64,000 bases of DNA from Tieghemostelium lacteum (Eukaryota > Evosea > Eumycetozoa > Dictyosteliales > Raperosteliaceae). Every line of letters starts with the position of its first letter. Positions within the stretch are counted from its first letter, which is position 1. The stretch spans positions 930,001 to 994,000 of the forward strand of contig LODT01000037.1 of the NCBI GenBank assembly GCA_001606155.1, given 5' to 3'. The notes under the pieces are model-generated. The model saw nothing but the letters and a program-made list of their open reading frames with translations, searched no databases and was not told the DNA's origin. The translations under genes were made by a program, and so were the position numbers. This document shows, piece after piece, positions 1 to 64,000 of the stretch.

Positions 1-1
1 T

Positions 2-1042
2 ACACCCCCTGAAGGTCTCCCCGAAGTCGATTGGGACTCCTTTGAGGATTTTGACGAATTTCAAGAAAATCTTCACCCCTTTTGGAAAGAATGGATTTTT
101 GAACAGCAAGAAAAGGAAAAGGAGAGAATACAACCATATATGGTCCCTACAAAATACATAGCACCACCTTGGAAGCCATTTGACTATATAAAAGCAGTTT
201 ATATGGGGTTCTGGAGAACGGTAGATTTGGTTACTAGATTTATACCAAAACACAAACCTTTATTGTTGACATTTTACATGAAGATGTTTAACTCAAAGAA
301 TCCTCTAAATAAGGTTCTACACGATTACAGAGAGTTTCTGTTACCCGAGGTTAACTTCCCACACATTCATCGTGACGTTAAATGCAATACCATTCCAGAG
401 TTTTTCTATCACTTTTATAAAGGTAATCTTAGAGAGTTGGAGTACTTTACCACTCCAGAGAATTTCCGTATGCAGAAGCGTATGATTGAGTCGATGGAAG
501 CTGGTAATAGAATTATGGACCACACACTGGTACGTAAACCTCGTACCAAGTTTATCAAGTTTTCATCCAATGAGGAATCAACTCATTTGGAGTTTGAGTA
601 TATGACATCGTGTAACTATATAGTCGGTTTCAGGGACTACGAAGGTGTTCCACAGGACATTGGTAACGAAGGTGACTGTGTCTACAGAGCAATCAATAGA
701 GTCTATGTATGCGCAATCCTTCGTGAGAATGCTGATGAGTTCTTTGATTTCCCAATGGTTGTAGACAGAGTTGTACCCTACGGTTACCCACGTATCAATA
801 AGAGGGCAACTGCCATTTTAAGACGTTTGAAAAAGAAACAATTGGAACAAGCAGATCTCGAAGAACTAGATAAAGATGAAAATAATGATGATGATATAGA
901 AGAAGAAGAAGATGATGGTGAAGATAAAGATGAAAAAGAAAAATCAGGTAAACAAAAATCAGATAAAGATTCAACTGAAAAGAAATCTACCTCCTCAAAA
1001 AAGTCAAATGAAAATAACAAAAAGGATAGTGATAAGAAATAA
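2..1042 (+). CDS. Tim44-like domain protein (5' partial)
   Basis: The frame is open from base 2 to the stop, so the gene starts left of the window. From about residue 100 the pattern matches the Tim44-like fold (Tim44, MRPL45): a segment ending REFLLPEV, helices around FYKGNLRELEYF, then beta strands through the THLEFEYMTSCNYIVGFRDY region and closing strand INRVYVCAILREN. In Tim44 this domain binds the inner mitochondrial membrane next to the import motor. The last ~80 residues are a low-complexity Glu/Asp/Lys/Ser tail, not usual for Tim44. It could be Tim44 itself or another mitochondrial Tim44-like protein; the N-terminus that would decide is missing. Confidence 0.55.
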   Translation, partial: TPPEGLPEVDWDSFEDFDEFQENLHPFWKEWIFEQQEKEKERIQPYMVPTKYIAPPWKPFDYIKAVYMGFWRTVDLVTRFIPKHKPLLLTFYMKMFNSKNPLNKVLHDYREFLLPEVNFPHIHRDVKCNTIPEFFYHFYKGNLRELEYFTTPENFRMQKRMIESMEAGNRIMDHTLVRKPRTKFIKFSSNEESTHLEFEYMTSCNYIVGFRDYEGVPQDIGNEGDCVYRAINRVYVCAILRENADEFFDFPMVVDRVVPYGYPRINKRATAILRRLKKKQLEQADLEELDKDENNDDDIEEEEDDGEDKDEKEKSGKQKSDKDSTEKKSTSSKKSNENNKKDSDKK

Positions 1043-1189
1043 AGTTAGTTATTTCTTTTTGTTAGAATTTTCTTTCGAGATATTTTTTTGTATTTTCACT
1101 GCATCTTTGAGTTTTTAAAATGCATTAGTTATTTTTTTTTAACAAAACCTCTAGTATAAATATTTTCAAATAGTGAATACCAATGTGGA

Positions 1190-2600
1190 ATGATGATTGA
1201 TTTTTTTAGTATATTTTGTTACATGGTGATAGTATGCACACTATTACAGTTTTATATATTTTATGGAAAGCAGAAATTAGATGATTCTAGTAGCAATGAG
1301 GGAATATATAATAGTGGAAGTGTATTTAAATCATTTCAAAGAGGATATTTAATAGTATATCTTCTGGCAATGACAGCAGATTGGTTACAGGGCCCTTATG
1401 TATATGCACTTTATGAATCCTATGGATTTGATAAACATCAAATTGCCATATTGTTTATCATAGGTTTCTTTTCATCGATGGTATTCGGGGCTATTGTAGG
1501 TCCAATTGCAGATAGATATGGTAGAAAGTTAATGATAGTACTATTTGGATTTCTATATGCTGGAAGTTGTTTGACTAAATTGTATAATAATTTTGGTATT
1601 TTGGTACTTGGAAGACTTTTAGGTGGCATATCAACAAGTCTTTTGTTTTCTGTGTTTGAAGCTTGGATGATATCAGAGCACTCTGCAAGAGGGTTTCCAA
1701 GTGACCTCTTGTCCAATACATTCTATCTATCAACACTTTTTAATGGTCTTGTTGCTATTGGATCAGGACTTTGGGCATCAGAATCTGCAAATAGATGGGG
1801 ATATGTATCACCATTCATGTGGTCTGCACTCTTACTTATATTGGTATCTGTCATTGTATACTATACTTGGAATGAGAATTATATAGATTCGTCACAGAGA
1901 TCATCATTATTAGACGGTTACAAAGAATCTTTTAACTTTTTAAAAAATGATGAAAAGACCATATTATTAGGTCTCATTCAAACACTATTCGAGGCATCCA
2001 TGTACATATTTGTCTTTATGTGGACACCATCTCTAATTGAATCCTTACAGGCAATAGATCCAACTAGCAGTAACATTATATCATCCCTACCATTTGGTTT
2101 AATATTTGCAAGCTTTATGGTTTGTGTAATGATTGGATCATCCATATTTAATATAATTACATCAAAATCCAAAGATATTCAATCACATAAATCAATATTG
2201 CTATCACTTTTGATAGTCTCTTCTTTATGTTTTTTAATGCCATCTCTATCGAATGTATGTATACTTACCTTCCCCTAATGATAATTTCTAACATTGATAT
2301 ACTTCTTAATAGAATCCACTGGTACTATATAGTTCATTTATCATATTTGAAGTTTGTTGTGGACTCTATTATCCATGTGTTGGTACACTAAGAGGACCAT
2401 TCATACCGGAATCTTATAGAGCTACCATTATGAATTATTTTAGAGTTCCATTAAATCTTTTAGTGGTATTGATTCTAACTAATGTCTCCAGTATATCAAC
2501 ACAAAATATATTCTTACTATGTTCCTTTTGGTTGGCTTTGGGTGTGTTACTACAGTATAGGTTTATTGAAAAAACAAAATCAATTTCTAAATTAAATTAA
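1190..2600 (+). CDS. mfsd5: MFSD5-type (DUF791) major facilitator transporter
   Basis: Two exons, 1190-2254 and 2313-2600, joined in phase 0 over a 58-nt GTATGT...TTAATAG intron; the product is about 450 residues. The MFSD5 hallmark is clear: TADWLQGPYVYALYESYGF, then FFSSMVFGAIVG with IADRYGRK (the MFS loop 2-3 signature) and RLLGGISTSLLFSVFEAW. Exon 2 restores the family C-terminal block GTLRGPFIPESYRATIMNYF, which confirms the splice. About 12 membrane segments are visible. MFSD5 proteins have been linked to molybdate uptake; substrate here is inferred only. ATG codons stand at 1190 and 1193. The gene follows the Tim44-like gene by 147 bp in the same direction. Confidence 0.85.
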
Positions 2601-2813
2601 ATTAATTAATTTTAGTTATTTGATTATATATAATAATATATTTACAGACACTTTAATACTAATAAAGTTCGAACCATCTTTTCATTTTATAAAAAAAACT
2701 AATCTGGAGTTTTATGTGTATCCCTGGGTGACATGTTGATATTTATTATTACAAAGAATTATTCATTCAATTATTAATATTAATAAAATAGTAAAATTAG
2801 AATGTACAGGTGT

Positions 2814-5053
2814 CTATTGTTCATCATCACCTTTTATGGACTGTTGAACTTCATTATTGTTGTTTGAATCATGATCATTTTCAAACACAATAGTTGGTGG
2901 ATTATTAATGTTTTGTTCCTTTTCTTTAAATATTTGGGTGTCTTGATTTTGTATTTCTTGAATTGTATTTTGAACTGTAGGTGTTTCACCAATTACAGTT
3001 TCATTCACTTGACTGATTTTTTGAATTTCTTTTGGTTGATTAACACCGTCTACAATGGGTGTAGTTGGAGTGCTAATTGTTATTAAATCTTGATGGTATT
3101 GATTTGTATTCAATGTATCCATTTCAATAGTACTATTACTATTGTTATTGTTATTATTTGTTGAAGCCATTAAAGATATAGTACTAGCTTGTAGAGTTTT
3201 TCTCTTATCTTTTTTAGAATTGGAAGAGGTGTAAGAGTAATCAGAAGTTGTTGATAAACCAGTATTGGTAGTTTCGGTGTTTTTTCCAGATCTCTTTGAC
3301 AATCTAAGTACCATATAATTATATAGAGATGTTGATTTAATGATATGAGCTATAAATACTATTTTGGTTGATTCTGCAAAGAGTTTTGGTGCATCATCAA
3401 CACCTAATCCAATAAAACCTGCAAATCCAACAGTGGAGGTGGATATAATATTAAGTAGACGGAATGTTGCAAAAGGAGCATTAGCTTCACAAGTTGTTCC
3501 ACCACCTGACAGAACACATTGAAAGTATCTTTCAATACTAGCTTTAAATTCATCTGATTTCGCGTCAAAATAAAAGTTACAGAAACATCCAAAACTAATG
3601 GCAAATACCACCCATATCATAAACACAATCATACGTATATTGAATATAATAATCTTTCTATTTGGAACTAAATGGTAGGTTTCTATAACTCTCTTTACTG
3701 AGAAAATCAAAAAGTAGCACCCCAAAATCACAAATGTAAGCATGGGTATATAAAAACACAAGTAAACCCATGCCGAGTCATTTCCTCTCTGCATCCAACA
3801 CCCACTAGCACCTATGCTAGCTCCAAATATCTTTCCAGCAAATGGAGCAATAGTACAAAGTATGGGTATACCCCATGATACAACTCTTATATATCTATAA
3901 TATACATTTCTCTCTATAAAAACAGTAAAAATAGAAATTAATAATTGTTTTGACTTAAACTTATTTACTGATATACCTACGAATCCTAATGGTAAGATAG
4001 AAGTCATAACAGATATTCAACCACCATATACATGAAGTTAGTAATCCAAAATGGAAAAAAAAGGCATTGAAACCACAGTGTGGGTCACTTTGATTTGCAA
4101 ATCTTCCTGGGTCATCTGTACATACAAAGTTATCCCAAGTACCTTTGGCAGCTGAGAATTCCATGTAATATGCTATAGAGATCATGATACAACCACTGGC
4201 AAAGGATGCAATAGTTTCTGTTCTGAAGGTCCATTTGTTGGGTAATATGGCATAGACTGCAAGTAGGTAAACTGATGTTGTAAATGAGAATAAGTAGGTT
4301 ATGATTCTAGCAGTTCTAAATCCTTCTAAATCCTTTTCAGGAAATACTTTGAAGGGACATGGAATTGCACAACCTTCACTAACAAAATAGTAGCTTAGTT
4401 TATCTCTTTTGTCAGGTTCAACATATACCAAAGGATAGGTACATGACCCTGTATTTTCAGGATAATCTTTAACGCCTATACCCGCATTACACTGTATAGT
4501 TTCCGTTCCACCTCCATAAGCTGCTAAATCATATTGTGTGCTATTGTCTGGATATGCAGGATACCCTAACGAATCTATTTGGTCGCATGTAAATGTTGGA
4601 TCAGCTTGTCTTATAAGTGACCCACATTGACCATTTACATTTTCTGTTTGTCTTAATTAGTTCACTTGCGTTTTTTTTATAAATGATTTTTAAAACACAC
4701 TTACCACAAACAGATTTACAAGGGTTAGAAGGTAAACTAATGTGAGGTGTTGTATTTGTAATTTCTGTGCATGGAGGATATAACGTCAGACAAATCAATT
4801 TTATAATGGGATTTGCACAATCTTGTAAAAATGATTTTAGTTCTATAATAGTTTCAGCATCTGCTTTATTTTCCTCTTGAGTTTTGCTTGAATTTAAATA
4901 AAATGTGCTGTATGGTAAAACTAAGGCACATGGTGAATCTGCTAAAATGGTTTGACAAGTTGCATTCACATCAATAGCTGCACTCAGTAAAGGTACAAAA
5001 AATATAATACAAATAATAGTAAATCTAATACTATTTCTAGTGGTAGTGCTCAT
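2814..5053 (-). CDS. Frizzled/Smoothened-like receptor
   Basis: Three exons: 5053-4705, 4643-3981 and 3913-2814, giving 703 residues in one frame. A signal peptide (FTIICIIFFVPLLSAAI) is followed by a Cys-rich Frizzled-like domain (CQTIL..SPC..., LTLYPPCTEI, NPCKSVC, NGQCGSL), then seven hydrophobic helices from about residue 240 (ARIITYLFSFTTSVYLL onward) with the usual YRYIRVVSWGIPILCTIAP stretch around helix 4. The C-terminal ~170 residues are Ser/Thr/Asn/Gln-rich cytosolic tail. The family (fsl genes) is expanded in dictyostelids. The first intron ends at AAACAG, which restores the Cys pattern; the second uses GTAGGT. Ligand and pathway are unknown. Confidence 0.85.
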
Positions 5054-5325
5054 TGCCTCGAGTGATTTAAATATTTTTAAAAATAAATATAAAAGATGAG
5101 GAATAAATTCATAAATAGAATATTTAAATAGTTATTTTTGTGATTAGTGAAATATCAGGGATTCATAGTTTATCTTTTCAAAAATGAAAAATCTGATTCT
5201 GTTGCAAGGATCAAAGAAATTAAATTCAATGAAGAAAAATATCTAATTTAATTTTTTTGAGTTTTGTTGATGGATATTTTTGTTTTAGTTTTTCTCTTAA
5301 TTAAGTTGTTCATTATTCAATATTT

Positions 5326-8300
5326 TTAGTATTGATTAATATTTTGTAGTCTCTTATTTAGTTTTCTATTTTGTGATCTTTTATGAAAAACAAATACAGC
5401 GGCAGCAATAACCCCAGCAAAAAATGCCACACAACCAATTACAATACCTGCAATTTTAGCACCTGATAATTTCTTTTTTGATTTTCCAGTACATAATGAA
5501 TCTGATTTCTCTGATGCAGGTGTGGTATCGAGTAATATAGAAAAATCAGGATCCAAAACAACTTTTTCATTGTAAAATGGAATATTTATACCAATGAGTG
5601 TGTTAATGGCATTGGTTGTTGGATTGTCTTCAAATTTACTAAGAACTTTAGAAGATACGTCTTCAATGTTGGTATCAATCATTGCTCTTTTGATGAATCT
5701 TGCATAGAGGGAGTGAGTGTCTACTTGTAATTTAAAGTAGTCTGCAGTGGTGTCAGTTGTATTTCCACTTTCTTGAATGATACATGAATCTTTAGTGTCA
5801 CCCGACAATTGAATTCCAGTAGACAATACCAATTGGAGATAATTATAGGTTGATGAAAAGTCATATGGAGTGATATCAATTGAGTATTTCAATGTTGATG
5901 GTTTCATGTTTATGTATTTTCCTGCAAATTCTATGGTTTGGTTTTTGAGAAAGAATTCAATTGTTACTGTTATATTGGTTTCTAAATCTTGATTTTGAAT
6001 TGTAGTTGTATAGATGTAGAGTGGATTTCCACTTGCTGATGTTGTGGAGTTTACCAGATACCATAGATCCAATGAATGGTTTTTTACATAGACATTTTGG
6101 AAATCTAATTCATTGAGTGCAATAACTGATATTAATGTTGATATAGTTTCATATCCGCCATCACCATCTGGAATCTCAACTGAAGTGTTTGTTGTAGGTT
6201 TGGTTGGATCGACAGATGGGTTATCAGTAGGAATATGTTCAGAAGAACAATCTTCTCCTTCCCATTTATCATTACAATCACATCCAGTACTCAAACATTT
6301 ACCATTTCCATTACATATTGGTTGACCTGGACATGTACCTGGTTGGGGTGTTGTAGTTACTGGTGGTGTACCAGATGAACCATTAGAATCAGTTGGAGTA
6401 CCAGTAGAGGAATCAGTAGGAGTATCAGTAGAAGAATCAGTAGGAGTATCAGTAGAAGAATTAGTAGGAGTATCAGTAGGAATTAAAGTTGGATTAGGGG
6501 TTGGTAATGGTGGTGGGGTAAATGATCTTGGTGATGATGGATTGATAGTATAATTATTAGAAGAAATACCATTAATTTTTACCATTACTGTAAGCTTACT
6601 ACCTGAAAGAACTATATTATTAACAACTAATGCAATTCCAGAAAAGAATGTTATTGTTCTTGTAATTACTCCTGAGCCATCATCAGTTGTTAAAATAGCT
6701 TTAGATGGATCATTTCCAAATTTATGACCAAGAATGGTGAGTGATCCACCAGAACTTGTGAATGGATAATGTCCATCAATTAAAGGTACTGTATAATCCA
6801 TTTTAGTTGAAGAAGTTGCTGTGGCATCCTCAAATCCTATCATATTCAATAAAACATCTGAAATACCATATATTGCAATTCTGTAAATACCATTGACATG
6901 TTCTTTGGCCCATCCATAAGGTAATTGAGTTGTGCAAGTACCAGTGAAATTGGTTAGAGATGTGATTGTCATTTCACAAGGGAATGTGAATTCAGCGTAA
7001 AGAGATGATGCTCTTGCATAGGGAATGTGTCTTGGTGAAATTGGGTTTGCATCATATCCAGAGAAATTGTATACATATTTTCTATTTATAACTCCAACAT
7101 CAAGATTACTGTCATACATTCCAACATAGTTCATTTGAACGTCTGGAGGTATGACATCACCGTTGACAGCTGTACAGGTAAATTGTAATGGAATATCCCA
7201 GTTTCCATTTAACTGGTATAATGGATCAATTCCAGTGTAACCATTGAGTGTTGTAATACCTTTATCAAAGACAGCTTCTTGATTTCCATTGTCAATCAAT
7301 TGAACATATGTTATTCTGAAAACTAAGTTTTGGTTACACATTTGGTAATCTGAAAGAGGGATGGAAAGGGTATAGTTATCGTTATAAGGATTCTTGTTGA
7401 GTACCAATGGATCAAGAACAAATTCATATGGAATTATATCAATGTCAGATTGAACTTTAATCAAACCTTTCTTGAAACCATTGACCTTGTCTTGAATGTT
7501 TACTAGGTACCCCATATTGTTTGCATTGGTAAATGTTGTGATGGAGTAAACCAAAGGAGGCATTCTATCAGCTCCAACAGTGGATGTGAATCTCAAAGTT
7601 GCATTACTACCAACAATATTTACCAACATATCAGAGTTTACCAAGATATCAGGATAATAGAGTGTATAGAATATAGGTCCAGTTGGAGGGTTCATAGAAA
7701 CATCAAAATCAATGGCATAACAATTCAAATCCTTATCCCAAACACCAAGGTATTTCTTGTTGCTTGCAGTATCAAATTGTAAATACACTTGTGCATTTTT
7801 GTTGTTTCCAGTGAAACTTATAAACAGAGTGTTTTTAATGTTAATGTTTGTAAGATCAACATTATTGTATAGGAAAATGAAAGATGAGATGAAACTTGGT
7901 GATGATATAAATTGACTAACTGGTATTGTGCCTGGGAAATTGGTGAATGGAAGATCTAATCCAGATGGAATATATTTCTGAGCATTTCCACAGTTATCAT
8001 AAGCATAGACATCAAAGTCTGATGGCTGTGATATACCGTTGAATGGAATGATAGCTTCAAATATTCCGGTTGTCATAAATTGGTTATAGAAAGGTAAAGT
8101 AACTGCTGAATATCCAGCTCTGAAGTAATAGTCATTGAAGACTTTGAATCTAAAAATACCAGATTGAGTATCAGATGCAAAGATCCTAACTAAAACAGAT
8201 GCATTCTGAAATGGATAGTATTGAACTGATAAAATGGTAGGAGGGGTGACATCAGCTGTTGGATTAGCAGTGGCATCAGTACCTGTAAAGAAGTTGGTCA

Positions 8301-9633
8301 GTGTTATCTTTCCAGTGTACCAAGTACTAATCATAAGTTTGATAAACATTTTAGCTTCTTTATTGGTACCAGATTGGAACCCATAAGTACCTGGAACCAC
8401 ATGATTATCGATCATCACAGTAGACCCAAATGAAAACCCATAAGCATGCTCTGCAAGATTTTGAAATTTGGAAGCACTTCCATATGCACTACATAGTCTA
8501 TATCCCAGAGATGTATAATCACCACAACTGAAATAGAAATCATTGGTGGTTTGGAAAGCAGGGAATGGTGTTACAGTAGTATAAGGCAGTGAACTACGTG
8601 ATAATGAATTTCTCACCAGTGAATCAAAATATATAATTTCATTGATATAGCTACCAGTAGCAGTAATTTGAGCTGTACTGAGGAAGGTTACATCAGTACT
8701 AGTTTCATAGACCAATCTCAAATTTGGAGTGACAGATTCTATTCGAAGAAATGGATATAAAATGGTATCAATTGGTTTCTGAAAAGTTATAGAATTAGTC
8801 ATAGTACTTGGATAAATAGCCGCAGTTACTCCAGATGGATAAAACTTCCAAAATTCAGATGCATAGCTTCCATTTACAGGTACTGAGGAAGGTATTAGTA
8901 TTAGGTGTATTAAAATATTGGGTTTAGGATACATACAACTTGGCATTATAGAATCTATGTTACCAGAGTAAGCTACTCTACCCAGGATATCAGTGATAAT
9001 AATAGGAATTTGGGCTGGAATGCTACCAGGAAAAGTATTAGATGGTGGTAAATGCACATTTATAAATAGTTGACCAAAGACAGATCTTTGGGGTTCACAA
9101 ATGAATGTTCCACAATATACAGTGATTAAATCATAATAGGATTTAATAAGATTAAAATTTAACATATAAGTACCAGCCCAATATCTATAGAGACTGTTTT
9201 CTATATAACTGCCGGAAACTGAAACTGAATATAATGTGAATGGATTGGGTATCATTTGACATTGTGGAAATGTAATTGTTATTTGATCTTTTGTTACCTC
9301 ATTCTCTTGGAGAGTCACAACAGTTGAAGATTCACCATACTCCATCAAAGCAGTGATCTTTACTACATAGGTTTTTGAAGATACATCTGATGTCAAAGCT
9401 GTAGTAACTGCTGATCTATCAAAAATAGATAATGTTATTCCTGACAAATCATTTGTATTTTTATATTGAATGTAAAATATAAAATTACATCCATTGGTAT
9501 CGTCTCCATATTTGTTATTGAAATTTGCAGGTGTTCTATCAATCATATCAAATCCACCAGGTGAAGAATTTATAAAATTTATATAAAATACAACTAAAAT
9601 TAGAAATACATAGTGTCCTCTAATGAATGACAT
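5326..9633 (-). CDS. ComC-like EGF/IPT-TIG surface protein
   Basis: A single 1435-residue exon. The frame runs up to 9729 but only from a GTG; the first in-frame ATG, at 9633, opens directly onto a signal peptide (GHYVFLILVVFYINFINSS), so I chose it. The long N-terminal part is beta-rich with many Asn-glycosylation sites. Near the C-terminal third come an IPT/TIG-like segment (YPFTSSGGSLTILGHKFG), a threonine-proline repeat (TDTPTDSS units), an EGF module (CNGNGKCLSTGCDCNDKWEGEDC), a ComC-type beta domain and one transmembrane helix (AGIVIGCVAFFAGVIAAAVF) with a short basic tail. Such type I membrane proteins are related to Dictyostelium ComC. Two relatives lie at 49.9-58.6 kb. The role is probably cell-cell recognition or signalling in development, by family only. 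Confidence 0.8.
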   Translation of the reverse strand: MSFIRGHYVFLILVVFYINFINSSPGGFDMIDRTPANFNNKYGDDTNGCNFIFYIQYKNTNDLSGITLSIFDRSAVTTALTSDVSSKTYVVKITALMEYGESSTVVTLQENEVTKDQITITFPQCQMIPNPFTLYSVSVSGSYIENSLYRYWAGTYMLNFNLIKSYYDLITVYCGTFICEPQRSVFGQLFINVHLPPSNTFPGSIPAQIPIIITDILGRVAYSGNIDSIMPSCMYPKPNILIHLILIPSSVPVNGSYASEFWKFYPSGVTAAIYPSTMTNSITFQKPIDTILYPFLRIESVTPNLRLVYETSTDVTFLSTAQITATGSYINEIIYFDSLVRNSLSRSSLPYTTVTPFPAFQTTNDFYFSCGDYTSLGYRLCSAYGSASKFQNLAEHAYGFSFGSTVMIDNHVVPGTYGFQSGTNKEAKMFIKLMISTWYTGKITLTNFFTGTDATANPTADVTPPTILSVQYYPFQNASVLVRIFASDTQSGIFRFKVFNDYYFRAGYSAVTLPFYNQFMTTGIFEAIIPFNGISQPSDFDVYAYDNCGNAQKYIPSGLDLPFTNFPGTIPVSQFISSPSFISSFIFLYNNVDLTNINIKNTLFISFTGNNKNAQVYLQFDTASNKKYLGVWDKDLNCYAIDFDVSMNPPTGPIFYTLYYPDILVNSDMLVNIVGSNATLRFTSTVGADRMPPLVYSITTFTNANNMGYLVNIQDKVNGFKKGLIKVQSDIDIIPYEFVLDPLVLNKNPYNDNYTLSIPLSDYQMCNQNLVFRITYVQLIDNGNQEAVFDKGITTLNGYTGIDPLYQLNGNWDIPLQFTCTAVNGDVIPPDVQMNYVGMYDSNLDVGVINRKYVYNFSGYDANPISPRHIPYARASSLYAEFTFPCEMTITSLTNFTGTCTTQLPYGWAKEHVNGIYRIAIYGISDVLLNMIGFEDATATSSTKMDYTVPLIDGHYPFTSSGGSLTILGHKFGNDPSKAILTTDDGSGVITRTITFFSGIALVVNNIVLSGSKLTVMVKINGISSNNYTINPSSPRSFTPPPLPTPNPTLIPTDTPTNSSTDTPTDSSTDTPTDSSTGTPTDSNGSSGTPPVTTTPQPGTCPGQPICNGNGKCLSTGCDCNDKWEGEDCSSEHIPTDNPSVDPTKPTTNTSVEIPDGDGGYETISTLISVIALNELDFQNVYVKNHSLDLWYLVNSTTSASGNPLYIYTTTIQNQDLETNITVTIEFFLKNQTIEFAGKYINMKPSTLKYSIDITPYDFSSTYNYLQLVLSTGIQLSGDTKDSCIIQESGNTTDTTADYFKLQVDTHSLYARFIKRAMIDTNIEDVSSKVLSKFEDNPTTNAINTLIGINIPFYNEKVVLDPDFSILLDTTPASEKSDSLCTGKSKKKLSGAKIAGIVIGCVAFFAGVIAAAVFVFHKRSQNRKLNKRLQNINQY

Positions 9634-9837
9634 TCTGTAAAACTTTAACTGTGAAATAAAATATTTAAATTTTCGAAAAGAATACTGGTAATTCGCAAAA
9701 AAGATATTTTTCAAACGATGAAAATCCACACGTTTTTAAGATGACATTTTTTTGAATGATGTGATTAGTTTTGGATTGCAAAAATAGAAAGACAATTTTT
9801 AAATTCTTTATAATATCATTTTATCTATTTAACAAGT

Positions 9838-12800
9838 TTATATTGGAGTGTTTGTACCAGCAGGAGGTGTTTTTGAACGCAGTCTTGGATCAAACCAGGT
9901 TTTTTTCTTCATGTCTTCTTGTACAAAATATTTTGAACCACGGTCATCCATTTTCTCTTGCCAACCTGATGGTAAGTCACCTGTACATTGTTGATAGATT
10001 CTCTCAAAGAAAGACTCAACATTTTCACCATCAAACAATCTATTGTGTTTTGGACCAAAAAGATTACTACCTCCGATATGGTATCCCAAAGATCTATAGG
10101 ATTCAAATTGAGCTTCTGTAAAGAATTGATCTGTAGTAGATTCATGTGGAAATGATGGATGTTGAGATTGATATTCTTTAATAATCTCATCCTCATCACC
10201 AGTTAGACAAGATTTAATATAAAGTAGATAACCAACTTCCCCATTAGGTGGTGCACTATTAGGTTCTGTAGAAGCACTACTAGATAATGACGGATTAAAT
10301 GCTTGCTGACTACTATTAATATTATTATTATTGTTGTTGCTGTTGATATTATGATGATGAGCACTTGTACTATTTGAATATGAAGATTTCTTTTGATAGA
10401 TAATCTTACCCACAGTCCAATGTTTCTTACTGTACCCATTTGCAGAACGTCTAATATCATCTAGATTAATTTGAATATTGATTCCAAAATCAATACGAAC
10501 TAGACGCATAAGTTGAGCCATTGATGGAAATGTCATATCTGGATCAGCCTCGGCATCAGATACAATAATATATTTACATTTTCTCTTTATAAGTTCGTAA
10601 GCACCTAGATTCTCAATATGACCACCATCAGAGAGATTGATACACCAGTCACGTGATGTCATGGCTGTCCACCCAAACTCTTTAACTAAATGATAACATG
10701 CAAATCCACCATAAAACAGTCTACCAAGATAAGGATGACTTAGAAAGATTCCAAGAGGATTAGGTAACCAGTATCCCAGACGAATATTAAGAATTCCAAG
10801 TGACATGACCAGTGTTGGTATAGTTGAAGTACCCATTTTAGTACCTACAGCTGCACCACTTATAGAGACTGCTGTTGCAAGGTCTAATCTTCTGTCCAGT
10901 CTCTCCATTTGTTCTGTTGAACGGTACCCTGATGATTCAGATCCACAAAAGTGCTGTGAAAATATAAAGAAATCAGTGCCTCTACTATTGGGACTATCTA
11001 CACCTTCACTATTAGTTACTGAATTCAATGCCGTATTGATCAGTAGATAGGGTCCAACAGATCTACGGTTGAGTCTAGACACCTTCTCACCACCGTAGGA
11101 TCTAAATCTACCATTTTTGATGGAGAACATGTAAGCTTTACTCAAACGATCTCTATAGTACTTGTGCATAGATGTCTCATTGATATCCAATGTGAAAAGA
11201 CTAAGTAAAGAGATACTAAAACACAGACCATTTCCAATACCAAAAAATGAACTTCCTACATCTAACCAAACACTAAGTTCCAAATAGGTCAAAATCAGTA
11301 GAAGTGGTCCTATAATAGATACAATAACATGAAATACCAGACGTTTAAGTGGTGAAAGTTTAGGATTTGTCAATAGTGTGAATGCCAATGAATCAGCAAG
11401 TATCAGTGCAATCAGAGATATCAATGGATAAACACGGAATGATGTATCATTTATACCACCAAAATAGTGAATATAGATATTCTCAATCATTGGCAGACTC
11501 TCTGTGAAGGAAGTTACAATCAACACAATGAATAGCCATCCAAATGATCTGTCATACCACACTTTTCCTCCTTCCTTTTTAAATAGCATAGGATGATTGA
11601 GATACAAGTGTAATGCCATGGAGATTCCAATCTCAACATTACCAATTCTCGATAAGATCTTACTAATCTCTGAATAGTATATAAACACAAATCCAGCAAG
11701 TAGTGGCATTGTGAATTTAGGTCTACTAATCATTGGGAAGAGGATAATGTGTATGAGTAGATTCCAACCGATTCTAACAGTTAGAAAGTATCCATCACCA
11801 AATAGAGGTACATATCTCTCAAAAAGGAGAAGTAACCAAACAAATGGAAATATACTAACAAGGTTCAGAACGATTCCACGGAGTACCAGAACAGGAAATA
11901 GAAGGAATTCAAATATTCCATTAGCAAGGTAATTTGCAGAGTTTCGTAAATGGGTTAGTGGTGCGCCTTCTTTTAGTCCTCTTCCGTAGTGGAATGGGAA
12001 GTTATGCCAATCTGTTGTATAGGTACCTTCAGAGAGTAAACTTACTAGACAACTACCAATGAACCCTCCTCCACTTACAGTAGAGAGGTAATCAATTTTC
12101 TTAAAGAACTTGTGTTTGGACAATGCTTGTAGGAGTCCAAGGTTAAAGGTAGCAGATCGTATACCACCACCACTGAGTGCCAATCCAACGAGATTAAAGT
12201 CAACAGAAGGCACCACCTTGATATTCGAAGGTTTCTTTAAGAGTTCTTTAGATGACGTACTGCTAGTTGACGAATTCAAATTTTCATTATCCATCTCATC
12301 TATGGTTTCTGAAGGTAGTGTAATTATAGGATTTATAAAAGTCTCTGGAAACTCGGTATTAAATAGTGTGGTATTGGTTGTAGTTACACTTTGGTTACTA
12401 GTTGAATAGGTGTCGCTGTTAATATCGTCTAAAAGTGTCTCTATAGTTGGCTGTTCAAAAGACATGGAAGATGACTCTGATATCCTTCCTCCTCTACCAC
12501 CTGGATGTAATGGAGTACCCTCACTTACAACAGGTGACAGATTCAAAGGTGATGGATTATCATCTTTATCATGTAGAAAACTATTAGATTTTCTAATGGT
12601 GTCTACTAAATCAGTGCAATCTGTTGACCCTGGGACAGCTGACATCTTCTCCGTACCTACACCTCCAATAGAAAATGGTGATTCGCTCATATGCTTAAAA
12701 GTACTATTCTGACTATTACTCTGTGAAGTGCTACCTGTGCTACCTGAATGTATATTATTTAAATTATTACTATTCAATATATGGTTACTAGATTGCAATG

Positions 12801-13311
12801 CTTGTGGTGTATGAAATAAAACATTTTTACTATGCCTTTTGTTTAAAGGTGGTGTTTTTGAACTATTAATCCTACTCCTATGTGTTGATAGATAACTATA
12901 TGCTGGAAATAATGTTGATATTTTAAATGGGTCTTTTTCTTTTAGTACATTGACCTACAATATATCAAACACATGTCAGTATTGGTTATAAACTAATTAT
13001 ATATTATACAAATAACCTACCCTTCTTTTTGCCAATTCTTTTAATTCATCTGGAAAAATGTCAAAGAATCTCTTTGGTTTGGTATTCATCATTTGTTTGA
13101 GTAATAGTAAAGGATCACCTATACTGTCTTTTCTCTTATGTCGTCTTTTCCAACCGCCATCTGAAAAGTATTCATAGATTCTAAATACAGCAATAATCAC
13201 AATGACACCAATCATCATTGCCATCCATGGTTGAATTACCATCTGATAATTCAGATATCCAAATTCAAATATGATAAATAGCTGTCCATTTTTATTTGAA
13301 AAGTTTATCAT
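9838..13311 (-). CDS. Patatin-like phospholipase with membrane segments and a C-terminal WW domain
   Basis: Two exons, 13311-13021 and 12954-9838, phase 0, 1135 residues. Exon 1 has a membrane helix (WMAMMIGVIVIIAVF). After a Ser/Asn-rich stretch comes the patatin/PNPLA core: oxyanion loop SGGGIRSATFNLG near residue 360, probable nucleophile Ser in YLSTVSGGGFIG near 391, and the catalytic Asp in NLSDGGHIENLGAYEL near 860. Several hydrophobic helices sit between these elements, so the catalytic domain is interrupted by membrane spans. The end holds a WW module (LPSGWQEKMDDRGSKYFV...TWFDPR). It likely hydrolyses lipids at an internal membrane, with the WW domain binding proline-rich partners. 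The STVSGGG type of nucleophile motif is familiar from bacterial and fungal patatins. An extra 5' exon cannot be excluded because AATTTTTAG lies just before the start. Confidence 0.8.
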
Positions 13312-13713
13312 GTCGCATCTAAAAATTAAATACAAAAATACAAAAATAATAAACTATAAATATACTATATCGGTTTCAAAATATATGTAAATAATTAATT
13401 ATTTCCTATTTGTTTACTTTTTATAATAATAATGAAAAAAATTTTAAATTAAATTAAAAAAAAGTAGTGGGACAGATGAACAACTTGTGTTTTTTTTTAA
13501 ATGAAAAATGACGCAATGTAATTTCAAATCAAAATAGGGGTGAATATGTCGGAACTCTAATGATAAAAACGTCGAGTCTATTCATTTTTTTTTATTAATA
13601 AAATATATTAAAATGTCAAAAAATGATGATATTTAAACCTAAGAAATGTGAAAAAATAAATTATAGTATTTAGGGGAGTGGGTGGGTATAAAGAGTGTGA
13701 AATTAGTGACTCA
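13312..13713. other. Intergenic stretch upstream of the patatin-like gene
   Basis: AT-rich DNA between two same-direction genes. It must hold the promoter of the patatin-like gene and the 3' end of the C2/YiiX gene. A G-rich patch (GGGGAGTGGGTGGG) sits at about 13673-13686; I see no coding potential. Confidence 0.4.
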
Positions 13714-14945
13714 CTATTTACAATACAAGTCATATTTGAGGAATTCTAAGGAAGATTGGTTGAAAATAGGTAGATCGGCAATTTCACCGGGATCGGTATT
13801 TGATGGATTATATGATCCACTGTTAATTAAACCTGCCTTGTGGAGAGCTATGGATACTAACTCTGAACAAAAGACGGATCGGTTACTTGGTATATTCCAT
13901 AGACGTAGTCTTTCAAGAAGGAGAATGCTAGCTTGGAAAATGTCAAATGGAAGACGAGCACCATGCATAGAGAAACAACTGGTTATGAAACGTTCTCTTT
14001 GTTCTGGTGTCATTATATTTTGGAGTCTGAGAACTTGTACTGAGTGACCTTCATATTCTTTAACACGTTCCAAGAGAGGGAATAAATTGACTCCTGAGAA
14101 TGACTGATGTTGACGGAATGGGTCTTTCATTTCACCAGGACCAACAGACTCCATTACAAAAAGTTGTTTTTGGTTGTAGTTTTGGGTGTTATCTGGGTTT
14201 TTAGGGTCAATGTGGGGGTAGGTTTTTACAATGATACCTACGTGGGAATAGGGTCTGTAGAACTGGTGTTTGATGAGTGATGATATCTTACCTTCTCCAC
14301 TGTACAATACGATATCACCGTCATCCAATTGAGATAGATCAGCCTTGATGAATGATCTTCCTTTTTTATTTTCTCTAGTTTGTTGTAGAATGGTACTAAT
14401 GTTGGAGGAGTATATAAATGTAAGTACAACATTTCCATTTACAGGTCCATCTTGTTGTTGATCAGTAGCACCATCTTGACCATTCAACAAATCATGTCCT
14501 GAACCAACCAATTCTACAGTATTTACCTGATTAGCTGGATGTTCAGCCAACTGTATGGTATGCTCCTGCCATTCCAAACCACAATCTGAAGTCAATTTAA
14601 TGACAAATGAAGTGGAATTGGCACTGACATCAAACTGGAATGATCCTAGTTCCCATATAGCATTCTTTGTGAAACTCACTTTTTTCTTATCCGAAAATTC
14701 ATTCGAATTGTATTTCACAGATACACTGAGATTCTTTTGAGCATATTTATCAACTCTTGCATTCTGATATAGATTACTGTTCAAACATTGCAAAACTAGA
14801 TTTGTAGAATACGAAAAAAATTTTTGTTAGAATATGCAAATGTGTGGTCCACACTTTTTTTCCATTTCAGATACAAACTTGCAACAGTAAATTTATTATT
14901 ATTTTCTTCAACATTAATTTGATCTTTTGAATAATGGGATCCCAT
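13714..14945 (-). CDS. N-myristoylation-motif C2 domain plus YiiX/NlpC-like fold protein
   Basis: Two exons, 14945-14879 and 14795-13714, give 382 residues; the intron uses GTTTGT...TCTAG and keeps frame. The start MGSHYSK fits the N-myristoylation pattern (Gly2, Ser6). A beta-rich domain from about residue 18 (FTVAILQCLNSNL...KNLSVSVKY...NGNVVLTFIYSS) looks C2-like. The C-terminal half resembles permuted papain-fold YiiX-type proteins: GDIVLYSG, then YSHVGIIVK with the putative catalytic His, and SVFCSELVSIALHKAGL with the putative Cys. Such folds include peptidases, amidases and acyltransferases, and the reaction here is unknown. The lipid anchor plus C2 suggests action at a membrane surface. 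The first exon is inferred from frame, splice sites and motif. Confidence 0.7.
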
Positions 14946-15377
14946 GTTTTGATTTTTGGATTGGTATATGTATATGTATTGAAAAGTGTGATAGGTATTT
15001 AAAAAAAATATTACAATTAGGTAAAGTACAAATAATAATATATATAGATATATGTTAATAAGGATGTTTGTGATTGTGAATAAAAATAAAAATTTTATAT
15101 TATATAGAATCTAAAGGAAAAGTTTGAGATTTTTATAGTTTTATCTGTGAATTCTATGAAAGATTTTTTAAAAAATTGATAAGATCTTTGATTTTGATCA
15201 AAAAAATACAATATTGTGAAATTTATTTTTATTTTTGATTGGTGAATGATCTCACACACTGCAAAACAAATACATTGAATTTTTATTTTGTGTTTTGGGG
15301 TGGTACAAATACCTCTATATTTGATTGTCACAATGATTTTTAAATAATTTTAAAGAATGAAGGGAGAGTGGTTGAAT
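14946..15377. other. Intergenic stretch, nothing coding seen
   Basis: AT-rich DNA carrying the 5' flank of the C2/YiiX gene and the 3' flank of the thrombospondin-repeat gene. The 78-residue open frame in it starts with a poor codon and has lysine/phenylalanine-rich random-looking content, so I do not call it a gene. Confidence 0.5.
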
Positions 15378-17822
15378 TTAAATATTCCAAGGTATTGCCA
15401 ACAAGAGTATGGTGATAAATAAGGTGATAAGGTAGAGGGGATGATGGTGGTTGTAAGAGGTTATATGTAGAGATGATATAGCTGATGATGTTTCATTACT
15501 GTTGGATGATGATGAATTTGCAAGATGTTTAAGACGACCTTCACCAATGATATCATAACACTCACATTTCTGTGGTATCAAAAGATTGGGTATAGATCTG
15601 CAATAGTCTTGATCTACTATACGATTTGATGTGATATTGTAGCAGTATACTAACGCCAACTCAGGACACATGATTTCACAAGGTTCCCAATCCCACTTGA
15701 ATTTACTGCATAGTGGTTGACCTAGACACTCTTTTCTCAGTACTGGTGGAGGACCTTTACATTTATGGTCATCTACAAATCTCCAAACGGATGCATCTAT
15801 ACATGTCGATATACGGTCTTGCGTGCCTTCTCCGCATTGAGTTGAGCATCCATTCCAATCTGAGACACCCCAGTGATACTCTGGTTTACATTTCTCAACA
15901 GCACATATTTTCTCAGATGGAGGTTTCTTGTCGGAACATAGTGCTTCGTTTACTGGTGCACCGTAGGAATTGAGGCAGTAGACCTTACGTGACTGTGTAC
16001 CTGTTCCACAGATTTGGTTGCATTCCCCCCAGTCACCGATGATCTTCCACCGAGGTTCAGCAACTACACATGCGTTTACAACTTGTAACCCTGTAGTAGG
16101 CTTTCGAGTTGCATTCACACTGCTTGTGTTGTTTTCGGAGGAACTTGAAAGACTATTGGAGTTACTGTCATCTATAGGAACAGGTGTTCGTGTTTCTTTA
16201 GTGAAGGACTTTGGACCACCTTTTCTAACTGGTTTTCTAGTTTCTCCAGGCCAGAGATCTTCAGATTCCGAGTCTGCCTGGGGTACATAAGAATCTGAGG
16301 ATTCGTCATGCACGCAGACTCTAGTTGCAGGAGGCTTGAGTATACCCTGACACATGGTTTCATTTACTAGTCTCTTGTCTGGTGATAGACAACTGACTTT
16401 TCTATTCTGAAGTGAACAAGAGGAGTTAGAGCACTTTGACCACTCTGTAGTACCCCAATGATATGAGTAACATTTATCTGCTTTTCCAAAACCTAATCTT
16501 CCTTTACCTTGGTCAAACATGACAAGGTATTGCTTAAACAGCGGGATTCCAAAAACAGTTTGATAGTTGAGTGCCTCAACTATACCAGGACATATCATGT
16601 CACCTTCCAATAGCAAATAGGATGGTATGGCATTCAATTGAATCTCACTATTAGGTCTATCAGATTGATATACAAAACGTAGTTTAGGAAACATTGCATT
16701 AATCTCATCAACAGTAAACTCAACCAGTGGATTAAGAATACATTTCTTCTCCAAAAAGAATCTCGAACTAAAATAATTTGTAAACTTCTTTTCTTTGGCT
16801 AGATATTGAATGGTTTGATGAAATATAGATGATGGTAAATGAATAAATGGTGAACTAGTATCCAATATAGATTTCCATACAAAATCTGTAACTTGAAATA
16901 ATGTTGAATTACCAATGAATACATTTTTTAATTCAAAGTTATATGTTTTTTTCTATAGAATAGATTTATAATAGATATTAGATTTAAAATATAAATCTTT
17001 AGATATATTTTTATAAATCTTTAGATACATACATCTGTTTCAGTATTAGCTAATGGTGTTGATAAAATGGAAGTATCATAACCACCAAACCAAATTCTAG
17101 GGTTATTTTCACAAAATGAAATTGAAAATATCTCAGATATATTCAATGCTCTAGTATATTGAAGTAGGAATGATGTTTCTTGTCTAGAATATCCTAATCC
17201 AATAGATCCATGTGCTAATAATGTTGATGCATCACAAACTATATTTCAAGAATTAAAAGAATTAGATTAATCGTTGAAATTGAAAATGCTGTATTTAAAT
17301 ATTACATACTTGGATTAGATAATGGTTTAGATTGTGCAGTAATTGAAACAAATCTGGTATTAAAGTTAACAGATGCATTTTGAATAAGTAATCGATCAGC
17401 AACCAATTGACCATACCAAGCGGTATCATCTAGATAGTATCCATTGATTTCAGGTTTCTCAATTATAGAGTCTGGTGATGGTCTGTAATTGTATTCTAAT
17501 GGTATACACCCATATTTACATTCTTCAGAGTTCAACATTGTCATTGTATTCTGTGTATCAATCAATAGGGTATAGGTATAATCTTCAATTACAACTTCCA
17601 ATCCATACTATAAATCATTCTAATTATTAGTTTGGGTAATCAATAGATCAAAATTTAAATACATACATTTGTAAATGGACAATAATTACCTATAGATATT
17701 ATAGGTTTAAGAGTAAATGGTTTTATATTTGGAGAATAAATAGATTGGTTGGGTGTAATAAATACTATTAATAGTAGTGATACAACTATAGTTATTGAAT
17801 AACTATACAACTTCATCTTCAT
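15378..17822 (-). CDS. GPI-type protein: aspartic-protease-like domain plus thrombospondin type 1 repeats
   Basis: Four exons, 17822-17667, 17607-17310, 17238-17033 and 16952-15378, give 744 residues. A signal peptide (ITIVVSLLLIVFITPNQS) precedes a pepsin-like fold: first active-site loop LLIDTQNTM, an IGLGYS loop after exon 3 starts, FGGYDTS, and second loop SILDTSSPFIHLPSSIF. Both loops depart from the usual DTG (DTQ and DTS), so proteolysis is doubtful. Four thrombospondin type 1-like repeats follow (WSKCSNSSC, WGECNQICGTGTQSR, WNGCSTQCGEGTQDR, WEPCEIMC), separated by a Ser/Pro-rich linker. The C-terminus is Ser/Asn-rich with a final hydrophobic stretch (LYLITLFITILLLAI), as in GPI-anchored proteins. 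It is probably a surface adhesion or matrix-binding protein. Confidence 0.8.
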
Positions 17823-18440
17823 TTATGAATTCGTAAATGTTATCCAATTGAATAAATAGGATTTAAAAAATTAAAACAAACAAACAAGCAAATAAAATAA
17901 TAAAATGTATATTTTATAATTACTTTTTAAAAAGAAAGATAGATAAATCAAATTTTGACCCACTTACACACACTTACACACTTCTCAATACACATATTTA
18001 AATTAATAAGACAACACAATAATCTAGAAAAGACATTTAAAATACAAAATCTAAAAGCTTGTAATAGGGAACTTAACATGTATGATTGATTACTATATTT
18101 CCCTATTGTTATTGTTGTTCACCCCCACTTTTGCAAACACCACACACAATTACTTATAAATATAAATACGTATTATTTGATTTTTGTATCTATCTGTGAA
18201 TTTGTTTGGGATAGTGTGTGGTGAAAATGGGGGTAAGTGTGATTATAAATAATTTTTTTATTATAATTGGAATTGTACCTGTATGTATACATTGCTAATG
18301 TTACTCTAATCTGTTCTAACATGATTTAGAAGTTTAATTAGTTGTGTTGAGTGTGGTTTGAACTTTTATAGAAATATTTAATTATATAAACAAGATGTTG
18401 TTGTTATAGTATGTGAGGGTATTCTATATTGTTTAAATTA
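17823..18440. promoter_or_regulatory. 618-bp upstream region with CA-rich and G-box-like elements
   Basis: This holds the promoter of the aspartic-protease-like/TSP1 gene. CA-rich runs at 17962-17990 (CTTACACACACTTACACAC) and CCCCCA...CACCACACAC at 18121-18148 are matched on the other strand by GTGTGTGGTG...GGGGG at 18214-18232, forming an imperfect inverted repeat around an AT-rich core. In Dictyostelium, G-box factor (GBF) binds GT/CA-rich elements of this kind in developmental genes. The match is by resemblance only. Confidence 0.35.
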
Positions 18441-19257
18441 CTATTGTTGGGTATTACTGAAAAATATCCATTTATTTTGTAAATCTTCAAGATGTGTAGG
18501 TATAATCCAACTATCTTTATCCAATTGTTTATCCATATTTGGAGTTTTTAGTGATTCATTGGACTCTTTTAATAAGCTATATTCCCATAATTGTACAAAT
18601 TTACTTTTACTATGTTGACATATCAGAAATACATCACTTTCTGTAATTTCAAATAATTGCCTATTACTATAATTACTATCGGTTATCTCTATACAATTAT
18701 CCGAATCTCTAAATTTTATAATATTACTATTTAAATATATAAATCTATCAGATTGTTGAAGTGTATCTATAGATTCAAATTGAACTTTAGATATATTTTC
18801 ATTTGAAGATCTATCTGTACTATTAATCTTTGGTATAACAAAGCCAAATATAATAGCCCAATGTGCTCTCTTTCCATTGGTTTTAGAAGTAGGTCTCCAA
18901 TTACTATCTGCATCATATGGAATCAGTATAGGTAACCCTTTTGAGAGATGATGTAGTACTGTAAACAAACTAGGTGATACAATAACTTCAGAGTCTGCAT
19001 AATGACTAAACAAATCATTAGATAGAATAGATAGATTATAACTTGAAAACATTTCACCTTGTTTAGAGTAACCTCTTTCTATAGACACTGTTAACATCTG
19101 ATCATATTGTTCCTTAGTTAGAGATGCCCCACCTCTTAGATACTCAATAACCATTCTCAATGCCACTAATCCACAGTTATATCCATTTTGTAATCTATTA
19201 TTATATTTAGGTAATCTTATTAACCATTGAGATACTTCAGTTTCGGTCCATCTCTTA
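18441..19257 (-). CDS. ACTMAP-like (C19orf54 family) cysteine protease, 5' end unresolved
   Basis: The main exon runs from an acceptor (ATTATAG) at 19258 to the stop, about 272 residues. The active-site block NGYNCGLVALRMVIEYL has the cysteine expected of actin maturation protease (human ACTMAP: CGLVAL), and RAHWAIIFGFVIP supplies the histidine about 100 residues later. ACTMAP removes the acetylated first residue from processed actin. The N-terminal piece KRWTETEVSQWLIRLPKY is read only after the acceptor, with two bases owed by an earlier exon. A candidate first exon with ATG at 19419 (MFKIQINEEN...) exists, but I found no donor that keeps frame, so the true start is open. The upstream + strand open frame at 19321-19554 is not believed. 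Confidence 0.65.
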
Positions 19258-19704
19258 CTATAATATTATAGTTAATCATATTATTATCCAAACACTGATG
19301 TTAATGTATAATTACATACTTTGCATAAACTAAGGATTCCAATAGTAATATTAACTTTTTTTTATTTCCAATTCATTAAAAACATTTATATTCTCTTCAT
19401 TTATCTGTATCTTAAACATATATTGCCAAAATCAAATTCAAATAAAAAAAAAAAAAAAAAATGGAAAAAGTTAATAGTAGAATTAATTATAATTCTGAAG
19501 AACCACTTTTATCTGATTAATGATTTTATTGAAAAAATTGATAATGATGTTTGATGATTTTAAAAATGTGTAAATATTAATTATATTCAATTTAATATAT
19601 GATCAATGTAAAATTTTTTATAAGAAATTAACTAATGGTGTTCTAGATTTCAGTTTTTGAATAATTTAATGTTTACAAGTTGCAGAGGGGGACGATATAT
19701 CTAC
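19258..19704. other. Intergenic stretch, probably holding the ACTMAP-like first exon
   Basis: Very AT-rich with a long poly-A run at about 19444-19461. A minus-strand open stretch from ATG 19419 to about 19351 could be a first exon for the protease gene. Nothing else is recognisable. Confidence 0.3.
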
Positions 19705-19884
19705 TTAGTATTTAGATTGTCGTTTAGTTGGTACTTCTCGGGTTTTGCGGATTGTGCAGTTTTCAGATGTATTGTTTTTCAAATTTTCATTATTTCTAGC
19801 TTCTATTTGTTGGATGATTTCAATATTTTCATATTCTTTTACCCAACATCCTGTTATTTTAGTCATTACTTCTAAGTCTTCCAT
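19705..19884 (-). CDS. Small hypothetical protein, 59 residues
   Basis: ATG at 19884 to TAA at 19707. The product (MEDLEVMTKITGCWVKEYEN..., ending TKRQSKY) is hydrophilic with a basic C-terminus and no known motif. The underlying DNA is less AT-rich than its surroundings, which is the main reason to list it. It may equally be an exon remnant. No splice partner was found. Confidence 0.25.
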   Translation of the reverse strand: MEDLEVMTKITGCWVKEYENIEIIQQIEARNNENLKNNTSENCTIRKTREVPTKRQSKY

Positions 19885-20171
19885 TTTTTATTTATGTCTT
19901 TAAAAATTGCTAAATAAAAATTACAAAATAAAATAAAATTTATTATTATTAATTAAAAAAAAGTATATAAATTATTCATATTGAGTATATCGTCTAATTT
20001 CTTAAAATTAAATTTAAAGGGTGTTTTGAAAAAAAAAAACCATTTAATTTTCCATTTTATCAACTTCGAAACAATCAAAAATTAAAAATTCATGGATAAT
20101 TTAAATTTTAAATAAAATTGATATTTAATATTACTTATTACTTTAATTAAAATGAAACGGAAGTTATTGTA

Positions 20172-20272
20172 AACATCAGCAGAACCCAATTCGTTCTCAA
20201 ATATCCCAATATCTAACTTCTTAGTAAATCATTTCTAAATATCCTAAAGAATAAATTTCTAGTTAAATCCAT
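20172..20272 (-). pseudogene. Broken copy of the 5' end of the neighbouring 948-residue gene
   Basis: About 100 bp closely match the first ~34 codons of the gene that starts at 23201 (FFRIF.NDLLR..ILG.LRTNW in both). It starts with an ATG at 20272 but carries a stop after NDLLRS, and the similarity fades near ACATCAGC. It lies just beyond the 3' end of the intact gene and in the same orientation, so it looks like what remains of a tandem paralogue. Confidence 0.75.
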
Positions 20273-20354
20273 ACACAACCTCAAAATTTAAAAAAAAAGA
20301 AACCTAAGATTCGAATGGAGTCGACTTTATCTAAAAAATATCTTCAAATTTTCA

Positions 20355-23201
20355 TTATAACAATTGTTTATTTAGAGTCTCTAAAATATTGGTGATTATT
20401 AAATCTTGAAATTTGTCATTCATAAAGTATAAATCAGTTAAAGTACCATCACTGTTTTTCATTTCATGTGGTTGATAAGAAATACCCAATTTTAATAAGA
20501 ATTCCTCAATCTTGTTTTCGGTAACTATGTCTCTATCATTATATTCAATGATAAGATTAATCATTGTATGGGTTGTGATTTTTTCTTTTAGATTTTCAAA
20601 TGTTATACAATTGCTTCCAGATTTATACGGACTGTCTATGGATACCTCTAATTTAAAGATATCCTTATACTGAATATCAATCTTACCATTATCATTCCAG
20701 TGATGGTTCAGTGAATTCCAATCAATAGTTTCATCAAATGATTTAATTAGATTTTGAACTATCATAGTGATTAGATCTTTTCTAAACTGTACATTATAAA
20801 TGTCAATATGAAAATAATTGGCATAATTATGGTGTTTTTGGTAATGTTTCTTATCTTTCAGGTACAGTTTGTGTAGTTTACTAGAATTGAGGTGTAAGAA
20901 TGATTTTAGTTTTTCAATGAAAATGTGGTTATGTTCATGCTGTGGAATGACATGGTCTAAGAGATATAACCAATCTCTAGGTGAGATCTCCTGAAGAATT
21001 AGAATGAAGTTATGTAAACCCTCTCCTTTAGAGATATAAGGATATTGTGATAACTGTTTTAACATTTTAAGTTTTCTATGACGAAACAGTGTTCTATACC
21101 AACAATCAACATTTTGATGACTGAGACTAATATCAATTTTGTTGTCTAGAATGTACCCAATGTATTGTGGTCCAAAGTGAATATCAGTAAATTGCAATAA
21201 ACCATAATATCTATGAAGTTTTTTGAAATTTTTATAGTGTTCATATAATTCTTGAGCTCTTTGCCAATCCGATAAGGTGGCTAGGTGTTGGACTAAATCT
21301 TCACAACTTTTACAATTGAATCTATTAGGATTGTGATAATACATATGAAGAACCATTGCAGGGTATAGCTCACCTTTATAATCAGGTGCCAATTTACTAA
21401 TAGATTCTCGGTCACCTTCATGACTAAAATGCATAAAGTAATTACTGTGTAATAGTACTAATACATTTTTAAATCTATAGTTGGGATTCAACATGTACTC
21501 TAGAACCTCTTTAGGATTGGTATCTCTGTCAAGTTCAATAAGAATGGGAATATCAAATACCATACCAGCAATAGAGAGTGTATATACATGTCTCATTTGC
21601 CCATCTCTACCTTTAAATTCAAATTTCAAAGCACCTTTAAGTGAGAGTTGATGTAGCTTTTTAAAGTCACAAAACGATATATCGACAGAGAGACCTCGAA
21701 GATTCATTATCTTAATTAGAAATTGAGTAAACTTTTTATCGATTATATCAGAGTGAGAATTTACTAAATCCATAAACATATCCTTATTCGGTGGATTTTC
21801 AGAGTACCTCATCATGGAATCATAGTCATTGTAAGGGTCAATATCTAGTGTAATGTGAGAGTCATAGAGTTTAACCCCTTTATCGGTATCAGTGATATCA
21901 GGATCCCAATATATCTCTAGCTTCTTTCGAAGATATTTACGAATGTCCGATGGGAACATTCTATTAGGGTAAACAAGTACTTTTACTAATTGGTTGTCAG
22001 AGAGTTTTTGTAAAAGTTCTAAATCACCACCAACACATAACATATAGATATGAAAAAAGTCATAATACCCACTATCTTCCAATTTACCTTTATCTTCATC
22101 AGTAAAGTATCCTAAACATCGATCCAATAAAAAGCGACATGTTGAGAAATTAGAGATTCCAAGTGGACTAAATACCAATGATTTATAGTTTATCTTGAGT
22201 TCTTCTTCCCATTCTGGATAGATATTATGTTGAGTAATGTATTCTAGAGTTTCATAGTCACCAAATGAAATAGCATTCAAAAATGACTCTTTAGTACCTA
22301 CAATTTGAAATTTCTGATGAAGATATTTTAAAAACTTTAAATCATTAGAACATGTTGCATTGTCAATTGATGTACTTGTGCAATGACTTGGAATTCCAAA
22401 TTCTTTTAGAATATCTTCAATTTCATGAAATTTCTGAGAATTCATTGCATATCTATCAAGACAATGTGATTTAATGTCAGACCATGGCTGAAAGTGTTTT
22501 AGAATATCTTTAGAATTGGGATTGTCGAGAATATATTCAATTTGTTGGTTTATGTCAATGATAATGTGATTGAATTGTTCTTTGAAAAACTTTATAATTT
22601 CAAAATTAGAGTATTTCAAAGATAACTCGAGAATATCAAGTTTATCTTTGTTTGATATCACTTTAATGTGTGAATAAAGAAATTGAATGAACTGAATATC
22701 AAATGGTCCATTAGAAATTGAATTTTTCAGTGATTTGGTTGTGAATTTAAAGAGATTGAGGGACATTAGAAATTTAACTATATCTCTTTGTTTTGGCTTC
22801 TTGCACATTTCATCCAAGAGATAGATACCTGGATTTAATGATTCATAGTATTTGTTCACTTTTAGTGTTTTCTTTATCAGATTGTGGTCATGTTTATGTA
22901 GTCTCTGTATGATATTTATATCTTGACATTTCTTCAACAATTTATAAACTGAATCCTTTGTTGCTTTAAATCTCTTATCTTTCTCTAATTTATCAATGAA
23001 TAAATAGAAATAACTATTTTCAACAATCCAATTTGAAGTCAATGTTGTGTCATCCCATCGATGTACTACACTATTATTATTTTCAAAAAGATAGACCAAC
23101 ACATCAGCAGAAACCCAATTCGTTCTCAGATGTCCCAATATCTTTCTTCTGAGTAAATCATTTCCAAATATCCGAAAGAATAGACTTTCAACCAAATCCA
23201 T
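20355..23201 (-). CDS. Large lineage-type protein with degenerate helical repeats
   Basis: A single 948-residue exon with a clean ATG. I do not recognise a named domain. The N-terminus (ESLFFRIFGNDLLRRKILGHL) resembles the short leader of large dictyostelid paralogue families. The body is made of repeated units of the form LxFLxxxHxx, with leucine/isoleucine-rich helices and His/Asn/Lys-rich turns (KFLKYLHQKF, ELLQKLSDNQ, YETLEYITQHN), much like degraded ankyrin-type helical repeats. No signal peptide or membrane helix is seen, so it is probably cytosolic. A broken copy of its first exon lies at 20172-20272, showing local family turnover. Function unknown. Confidence 0.75.
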   Translation of the reverse strand: MDLVESLFFRIFGNDLLRRKILGHLRTNWVSADVLVYLFENNNSVVHRWDDTTLTSNWIVENSYFYLFIDKLEKDKRFKATKDSVYKLLKKCQDINIIQRLHKHDHNLIKKTLKVNKYYESLNPGIYLLDEMCKKPKQRDIVKFLMSLNLFKFTTKSLKNSISNGPFDIQFIQFLYSHIKVISNKDKLDILELSLKYSNFEIIKFFKEQFNHIIIDINQQIEYILDNPNSKDILKHFQPWSDIKSHCLDRYAMNSQKFHEIEDILKEFGIPSHCTSTSIDNATCSNDLKFLKYLHQKFQIVGTKESFLNAISFGDYETLEYITQHNIYPEWEEELKINYKSLVFSPLGISNFSTCRFLLDRCLGYFTDEDKGKLEDSGYYDFFHIYMLCVGGDLELLQKLSDNQLVKVLVYPNRMFPSDIRKYLRKKLEIYWDPDITDTDKGVKLYDSHITLDIDPYNDYDSMMRYSENPPNKDMFMDLVNSHSDIIDKKFTQFLIKIMNLRGLSVDISFCDFKKLHQLSLKGALKFEFKGRDGQMRHVYTLSIAGMVFDIPILIELDRDTNPKEVLEYMLNPNYRFKNVLVLLHSNYFMHFSHEGDRESISKLAPDYKGELYPAMVLHMYYHNPNRFNCKSCEDLVQHLATLSDWQRAQELYEHYKNFKKLHRYYGLLQFTDIHFGPQYIGYILDNKIDISLSHQNVDCWYRTLFRHRKLKMLKQLSQYPYISKGEGLHNFILILQEISPRDWLYLLDHVIPQHEHNHIFIEKLKSFLHLNSSKLHKLYLKDKKHYQKHHNYANYFHIDIYNVQFRKDLITMIVQNLIKSFDETIDWNSLNHHWNDNGKIDIQYKDIFKLEVSIDSPYKSGSNCITFENLKEKITTHTMINLIIEYNDRDIVTENKIEEFLLKLGISYQPHEMKNSDGTLTDLYFMNDKFQDLIITNILETLNKQLL

Positions 23202-23597
23202 ACAACATAATGCATTCCATTAAAAAAAAATTTTAAAATTGGATGAACTATTTTTCAGAAATAAAGTAGAAGAAATTTCTTTTATTTCTCATTTTATTAT
23301 AAAAGATATTTATAGTGACAAGATTAAACTAAAATACTCTCCATAAAAATTTCCCACACTGATTTTTCATTTAATTTTTAGCAAAAACAAATAATATGTA
23401 TTTATTTGAAATTTCAATAAATAACAACATATGATGTAATTGTAAATAATGAAGTCGAAACAGATATTTTTTTTTTGAGTCATAAGTTTTTTTTTTTTTT
23501 TTGATCATTTTCTTAAATTGATTGGTTATACAGATTTTCAATATCCATTTATTCAACAACTCGATATTTATATAGATAAATATTCAAATACAAAGAT
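23202..23597. promoter_or_regulatory. Divergent promoter region
   Basis: About 400 bp separate the divergent 948-residue gene and the cycloisomerase gene. It contains poly-T runs at 23467-23475 and 23487-23502, typical of dictyostelid promoters. The open frame at 23371-23559 is poly-Lys by composition and is rejected. Confidence 0.4.
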
Positions 23598-24496
23598 ATG
23601 GGATATTGGTTTTCAAAAATTCCATCCAAAAGATGGGCAGAAAAATTCTTTTTATTATATAGTCCAGTTTGGATGACTATATTCTCATTGATTGTTGCAA
23701 CAGAGACTTATAAAGTATGCTATTTTTTTTGAATGAAATTGAAGAGAGAAACAAAGAAACTTACACCAATTTTGACATAAACGTATTAAAGTTATTCTAT
23801 GATGTTGAATTCTTTATTTTAGGATTAGTTGTATCATTACCATGTGTATTGTATCCATTGGCATTCCCATGTGATGCTGATAAAGGTAAACCACTTAGAG
23901 ACAGATACTGGGTTAAGGCTAATATTTGGTTGGCACTTTTTGGATTTGTTGGAAACTACTTTTGGACACACTATTTCTTTGTGCTTTTGGAAGCAACTTA
24001 CAAGTTCCCAGTGACCTTTATGCTCAATGAGGTACCTGTATTTTTGTATTTTGTAACTCATGCCTATTTTGTAAGTTACCATGCAGCAACTACACCTATT
24101 TTACGTCGTTGGTGGACTGCATTCGGAGGTGGAAAATCATGGATCAAGACCCTAGGTTCCATCGTTATAGTATTCGCAATGGCCTATTTCACTGCATTTA
24201 TGGAGGCATGGACACTAGAGAAAGTTCCATACTACTCCATCAAAAACAGAGAGTCTATGTATCTCATAGGTTCAACATTCTACATGATCTATTTTGTCAT
24301 TTCTTTCCCAATGTTTGCTAGAATTGATGAGACTCCAAATGAACCAAGATGGTCACTTTCCAGAACTGCTCTAGAGGCTTTAGGCAGTGCAATGATTGTC
24401 TTTATCCTATGTGACTTTTGGAGACTTATCATTGGCGGTCTATCAGCATCCCCATCTCTCTCTATCCCATTTTTGGGTGCACATGGCATCAAATAA
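23598..24496 (+). CDS. cpi1: Cycloeucalenol cycloisomerase
   Basis: Two exons, 23598-23714 and 23792-24496, phase 0, 273 residues. Exon 1 begins MGYWFSKIPSKRWAEKFFLL, matching the plant CPI1 start (NPSKRWGELFFLL), and joins ETYK to LFYDVEFFILGL as in the plant enzyme. Core blocks are conserved: DRYWVKANIWLALFGFVGNYFWTHYFF, YHAATTPILRR, MEAWTLEKVPYYSIKNR, YFVISFPMFARIDE and a closing DFWRLIIGG. CPI1 opens the cyclopropane ring of cycloeucalenol; dictyostelids make sterols through cycloartenol, so it fits the host's pathway. Several membrane helices are present and the site is probably the ER. The in-frame ATG at 23717 lies within the intron and is not the start. Confidence 0.9.
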
Positions 24497-24712
24497 ATTT
24501 ACATCACTCATGAATAACATGGTCGTTCTAAATCATTTTTTTGAAATTTGCAACAACTATTTTTTAAATTCCTCACAGAATGACGAATCACACAAGGAAT
24601 TGTTTTGAGTTTTTTTTTGATTTGTTTTTGTCAAAACCCCACTTAGATATTTTTTTTTCAAACACAACAAATCCACATTTATATATAGTTATAGATATTC
24701 TGTTGTTTATAG

Positions 24713-25404
<692 letters not shown>

Positions 25405-25582
25405 ATCACCCCTTACCTATATAATATAGGGAGGTACTAATAAATACTTGTATATATAGAAACACAATAACAACACACCCACCATCCTCTTTTTTATGTA
25501 ATATAAATATAGATATATAAAAACATTAATTTATTTAAATTATTAGAAAATTAAACAAATATAAAATTTTATTTATAATAAT

Positions 25583-26395
25583 TTAAGCTTTTCTAATTAA
25601 TTTTAATTGTTTTTTGTTCATTTTCTTTATCTTTTTGGTATCTTTAATTATTTGAACTTGTTCTGATTTCTTTGTATTTTCTTCTTTTAGTTTTTGTTTA
25701 TCTCTTGCAGCTACAGCTCTGTCTACACGTTCCTTTTTGGCAGCAGCTTTCAATTCCAATTCTAAATCTTTAGTTCTCTGAGCTTCGTTTCTAAAATGAG
25801 ATTTCTTATCCCAATTACTATTGGACTTTTTAACCTTGATCAATGTATACAATTTCTTTGATGAATCCTTTTGTTTCCAAGTTCTACCTGAAACTGGTTT
25901 ACCAGTTTTACTATCTAAAGCTCTCTTTACATCACTCATATCAACATCATTTGAGACTGCAGTAGGTTTTTCCATTGAAATATCATCTTTACTCTCTTTT
26001 TTAATTTCTGGTATTTTCTCTACTTTTTTATCATCTTCATTATCATTATTATTACTAATTATACTACTATTACTATTTACAGGTTCTTGACCAACTTGAT
26101 CTAATTCATCAGAGATATTATTAATTACTTGTATACATTGAGGTGGTGTTTGAGGTGGTGTAATATCATTATCAATTGCAATAGGTTCAACAACTTTAGT
26201 GCTCTTTGTTCTCTTTTTTGAAAGAGATTTAGGAGTTTCAGGAACTACTACAACGGCTGTATCATTTTCGAGATCAACAGTATCAGATTCAGATTTTGAA
26301 TTTGCTGGTTTTTTAGTTCTTCTTTTTATGCTTAGTAATTGTGTTGCCTTCTCATATTGATCAGGATTTATTACAGAGGATCTTCTTGTCATCAT
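25583..26395 (-). CDS. CCDC86/Cgr1-like ribosome biogenesis protein
   Basis: About 270 residues from the ATG at 26395; the frame extends to 26410 only through GTG. The N-terminal half is a disordered Ser/Thr/Lys-rich region. The signature comes at about residue 160: RALDSKTGKPVSGRTWK, followed by a long Lys/Glu/Arg-rich helix ending IKKMNKKQLKLIRKA, as in yeast Cgr1 and human CCDC86. This family is nucleolar and takes part in 60S pre-rRNA processing. The gene is convergent with the Rab gene (178 bp between stops). Confidence 0.75.
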   Translation of the reverse strand: MMTRRSSVINPDQYEKATQLLSIKRRTKKPANSKSESDTVDLENDTAVVVVPETPKSLSKKRTKSTKVVEPIAIDNDITPPQTPPQCIQVINNISDELDQVGQEPVNSNSSIISNNNDNEDDKKVEKIPEIKKESKDDISMEKPTAVSNDVDMSDVKRALDSKTGKPVSGRTWKQKDSSKKLYTLIKVKKSNSNWDKKSHFRNEAQRTKDLELELKAAAKKERVDRAVAARDKQKLKEENTKKSEQVQIIKDTKKIKKMNKKQLKLIRKA

Positions 26396-26512
26396 CTTTA
26401 TTAAAATCACCTATAATTCGAAATCAACTTTCGTTCGTTTTTCAAAAATTGAATAATTACAAAATTTTTTTAAATTTCTAAATTTATTATAGATTTATTT
26501 CATCATTTTATA

Positions 26513-26983
26513 CTACCAAAATTCAGGACCATCTTCAATTGGAAACATTCCTACAAAATTTCCAGTAAGATAATCGACAAGCTTTCTTGCATAGTTTTGA
26601 CAATCATCTGTAATATAAGAATATCTAGAGTGTTCTCTAAAATTTGAGTGAAAAGTAGACCATGAAACATCACATTCTCCATAACAAGAAAGTCTAACTT
26701 TTCTACCTTCTTCTCCCCAAGTTTGTCTGGCAGCATCACCTAATGAATTTTCAACTTTACAAGCAACATAATGATTGGTATTTTTCTGTTGACATACATA
26801 TTGACCATTACTCAACTTTAATATAACAGACCAATGATTAGCACCCCACCAACTTATTAAAGATCTGAGACCAACCCATACATAAACAATTCTTACATCT
26901 TTTTCTCTGTCTTCAATACGAATATTTTGAAAAACTAATGGTGATCCAGTACCACCTCTAGATGATGAAGATGAACTACCCAT
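26513..26983 (-). CDS. LRAT/permuted papain-like fold protein, possible N-myristoylation
   Basis: 156 residues with no intron. The start MGSSSSSSRGG fits an N-myristoylation signal. NHWSVILKLSNGQYV carries a histidine and DDCQNYARKLVDYLTGNF a cysteine about 85 residues later, in the His-then-Cys order of LRAT and HRASLS enzymes (NCEHFV in that family). A basic stretch (EEGRKVRLSCYGECDV) lies between. It could be a lipid acyltransferase, thioesterase or amidase, or an inactive relative; I cannot choose. The assignment rests on two motifs. Confidence 0.5.
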   Translation of the reverse strand: MGSSSSSSRGGTGSPLVFQNIRIEDREKDVRIVYVWVGLRSLISWWGANHWSVILKLSNGQYVCQQKNTNHYVACKVENSLGDAARQTWGEEGRKVRLSCYGECDVSWSTFHSNFREHSRYSYITDDCQNYARKLVDYLTGNFVGMFPIEDGPEFW

Positions 26984-27375
26984 CTCTATATTTATTTACT
27001 TTTTTCAGAATAGTATTTATACTCTGTTAAATGGTATGAAATCAATTTCTATTTATGCAATTTAATTTAATTATGTAAATACTATCAACCATTAAAATTT
27101 TGAGCTTAAAATAGAGATTCTTGTTTCTACAAGAATTGTATTTCTCAATAAAAAATATCCATCCACTAGTATTAATTGAAATTAATCATTCAATCTGTGA
27201 CATTTTAAATTGATATTTTTTTTTAAATTTCAAAGCTATCAAAGTTTAAAAATAGAATTCAATAATGTTTTTGAAATTCAATAACTCAATTTTCGTTTAT
27301 TTTAATTTTAATTTTTTTAATTTTTTTATTTTTTAAATTTCCAATCGTTTCTAAGTCTATTGTCAAATACATGTA
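26984..27375. promoter_or_regulatory. Divergent promoter region with a start-stop upstream codon pair
   Basis: AT-rich DNA between the LRAT-like gene (-) and the Jiv90-like gene (+). An ATG followed at once by TAA (27371-27376) sits directly before the real start, overlapping it by one base (ATGTAATGG). Poly-T stretches precede it. No other element stands out. Confidence 0.45.
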
Positions 27376-27729
27376 ATGGAAAATAATAGTATAGTAGAGG
27401 AAGAAATAGAAAAAAAACAAGAGATTATAAATAATTCAGCTTCTACAGATACAGTAACTGAGACTAATGATCTACCATCTATTGAATCTATAGATGATGA
27501 TGATTTTGTTTCATTAGATAACTCGGTTATTGATAATGACGAAGTACAATCACTGAATGTTAAGGATAATACAGTTGGTGAAATACCAAGCAATGATGAT
27601 ACCTTGACTTTGAATAAAAATCAAGAAACAACTCTAGTAGAGGATATAGATGATGAATATGAAGTAACTGAAGAAAATGATGAATCAGAGGATGACGATG
27701 ACTCTGATATGGAGTTTGACGAGGAAGAA

Positions 27730-27761
<32 letters not shown>

Positions 27762-30597
27762 TTCAGAGTCTATATCATCAGAGGAATTAGATGATTCAAT
27801 TTCCAATAAAGGTGAAGAAGATGACGATGAAGAAGAAGATTACGAAGAAATGACACAAAACTCTTCAGATTTCTCAAGTTTGAATAATAGTGTTGAATCT
27901 ACTTCAGATTTCAAAAACTATAGTCTATTTGGTCACGATTCATTCTTTCAAAATATCATTCATCCAGTTTCTTCAAATTCTTCACCTACTGCACCAACAC
28001 CTTTAAAACCTTTTTTCAATACCACAAACAACAACAACAATAGTAATATAATCAATAATAATGGATTGTTTAATAGTCCATTTAGCCAATCTACTTTATT
28101 TAATAGTTTAAATAATAACAATAATAATAGTCTTCATAATGGAAATAGTAATTTCTTTAATTCACAGCAACAACAGTTTAAGAGTAGTACAGGTACAACT
28201 ACACCTACAGCTGTTGCAGCACAGGTAAATCAAGAGAATAAGTTTTTTATAATGACATGTCTAAATCAAGGATTCTCATTGGAGCAATGTCTATATGCAC
28301 TGTTTATATCTAATAATGATCAGCATTTGGCTTCTAAATGGTTACTAGAATTACAAAAGAACTTTTTTATGAATTGGTATTCGTTCTCACCCAATAATAC
28401 CAATTCTTATTTTAATACATTGGATAATATGTCAGCTACACCTACTCAACATGCTGGTTTACCTTCGTTCTTTAGTCCTTCTCCTACTGGAATGAATAGT
28501 TCAATTCCATCACCAATTAGAACACACCAAACACCTTTACAAACTAGTGGTGGCTCATCGTTATCTAACTCAACGACTATTCCATCTCCTTTAACTACAG
28601 CTACTACATCTACACATAGCAGTCCTATGGCAACCTCACCAGTGTACAAACAGGCACAACCAAATTTCACGAATGTAAACTACACTATTGATAGTAAGAA
28701 GGTATCTAAAGAATCACAATTCTCACCTAATATACAGTTATTAGATACTCAAAAGGTATTTAATATAGATTTAAAGCAACCAAATACTACTAGTGGTAGT
28801 GCAGGGGTTAATAGTGGTGGAGGTAATAGTGGTACAAGTACCGGTAATGTAAGTGCAAGCACAGGTACTTCCAGTAACAAAATTGAGGAAGCCAACAGAT
28901 ACTATGATATTGGTTTGTCATTCCTTAAGACTAGTGATTATGAAAAGGCTTTAAATCATTTTGATAAATCTTATGAACTGAATCCAACTAATCAGTCAAT
29001 GAACAAGATATTCGAATTAACAAATCTAATCTACAAGAACAAGGGTTTGAATAACAGTTCGAATACCACCATTACAACCGACGAAAAACCAATTCATCTT
29101 CAAACCACTTCACCCCCACCCACAAGTCAAATAAAATCTAGTGGCGAAATTAAATTTGGAATCAATAATTCTAGCCCTACAAAGAACAATAGTGACTATA
29201 AATTAGCTGCTAATCATAATAGTCCTAAGAGACCTTTAGGTCCACCCCCTGGTATAACCATTGACACACCTTTAGTTAGTAGTGGAAATAGTACAACGAA
29301 TACAGGACTGAATAACACCAATAAGAATAGTGATACTACTCAAAATAATAGTAATAATACAAATAAACAACAGAAAGAAAACTCAAAGAATCGTGATAAA
29401 AAAATTAAAAAACAGTTAAAAGAAGAGAAAAGAAGAGAGAAGGAGGAAAAGGATAAACAAGAGAAAAAAGAAAGAGAGGAGAGATTAGAGAAAGAGAGAT
29501 TAGAGTCATTGAAGAAGGAACAACAAGAACAGGAGAAAAAGGAAGCTGAAGAAAAGGAACGTAAAAAGAAACAAGAATTAGAGAGAATCGAAAGAGAGAA
29601 ACAATTAGAAAATGATAGACTAGAACAAGAACGTGAGAAAAAACTTAAAATTGAATTAGAGAAAAAACAAAAAGAGGAACGTGCTCAGAAAGAGAAGGAA
29701 AAGAGAAGACTTGAGAGAGAGAAAAGAGAAGAGAATTTGAGATCTCAAATTGAGATTGAAAAGAAAGAACGTGAACAGAGAGAACGTGAAAGAGAAGAAC
29801 AGGCACTTAAAGAACTTGAAAAAAAGAAACAATCTAAACAAAAACAAAGACAACAGTCTAGTAATAGTAACTCAAATTCTCCTGATGATTCTCAACAGGG
29901 TTTGTCTAATGACTCTATTGATGAATTACCAGATTTAATATCTGATGATGAAGATGATGATTATATTCAACATCAACCACATCAACCACATCAACCACAT
30001 CAACAACATCAACAACAACAGCAACAACCTCAACAACCAAAACAACCAAAACAAACTGAGAATATAGACAGTGGTAAAGCAACTATTGAAATGTCAAATA
30101 AAACCAAATCAAAGAAACAAAAGAGTTCAAGAAAATCTGGGTCATCGTCAGGGCCAAACATTCAAAATGTGGATACTGAAACTATACCAAATTTTGAAGG
30201 TGTAGATGAAGTTAAATTTAGCATTCAACCTAGAAAAGCATTGTTAACTAGACATCCAGTAGCTAACAAACATAAGAAGACTAATCCAGTATTTACATTT
30301 CTGTGGTGGATCATTAAGATATTTACACTACCTCTATTGGGAATTCTAGTAAAGATATTTTTTGGACTTAGATACAAATACTGTAAGGCATGTGATTCAT
30401 TTCATGATATGACACCAGTATCTGGATTTGTGTGGGCAGAAGGAAAGGAAAAAGATTCAGTTAGAATCTATTTCCTAGGTCATGACCTGCAGAAGGAAGA
30501 TGTTACTGAATATGTAGATCTCAAACAACTAAAAGATTTTGATTTGCATCATAAACCTTCCAAAGAGAGTAAAAAGTTCAAAAGAAAGAATAAATAA
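27376..30597 (+). CDS. Jiv90-like domain membrane protein with coiled coil and TPR
   Basis: A 1073-residue single exon. Parts in order: an acidic Asp/Glu-rich region (to ~165), an Asn-rich stretch, a helical UBA-like segment (CLNQGFSLEQCLYALFIS, ~295-330), a lone TPR-type unit (NRYYDIGLSFLKTSDYEKAL, ~510), a long charged coiled coil of EKER/KKEQ repeats (~670-830), His-Gln repeats (HQPHQPHQ), two hydrophobic helices (FLWWIIKIFTLPLLGILV) and a C-terminal block YCKACDSFHD...SGFVWAEG...YFLGHD...DVTEY. That last block resembles the Jiv90 domain of DNAJC14, but I see no J domain. It may sit in the ER membrane. Function is inferred from one domain only. Confidence 0.65.
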
Positions 30598-30623
30598 GTA
30601 CATCAAACATGTATACATTACTT

Positions 30624-32111
30624 TTATTTTCTACTATCTACATCATTTAGAAATTGATTTAATAACATTTCTGCAAGTTTAGGTTTGGAATGAGGACCTA
30701 CTAATCTATAACACGAACAATTATGTGGTAAGTTATAAAGTCTATTGTAGAGTTCTGGATCTGTTTCTTTTAATTTTTCAAAATCGGGAAGGCATTGAAT
30801 AACTCTAGCTATACTATCTGCAAAATTTACATAATCAGGATGAGGAAATAGTTTTCTAGGTATTGCATATCTAATATCAAGTTCAGCATTGAGATTTGTT
30901 GTCATTGTTTCTTGTGATGGGTATGGAATTTGACCACTCAACATCATTGTAACCATTCTAGCTTGTAATTCTAAAACTGTTGTATAGGTACCTCTAAACA
31001 CACCAACAAAAGCCAATCCCTTCATATCTAGTGGTGGTATACACTCCTTATATAGTATCATAGTTTGGTAACTGTCACTTTGAAATTGTAATCTCTTTTG
31101 AGTATCACTATCTAGAAAATCCAATGAACAACTAAAACCATTACAAAATATAATGATATCTATTTGGTTGGAGTTTATCAATGCTTGTGGATTTCTTTCC
31201 ACTTTGAATTTGTTGTCTCTCAAGTTCTCTAGATATCCATCACAAATAGTTAGAGGAATAAAGGTATTATACTGATCTTTTGGAATTCGAATGGACTCTA
31301 TATCCAATTGAAGAGGAGATATCTTTTCAAAGAATGAGTTGGTTGCAAGGTTTTTCTCTGTTTCTGATCTCTTTAGTGATGCATCTTGTTTTAATCTACT
31401 GTAGAATACCCAATCTAAAGGTACCCTCTCTTTATTACCATTTGGAATATATCTACCACAAATCCAATAATTTCTTCTAAAGTAATGATAAACCTCTGTA
31501 TTCGGTTGTCTAATGAGATCAGTAACTATATCACAACCTGAATTACCATTTCCAACCACCAACACTCTTTTACCTCTAAACTCTTCTGAATCTTTATAAT
31601 AAAGTGAATGTATAACTTTACCTCCACTCTCTTTAAACTTTTCCAAATCAACACCTTCAATTATACCTTCATATGGCAATGGTCGATCAAAAACACCAGA
31701 GGCTACAATCAGAAAATCAAATTTCATTTGATGTTCTTGACCAGTCTTGATATATCTATACGTTATATTCCATTTCTCATCTTTGTAACAAGCTTTTAAA
31801 ACTATACTTTGAAATCTAAAATATTTTTCAATTTGAAATTCTTTAATATATTCACCAAGGTACCGGTAAATGTCATTAGTAGTTGCAAAATCTTCACCCT
31901 GTTTCAAGAAACTATAAGGGAAATCAGAGTACATAAAAGTGTACTTTGAAATATTGGATCTTATTGAATTCCATGTTTTTCCTGATTTTGGATTCCAATT
32001 TCCGCCATATCCTTCATGTTGTTCAAATACAGTAGGTAATAGTCCACATGCTACAGATTCTTTACAAGCGGTTATACCTGAAATTCCAGCACCTATTATT
32101 GCTACTTTCAT
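30624..32111 (-). CDS. Flavin-containing monooxygenase
   Basis: 495 residues, one exon, clear ATG. The FAD-binding GAGISG stands at residues 7-12, an FMO-type segment GKVIHSLYYKDSEEFRGKRV near 190 corresponds to the FxGxxxHxxxF/Y fingerprint, and VVGNGNSGCDI provides the NADPH-binding GxGxxG. The length is close to the family's usual 450-530. FMOs oxidise nitrogen or sulfur in small molecules with NADPH and oxygen. The substrate is unknown. It is convergent with the Jiv90-like gene (26 bp between stops). Confidence 0.85.
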   Translation of the reverse strand: MKVAIIGAGISGITACKESVACGLLPTVFEQHEGYGGNWNPKSGKTWNSIRSNISKYTFMYSDFPYSFLKQGEDFATTNDIYRYLGEYIKEFQIEKYFRFQSIVLKACYKDEKWNITYRYIKTGQEHQMKFDFLIVASGVFDRPLPYEGIIEGVDLEKFKESGGKVIHSLYYKDSEEFRGKRVLVVGNGNSGCDIVTDLIRQPNTEVYHYFRRNYWICGRYIPNGNKERVPLDWVFYSRLKQDASLKRSETEKNLATNSFFEKISPLQLDIESIRIPKDQYNTFIPLTICDGYLENLRDNKFKVERNPQALINSNQIDIIIFCNGFSCSLDFLDSDTQKRLQFQSDSYQTMILYKECIPPLDMKGLAFVGVFRGTYTTVLELQARMVTMMLSGQIPYPSQETMTTNLNAELDIRYAIPRKLFPHPDYVNFADSIARVIQCLPDFEKLKETDPELYNRLYNLPHNCSCYRLVGPHSKPKLAEMLLNQFLNDVDSRK

Positions 32112-32594
32112 TTTATCATTATTGTGTTTAGAAAATAAAAAATTAACACTAATTAAACCCCAACAAAACTAATAATAAAAAATATTGTTTTATGAGCTAT
32201 ATGTCTATAAGTAAATATTGAAGATATACTTTTTTATAACTTCAATATTCACCTAGTACTAGATGAAAAGATGGAAATGGTGGATATATTTATATATTGA
32301 TACCGGATTTTCAGGTAATAAACTAAATTTTTTTTAAGTAATGGCAGCACTTGTGTAGACTTTAACAGTTTTTATGATCGCAACCAAATCTTTGATTCTC
32401 TTTTTACCAACATCAAGTTCCTCTGGAAACTCAATAAATAAACTGTTTAGTATTTTTAATTAAATTTCTAAGTGATCAATTTAATTAATTTGAAAAACTG
32501 ATTTAAATAAAAAAATGTTTTTCGTTCGGTTTTTTTTTTAAATATTCTTTATTTCGCATATTGACATTAGATATATTTTAAATTTACTTTAAAG
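32112..32594. promoter_or_regulatory. Divergent promoter region
   Basis: 483 bp between the FMO gene (-) and the Peter Pan gene (+). AT-rich with no open frame of note and no clear motif. Confidence 0.35.
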
Positions 32595-34048
32595 ATGTCT
32601 ACATCAATGAAAAAGTATACAGCAAGAATTGGTAAAAAAGGACCAATGAAGCATCCAAAAAACAATAAAAAAGGAAAAAAGGTTAAAACATTAGACGAAG
32701 AGGAAAGAGATGCACATTTGGATATCGATCAAGCACAAGTTAGTAAATCTATTGTATATAAAAGAGGAGACTGTAACAGAGGTATAAAGAATTTAGTTAA
32801 AGATTTTCGTAGAGTTATGGAACCGAATACAGCTGCAAAACTAAAAGAACAAAAGACTAATACCACAAAGGATTTTGCAAATGTTGCTGGTTTGTTTGGT
32901 GTCACTCATTTGGTGGCATTTTCCAGTACTGATATTGCAAGTTATTTAGCAGTTGGTAGACTTCCAAAAGGTCCTTCAACCACATTTAAAATCAATCAAT
33001 ATTCTTTGCAATCGGATATATCAAAAGTCAAATTAAGACCATCTTCATTCGCCAATGAATATTTATCTAGTCCTCTAGTGGTTTTGAATGGGTTTGGTAA
33101 GGGTACTCCACAATTAGAAATGGTTACTAACATGGTACAATCCATGTTTCCTTCTATAAATGTTTTTACAGTATGTTATAGTAATCTTGATTTGGTAATT
33201 TTTCATTCATTGAATTAACCTCTAATTATAATAATAATAACAAATATAGCTTAGATTATCAAAATGTAAAAGAGTTGTATTATTCAATTATGACAAAGAA
33301 ACAAATGAAATTGAATTTAGACATTATGCAATTAAAGTATCAGATGTAGGAGTGAATCGTAGTATTAAAAGAGTTATTCAATCAAGAATTCCAGATATTT
33401 CAAATCTAAATGATATCAGTGATTATGTTTTAGGGTAAGTTTTAGTTTAGAAATTAACAAATAGTGGTGGGTGAATTCAATAGCTAATTGTAATTATGTA
33501 TATATAGTGGAATGGGTGCAAGTGAAAGTGATTATGAAGATGCAGGAGATGGTCAAGTAGAATTGAGTTCAAAATCTATAAAATCAATTAGAGAAAATAA
33601 GAAATTAGAGAACAAACTAAGTAATCTAGATGAACCACAAAAGAAAGCTATTAAATTAGAAGAGATAGGTCCAAGAATGAACCTAACTCTTATTAAAGTT
33701 GAAGAGGATCTATTTAAAGGTGGTGTATTGTATCATCAATTCGTACACAAAACAGATGAACAAAAACATGAAATCGATCTCAAAATTAAAGAGAAAGCCA
33801 TTGAAAAAGAGAGAAGAAAGAAAGATCAGGAGGCCAATGTCGAAAAGAAAAAAAGTAAAAAGGATGGTAAAGATAACAAGAGAAAGTATCTAGACGATGA
33901 AAGTAAATTCTCAGATGATGACGATGAAGAATGGTACAGAAAAGAAATTGGTGAGGATCCTGATGAAACATTTAAATCCAGTAGTAACAATAATAGTCGT
34001 GGTGCTTCACATCCAAGATTCAAAAAGAAGTTTAAATCAAAACATTAA
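32595..34048 (+). CDS. ppan: Peter Pan / SSF1 ribosome biogenesis factor (Brix domain)
   Basis: Three exons, 32595-33170, 33250-33434 and 33508-34048, give 433 residues. The Brix domain is plain: KSIVYKRGD at its start, [50 protein letters not shown], and, after exon 2 joins, [24 protein letters not shown]. The tail is a Lys/Glu-rich nuclear-type region. SSF1/Peter Pan works in early 60S subunit assembly in the nucleolus. Both splices are supported by matching family sequence across the junctions. Confidence 0.92.
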
Positions 34049-34525
34049 AATCCAAAAAGACTTTATAATCCTTTCAAGTTTTTGTTTTTAATATTTATTT
34101 ATTTGAATAAATAAATAAACAATTACTTCTTTTACAATAATATTAAATATTTAAACTGAAAAAAATAGTATAGAGAAAAAAAAACAATAAGGCTATTAAC
34201 ATGTGAAGAGGTAATGTCCATAATGTATAATGCATGTTGCCATCGGAATGTGGTGGGTAATTTTACATTGACTGTCACTTTCAACAAATATTTTTTGAGA
34301 ATGTGTTGTGTGGGTATGAGAAGAAGAAGTGTGTGGTTTTTTTTTTTAGTTTTAGATAAAAAAAAATAAATATAAATACTCAATTTAATAAATCATTTCT
34401 TGATTTGCAATTATTTAATTATTATATTAATATAAAATAGATTTTCAATTAATTAAAAAAAAAAACAGGGTATAAAAAAATTAATTAAATTTTAATCATT
34501 TGGCATTTTAGACTTTTAAACAAAT
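34049..34525. promoter_or_regulatory. Upstream region of the PH-like gene with GT-rich boxes
   Basis: 477 bp. Two GT-rich boxes, GTGTTGTGTGGGTATG at 34303-34318 and AGTGTGTGGTTT at 34329-34340, resemble GBF-type G-boxes and lie about 200 bp before the next start. The rest is AT-rich. Confidence 0.35.
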
Positions 34526-35075
34526 ATGACAAAACTAAAAAAATCAATAAAATCATTATTTGTAAAGAGCAGTTCCAAGGATAAAAACTCAAAAGATGAG
34601 ATTGAATCATTGGGATCAAAATCTTCTTATTCAGATTCTGCTAGTATAGATTGTAGCCATTCCAATTTAAATATTATAGAAGAATCATTTACAGTACAAG
34701 TAAGTAATTTGTATTTCAGAATATATAGTTTTGGAATGATATTAATTTGCAATTTAGCATTTGGTAATGGATGAGAAAAGGTGTAGAGGAGCATCTCCGG
34801 AACAAGTTTGGGTAGAAAGGACAATGATATTAAATGAACAAGGTGTATTTTTATTAAAAGGAAGTGTCATTGATTGTCATTGGAGTTTCTCACTCATTAA
34901 GGAATTTGAATTAGATCCCAATTGGATTGATTGGATAATTATATTGAGAGATGGTTCAAAATTATTTTTAAAATCCTATGAAGCACTTCAAATTCATTTG
35001 AAAATGGACCAAATTATAAGGAAACTTATTAATCTAATATCAAATCCAGCAATTGTAACCAATAATAGTATATAA
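34526..35075 (+). CDS. Small protein with a PH-like fold (hypothetical)
   Basis: Two exons, 34526-34699 and 34758-35075, phase 0, 163 residues. The first 55 residues are Lys/Ser-rich (KKSIKSLFVKSSSKDK). The rest alternates strands and ends in an amphipathic helix: WVERTMILNEQGVFLLKG, HWSFSLIKEFELDPNW, DWIIILRDGSKLFLKSYEA, HLKMDQIIRKLINLI. This strand-strand-helix order looks like a pleckstrin-homology domain, but there is no decisive residue. Function unknown. Confidence 0.6.
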
Positions 35076-35214
35076 ATTTCCAAAATTCTAAAAACAACCC
35101 TCTAATGCTGAAAGACAGGAGTGTTGTATGTAAATATAAAATATATTCGAAAATCAATGTACATAATTTTTAATAAATACTATATACACAAACCAACAAA
35201 TGAAATAAATTTAT

Positions 35215-36855
35215 TCATTTTGGTATTATTTGTTTGAATAATAGTGGTGTATTAATAGAATTCTGTTGTATATACCTTAGTCTCTTTCTTTTTATATAGA
35301 ATATAATAGATCCTATTACAATAGAAACAAATACAAAAATAGCAATTACAATTGCAGATATAGTTCCTTTTCCTGTTGAATTGGTATTAGAGGCATATGG
35401 TGTGTTGGGGTGTACAACAGGACATAGAAAATTATTTAGTGTACTAGTGTCAATATATGATATAGAACATTCACTACACCGAATCATATTGTATTCCGGT
35501 GCAATTTGGAGAGGTGTTGTTACAGTTATATATGAATCTGTACAATTCATTAAAGCATCATAGTTATTGTACATTATTGATACATCACTTAAATAGACTG
35601 TGGAAGAAAACATATTAAATATACCACCATCATTCATAGTAACATTACTATTTTGAAATTGAAATGTAGTATGATCCAATTGAAATATAGTTCCAATATA
35701 AGATATAGTATTATTTTCAAATATCGAATCTGTTATTGTCAATACTGATTTTTGATATACACCAATATTATTATTTAAAAATGACCTAATTAACGGACTT
35801 TGTGTATTACCAATAAAGGAACTATTGGAAATAGTAATTGAACAGTCTTGGTCATTCAAAGTTACTATAGATACACTATTATTTACAAAATTACTATTAG
35901 CTACTTCTAATATAGAACTATTTAGACTGAAAATTGATTTTGGTTCTGTGTTATTATTATAAACACCATTTCCAATAAAATCGCAATCATTGAATCTATT
36001 TTTTTTATATGATTGATTTCCTAATGAAATTAAACCGAAATGTGATTTTATAGTGTTATTGAAAAATCGTGATTGGTTCATGCTTAATACAGCACCATTT
36101 TGAGCTCTCACCATTGACTCAAAGCCATTGTTATTTGTAAATGTACAATTGGTTATAGTGATATCGTTATATCTTAAATTAATTAGAGATTGTTCGTGAG
36201 GAGGGTTTGGTGATGCATCTAACCAAACATTATTTTGAAATACACTATCCTCAATGACAATATATGGGTCATTGTAAGGAGGGTAGTTCAGATTATCTTC
36301 AATGTATATTAAAGGATTTCTATTATCTTCAAAAACACAATTACTGATATGCAATCTGTTATTCCTAGACATACCATAATAGAAAAGTTGTGAGAGATTT
36401 CGAAATGAGATACCTTTAATCCTCAGTGATACTCCAAAATATCCATCTACCCAGTTTCTAGTTATATTACTAAAATCAAAAACCACAGATAACTGACCAC
36501 TGAATATCAAATCTCGACTATATAAGGTAAATATATCAGAATCAGTTATATAATATATCCCTTCTTCCATTGTAAAATTTATATTGAATTGATACATTTT
36601 GTACTGTTTTTGACATTCTTTATATCCGCTAGATATTGTGAGACATGGATTCTCTAATGTATCTCCACAATTAAAACTACTATCACTACCATTATTATTA
36701 GTTGATGGTGATAGTAAAACGTTATCTTCTAATGGTCTAATATAAAGAGAACAGTTATAGTAACTCCAATTGCATTGTACTAGTAAAATACAATATTTAA
36801 ACAATAGTAAACTAACAACTAATCTTTTGATAATATTCGAGAGTTTCGTCATCAT
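35215..36855 (-). CDS. Beta-helix surface protein, type I membrane
   Basis: 546 residues, no intron. An N-terminal signal (VVSLLLFKYCILLVQC) and one C-terminal transmembrane helix (ISAIVIAIFVFVSIVIGSIIFYI) frame an extracellular region of right-handed beta-helix repeats: recurring ITNCTFTNNN, ISNSSFIGN, ITDSIFENN, VANSNFVNNS units with many N-glycosylation sites. Paired cysteines close the N-cap (NCSLYI...NCGDTLENPCLTI). Such proteins are a large dictyostelid family, probably surface or matrix proteins. It resembles the split gene at 48.2-49.8 kb. Start chosen at the first of two ATGs. Confidence 0.75.
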   Translation of the reverse strand: MMTKLSNIIKRLVVSLLLFKYCILLVQCNWSYYNCSLYIRPLEDNVLLSPSTNNNGSDSSFNCGDTLENPCLTISSGYKECQKQYKMYQFNINFTMEEGIYYITDSDIFTLYSRDLIFSGQLSVVFDFSNITRNWVDGYFGVSLRIKGISFRNLSQLFYYGMSRNNRLHISNCVFEDNRNPLIYIEDNLNYPPYNDPYIVIEDSVFQNNVWLDASPNPPHEQSLINLRYNDITITNCTFTNNNGFESMVRAQNGAVLSMNQSRFFNNTIKSHFGLISLGNQSYKKNRFNDCDFIGNGVYNNNTEPKSIFSLNSSILEVANSNFVNNSVSIVTLNDQDCSITISNSSFIGNTQSPLIRSFLNNNIGVYQKSVLTITDSIFENNTISYIGTIFQLDHTTFQFQNSNVTMNDGGIFNMFSSTVYLSDVSIMYNNYDALMNCTDSYITVTTPLQIAPEYNMIRCSECSISYIDTSTLNNFLCPVVHPNTPYASNTNSTGKGTISAIVIAIFVFVSIVIGSIIFYIKRKRLRYIQQNSINTPLLFKQIIPK

Positions 36856-36962
36856 GAATTACGTAATTCATTACTTAAAAAAATTTTTTGGGATTAAAAT
36901 CAAATAAAATGGAACTATCGTGAAATATCACTTAACTTATTCATTTAATATCTTTTTGTTAT

Positions 36963-39529
36963 TTAACTATCTCCTGTTTCTATAACCATTGGTGTTTCCT
37001 TTTCCTCCTTCTTTTTTCTTGGTGCTCTTTTTGGAGGATCTTCAACTTCTTGAAATCTTTTAGGTTTACCTCTGTTTCTTGCTAGTGAGCCCCTATCTAC
37101 TTGTTCAATATCATCAAGTTTTTCAGGAACATATAGATTAGCATCAATAGTATCACCGGCCATAAGAGTCTGGATAAAAGTTGGTTTTGAAACTGTACTT
37201 TCTTCAGGATCTTCTTTGAGTTTTGGAAGAAATTCCGTCTTAAATGTATAAGCATTGGTGGTGCTTACAAGATCAACTTTGTCAGTAAAGTACTTTGTGA
37301 GAGCTTCAGATTTAAAACAAATCAACAAACCAGTGTACAATGAATGAACAAGATTTCTATTTCCTATAAAAAAAATAAAACAAAATATATTAGTAATACA
37401 CTAATGAATTCGCGATATAAAACTTAGTACTAACCATCACCAACACAAACTACATTTTTTGTAGTAGCGGTATTTTTTTCAGAATTAATACCAAATATCA
37501 TTTTTTCATGTCTACTTCTACCAGAACCAGCCATATTTTTCCATTGCTTAACAGTTATGAGTTGGAAGTTTGGTGTTGAAATAGATGGTATATTGGCTTT
37601 CTTTGATTGTCCATAGGTTGATGAATAAAAATTACCACCAAAATGCATTGCAGCAAGTGTATAGGCATCATATCCATAAGTACCGACAGTTAAATAGGGA
37701 TAACACATCTGAGTACTAGAAGGTTGTTTTGCAAGTTTTTTATGTATTTCTTTATCTTTTACTCTATAGTAACCTTTTGGGAAATTTCTAGCTCCTATTT
37801 TAATTGTAATCAAATGTTAGTCCAAATGTTTTCTAATTTAAATTTTTCCAAAAATAGATTTTATATTGATACTGACTGAACCCAAATAATTCAATTTTAG
37901 ATGCACCATTACCAAAAGCTTCGTATTTAAGGCAATTTTCATTTACTAGAGTTGCAACGTTTGTTACCGTATTTAGTAATGTACCAAAGATGTCATTAGC
38001 TGTCATACCATCTATATTACCACTATTTCCACGCTGATAATCAGTTACAGCCTTTACATATACTTGATTATAAAAATTACTACATTTATTATCATTGGTT
38101 AAAGGTACCCCGGTTATAGCTTGATATAAATTGAGGTTACCTTGAACTAAAGATTCTCCTGTACTGTCAATATAATTGGATTTTACATATCTTGGTTTTA
38201 TCTGATACAACAGAGCAACAATGTTGTCCAGTTTATCAGGTGGGAAATTAAAACAGAAAAAGTGTTGTGACACTGAAAACTTGCTATTGGTATAACTGTT
38301 TTTCTTAAATTTCTTATCCGGTTCTTCTTTTTTGCTAGTTGTTGTCTCCTTTGCACCATCTGCTTTCTTCTCACCAAGTGAAGCTTCATGAATAAAAAAT
38401 GGTTCAGGCTTTTCAAATGCTCTTTCAAGACCTGAAGGTAAATTTACAGAATGATCTAAAATATAGCCTCTATTAGTTTGACTACTAATACTGACTAAAA
38501 ACTTGGAATGAGCAAATCTAAAACTATCAGGTTGTGGACCATAGGTAGCCTCTGTCATTACTTTTTGTGTGGAGAAGAATTCTTTCTTTTTCTTTGTAAA
38601 ATCAGTAAGATCATCTCTATCACTATTCTTTTGTGCTTTTCTTGATTGTGCATTAAATTTCGCTAATTTTTTTTCCTCTTGTAATTGGTGGAAGGCTTTT
38701 AATTCGGCTTCATCTTTTGCCCTTTTAGCTTCTGCCTCTTCATCTAGCTTACGTTTTTTTGGTTCAGGTTCACCTGTATCGGTATTATCATCTCTAGGTC
38801 TTGGAACTTTGACATGTGGTTGCTCTCCTGGCGTTATAATAAAAATACCAGATTCTTCATCTTCATCTATATCCGATTCCTTGGGAAGATCAATTTCAAT
38901 TTCAATTTTTGGTTTTTTTGCAGCTATATTACGAATTGGGGGTATGGTATCATGAAACCATGTTTGTGATACAAATTCTTGAGTAGCTTTAGCTCCCTCA
39001 CAATCAGCATAGTCACCAATCACATCAGCTTGGGTACAGGCTTGAAACATTTTAGCATTTTGGTGAAATGCTTTGTCAGTATGTTGCTGAATTAATTCAG
39101 TGATTGGTCTGGATTGTGCCAATGCTTTAATATTGCTTTTAAACACTACTTTTTCCTATTATTTTTTTTATGAGTAATGATGTAAGTTTTATAAATGAGA
39201 ATCTTTGTGAGAAATTTATATTCATACTTTAACCTGGGTGACATCAACATGGAAACCATTGGAATCAATATAATAATATCCAACATTATCAAATTTACGT
39301 TCGTTTTTTAATTTTGATTTTTCATGTTGTTTTGAGAATATAAACCACCAATCCTTTAAATTTATTGATTTCATTAGAATAAGGCTTCTTCTAAATTTAT
39401 TAGATGTTTCTTTATGATACATACAACATCTTTACCACCATAGTCAAGACATGATACCTCATCTCCATCTGTGTTATGACAAAATAATATCAATATAATT
39501 ACAAATAAAATTAAAAGTTTAAATTTCAT
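36963..39529 (-). CDS. DNase II-like protein with large charged insertion
   Basis: Five exons (39529-39425, 39353-39228, 39155-37877, 37794-37435, 37363-36963) give 756 residues, about twice the usual DNase II length. Signal peptide LILFVIILILFCHN; then GGKDVDWWFI, YYYIDSNG, NRGYILDHSVNLP (first HxS/K site), SQHFFCFNFPPDKLDNIV, GSGRSRHEKMIF (HxK site) and VCVGDGNRN. Between residues ~120 and ~260 lies a Lys/Glu-rich insert with PEPKKRKLDEE, and the C-terminus adds a basic tail (APRKKKEEK). DNase II acts in lysosomes on ingested or apoptotic DNA. The joins of exons 1-2 and 4-5 are supported by motif continuity. The exon 3/4 junction is the least sure. Confidence 0.8.
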
Positions 39530-39679
39530 ATTATTTGCAATGGAGTAATATAACGAATAAATCTTTATTTTTCTGTGTTTTTATAAAATTTCAATTCGTT
39601 GAAAATTTAAATATCTTCAATTCGTCTTTATTATAATTACTCTATTTTTACAAAAATTAAAAGACAATTTGATTGAGAA

Positions 39680-40054
39680 GAAGAAATTGAATGTATAATC
39701 AGATCTGAGAGAAGATTGTATGAAGTACAATAGAGCTCTGGTTCTTATGATGATAGATTAGAGGTTTATCAACCTATTGGTACTGAAGATGGTCTGGTGA
39801 AACTGAAGACTCAAATCCAGTCTATGGTTAATTCTGTACACCAGTACAATCATAATTTTATATTTCTAGATCTGGTTTACAAGTATATATTCGACAGAGA
39901 AACAATGTTAAATGAGTTCATTGGTCTGTTGGGTAGATACAGCTCTATGGATACTGCAATGGTTCCATTAATCATCTATATGGAGTCCATTGCTACCACT
40001 TCCAGTGATGAAGCTGAAGTTGAAGATGATGATGATATCATGGTTTGTGATTAA
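39680..40054 (+). pseudogene. Deleted copy of the coiled-coil gene (left arm of inverted duplication)
   Basis: This matches the gene at 60434-62302 from its IECIVRSERR block onward, then jumps from MVPL straight to YMES...DEAEVEDDDD, a loss of about 0.87 kb. The first two exons and the start are absent, the first ~80 bp carry changes that break the frame, and an 85-residue open frame survives from 39797 only by chance of a non-disruptive deletion. It is unlikely to be expressed as a working protein. Confidence 0.85.
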
Positions 40055-41066
40055 TCATCCACACTCTTTAGCTTGGTAGATGTCTCTTTTTGGTATTGAT
40101 GATCTAATTGGTCGTTGTGGTGTCAAATTTGTCTTTAAAGTTTGGTATGTCAAAACTTTGGGGTTCTTTAATTGATTACTACGTTGTCCGATTGGTAGAT
40201 TGGTGTAGTATCGTTTAAGACCCAATGATGTTGACTGTTCACCACATAAACAAGAAAGATTTAAATCTTGGTCTTGGTTCTGTTTAATCCTCTCACTTCC
40301 TCTACTCTCTGGTTCTATATCTTCAAATTGATCATTAAAATAATAATTGAAATAATAATTAAATGTCTTTAACTCATGTAAAATTTATATGTTTAAATAT
40401 CTATGTTTTAACGTAAATTATACACAAGAATCTGTATTTAACTATAGATTGATTGTAAAATAGTTTTAAGATTGTTTCAATTGAATCTTATATTTAATAA
40501 CATGAGTTAAAAGACAATATAATACACTTTACAAAAAATCTATTTTTACATTAATAACCCACAATAAAACAATTAACAATAAAATAATTGATTATGATTT
40601 TTATGATTTTTGATCAGAGTATTTCTGATTTTTTATTTTTTTTCAAAATGAAACAACACACAACACACTTCCTCACAATGATATGATAAATCTTATTCCG
40701 AAGTAGATTTCATTGGATAAATCTAAAATTAACAACGTATAAATCTTGATTACTCAGCTTCGATTTAAATTGTCTCACCATAAATAACACATGTTTACAC
40801 GTGAACTATTTCACCTTTTATAGGAGATCAACGCAGCTGTTGACTTCATTTAGAAGTTCTAATTTTAAATTTCAATCACAATTTAACCTTCAAAGGAATA
40901 AGGAAATTAAAATCGTATAAATTGATGAATGAAATTTACCAAATCAATATCAAAACAACAAATATCAACAAGTACAACAACAACAACAAAAACAAATATC
41001 TACAATTACAATAATATCTTTTTAAATATATCTTTTTAAATATATCTTTTAATAATATCAATAAGA
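40055..41066. promoter_or_regulatory. 1-kb upstream region of the left MRH-type gene
   Basis: Non-coding region shared with the right arm. It holds a CA-rich box (ACAACACACAACACACTT, about 40653-40670), which on the other strand is GTGTGTTGTGTGGGTT in the right arm, a palindromic TTTACACGTGAA near 40793-40805, and short repeats of ATATCTTTTTAAAT just before the gene (one unit more than in the right arm). Confidence 0.5.
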
Positions 41067-41552
41067 ATGTCAGTATTAAAATCATTAATCGTTTTAATTG
41101 CATTGGTAATTTCAAGTATCCAATGTCAAACCTCTATATCAAATTGCACATTTATTGCTGATGGATATCAATATGATTTTTCATCCATTGGATCATACAA
41201 TCCAAATGGTTACTTTTGGAACTTTGGATATGATCAAGGATTTATAAATGTCTGTCAAACTGCATATTCATGTGTTTCTGAAGATGGTGCAACTGGAATG
41301 GCTGGTTGTAAATACTTTGAATCACTTGGTCAAGTTCAATCTGGTGAATTCTCATCAATTTCTCCAGCAGGTACTGGTGCCATTCTTACCTATTATGACA
41401 ACTCATACATGAACTATATCGTCAGAATCAAGTTACTCTGTGCTAAAAACAAGAGAATCCCATCAATAATCTCAAGTGGTATTTCTGCAACCAATTCCCG
41501 TCAATATGAATTCACAATCTCTGGTAAAGGTGCTTGTGGTTATCAAATGTAA
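41067..41552 (+). CDS. Small secreted MRH-type protein (left copy)
   Basis: 161 residues, one exon. Signal peptide (SLIVLIALVISSIQCQ), then an MRH-like (mannose-6-phosphate-receptor homology) pattern: NCTFIADGYQYDFSSIG, WNFGYDQGFINVCQTAYSC, GCKYFESLGQV, GAILTYYDNSYM, VRIKLLCAKNKR, YEFTISGKGACG, with six or more cysteines placed as in MRH/ATG27 domains. There is no membrane anchor, so it is probably secreted or lumenal. The key sugar-binding residues were not verified. It differs from the right-arm copy by two residues (Ile/Leu in TSISNC, Ala/Thr in EDGATG). The 3' flank diverges right after the stop. Confidence 0.75.
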   Translation: MSVLKSLIVLIALVISSIQCQTSISNCTFIADGYQYDFSSIGSYNPNGYFWNFGYDQGFINVCQTAYSCVSEDGATGMAGCKYFESLGQVQSGEFSSISPAGTGAILTYYDNSYMNYIVRIKLLCAKNKRIPSIISSGISATNSRQYEFTISGKGACGYQM

Positions 41553-41561
41553 TTCAATACT

Positions 41562-41888
41562 ATCAAAAAACAGTAATCGATCGAAATTAAATAGTTTTTT
41601 AAATATTTATAATATCTATTTATATAAACAACAGAGTTTGTTGTAAATCCGAATAAATAAACCCCTCAGGTTAAATTAAAAGTAATAAGAAATGAGGAAT
41701 GATAGATTTCACTTAACAATGGTTAAATATTAGTTGTTCCCATTCAGTTTTTGATAACATAATCACAACGAGAAATCAAAATAAATAATATAGGACAATG
41801 TACAATAATTTGAAATATCTTTTAATAGTTTTAATTCTAGTATATTAAAATGTAATTATAATAATACATGTACATAAATTTAATATAT
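41562..41888. other. Intergenic stretch between convergent genes
   Basis: AT-rich 3' flanks of the MRH-type gene (+) and the two-TM coiled-coil gene (-). Nothing recognisable. Confidence 0.4.
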
Positions 41889-42875
41889 TCACCAAAATAA
41901 TCTGAATATCAAATTCCAGAAATCTTTAATTTTTGATATAAATCCTTTGTTTTTGTTGTTGGTGACTACTTGTTGATCTTGATGTGATTGAATGAGTTGT
42001 AATTGTTTTTCAAATTCATATTCTAATCTCTTTTCTTCGTTGTTGTTCAATCTTTGTATGATATCTTTTAAATCCTCATTTTTTTGATTGAGGATTTTAT
42101 TGATTTCTTGGAGTGATTTAATTGTGTGTTGTTGGCTAGTTTGTACTGAATAATAACTATTTGCCATGGATTGATTCTGGTATGAGAAATTGTGATTTAA
42201 TCTAGATATTCTATAATTAATATGGTCTACATCTGCAAATATGTTCAACATGTCAGAGCCTAAACCAATTATGTGTGAAGTTACTGATACCTCTTCCCTT
42301 GCAATTCTAATTTCAAACCAATTTACTAAAAATAACCCAAATAATTGTTTCAAAGAAGGTTTATCATTATCATTTTTTAGTACTGATATCATAAAATTTA
42401 TATTCTTTTCTAATTGATCACAGCCACTGGAACAAAGATCTAAATTTCTACTATAGTGTCTGGATATAAGTACTTATAATTAATATCAAATTTGAGATAA
42501 GTAAATTCAATTGTTTAATACAAACAATTTAATTATATAGTTTCTTCTAATGATATCTAAATCTCTATTAGTAGGATACATTGAATTTACAGCAAGAATA
42601 TAAAGAAAAGTTTCTCTATCTTTTAAAGATAATTTGTTACTGCTACCTGGTGCATGAATATTTAAACAATACATGATTACTAATAAAACCAATAAAAAGG
42701 AAACCATTCCTATTGATACTTTTAAAAAATAAATTTGTTTTCTTTTCATTATTGGTGTATGTTTACGAACTATTGTAATACATGGTCTATGCAGTACTCT
42801 ATTGTCAACAATTAATTGATACTGTGTTGCAAATATAAAACCTAACAGAATAAATAACAATATTATTAATAACAT
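41889..42875 (-). CDS. Two-TM coiled-coil protein (hypothetical)
   Basis: Two exons, 42875-42526 and 42450-41889, give 303 residues in frame; the intron uses GTTTGT...CACTATAG. Two N-terminal hydrophobic helices (MLLIILLFILLGFIFA and VSIGMVSFLLVLLVIMYCL) flank a basic loop. Exon 2 has a coiled coil (QHTIKSLQEINKILNQKNEDLKDIIQRLNNNEEKRLEYEFEKQ has the heptads) and a hydrophobic end (FWNLIFRLFW). I do not recognise the family. It is probably an internal membrane protein. The joining of the two open frames is my inference from splice sites and phase. Confidence 0.55.
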
Positions 42876-43030
42876 TGTATTACTATAGTCATTGGATTTG
42901 ACTTATTCTTTTTCTTCTTCTTCTCCTCTTACTGCCTCTTCTAACAATAAATAAAAATCATTACTTTTTTTGTAAGATTATTCGCACAATAACTATTATT
43001 TGAAAAGTAATATTATTATTATAATATTAT

Positions 43031-43951
43031 TTATTTTTCAAATATCACATTCCAATGAGCAGTTTTCAAACCTGTATTGTATCTTACTACGATTGGAGTC
43101 GTTGAGTATCTTAAAATATTAGTTAAAACATGTTGATTGATTGCAAACTTGTCTGCTAAAACCTCTAAATTATATTTTTTAGGATCCTCTCTGTACAATG
43201 AAAAGAGATTCTCAATCTCTTCAAAACTCAATCTACCTCTATTTAACTTTTCTTTTTGAATTCTTTCTTTAATTTTTGATATTCTACTTGTAACATCCTA
43301 ATCCACATTTTAAATATATAACCAAATTAATAATTGAATAAAAGTACATTAAATTCACAAAGATATACAAACATTAGAATCCATAGCTCTAGAATCAAGA
43401 GTAGAACCAGAAGGTGGAGGCTGATGATGATAATGTTGATCAACAGGAATGAAATTCTCAGAGAGTTTGTTGTAGAATTTAACTTGTTCTTCGTCTTTGT
43501 ATCTTGGATCAATTTGAGAGAGTTCAGAGAGATTTTGAACCTTTTCTTTATACTTTTTCTTTAAGTTTTCTTCTATTCTCTTTTCCATCTGTTCAAATGA
43601 TTCAAAATCTTCATCTCTCAGAAACTCTTTTTGAGATTCCTGTAGTTCATAGTTATTCTTAATTTTATATAACATATCGTCTAGTGATTTTTCATTGTTG
43701 TCTAATGTCACTTCTTGTTCTTTTTCTTCAGGTTCATCATATTCCTCATCTACATCATCGTAATATTCTTCGTCTTTTGGTAAATATACACCTAAATCTT
43801 CCAATTCTTTAGATAACTTATATTTTGAAGGAGAAGGTATATCTGTACTATTCTTACTATTATTAGTTGTTAAATAGCTTCTCCTATAATTTTTCTGTGG
43901 AAAAACATTGTATATCTGTCTAAATAAATATCTAGAAGTTGATCTTATCAT
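43031..43951 (-). CDS. Neugrin/Rrg9-like mitochondrial protein
   Basis: Two exons, 43951-43373 and 43297-43031, phase 0, 281 residues. I start at the ATG at 43951 because MIRSTSRYLFRQIYNVFPQK reads as a mitochondrial targeting peptide, and because the alternative ATG at 44008 would leave only 11 bp to the divergent ISY1 start. The middle is acidic. The C-terminal block RLSFEEIENLFSLYREDPKKYNLEVLADKF...VLTNILRYS matches the neugrin/Rrg9 pattern (turn-helix with PxxW/Y, LAxxF, IxRIL). Those proteins support mitochondrial ribosome or genome maintenance. The match is by eye. Confidence 0.5.
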
Positions 43952-44019
43952 AAGTGTGTTTTGAATAAAAATTTCAATAAAATGCCTCACAAATTCATTA
44001 TTTTTCATTTATTTACAAA

Positions 44020-44904
44020 ATGGCAAGAAATGAAGAAAAAGCACAATCTATGCTGAATAGATTCCTTAGATTGAAAGAAGGAGAAAATAAATATTCAGAA
44101 AAGAGACCATACCTGTCAAGTGAATGTGATTCACTGTCTGATGCTGATAAATGGAGAAGACAAATACTAAGAGAAATCACAAAGAATATACAAGATATAC
44201 AAAGTCGTAAGTACTACACCATTACTTTAATGACATACAATATTTGTAGAATATATAGACTAATTGCGTTATACTTTAAAATAGCAACATTAGGAGAACA
44301 TAAAACTAGAGATTTAAATGATCATATTAATAAACTAATGAGAGAAAAACATCATTGGGAAAAGAGGATAATTGAATTGGGTGGTCCAAATTATATAAAT
44401 TCAGCAGCAAGAGTATTTGATGCCAATGGTAAGGAACCATTAGGTGATGGTCTCTATAAATATTATGGTGAGGCTAGAAATCTACCAGGTGTTAAAGAAC
44501 TATATGATAAACCAAAGCAAGAGAAATTAAAGAAATCTAAAGTTGAGTTATCAATGCCTGTTGACGCTGATTATTATGGTTATGGTGATGATGATTATAG
44601 ATTAGCTGAAATTGAAAAACCTTTTGAAGAAGAGGCTATAAACAGATGTGTAGAACAATGGAAACTAGAACAGAAAGAAAAGTATCAGATAAAAGGTCAA
44701 AGACAACCTAATAGGAACAACACAAAAGACACTAATGAAATTAGTGATAGTATGGATATAGATAGTAACATTAATAATAGTAGTAGCAGTAGTAGTGGCA
44801 CTAAAATATTTAAATCACATGTACCATTACCCTCTAAAGAAGAGTTAAATCAAATCATTTTAGAAAAGAAAAAAGAAGAATTGAGAAAGAAATATATAGG
44901 TTAG
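44020..44904 (+). CDS. isy1: ISY1 pre-mRNA splicing factor
   Basis: MARNEEKAQSMLNRF, RRPYLSSECDSL, DKWRRQILREITKNIQDIQ, HKTRDLNDHINKLMREKHHWEKRIIELGGPNY and ADYYGYGDDDY match ISY1 proteins closely. A 78-nt intron at 44207-44284 (GTAAGT...AAATAG) lies inside the open frame; removing it gives IQSPTLGEHKTRDLND, which fits the family, and a 268-residue protein. The intron has no stop and is a multiple of three, so a retained form would carry 26 extra residues. ISY1 belongs to the NineTeen-related part of the spliceosome. Confidence 0.93.
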   Translation: MARNEEKAQSMLNRFLRLKEGENKYSEKRPYLSSECDSLSDADKWRRQILREITKNIQDIQSRKYYTITLMTYNICRIYRLIALYFKIATLGEHKTRDLNDHINKLMREKHHWEKRIIELGGPNYINSAARVFDANGKEPLGDGLYKYYGEARNLPGVKELYDKPKQEKLKKSKVELSMPVDADYYGYGDDDYRLAEIEKPFEEEAINRCVEQWKLEQKEKYQIKGQRQPNRNNTKDTNEISDSMDIDSNINNSSSSSSGTKIFKSHVPLPSKEELNQIILEKKKEELRKKYIG

Positions 44905-44960
44905 ATATATTAGATATATTAGAATAAATCTCAGTATCTAGATTTATGAAGATGATGGTT

Positions 44961-46712
44961 TTAAGAATATTTAATTAGATTTTTAATTAAGATTTTGTTG
45001 ATTGAGGAATTTTCATCAAAGTCTCTGGTACACAGGGAATAAAGTGTACATTTAGATACAGCAATTTCGAATGATTCAAGAATAGATCTATCTAGAACAG
45101 GGTTCTTTGCGGAATTTCCAACAATGGGTATCTTTAGGACTACTAGTTGAGGTACAAGTCGGAGAATCTCAGTTAAATACTGAACAAAGATGGGATAAGT
45201 CTCTCTGATACCTTTACCATTCCTAGTGATATCTAAACTTGTTAAGTGGGTATTGGATATTAGTGATTTAGTCAATAGTTGGATATCTAATTCTCTGATG
45301 GAAACACACTGGAATGAGGTAATAGTTGGATGATCCAACTTTAGGAAATTACCAACAAAATCCATTGGAGTGTTTTCACAATTTATAACAAACTTGGTCA
45401 GTGAGTTATTAGATTGTAATGAACCAAGTATTTGGTTGAAATTCTGGAATTGAGTGGAAAACAAAAAGGACTCTAAATAGAGTTCTTTGAGTTTTGGTAA
45501 ATTCATTTCCAGAATTTTGTTATAAATATCAATAGATTTATCTTCCATTGTAATTCTAAGACATTTCAATTGACTAAAGTGATATCTAGTAAGAGGTTCC
45601 ATTAGAATTTCAAGAGATAGATTTGGAAGATACACTTGCAATTCTGTTAATGATGAGGGTGATTTCCACAAGTAGTGAATATCAAGTTTCTTTTGTTGGT
45701 TAGAAAGTAAATTGATATTAAAAACCTTCAATTTTGAATTTGTAATGCCTAGATTGGGGAGGTTATCCACATCAGGTTCACTAATGAAATCCAAAAATGA
45801 CAATGTCAATTCCTCTAGAGATAATTGATTATTATTAACCAAATCAATGATGAATTTCTTTTCTACCTTGTCTTGGAAGTTCTTGAGTGTTAAACGACTG
45901 ACATTGGAGTGTTGACTTAATGAATATGCCTCAATAAAGTGTTTTAAGCAACCCAATAGTTGAGGAGGTACAACACCTCTTTGAAGAAATGTTACATGAT
46001 CCAAAAACACTCTAGAAATTGTAGAATGATCTTCTAGAACTTTCACAATATCACCAAGTTCCACTGAGACTCTGTTCAACATCAATTCAGTCATTTGGGA
46101 AAACCTTGATACTTTTTGAAAATTACCCAATACAAAAGGTTCACTTGTTCTGTCCATAGTGGCAATTGTCAATGATTTTAGAATATCGTTAGCCTGTGTA
46201 GTTTTGTACCCTTCAAAATAGTCATTGACATCCAACTGCTTCTCAGGACGTTTCTTTGTATTTTGGTACCAAACAATCAGTGAATTCAATTTTGGACATT
46301 TTACAAGTAATTGTAAATCACTTTTAAAAGTTTGATAGTTACAATTGTTCATTGTAATCCCAGTTAGATTCTTAAAACCACCAATAATCTCCAAAGAACC
46401 ACCTACAGAATCAAATGTAAAATCACAAACTGATAGCAATGGTACATTTTTTACAAACTCTGCGAAACCAAACAATTTCAAATTGTAAAATGGTATAAGT
46501 TTTTCTAATTTCTTATAGAAACTAGACTTTCTTTCTGTGTTTATTGTGAAAGATTGTATAGACAATTTTTCTTTTAAGAAAATCTGTCTCCATTCTTTAC
46601 AAACCAGTGATATATTATTAACACATTGTGTCAATAATGCTGTATTGTCTTCACAAAAACATAATAGCTCTGATAAAATTTGAATAGTTATATAGTTTTG
46701 TAGTTTATTCAT
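44961..46712 (-). CDS. F-box-like / leucine-rich repeat protein
   Basis: 583 residues from the ATG at 46712. The frame extends 20 codons upstream through a poly-Phe run made by a T-tract, which I take as untranslated. The N-terminus (LQNYITIQILSELLCF...NNISLVCKEWRQIF) looks like an F-box or F-box-like motif, and the rest carries irregular leucine-rich repeats (FKNLTGITMNNC, LPKLKELYLESFLF, LKCLRITMEDKS, NTHLTSLDITRNG). It may be a substrate adaptor of an SCF ubiquitin ligase. The family is expanded in dictyostelids. Partner unknown. Confidence 0.65.
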   Translation of the reverse strand: MNKLQNYITIQILSELLCFCEDNTALLTQCVNNISLVCKEWRQIFLKEKLSIQSFTINTERKSSFYKKLEKLIPFYNLKLFGFAEFVKNVPLLSVCDFTFDSVGGSLEIIGGFKNLTGITMNNCNYQTFKSDLQLLVKCPKLNSLIVWYQNTKKRPEKQLDVNDYFEGYKTTQANDILKSLTIATMDRTSEPFVLGNFQKVSRFSQMTELMLNRVSVELGDIVKVLEDHSTISRVFLDHVTFLQRGVVPPQLLGCLKHFIEAYSLSQHSNVSRLTLKNFQDKVEKKFIIDLVNNNQLSLEELTLSFLDFISEPDVDNLPNLGITNSKLKVFNINLLSNQQKKLDIHYLWKSPSSLTELQVYLPNLSLEILMEPLTRYHFSQLKCLRITMEDKSIDIYNKILEMNLPKLKELYLESFLFSTQFQNFNQILGSLQSNNSLTKFVINCENTPMDFVGNFLKLDHPTITSFQCVSIRELDIQLLTKSLISNTHLTSLDITRNGKGIRETYPIFVQYLTEILRLVPQLVVLKIPIVGNSAKNPVLDRSILESFEIAVSKCTLYSLCTRDFDENSSINKILIKNLIKYS

Positions 46713-46853
46713 ATGAACTACAAACCTATAACTAAAAAAAAAAAAAAAACTTACATATTTATCAAAACACATATTAGATTTTTATTACGTGTTGGGAAAA
46801 TTCAAAGAAAGTAATTTTTATGATTATTACATGAAATGAAAATAGTTTATTAA

Positions 46854-47918
46854 TTAGATTCCATTAAATATCTCTCTATAGAGGGTTATTTCTGGGATGG
46901 AAAGACCCATTATTTTGTAGTGATCTACCAGTAGGGAATAAGAGTAATGGTTGAATTGGTGATTGGTTTGTAGACCTAGTTTATGACAATAGGACTGACA
47001 TTTATGAGTTCTAAAGAAATGTTGAATTGTTGGAATAGGTCTATTAAGAAACCTATCAAAATATAGATGATTGTTATTTATAAGTGTAGGATTGGATAGA
47101 ATGTTTTGTCGATGTACCATTAGACCTTGAATATTAATTGGTATGAAAAGTCCATTTGACACCTCATAGACAAAATGAGTGAAAGCATTGACAATCTCAT
47201 CATCAAATTGTGCTAGAGTTCCATAGATTTTCTCATTTATCCAAGGTTCTATAATTAGTATCACTGGTTCGTTTTGGTATGGAAACTCTCTTTTAAGTAG
47301 CATTAAATGTGGTTCGAGAAACTCTAGTTGGAAACTATGTTTCTTCACCAAACCAATCTGTTGTATCTTGTCAAATAGCTCTGCAAAGTCTCTGCAAATG
47401 TATTGTGATTCCATAGTCTGAAGTATGTTGTATTTGGTGTAATTGTTCAATAATTTAGCTACAAATTCACAATCTGGGGCACCACCAATACCTTTAACAA
47501 TAATTTTAAATACCCTTTTAGTGGGAGTTGTAATTTCATTGGTCTGACCATCAAAAGGTACAAACACAATATTTCTCTTCTGACAAGTCCATTTTCCTTC
47601 ATATCTATTGAAATTTGAAATTTCAGCAATTTCTAATTGGTTATATGTAACATTCCATTCTGATGGATATTGTAAATCATTAGTTTCATTCTTAACATTT
47701 TCACAAAAATCATGATTAGATGGCACTATGGTTGGTTGTTTTAGTTGTTGTAGTTGCTCTATTTGTTGTTCATAATTTATTTTATTATTACTTATACTAA
47801 TATTACTATTAAATGGATATTCAAAATCTAAGAATTCTCCATGTTGATTATTATGACTTTCTGAATTATCTGATTTAAAAAAAATATTTATATAATTTTT
47901 AATAAATTCAAATGTCAT
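46854..47918 (-). CDS. Alpha-kinase-like protein, probably a pseudokinase
   Basis: 354 residues from ATG 47918; the longer frame begins at TTG. The C-terminal ~250 residues follow the alpha-kinase (MHCK/EF2K) layout: KRVFKIIVKG for the ATP-lysine strand, ILIIEPWINEKIYG, AFTHFVYEVSNGLFIPINIQGLM, ILSNPTLI and a zinc-binding end FFRTHKCQSYCHKLGL. In active members the two loops read DIQG and TDPxI; here both aspartates are asparagine (NIQG, SNPTL). Phosphotransfer is therefore unlikely, while the zinc core is kept. An Asn/Gln-rich N-terminus precedes it. It could bind myosin heavy chain or another partner of its family as a scaffold. Confidence 0.65.
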   Translation of the reverse strand: MTFEFIKNYINIFFKSDNSESHNNQHGEFLDFEYPFNSNISISNNKINYEQQIEQLQQLKQPTIVPSNHDFCENVKNETNDLQYPSEWNVTYNQLEIAEISNFNRYEGKWTCQKRNIVFVPFDGQTNEITTPTKRVFKIIVKGIGGAPDCEFVAKLLNNYTKYNILQTMESQYICRDFAELFDKIQQIGLVKKHSFQLEFLEPHLMLLKREFPYQNEPVILIIEPWINEKIYGTLAQFDDEIVNAFTHFVYEVSNGLFIPINIQGLMVHRQNILSNPTLINNNHLYFDRFLNRPIPTIQHFFRTHKCQSYCHKLGLQTNHQFNHYSYSLLVDHYKIMGLSIPEITLYREIFNGI

Positions 47919-48237
47919 AATGATTAACAAAATCAATAATGAATCAAAAAAATAATTTGGAACATTTTTAATTAAATTTCATTTTATAATTGTGTAAAAT
48001 CTGACAATGAAATTAAATTTTGAGAACTTCGAGATTTTAAAAGTGTGTAGATTTTTTTAAATTATTTTTTATTTATAAATTTAAATATTGGATGCACAAT
48101 AATTTTTATTAAAAATGGTGAAAATGAAAGATATTAGTATCAACAATATACATTGATTACTCATCACTATTGTGACTCTTTTTTTTATTTTTTATTTTAT
48201 ATGAAATGAAGGACACCTTTAGTGACTAAATAGTTAG
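47919..48237. other. Divergent intergenic stretch
   Basis: 319 bp of AT-rich DNA between the alpha-kinase-like gene (-) and a short secreted open frame (+). No motif is evident. Confidence 0.35.
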
Positions 48238-48417
48238 ATGAAGTTATATATACAATTAATTATATTGATTGTAATTGGTGTTGCTTTGGCTGAAGAGCAA
48301 TGTTTAGTTTATATATCAAATAGTGTAAGAGAATCTCCTAGTGATATAGCCCAATTTAAAAATATCAGATCTGCAATCAGATCATGTATCTATAAGAATG
48401 CATCCGATATATCATGA
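48238..48417 (+). pseudogene. Detached 5' part of a beta-helix surface protein gene
   Basis: An open frame of 59 residues: signal peptide (IQLIILIVIGVALAEEQ) then CLVYISNSVRESPSDIAQFKNIR and SCIYKNASDIS, the usual N-cap of dictyostelid beta-helix surface proteins, followed by a stop. The sequence that should come next (KFSSETFNFEYSDRFDLTDG) appears 0.78 kb downstream at about 49198. It looks like the front of a gene interrupted by an inserted segment. It may still be translated as a small secreted peptide. Confidence 0.5.
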
Positions 48418-48533
48418 GACAATTTACCAAAACGTGAGAAGGTTTTTTTTTTTTTTTTTAAAAGTCACAATTTTGAAACAAAAAAAATTTAATTGAAATT
48501 TCATTATCAAAAATATCTGTCCGGGACATTTCT

Positions 48534-49796
48534 ATGTCAAATAATACAGTATCATCAAATAATATAAATACGAATCATATTAGTCGCCAAAAAAAACATA
48601 GAATCGCAAAATTAGAAAAATGGAATCAATTCAAAACAGCATTCAAGAAATTATCCAACAAAACTCAGTATTTGAAGTCAAATTTACTGAAATTAGAGAG
48701 CACCTTGACAGATACAAAAATATCTTCTCTCAACTTAGAGAGAATGTTAATGGAGTGTTTAGAAGCAATGGAGTTAGAAAAGTGCCATTGGAGCTCAGAG
48801 ATGCAGTCAACCTCTATACCTCAAACATCAACTCTCTTAAATATAACTTCATGTCCAAAAAAACTCTTCATGGAGAAATTGAGCTCAACATCAAAAGAGA
48901 AGAAGAAGGTAATAGAGAACAATCTGAGGAGCTTAGAAGAGAAGAAGAGGACATTATTAGAAGAAGAGAAGATATTGGAAAACGACGAGAGGACATTAGA
49001 AAACAAAGAGAAGATATTGGAAAACGACGAGAGGACATTAGAAAAAAAAGAGAACTTCTTGAAAGAGAAGAGGAGAACATTAGAAAACAAAGAGAGCAAC
49101 TTGAGAGAGAGGAAAAACTATTTGAGAGCGGAGGACCATGTGAGAAAAGAGATGATGAACCAAATAGAGATAATGGTTTTTCCCCAATTATATATGAAAT
49201 TTAGTAGTGAAACTTTTAATTTTGAATATAGTGATAGATTTGATTTGACTGATGGATTTCAATTGACATTGGAAGGCGCAACCGAAGGTACTGTTCTAAA
49301 TTTAAGTAATCTTGAACAACCATTTATCAAGGCAATAGATCAATCAGTAAATGTAACCATCAAAGATATTACATTTAAAAACATAATAGACACAGCTATA
49401 GTTTTTATAGATGGCTATAACAAAGAAAATAATATTAAATTAAATTTAGATAGAGTTGTAGTATTCAATTATATTTATTCAGCTAATACTGACTCATTGG
49501 TAATATCTAATACAACATTTACAGATAGTCATGGTGGTATAATCATTCAAAGTATTAAAAGCAAAATAACAATTTCTGATGTTACAATTTCAAATAACAA
49601 AGACTTTCTATTAGTGCATTGCACTTCTAGTGATGTTTTCGTTGGAAATCTAAATACTTGTGAAAGTACCGCAACTAATCTTGATGAAATTATCTTCTAT
49701 TATGGATGTAGTATTGAGTCATCAAAAGGTCACTTGAATCCACCAACTATCCAGCTCGAGCAAGAATCCAACATTAATGAAATTATAGATGATTGA
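48534..49796 (+). CDS. Coiled-coil / beta-helix hybrid open frame
   Basis: 420 residues. Residues 1-220 form a coiled coil rich in Lys/Glu, including a repeated EKILENDERTLENK unit. From about residue 222 the text changes to beta-helix (FNFEYSDRFDL, VTIKDITFKNIIDTAI, LVISNTTFTDSHGG, ITISDVTISNN) with no secretion signal ahead of it. The C-terminus has no membrane helix. The hybrid looks accidental: a coiled-coil piece has been fused in frame to the back of a gene whose front lies at 48238-48417. Whether the hybrid is translated is unknown. Confidence 0.45.
   Translation: MSNNTVSSNNINTNHISRQKKHRIAKLEKWNQFKTAFKKLSNKTQYLKSNLLKLESTLTDTKISSLNLERMLMECLEAMELEKCHWSSEMQSTSIPQTSTLLNITSCPKKLFMEKLSSTSKEKKKVIENNLRSLEEKKRTLLEEEKILENDERTLENKEKILENDERTLEKKENFLKEKRRTLENKESNLRERKNYLRAEDHVRKEMMNQIEIMVFPQLYMKFSSETFNFEYSDRFDLTDGFQLTLEGATEGTVLNLSNLEQPFIKAIDQSVNVTIKDITFKNIIDTAIVFIDGYNKENNIKLNLDRVVVFNYIYSANTDSLVISNTTFTDSHGGIIIQSIKSKITISDVTISNNKDFLLVHCTSSDVFVGNLNTCESTATNLDEIIFYYGCSIESSKGHLNPPTIQLEQESNINEIIDD
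48620..49204 (+). CDS. Alternative-frame coiled-coil open frame, 194 residues
   Basis: It shares 585 bp with the hybrid frame above in another reading frame. The N-terminus (MESIQNSIQEIIQQNSVF then KFTEIREHLDRYKNIF) has good amphipathic spacing, and the rest is the repeated REDIGKRREDIRKQ unit. It stops a few bases after the point where beta-helix sequence begins. I cannot decide which of the two frames was the original gene of the inserted segment; purine-rich repeats stay open in several frames without selection. Confidence 0.3.
   Translation: MESIQNSIQEIIQQNSVFEVKFTEIREHLDRYKNIFSQLRENVNGVFRSNGVRKVPLELRDAVNLYTSNINSLKYNFMSKKTLHGEIELNIKREEEGNREQSEELRREEEDIIRRREDIGKRREDIRKQREDIGKRREDIRKKRELLEREEENIRKQREQLEREEKLFESGGPCEKRDDEPNRDNGFSPIIYEI
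48966..49049 (+). repeat. Two tandem 42-bp units, open in two frames
   Basis: The unit begins GAGAAGATATTGGAAAACGA and occurs twice in direct succession, with two base changes near the end of the second. 42 bp is 14 codons, so both frames repeat as peptide units. Related degenerate units flank it on both sides. Confidence 0.9.
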
Positions 49797-49924
49797 TAGA
49801 GGTACTTTTATGTTCTACTAGTACTTCTATTATTTTATTTACTATCTACTTCAATCACTTAAAAGAATGTTAATTAATACAATAAACAAGTTTTCTATTT
49901 AAAATAAATTATCAAGTTTTACGT

Positions 49925-52900
49925 TTAGGTATTATTCATATTCTGTAATTTCTGATTAAAGTTGTTCATCATTTTTCTATGTTGTGTCTTTTTATAGATT
50001 ATATAGGAAATAGCTGCAACAACAATGGTTACAAATGCAACGCATCCTATTACAATACCTGCAATTTGAGATTTTGAGAGGTGTTCTTTGGATTTACATA
50101 GTGAACCTTCAGTTGATGAAACCGGTGCATGGTTAATTAGAATAGAGAAATCTGGATCGAGAATGGCTTTTCTTTTAAAGTGTGGAATGTGAATAGATAC
50201 AATGGTACTTGATAGATCATTGGATTGTTCAAGTGGTTCCATAGAGTTGGTAATTATAGTGTTTCTACCATCTATAATAGCCCTTTTGATAAATCTTCCA
50301 TAGAAACTGTGGTTATCTAATTCAAGATTAATGAAATCATTTTCGAATACAACACCCTGTTTCTGAATTGAACATGAATCATCACTGTCTGATGAAGCTA
50401 TTGAGACAAGGAATTGAATATCCATTGTATTGGTTGATTTTTCAAATTGATATGGAGATAATTCAATTCTATATTTTATAGATGATGGTGTCATTTGTAG
50501 GGTTTGATCGGCAAATGTGATATTGTGATACTCATCAAACCATTCAATGCTGACATTGACTAATGTATTGGTATTATATACTGGATGTGTGATATTAGTG
50601 AGATATTGATAGACTTTGGATTCAGATGTACTTATATCCTTATATAGCCAACTCTTGAATTTATATTCATGTTGTAAAGTTTGATCTAATTGAACCTCTC
50701 TTAAAGATACAATACTGACTAGAGTGGTATAGAATATATCCTCACCAGTTGGTGGTTTGAAATCAATTGTTGAATTTGGTTCAGTTGGGTCTATAGTTGG
50801 TTTTGGTACTATAAATATCTGATATGAACAATCGTCTCCTACCCAAGGTTGATTGCATTGACAACTCGCTTGTTGTCCTGATATTATACAAACACCATTT
50901 CCAGAGCATTCCACAGGTGATCCAGGACATTTTGGAGGAACAATAGGAGATGATGTAGGTCCTATAGTACCAACAATCCATACATTGGAAACCTTACCAT
51001 TGCCAGTAACGGTAACTTCAAAGTACTGTGCAACAGGTTTTGGAATACTATCCAATTCTATATAAATACCACTGAATATTTTAAATCTAGATGCAGTATA
51101 AATTGTAACTACAGAGTTATCATTGATAGTGACAATGACTCTATTTTCATCACTACCAAAACCTCTACCATATATAGCAAATGAACCTGGAGTTGTTTTA
51201 TATTTATCAGAATCTTCAATGATAGGACCACTATATTGCTTATTTACTGAAACTATTGAATTTATACCATTTTCATAGAGTTTACCAAATGGATATCCTT
51301 TGAAATTGTAAGCTTTATCAACAAGTCCGAATACAGATACACCAAAACCATCAGGATACCCAAACATGTAAGGAATATTGAGAGTGGTGTTATACACTTT
51401 CTTTGTATCTGTGCTTGACTGTGTAACAAGTGCAGCTTTATATTTAAATAAATCAGTTGTAGCCAAAGTATTCTCTAAATAGATATAGGGTGTATAGTTA
51501 TCATGTAAACCTATTGTATCATTATTCTCAAAATAGATAGTTAACTGTCTATTCATTGAAGATACATCAATTACATTTCTTGAAAGTTTAAAATTTGTCA
51601 TTTCAGGTCCTAAATAATCATTAATGTCATCTATTGGTATGATAATTAGTATATTATTTTTGAATAGTGTATTATAATAGAACTTACTTTGACATGTAAC
51701 TTGTATGGAATACACTGATTTGTAGTTTGTTGTATATATAAACGGACTTATAAAAGTTGGATTGAGTGGTGAGATTGGGGTATAAGATGAGCTTGTAAAG
51801 TGACCACTTGTATCTCTGGTTGATATATCTTTGATATAGAATTTCTGAGAAACACATTCAGTGGCTACAATTTCTTTGGTTATTTGGAATTGCATTGGGC
51901 CTACAAATCCATTAAAATAGTTGACGTAAACTTGACCTATAGGATCAAAATCACTAACGATAGTTACATTGACACTATCTATACCATTGATATCATCTTG
52001 CACTGAAATATCAAATGTAATATTCTGATTTTGATCTACAATATTTACATTGGTGGGACTTGAATTTATATTCACTATATAAGGTGGCATTTCATCAGCA
52101 AATATTGTAGTGTAAACATTTAATGTGGCGTTAGAACCAACAAGTAAAGAGAATGTAGAAGTATCGTATTCTTCACCATTTGCCATAATGACATAATCCA
52201 AGTTTCCACCAAAAAGTCTAGGAGGTATATAGAAATCAACTTTAAACATTTTTTTTATAGGGTCCCATTTCATTACATCATATGACTTAAGATCAGGGAA
52301 CACTTCATTTGACATCTGTACTGCAATTTCAAGAGTGGAAATCAACTTGAATCCAAATAGTCTAGTAGGATCGGCATTTATGTAGTTGAAATATAATGTA
52401 TTATTTACACCTTTTGTAGAGATATCAATTATATTCTTTTCAAAATACATAGATGTAACACTATAGATATCAAATGGTACTTTAGGATAAGAAAATATTA
52501 CAGATGGAGGGAAAGTTCCACTATTATAAGCATAATCAGTGGTATATATAGAATCAATAGTAACAGCATAGAGATCAAATATCTTCTCATAGATACCATT
52601 GAGTATAGTTCCTGATATCAAATCCAATGTTGTAAATTCACCTGAAAATGAATCTCCAAATCTAATAGATGCAACACCAGATATATCATCAGAGGCCTGG
52701 ATTCTAATTAATACTTTAGAAGGACCGTTCAATTCGATATACTCTATATTCTGTATTGTTGGTGGCTTTGAATCCACTGTTACAGGGTATGGTGTAGAGG
52801 TATATATTCCACCAAATGACACACTATTTACTTGCGTCTTTCCATATTTACTTGTTGGATTTGTAATTTCATAGTTTAACAAAGGCCAATTTCCTGACTC

Positions 52901-54117
52901 TAACCCATAAGGAAAATAATAAGTCAGGGGATTGCCAAGTACTCTAGACACCAAAATTATACCAAATAATTGTTGATTTGGTATAGTTACTGTAAAATCT
53001 ATATATGGTATTGAATAATTTTGGTTACCAATCAACTTATAGGTAGTAGGTGGTGGTACTGTTCCTTTTGCAGGAATTGTATAGCTCATATCAGTTAGCA
53101 GTGACGCAGTGTTTCCAGTTGCATATATATAACCTAATAAAGATTGTTGTACAGATGTTGGTAAACCATAGAATTGTCCAATATAAGTAATCGATTGTCC
53201 AAATCCACCATAAACAGGATTCATTTGTAATGTACTCAAAGTAGCGCTTAATTTTCCTAAAACCTTAGTATTATTTCCGACATTATTAACCCTAATGACA
53301 AAACAATTAAAGTTATCATATTGCGTATAAGATATCATTGTGGGTACAGTAACTGTGTTTTCTATATCAAAGCTCATTAATACCAAGATGTCATTTTGTT
53401 GTTTTAATATATATATATTTACCATCTATTTCAACTTTTAATTTAAATGAAATAACTTCACTATACATATTAGTACGAATGGTATATTGACCACCAGTAT
53501 CATTATAAGGGTAATTGTATACCCATGGGTATAATAACTTTGGTTGAGGGTAATAGTAATCAGCACCACCATGCAACAATTGGTTAGAGTCAGATTGTAT
53601 AATGTATCCATAATAATAAGAATTCAATTTCAGTGCTAATACACCTTGTTTGTCACTTATTAATTTTCTATTACATTGATAAATTATATCGTAGTTTCCA
53701 GTATATGCAACTTGAGGATTTTCTAAAAATACAAAGATATTAATATAATTGATAGATCAGAGTTTTAAATTTTGATTAACCATTACTTTTACATTCAATA
53801 GCTGTCCAATTATAAAAGTGATCTATGTTATTCTGGTCTGTTACAGTAAAGGAAACATATTGACCTACAGATCTTGTAAACTGAGCAATTACATAATACC
53901 TATTTCCTAAATTAATTTTTTCATTCAAGAATCCATTGCTTATGGTCATATCTTTAAATTCCTTTGAAAAGATGAAATCAAAATTGATTTCACAACCTCC
54001 TGCTCCATTTAAAAATACTCTCGGTTTAGTAAACTCTAGTAGAATATCATCTGTAGTCTGTCCAATTACTAACTGTATAATAACAAATACACATAACCCT
54101 ATATATAGTGTATTCAT
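49925..54117 (-). CDS. ComC-like EGF/IPT surface protein, paralogue A
   Basis: Five exon blocks rebuilt by eye: 54117-53781, 53722-53423, 53361-51688 and 51630-49925 (four exons), giving 1338 residues. Signal peptide (YIGLCVFVIIQLVIGQ); long beta-rich ectodomain; an IPT/TIG-like segment (GSFAIYGRGFGSDENRV); one EGF module (CSGNGVCIISGQQASCQCNQPWVGDDC); a ComC-type beta domain; one transmembrane helix (IAGIVIGCVAFVTIVVAAISY) and a short tail. The last intron (51631-51687, 57 nt) has no stop and a length divisible by three, so it sits unnoticed in the open frame; the paralogue proves it. Same architecture as the gene at 5.3-9.6 kb. Confidence 0.8.
50380..50810 (-). repeat. Near-identical tract shared with 54805-55220
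   Basis: In the ComC-type domain the two paralogues differ at only a few bases over about 0.4 kb, while both sides of the tract, including the ectodomain and the tail, differ heavily. This pattern is typical of gene conversion between tandem copies. Confidence 0.8.
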
Positions 54118-54333
54118 AATTATTAAAATGATTAAAAAACCAAATAGTAAATGATTGGCTTCTTTTCACGAGAAATGAAAAAACATATCACAAAAAAATT
54201 TTGAAATTTCAAGTAACCAAACACAAGACTTGGGGTATTTATAAAAATCCCAATTTTATTGTCTTTTGACAATAATGTCATTTTGTGAACATAAACTTAT
54301 GAAAACATAATGTGGGTTGATTAAATAAATTAT

Positions 54334-57300
54334 TTAATTATTTATATTCTGTAATTTTTGATTAAATTTCTTTAACATTTTGCTATGTTGTTTCTTTTTG
54401 TAGATGAAATAGGTCGTTGCTGTAGTAGCAATTACTGCAAATGCAATACAACCTATTACAATACCTGCAATTTTGGTTTGTGAAAGACCTTCTTTTTTCG
54501 ATGATTTGCAGAGTGAACTTTCAGTTGAAGATGATACTGGTTCAGCGTTAATTAGAATAGAGAAATCTGGATCAAGTGTAGCATTATTTTTGAAATTTGG
54601 AATGTGGATAGATACAATGGTACTTGATAGATCATTAGATTGTTCAAGTGGTTCAATGGTATTGCTAATTACTCTATTTCTACCATCTATTACAGCTCTT
54701 TTGATAAATCTTCCATAGAAACTGTGGTTATCTAATTCCAGTGTGATAAAGTCATTTTCAAATACAACACCTTGTTTCTGAATTGAACATGAATCGTCAT
54801 TGTCTGAAGCTATTGAGACAAGGAATTGAATATCCATTGTATTGGTTGATTTTTCAAATTGATATGGAGATAATTCAATTCTATATTTTATAGATGATGG
54901 TGTCATTTGTAGGGTTTGATCGGCAAATGTGATATTGTGATACTCATCAAACCATTCAATGCTGACATTGACTAATGTATTGGTATTATATACTGGATGT
55001 GTGATATTAGTGATATATTGATAGACTTTGGATTCAGGTGTACTTATATCCTTATATAGCCAACTCTTGAATTTATATTCATGTTGTAAAGTTTGGTCTA
55101 ATTGAACCTCTCTTAAAGATACAATACTGACTAGAGTGGTATAGAATATATCCTCACCAGTTGGTGGTTTGAAATCAATTGTTGAATTTGGTTCAGTTGG
55201 GTCTATAGTTGGTTTTGGTAATATAAATATCTTATAAGAACAATCTACACCAGCATATGGCTGATTACATTGACAACTCGCTTGTTGTCCTGATATTATA
55301 CAAGCACCATTTCCAGAGCATTCCACAGGCGATCCTGGGCACATAACAGTTACACTAGTCTGGGGTACTGGTGTACCTGTAATAACATGAACATTAGAAA
55401 GCTTAGAATCAACAATCACTGTGATTTCCAAACTGCTTGATTTTGGTGGAGATATAGAACCAATTCTTAAATATAAATTACTGAATATATTAAAAGTTGA
55501 TGAAGTGTAATTGGTAACTGTGCTGCCATCTTTAATAGACACCAATACATTACTACCATAAAACTCTTTACCATAAATTGCCAAAGGTCCACCACTGGGG
55601 TTATATTCAGTAGTTGTTTCAATAATAGGATTATCAGACACCATGGTTGTGGTGACTATAGAGTTCAAAGTACCAGCCTCCATAATTTTACCAAATGGAT
55701 ATCCTTGAATGTTCATTGCAAGGTCAACAAGGCCATAAATAGATACACCAAATCCGTCAGGGTACCCAAACATATAAGGTACTTTTATAGTTGTATTATA
55801 GACAGCTGTTGTCTCTGTAGTAATATTACTATTAATCATATTAGCTGGTTGTTTTACTAAAATTTTACTGCTAATAGTCTCCAAATATATCCAAGGTGAA
55901 TGTCTAGTTGATATACCAAAAGGATCTTGAGATTCAAAATATACAACTAAATCTCTATTCATTGAAGTTACATCCAATTCATTGGTTGATAATTGGAAAT
56001 TTGCCATTTGTGGTCCTTGACTATCAAAATTTGTGTCTATGAATATAAAGTGGTGTTAGTAAGAGTTATTTCTAAAGAGTATTAGAATAATAGGAGTTAT
56101 ACTTACTTTGACATGTAACTTGAATGATTGTGGATTGGAAATTAGGAAACATATGGAATGGGTTGGGGAGATATGGACTATTGGGTTTGGTTGGTTGGTA
56201 AGATGTAGAGGAATAGTGACCGTAGATATCTCTAGTGGTGAGTTCTTTGATAAAGTAATTTTGGGCAATACATTTAGATGGTGTAACTATAAAACTAACG
56301 TTGGTTGAAAAAGAGGCTGTTGGACTATCAAAATTGTATTGATATCTACTACCAGTTGGATCAATGTTACTACCAATAGTTACATTAAATGATTCTATTC
56401 CATTCATATCTTGTATATTTAATGTATAGTAGATTTCAACATTAGCAACTGAAACAAGTACATTAGCTGATGGATTTAGACTATATGATATAACATAAGG
56501 ACCATGTTCATCTGCATTTTGGGAATAGACAGCAAGAGATGCATTCAAACCTACCAATGTTGAAAATGTTGATGGATCATATTCTCTACCATCTGCCATA
56601 AATATATAATCCAAATTACCAGTAAATAGTTTTGGTGGTATATAGAAATCTACTTTAAACATTTGTTTTGATTCATCCCATTTCATAATGTCATATGGTC
56701 TCTCCTCTACATTTTCATTACCCATCTGTATAGCAACCTCATAGGTTGAAATTAACTTGAACCCAAATAATCTCTTTTTATCTGGTGATGGGTAGTGTAA
56801 ATACAATGTATTCCATGTACCATTAGTGGATATATCAATATTATTCTTTTCAAAATACATTTTATCTATAGTTCTTAAATCAAAGAATTCTATATATGTA
56901 TACATTAAATTAGTAACCTTGATATTTATATAAACTAACTATATACAAACCTTGTGGAAAAGCATATAAAAGTTTGGTATTTAGAGTGTTTGTAACAGTA
57001 GCTTTATCACTAATGAATAATGTATCTATTCTAGAGGCCATTAGGTTAAATATCTTTTCAAAAGTACCATTAGTGGAAGTACCCAAAACTAAATCCATTG
57101 AAGTCATTTCACCAGAAAATGGACTAAATCTAATAGATTGTATACCAGATATATCATCACTTGCTGTAATTCTAACAAGAACTTGAGTGGTATTCTCTAA
57201 TATAATATATTCAATACTAGAGAACCTAGGAGCTGTCAAGTCTAGTGTAACAGTCAACGAAGTTGAAACAGTAGATGTACCAATAGTTGCTTGTACTGTA

Positions 57301-58607
57301 TTGTCTTTACCAAATTTGGAAATTGGCCATGTAATTATATATTTCAAAGATGTCATACTTCCACTTTGGTATCCATAAGGATACATTTTCAATGGATTTT
57401 TAAGTGTAGCCATCTCCATAGTCACAGTTGATAATTGCAAATTTGGTGTAACATCAGCAGTAGCAGTACAATACCAAAGTGAATATGTATTGGTACAACT
57501 AAATGACACCAATGTTGTATCAAGTATAGCAGTTATAGCAGGAATAGAATATGAAAATGAATGTAAAAGTACTGGTGTACTTCCAGTTGCGTAAATATTC
57601 ACATCAAATGGTCCCTGCACAGAGGCAGTGGGTATACCGTATGCATAACCCATTAAAGATACTCTTTGAGTATTACCACTAATTGGAAATATTTGTAGAT
57701 TATATATACCAGTAGCACCCATATTAACATATCCAACAACTTTACTAGAATTTCCTATATACAGTACTGCCAAAGTAAACATTCTTAATGTAGGTTCATA
57801 ACCAAAGCTCCCCCCTTCGCTATCTATATAAGGTAGTGTTGAATAAACTATTTTAAATTGGTCAAAAAATTATTCTTTAAAATAATAATAAATAGTCTAC
57901 ATACCTGGAACATTCATTTGTAAACCAAATGTCTGAGTTGATGTAGACAAGTCATATGTTGGGGTTGGATAAGGATAATTGTTTTTTAGATATAAAAAGT
58001 ATAGTGATGGTTTAACATAGTTGAAATTATAACCTCCATTTTTAACCGTTAGAATTTGGGTACCATTATCTGTCATTCCAAATCCCAAATATATTGAATT
58101 TAAACCTATAGATGGCATATATTCATAATCTGTAAACATTTTTCTAGAAAATGGGTATATAGTATTATAAGGTAACTCATACACTAGTGGTGATGGGTTT
58201 GCTATTATTTAGATTAGAATTGATATATATATATTTATGTAAGATTGGGTAAATATGTTTATATTACCTTGACAAACTATATCTCTCATTTCAATTGGAT
58301 AATTTACAAAGTTTTGATCTCTAATAGTAAAGCTAACAAATTGACCTACACTAAGTGTAAATTTGGTGTACAAAAATTTATTAGGAGGCATGCTATAGGT
58401 AGTAGATGTTCCAGACATTATAATTGATACAGCTGATTCGTTAAGAAGCCATTCCATTTCAACAATGCAATTGCCTGACGAATCTACAGAAATGCCTGGT
58501 ACTGATTTCTTTAAAATCAATACTTGTCCATTGATAACATTATATATCTGTATATAAATAAATATAAATAGAAATAAAAGTTTACTTGTTGGCATTGCTT
58601 GTAACAT
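54334..58607 (-). CDS. ComC-like EGF/IPT surface protein, paralogue B
   Basis: Five exons, 58607-58268, 58201-57905, 57847-56951, 56889-56107 and 56036-54334, give 1339 residues, one more than paralogue A. Same order: signal peptide (LLFLFIFIYIQIYNVINGQ), beta-rich ectodomain, IPT/TIG-like segment (GPLAIYGKEFYGSNVLV), EGF (CSGNGACIISGQQASCQCNQPYAGVDC), ComC-type domain, transmembrane helix (IAGIVIGCIAFAVIATTATTYF). An alternative acceptor at 57817 for exon 3 would also keep frame. Tandem with paralogue A in the same direction, 216 bp apart. Family role: surface or matrix recognition in development. Confidence 0.8.
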
Positions 58608-58931
58608 TGCACTGTGCTAATGACACAATAAAATTTTAAAATTATGATACATTTAGTTTTCAGACATAATAAACGAATGTCTCTGGATATTTCTGTTGAT
58701 TTTTTTTTTTTAAGTGAAATCTTGAAAATATCGAAGAAATATCTACTTTAAATTAATTAATAACGGCAAGGAATAAGATCACATAACGATTGATTTTCCC
58801 ATGCTTGCAAAGATTAAAAAATTTTTTTATTTGATAAACTTATAAATTAAAACGCGTTTTATTTTAATGATACAAATCGATTTTGTATTTGGTGAGAATA
58901 TTCGAACATATATAAAATTAAGAGTTTGGAA
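58608..58931. other. Intergenic stretch at the edge of the right arm
   Basis: Carries the promoter of paralogue B and the 3' flank of the right MRH-type gene. The inverted-arm similarity ends here, near 58923. Nothing else is seen. Confidence 0.4.
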
Positions 58932-59417
58932 TTACATTTGATAACCACAAGCACCTTTACCAGAGATTGTGAATTCATATTGACGGGAGTTGGTTGCAGA
59001 AATACCACTTGAGATTATTGATGGGATTCTCTTGTTTTTAGCACAGAGTAATTTGATTCTGACAATATAGTTCATGTATGAGTTGTCATAATAGGTAAGA
59101 ATGGCACCAGTACCTGCTGGAGAAATTGATGAGAATTCACCAGATTGAACTTGACCAAGTGATTCAAAGTATTTACAACCAGCCATTCCAGTTGTACCAT
59201 CTTCAGAAACACATGAATATGCAGTTTGACAGACATTTATAAATCCTTGATCATATCCAAAGTTCCAAAAGTAACCATTTGGATTGTATGATCCAATGGA
59301 TGAGAAATCATATTGATATCCATCAGCAATAAATGTGCAATTTGATAGAGAGGTTTGACATTGGATACTTGAAATTACCAATGCAATTAAAACGATTAAT
59401 GATTTTAATACTGACAT
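58932..59417 (-). CDS. Small secreted MRH-type protein (right copy)
   Basis: 161 residues with the same signal peptide and cysteine pattern as the left copy, differing at two positions (TSLSNC, EDGTTG). Both copies are intact, which suggests that both are used or that the duplication is very young. The 5' flank is shared to beyond 60 kb; a GT-rich box lies about 390 bp upstream at 59801-59816. Confidence 0.75.
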   Translation of the reverse strand: MSVLKSLIVLIALVISSIQCQTSLSNCTFIADGYQYDFSSIGSYNPNGYFWNFGYDQGFINVCQTAYSCVSEDGTTGMAGCKYFESLGQVQSGEFSSISPAGTGAILTYYDNSYMNYIVRIKLLCAKNKRIPSIISSGISATNSRQYEFTISGKGACGYQM

Positions 59418-60144
59418 TCTTATTGATATTATTAAAAGATATATTTAAAAAGATATTATTGTAATTGTAGATATTAGTTTTTGTTGTTGTTGTTGTACTT
59501 GTTGATATTTGTTGTTTTGATATTGATTTGGTAAATTTCATTCATCAATTTATACGATTTTAATTTCCTTATTCCTTTGAAGGTTAAATTGTGATTGAAA
59601 TTTAAAATTAGAACTTCTAAATGAAGTCAACAGCTGCGTTGATCTCCTATAAAAGGTGAAATAGTTCACGTGTAAACATGTGTTATTTATGGTGAGACAA
59701 TTTAAATCGAAGCTGAGTAATCAAGATTTATACGTTGTTAATTTTAGATTTATCCAATGAAATCTACTTCGGAATAAGATTTATCATTTCATTGGAGGAA
59801 GTGTGTTGTGTGGGTTGCTTCATTGTAAAAAAAAAATAAAAAATCAGAAATACTCTGATCAAAAATCATAAAAATCATAATCAATTATTTTATTGTTAAT
59901 TGTTTTATTGTGGGTTATTAATGTAAAAATAGATTTTTTGTAAAGTGTATTATATTGTCTTTTAACTCATGTTATTAAATATAAGATTCAATTGAAACAA
60001 TCTTAAAACTATTTTACAATCAATCTATAGTTAAATACAGATTCCTAGGATATATTTAAGTTAAAACAGATAATAAGATATTTAAACATATAAATTTTAC
60101 ATGAGTTAAAGACATTTAATTTTTATTTCAATTATTATTTTAAT
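59418..60144. promoter_or_regulatory. Upstream region of the right MRH-type gene
   Basis: Non-coding and shared with the left arm. Features: CAA/GTT-rich stretch just before the gene, TTCACGTGTAAA palindrome-like site near 59665-59678, and GTGTGTTGTGTGGGTT at 59802-59817, similar to GBF-type boxes. Confidence 0.4.
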
Positions 60145-60420
60145 GATCAATTTGAAGATATAGAACCAGAGAGTAGAGGAAGTGAGAGGATTAAACAGAA
60201 CCAAGACCAAGATTTAAATCTTTCTTGTTTATGTGGTGAACAGTCAACATCATTGGGTCTTAAACGATACTACACCAATATACCAATCGGACAACGTAGT
60301 AATCAATTAAAGAACCCCAAAGTTTTGACATACCAAACTTTAAAGACAAATTTGACACCACAACGACCAATTAGATCAACAAGAAAGACCAATACCAAAA
60401 AGAGACATCTACCAAGCTAA
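60145..60420 (+). CDS. Possible terminal exon, ~91 residues, convergent with the coiled-coil gene
   Basis: An open frame reading DQFEDIEPESRGSERI..., with LSCLCGEQSTSLGLKRYY and a basic end (RPIRSTRKTNTKKRHLPS), stopping 13 bp before the stop of the opposite gene. It is less AT-rich than its flanks and looks coding, but no in-frame ATG exists; it stays open upstream to about 60097. The left-arm copy has a 10-bp length change near the end that shifts frame. It could be the last exon of a lost gene. No family is recognised. Confidence 0.35.
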   Translation, partial: DQFEDIEPESRGSERIKQNQDQDLNLSCLCGEQSTSLGLKRYYTNIPIGQRSNQLKNPKVLTYQTLKTNLTPQRPIRSTRKTNTKKRHLPS

Positions 60421-60433
60421 AGAGTGTGGATGA

Positions 60434-62302
60434 TTAATCACAAACCATCATATCATCATCATCCTCAACTTCAGCTTCATCACTGGAACTGGTAGTAATG
60501 GACTCCATATAGCTGATTAACCAATCTCTAGCATCCATGAACTTTCTAGAGTAGGAAACCAGGCCACAGTTGACCAGAGACTGAAGCTTACTTGGATCAA
60601 CTTCACCTTTTTTTGGCAGGTCTTGAATACGTTTAAAAGCACGCTTGAGCTTCTTGTAGCCTCTTTGAGCTTCATCACCATAGAACTCTGAACCAAACAA
60701 TGCATCCAGTTTCTCTACGATGGCAACTTGTTCACTGATGAACTTGTTAACTTGGAGAGCTAGACAGATCTTTATAGAGATCTCTTGGCACTTGGACAGC
60801 TTCTCCTGGAGCATTGATAAAGTTTCTTCATCAGATAAACCATCAAATACACCCCAGTGTAAGTTATTTACAAAGTCATCCAAGTCAGCGAAAAACAATT
60901 GGAAGTCTTCTCTGGTGGTCTGACCTCTGATGTAGTCTGGAAGGAGGTTCTCAAACGCCATAGTAAAATCAGAGAACTTTACATATCTACATTTGGCAAA
61001 CAGTTGGTTGTAGCTAACCATAAGCTCATCAATGCCAATAGCTTTCATTCTGGTTAAGAATGCCATTCTCTTGATGATGTTGTCTGTACTCTTTTCGTAT
61101 TTGGCGTACAGAGACTCCAATTCATCGTAGGCAACTTCAAGACGGCTCTGGATGGATAACTTGAGACGGAAGAGTTCACCATCATTAGTCTCCAGATCGC
61201 TGAGTTTCTTGAGTGTCTCAGCCTTGTTTCTTAATTTCTTCTGGTAACTTTCCATTTCTCTATAGAACTTTTCAGACAGTGGAGAGTTCTCACCTTTACA
61301 AGCTCTGAAGACAATTGAGAGATCATTGCAGATTCCAAAGAGCTTATCCTGACAGACCATGACAACAATGTCTCTAAGTAATGGAACCATTGCAGTATCC
61401 ATAGAGCTGTATCTACCCAACAGACCAATGAGCTCATTCAACATTGTTTCTCTATCGAATATATACTTGTAAACCAGATCTAGAAATATAAAATTATGAT
61501 TGTACTGGTGTACAGAATTAACCATAGACTGGATTTGAGTCTTCAGTTTCACCAGACCATCTTCAGTACCAATAGGTTGATAAACCTCTAATCTATCATC
61601 ATAAGACCAGAGCTCTACTTTTACCTCATCCAATCTTCTTTCAGATCTGACTATACATTCAATTTCTTCTTCTTCTTTTTTAACTTGTTGTTGTGGTAGA
61701 ATCTCTTGAGGTTCTTCCAAATCAATAATTGAAAGTTCATTAAATTTATAAATAAGTGAACCTATATCTTCACTTAGTTGTTTCAGAACCCTGCATATCT
61801 GTTTATTTTTAATATATAGATCATCTAGAAGATCTGATATATCTTTTTTAATCTATAGATTTAAGAAAAAGAAAATGGATTAGAAAAAAGAGATAAAAAT
61901 AGAATAATAGTTAGATATATATAGAATAATAGTTAGATATAATATATATATGTATAGTAACTTACTTGATCAGAACCAGAGTCCAGATCTGGAAGAACAA
62001 TCATGTCATGACTATCCCAAATATCTTTAATCTTTAAATTTACTCTTTCAGAGAAAACTGAGAGATCTTTTGAACAACATTCTTTGTATAAAGTATCTCT
62101 GTTCTTCATATACTGATGGTAAAGTTTACATAATTTTTTATATAGAATCTAGATATAGAAAAAATATAGAATAAAAGAATAGGGAGAAGATTTTAATAAT
62201 TAATATCGTTCCACAAAATATGGAAATAGTAATACGTTTAATTTTAATAAATACTTTAATAGATTTACATTCTAAAGTTGTAGTATTAATTTCGGTACTC
62301 AT
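60434..62302 (-). CDS. Coiled-coil protein (hypothetical), intact copy
   Basis: Three exons, 62302-62255, 62148-61966 and 61852-60434, all phase 0, give 549 residues. Only helices are visible: heptad-rich stretches (DISDLLDDLYIKNKQICRVLKQL, long helix EKFYREMESYQKKLRNKAETLKKL has the spacing), repeated Leu/Lys/Glu segments, and an acidic end (SSSDEAEVEDDDDMMVCD). No membrane helix or signal is seen, so it is probably cytosolic. I do not recognise the family. The short first exon MSTEINTTTLECKSIK is inferred from ATG, donor GTATTT and phase. Confidence 0.65.
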
Positions 62303-62576
62303 AGAATTTTAAATACTAAGTAGATAGAAAAAACAGAGTATAATAATAATAATAAAAGTAATTCAATTTGTTCTCATATTGTAACAAGGTTTTACAAAAA
62401 AATTTCTCAACCATAGTACATATGATTTTTAAAACCCTCCGGTTCACTAATTTAACATTTTTTTCAAATCTTGAGGTATTTCTAAACTTATGCAAATAAT
62501 AGTTGTTGACCTATATATGCTCGAAATTGGTGAATAATACATTATATAGGAAAAGTTGTTTGATACTTGAATTAGC

Positions 62577-62890
62577 CATTTAAGACGAAATTCCTTCCAA
62601 AACTCAAAGAAGATCAAGAAAGTACAGTTTCAAAACCAACTTTTATCCAGACTCTTATCAAATATCAGAGCATCAATAGTATCACCATAACGGTGATACT
62701 ATTGATGCTCTGATATTTGATACTGAAAAAATTGATTACACGAAACAAGTAGATAGGTCCTCACTACAAATGTAAACCTAAAAAATTTCAAGTTTTGGAG
62801 GATCCACATCTTGAAAAGATATTAAATGAACAAATTTAGTTAATCGTGAAATATCAGTTATTTTCTTTGATTTTAATCCCAAAAATTTAA
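62577..62890 (+). pseudogene. Stray copy of the DNase II-like gene's 3' end
   Basis: Read on +, it follows 37244-36890 read on -: CATTTAAGACG, CAAAACTCAAAGAAGATC, CAGTTTCAAAACCAACTTTT and CCAGACTCTTAT match the last exon, then GGTGATACTATTGATGC, CAAGTAGATAGG, and beyond the stop codon GATATTAAATGAA and GATTTTAATCCCAAAAA match the 3' flank. Several indels break the frame. Because 3' flanking DNA is included, it was copied as DNA and not as processed mRNA. Confidence 0.85.
62657..62721. repeat. Perfect 30-bp inverted repeat with a 5-bp loop
   Basis: Arms 62657-62686 and 62692-62721 are exact reverse complements; the loop is ATAAC. The right arm begins with GGTGATACTATTGATGC, which belongs to the DNase II-derived sequence, while the left arm has no counterpart in the parent gene and is an added inverse copy. 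Confidence 0.97.
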
Positions 62891-62954
62891 TTTAAAATAT
62901 TGTGAAATGTGCAAAGTCAAAAAAAAAAAAAATATTTTAATCAGTTTTTTTCAT

Positions 62955-63260
62955 TTGTGGTACGTAATGGGAGAGCCCCCAGCGAACTTTATTGACAACA
63001 GAACGACATCAGACAGCACGTAATTAAATCATCATGACTCGATAAGTGATTTTTTATAAAAATTAAGGCCGTGACATGGTAAAACACCATGTAATCATCA
63101 TAAGTTCTGAGCATGTCAGGGGTCGGTGGTGCTGCGTTATCCTCTTGCCTGTGGCAAGTACGTACCAAGAATAACGCCATAGAGCCAACATAACTTGAGT
63201 AATTGTCGATTTTATCGACTACCGGTTGTAGGCACACGATATTTCGTGGAAATGGGGTTT
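62955..63260. ncRNA. Candidate structured non-coding RNA (class unknown)
   Basis: About 300 bp clearly richer in G+C than the flanks, with several perfect short stems: ACATGGT/ACCATGT (63074-63080 with 63086-63092), GCGTTAT/ATAACGC (63134-63140 with 63171-63177) enclosing CTTGCC/GGCAAG (63144-63149 with 63153-63158), and GTCGAT/ATCGAC (63205-63210 with 63214-63219). It does not match tRNA, U1-U6, U3 or the SRP core motifs as I know them. The strand is undecided. A 98-codon open frame on the minus strand also spans it and is the main alternative. Confidence 0.35.
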
Positions 63261-63440
63261 CTTTTGAAAAAGAATAAAGGATCATCTGATCAGAGAAAAA
63301 GATTATAATTTATGGTTAATAGGTGATTTCATAATTAACCACATCATATTATAGATATACAATTGTATAGATAATAGAGAATACATACAGTATCGATGCT
63401 GGAGTTGATTTTACAAAACTATTATTACATATTTTATACA

Positions 63441-63968
63441 TTATTTTTTCTTTTGACCATAGGCTGGGGATAGCTTTGGTTTAAAATCGGGGTTGGGTAG
63501 AGGCAGAGAGCTTTTGCTCTTTTTTACAGGTTTTTTGACAGGTATTTTTTCCACAGGTTGCAATACAGTGGTTAGGTTTTGCATTGTTACAGGTTTTTTG
63601 ACAGGTATTTTTTCCACAGGTTGCAATTCAGTGGTTGCGTTTTGGTCTTCATGCAGTTGTTTGGAAACTTTAGATGGTCGAGTATTGGTATTAGTTGTGT
63701 TTGACATTTGGTCATTGACTCTTTTTTGAGTTTTGAGAGCGGAATTATTATACATATCAAACTTATAACAGTGTACACACTTGGAAGAATTTTTATAATA
63801 GTCATAAGGAGGAGGGAGGTTCCAAGCAGAATGATTTTTACTTTTACATTCCATTAAACCTTTCAGCGGACCTTTTTGTTTTTTAGTATTATTATTGTTA
63901 TTATTATTATTGTTATTATTATTATTTTGTAATATTTTGCCAGCAGGAGAATCAAAACCAAGTTTCAT
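63441..63968 (-). CDS. Poly-Asn protein with basic proline-lysine repeats
   Basis: 175 residues from ATG 63968; the frame stays open to the window edge, so the true start may lie outside. After a 13-residue Asn run comes a small Cys/His cluster (MECKSKNHSAW ... KCVHCYKF), perhaps one zinc site, then two copies of LQPVEKIPVKKPV separated by TMQNLTTV, and a basic end (PAYGQKKK). The repeat at DNA level covers about 63523-63570 and 63587-63634. The cluster is too short to assign to a family. No function is proposed. Confidence 0.5.
   Translation of the reverse strand: MKLGFDSPAGKILQNNNNNNNNNNNNNTKKQKGPLKGLMECKSKNHSAWNLPPPYDYYKNSSKCVHCYKFDMYNNSALKTQKRVNDQMSNTTNTNTRPSKVSKQLHEDQNATTELQPVEKIPVKKPVTMQNLTTVLQPVEKIPVKKPVKKSKSSLPLPNPDFKPKLSPAYGQKKK
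63888..63927. repeat. ATT/AAT microsatellite
   Basis: A run of ATT with some GTT units encodes the poly-Asn tract of the overlapping gene. Such triplet runs are common in dictyostelid coding DNA. Confidence 0.9.
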
Positions 63969-64000
63969 TTTAATTGGTTTATCTGTTTTAATTTGCAGCA

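Follow-up and report, generated by a model that had tools for sequence, protein, structure and literature searches.

Two stretches of DNA in the social amoeba Tieghemostelium lacteum face each other in near identity across 17.4 kb, which raises the question of how such arms came about and whether the segment between them can change its orientation. We analysed a window of 64,000 nucleotides of contig LODT01000037.1 that holds both arms, together with related loci elsewhere in the genome.

Geometry and content of the facing arms

Self-BLAST of the window returned a minus-strand match of 39968-41561 to 60520-58923 (1614 columns, 96.2% identity) and a second block in which 39676-39970 matches 61673-61379 (296 columns, 96.6%). 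The arm match scored 2628 bits, compared with 40.1 bits for the best minus-strand self-match across five dinucleotide shuffles. The near-identical arms proposed in a sequence-only reading of this DNA are real, with outer ends at 39676 and 61673 rather than at 39680 and 61690. Together with the list of differences, these matches delimit a left arm at 39676..41561 (plus strand), probably the derived copy, and a right arm at 58923..61673 (minus strand), its likely source. An intact 161-aa open reading frame (ORF) occurs in each arm, together with roughly 1 kb of non-coding DNA, as that reading had stated, and part of a 428-aa gene; the arms are nevertheless unequal, 861 bp of the right one being absent from the left.

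The arms differ by substitution at 32 of 1860 aligned sites, gaps being extra. Of these substitutions, 13 fall in 381 sites of the 428-aa remnant, 8 and 5 in non-coding stretches of 502 and 491 sites, and 6 in the 486 nt of the 161-aa coding sequence (CDS). When differences within 12 nt of each other were merged, they were not significantly clustered (P = 0.31), so that the arms give no separate sign of conversion tracts, and patchy gene conversion within them is unsupported. The non-coding parts (40058..41066 on the plus strand in the left arm and, by the arm alignment, 59418..60433 on the minus strand in the right arm) carry 13 substitutions at 993 aligned sites, which corresponds to about 2.65e8 generations, supposing that the mutation rate reported for D. 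discoideum, 2.47e-11 per site per generation (PMC7466956), applies here; the duplication, described earlier as recent, is thus recent on an evolutionary scale only. The arms are unlikely to be an assembly artefact, because 32 substitutions and an 861-bp stretch set them apart, and because the published T. lacteum assembly, if it is the same one, relied on primer walking and on a map of fosmid ends with 32.5-kb inserts, according to its description (PMC4931340).

The 428-aa gene is open in the right arm only. There its ORF, drawn from the ORF list and a comparison with a paralogue on contig C24, lies at 60434..61720 on the minus strand (the open frame has 472 aa), has no Pfam match at 0.001, and is homologous to the C24 paralogue as far as 62179, past the arm end at 61673. 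The left arm holds a remnant at 39676..40057 (plus strand; difference list and C24 comparison) whose 5' side is cut off, which has lost the 861 bp internally, and which carries two in-frame stop codons, a TGA and a TAG. Outside the arms lies a more diverged inverted pair, with a left member at 36875..37251 (minus strand), overlapping a 125-aa ORF at 36963-37340, and a right member at 62572..62895 (plus strand) with indels and frame stops. The right member includes a 67-bp palindrome (62656-62722) that lies beside the right arm; its left counterpart has one half only. A palindrome in this position recalls inverted duplications attributed to fold-back or template switching (as presented in PMC10622511, PMC11724301 and PMC2621351), but the 17-kb spacer is far larger here, and any tie between the palindrome and the big arms is speculation.

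The 161-aa genes and the sequence beyond their stop codons

The two 161-aa ORFs, at 41067..41552 (plus strand; ORF comparison) and 58932..59417 (minus strand; ORF list), differ at 2 aa and 6 nt. Between the two, dS is 0.039, and their 3' flanks are unlike, while other family members on the same contig differ from the right copy at 72-85 of 483-486 nt. The N terminus of the protein is hydrophobic, and a signal peptide was judged by eye. The family is weakly MRH-like by sequence: three of ten members match the CIMR lectin-like domain (PF00878; E 5.3e-05, 0.0003 and 0.0038), but only one, on C23, passes the curated cut-off (23.8 against 22.5 bits), and the two proteins of the window matched nothing in Pfam, even with the limit relaxed to E 10. 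Single-sequence AlphaFold prediction of the 161-aa protein gave an unusable model (mean pLDDT 33.1, pTM 0.20).

On the inner side, arm similarity ends a few bases past the 161-aa stop codon, and homology among family members likewise stops there. On the outer side, the left arm ends at a junction that is rich in GAA and shows no extended homology. Its outer flank is unrelated, and its inner flank resembles family 3' flanks: the sequence following the left 161-aa gene (41553..41642, plus strand) is similar to what follows three other members elsewhere on the same contig, C31. We compared this likeness, in three alignment modes and at six lengths, with 70 control flanks, that is, sequence taken after ORF stop codons, both within the window and in 13 fetched loci; an earlier set of 60 had the same sources, and one of 23 came from the window. 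From the two larger sets, short flanks, exact repeats and flanks sharing their first 40 nt with named family members had been dropped, and the set of 70 excludes five family members, although C19 and C23 family flanks may remain in it. In counts uncorrected for the number of modes and lengths, none of the 70 controls reached the score of the left flank at 75 and 90 nt in any mode, and 0-2 of 200 shuffles did. The signal weakens with length: 3, 6 and 0 controls reached the score at 130 nt, and for 160 nt the counts rose to 16, 10 and 6; at 60 nt, 4/70 did so in local mode. The smaller tests were weaker, 3/60 controls reaching the left flank in local mode and pairwise scores against the 23 flanks not being decisive. 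The right 3' flank was not family-like, its score being reached by 25-35 of the 70 controls at 75-90 nt and by 6/70 in the best case.

Two further family pairs bear on this pattern. T1 and T2, a direct pair at C31:1079k and 1081k, differ at 6/486 nt of the CDS and have 3' flanks that can scarcely be aligned; at 1081k a ComC-like gene comes next after the 161-type gene and shares its strand, as at the right arm. On C19 we found a second inverted pair of the family with similar anatomy, in which the inverted copy comes with a truncated fragment of a neighbouring gene and the arms continue through the 3' flank. Both window copies share their final 54 coding nucleotides exactly with T1 and T2. This tail is a possible anchor for copying, but its identity is no more than nominally unusual at synonymous codons (uncorrected Fisher P, best of three cuts: 0.04 for T1, 0.02 for T2 and 0.35 for D911) and may reflect constraint.

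Origin of the left arm

On either side, the right locus appears to be the ancestral one, because the C24 paralogue matches beyond its outer end and because the order of 161-type and ComC-like genes recurs at C31:1081k. We favour, at about an even chance, an account in which a copy of right-locus DNA, running from within the 428-aa gene through the intergenic kilobase to the 161-aa gene, was placed in inverted orientation at a left site where an older 161-type paralogue probably existed beforehand. This copy would have met the old left sequence close to, or at, the 3' end of the shared CDS, leaving the left gene with its own 3' flank, and would have ended outwards at the GAA-rich junction. One-ended copying of this kind, anchored by homology, could work like break-induced replication or like ectopic gene conversion, and is supported by the truncated and broken state of the left 428-aa piece and by the same contrast of near-identical CDS and unlike 3' flanks in T1 and T2. 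Ectopic exchange between paralogues would also fit near-identical coding sequences in a family whose other members on this contig differ from the right copy at 72-85 nt; however, the 1.4 kb of non-homologous upstream DNA carried along here differs from an internal conversion tract and would mean copying from one end. Calling the locus a duplication, as had been done, is probably incomplete, the left 3' flank being like that of an older family member.

The closest competitor, to which we assign less weight, is a plain inverted segmental duplication, in which a 2.75-kb right piece was pasted into an unrelated left site, then lost 861 bp and decayed. An inverted copy 17 kb off with a truncated neighbour gene is what the locus shares with dispersed duplications, and a single event would account for both the arms and the 428-aa remnant; the C19 pair, likewise inverted with a truncated neighbour fragment, has arms running through the 3' flank. 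A family-like inner flank is not expected after insertion into an unrelated site, and its likeness would have to be chance: the signal is indeed short, fading at 130-160 nt, but no control matched it at 75 and 90 nt, and it would also be coincidence that the breakpoint landed a few bases from the stop codon. An improbable variant adds a true inversion of the middle through the arms after the duplication, which would swap the inner flanks and leave a family-like flank on the left and foreign sequence on the right. A native 428-aa 5' side at the right outer flank together with a family-like 3' flank at the left inner one is what a crossover between facing arms leaves; however, the ComC-like gene that follows the right 161-aa gene matches the order at C31:1081k, so the right inner flank looks native, and a right side native on both flanks is not predicted by duplication followed by inversion. 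A mobile-element origin of the two arms is scarcely credible. Two copies with different flanks would suit an element, but we rejected it on the absence of both a terminal inverted repeat (within 30 nt, the two ends share a reverse-complementary word of at most 7 nt in the left arm and 4 nt in the right) and a target-site duplication at the arm boundaries. The 30-nt flanks of the left arm share an 8-nt word away from the arm ends, as much as is shared by only 1.3% of 300 random pairs. Moreover, no arm ORF had a transposase-like Pfam match, and none of the 16 other genome matches spans the whole unit.

The segment between the arms

The middle (41562..58922; self-BLAST and ORF list) had been taken for a block of surface-protein genes, and it does hold two ComC-like genes on the minus strand: one at 49925..54117, consisting of a 1166-aa ORF (49925-53425) and, presumably, an upstream 113-aa ORF (53776-54117), and one at 54334..58607 in several ORFs (54334-56007, 56072-56905, 56910-57782 and, presumably, 58209-58607). 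It also holds an Isy1-like splicing-factor gene (44020..44904, plus strand; PF06246, E 1.7e-72), an alpha-kinase gene (46854..47936, minus strand; PF02816, E 2.8e-19) and an ORF whose F-box/LRR scores are all below threshold. The split beta-helix gene placed there was not confirmed: the middle contains one 420-aa ORF (48534-49796, plus strand) with a sub-threshold Beta_helix match (E 0.00068), and tblastn at E 1e-3 found no second piece in the window; a stronger beta-helix ORF, still just below threshold, lies outside the middle at 35215-36855 (minus strand).

Facing arms as similar as these could recombine in principle, and the 17-kb middle may be able to invert through them, but we saw no second orientation and nothing else to indicate that it does so. 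The arrangement resembles recombination-driven invertible segments in its homologous arms around a middle, but differs in the housekeeping-type genes enclosed, and no recombinase-type gene was recognised among the ORFs scanned with Pfam. We consider very improbable the wider scenario of a secreted MRH-like family spread and homogenised by recurrent CDS-anchored inverted copying, which would have produced the C31 and C19 facing pairs independently, each with a broken piece of a neighbouring gene, and of a C31 pair still inverting its ComC-like segment in natural populations. If the middle did flip, the ComC-like genes would lie within a natural switch, an idea that is unsupported. The matches listed from the Dictyostelium, T. 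lacteum and inverted-gene-duplication literature included no paper on this locus. Overall, the locus looks like ordinary gene duplication combined with copying between relatives, and it shows, on a small and legible scale, how gene copies specific to one lineage come about in a compact social-amoeba genome: in two facing pairs of one predicted secreted-protein family, a truncated neighbour in one arm of each indicates the direction of copying.

Facing arms and the genes between them

Comparison of the window (C31:930001-994000, in a genome totalling 23,333,832 bases in 43 contigs) with itself bore out the near-identical inverted arms, non-coding DNA included, described by the sequence-only reading and divided them into two blocks, 39676-39970 against 61673-61379 (96.6%) and 39968-41561 against 60520-58923 (96.2%). 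Since five shuffled windows reached at most 40.1 bits compared with 2628 bits observed for the best inverted match, the match is beyond chance. Apart from 861 bp present only in the right arm, the two arms align in register; the arm alignment shows TTA at both ends of this stretch. Substitutions occur at 32 of 1860 sites, comprising 6/486 in the 161-aa coding sequence, 13/381 in the piece of the 428-aa gene and 8/502 plus 5/491 in non-coding DNA. Together with the 861 bp, these differences make the arms too different for one sequence assembled twice, and an assembly artefact is unlikely. Similarity is lost abruptly at a GAA run at the outer boundary and, at the inner boundary, a few bases downstream of the stop of the 161-aa gene. 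The available text of PMC4931340 describes the published genome of this species (then Dictyostelium lacteum) as 23.4 Mb in 54 gap-free contigs, based on 454 reads (29-fold), fosmid ends (32.5-kb inserts) and primer walking.

The right arm carries a 161-aa ORF (58932-59417, minus strand) about 1 kb from a 428-aa ORF (60434-61720, minus strand) that lies mostly within the arm. The left 161-aa ORF is intact (dN 0.005 and dS 0.039 versus the right copy), and the left piece of the 428-aa gene is cut short, with an internal deletion, one TGA and one TAG. Ten places in the genome match the 161-aa protein, whose signal peptide is a by-eye call. Neither window copy matched Pfam, even at E 10; CIMR/MRH domain matches were found in two relatives on contig C2 (E 0.0038 and 0.0003) and one on C23 (5.3e-05), the last alone passing the curated score.

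ComC is a dictyostelid protein, and proteins with ComC_SSD, DUF7034, DUF7035 and DUF7743 domains (Pfam) are present in the window. The DNA between the arms had been taken to hold surface-protein genes; ComC-like genes are indeed present, but they are not its sole content, as Pfam matches also place Isy1-like and alpha-kinase genes there, and it is therefore not purely a surface-gene cassette. An ORF at 37833-39146 (minus strand) joins a DNase II-like part (marginal match, 23.5 bits against a cut-off of 23) in frame to charged, low-complexity sequence.

Outer repeats and other pairs of the family

Outside the arms lies a second inverted pair (36875-37251 against 62895-62572), whose alignment shows 19 substitutions over 265 sites plus 161 gap positions; this pair may predate the arms or simply decay faster. 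Its right member holds a 67-bp near-perfect palindrome (62656-62722) of which the left member has one half only, the pattern that small fold-back synthesis would be expected to leave. Further palindromes of 75-112 bp occur near duplicated genes at other loci of the genome (L041:4195-4269, L044:5427-5501 and L045:4334-4445), so that four of the nine scanned sequences, the window among them, contain one. A 94-bp stretch (62907-63000) recurs at C31:1698584 (98%) and in part on C43, C15, C9, C2 and C33, and we regard it as a small dispersed repeat.

On C19, two members of the 161-aa family stand head to head in inverted arms of about 980 bp (L043, C19:851500-860500, arms 2122-3104 and 5126-6107; 97.9% over 984 columns) that lie about 2 kb apart. 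Next to the plus copy is a complete neighbouring gene, a 283-aa ORF with a CfaA_B_C match; a fragment of 32 residues from this gene closes the arm of the minus copy. A third pair (T1 and T2, C31:1079k/1081k) is direct and differs at 6/486 coding sites, with upstream differences of 17/351 and 27/274 and 3' flanks that are hardly alignable. Two loci about 144 kb apart on C24 (L044, C24:247000-253000, and L045, C24:390500-397500) both have relatives of the 428-aa gene preceded by nearly identical ORFs of 142 and 139 aa, and on their sequence are probably another recent duplication.

Origin of the left arm

A paralogue of the 428-aa gene on C24 matches the right locus to 62179, beyond the arm end at 61673, and therefore the right-hand gene has a natural continuation and the left-hand piece is truncated. 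At C31:1075-1084k, two more 161-aa genes lie amid ComC-like genes on one strand, and a ComC-like N-terminal match begins about 515 bp past the stop codon of the second; in the window, too, a ComC-like gene comes after the right 161-aa gene on its strand, and the inferred first ORF of that ComC-like gene begins 325 bp past the stop. Because of these two features, the right locus looks native on both sides.

We compared 3' flanks by their summed alignment scores against those of T1, T2 and D911 (a further C31 family member), using 70 control 3' flanks, three alignment modes and six lengths. In no mode did any of the 70 controls equal the left flank at 75 or 90 nt; 0-4 did so at 60 and 110 nt, 3, 6 and 0 (three modes) at 130 nt, and 16, 10 and 6 at 160 nt. 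We read this as moderate evidence that the left site held an earlier 161-type gene whose 3' end survived; two earlier tests with fewer controls were less decisive. For the right flank, 25-35 of the 70 controls scored as high at 75 and 90 nt, and its best result was 6 of 70 (semiglobal, 110 nt). Its unlikeness is compatible with native origin, because in an earlier test with 60 controls the flank of the C19 members was equalled by 27 (semiglobal) or 4 (local) and that of the C23 member by 46 and 48. Left and right flanks showed weak likeness to each other at 110 nt (2-4/70) and none at most other lengths.

The reading we favour, at roughly even confidence, is that an older 161-type paralogue stood at the left site, that one-ended copying ran from right to left with the shared 161-aa coding sequence as its anchor, and that the outer end of the copy would have been joined without extended homology. 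Two further features do not help this mechanism: the clustering of arm differences is gone once those within 12 nt are merged, and the finding that the left and right copies, T1 and T2 end their coding sequence in the same 54 nt is only nominally unusual in a synonymous-codon test (P 0.04 for T1 and 0.02 for T2, uncorrected; 0.35 for D911). The main rival, in which an inverted duplicate was simply placed in an unrelated site, is a tentative second choice. Facing arms of such length could in principle recombine. A history in which the duplicated arms later inverted the DNA between them would account for the flank pattern, but the order of the ComC genes argues against it and we consider it improbable.

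With 13 substitutions in 993 non-coding sites and the Dictyostelium discoideum rate of 2.47e-11 per site per generation stated in the available text of PMC7466956, which may not be that of T. lacteum, the arms would last have been identical about 2.65e8 generations ago. The inverted pair is real, its history is partly readable, and the event is of a known kind.
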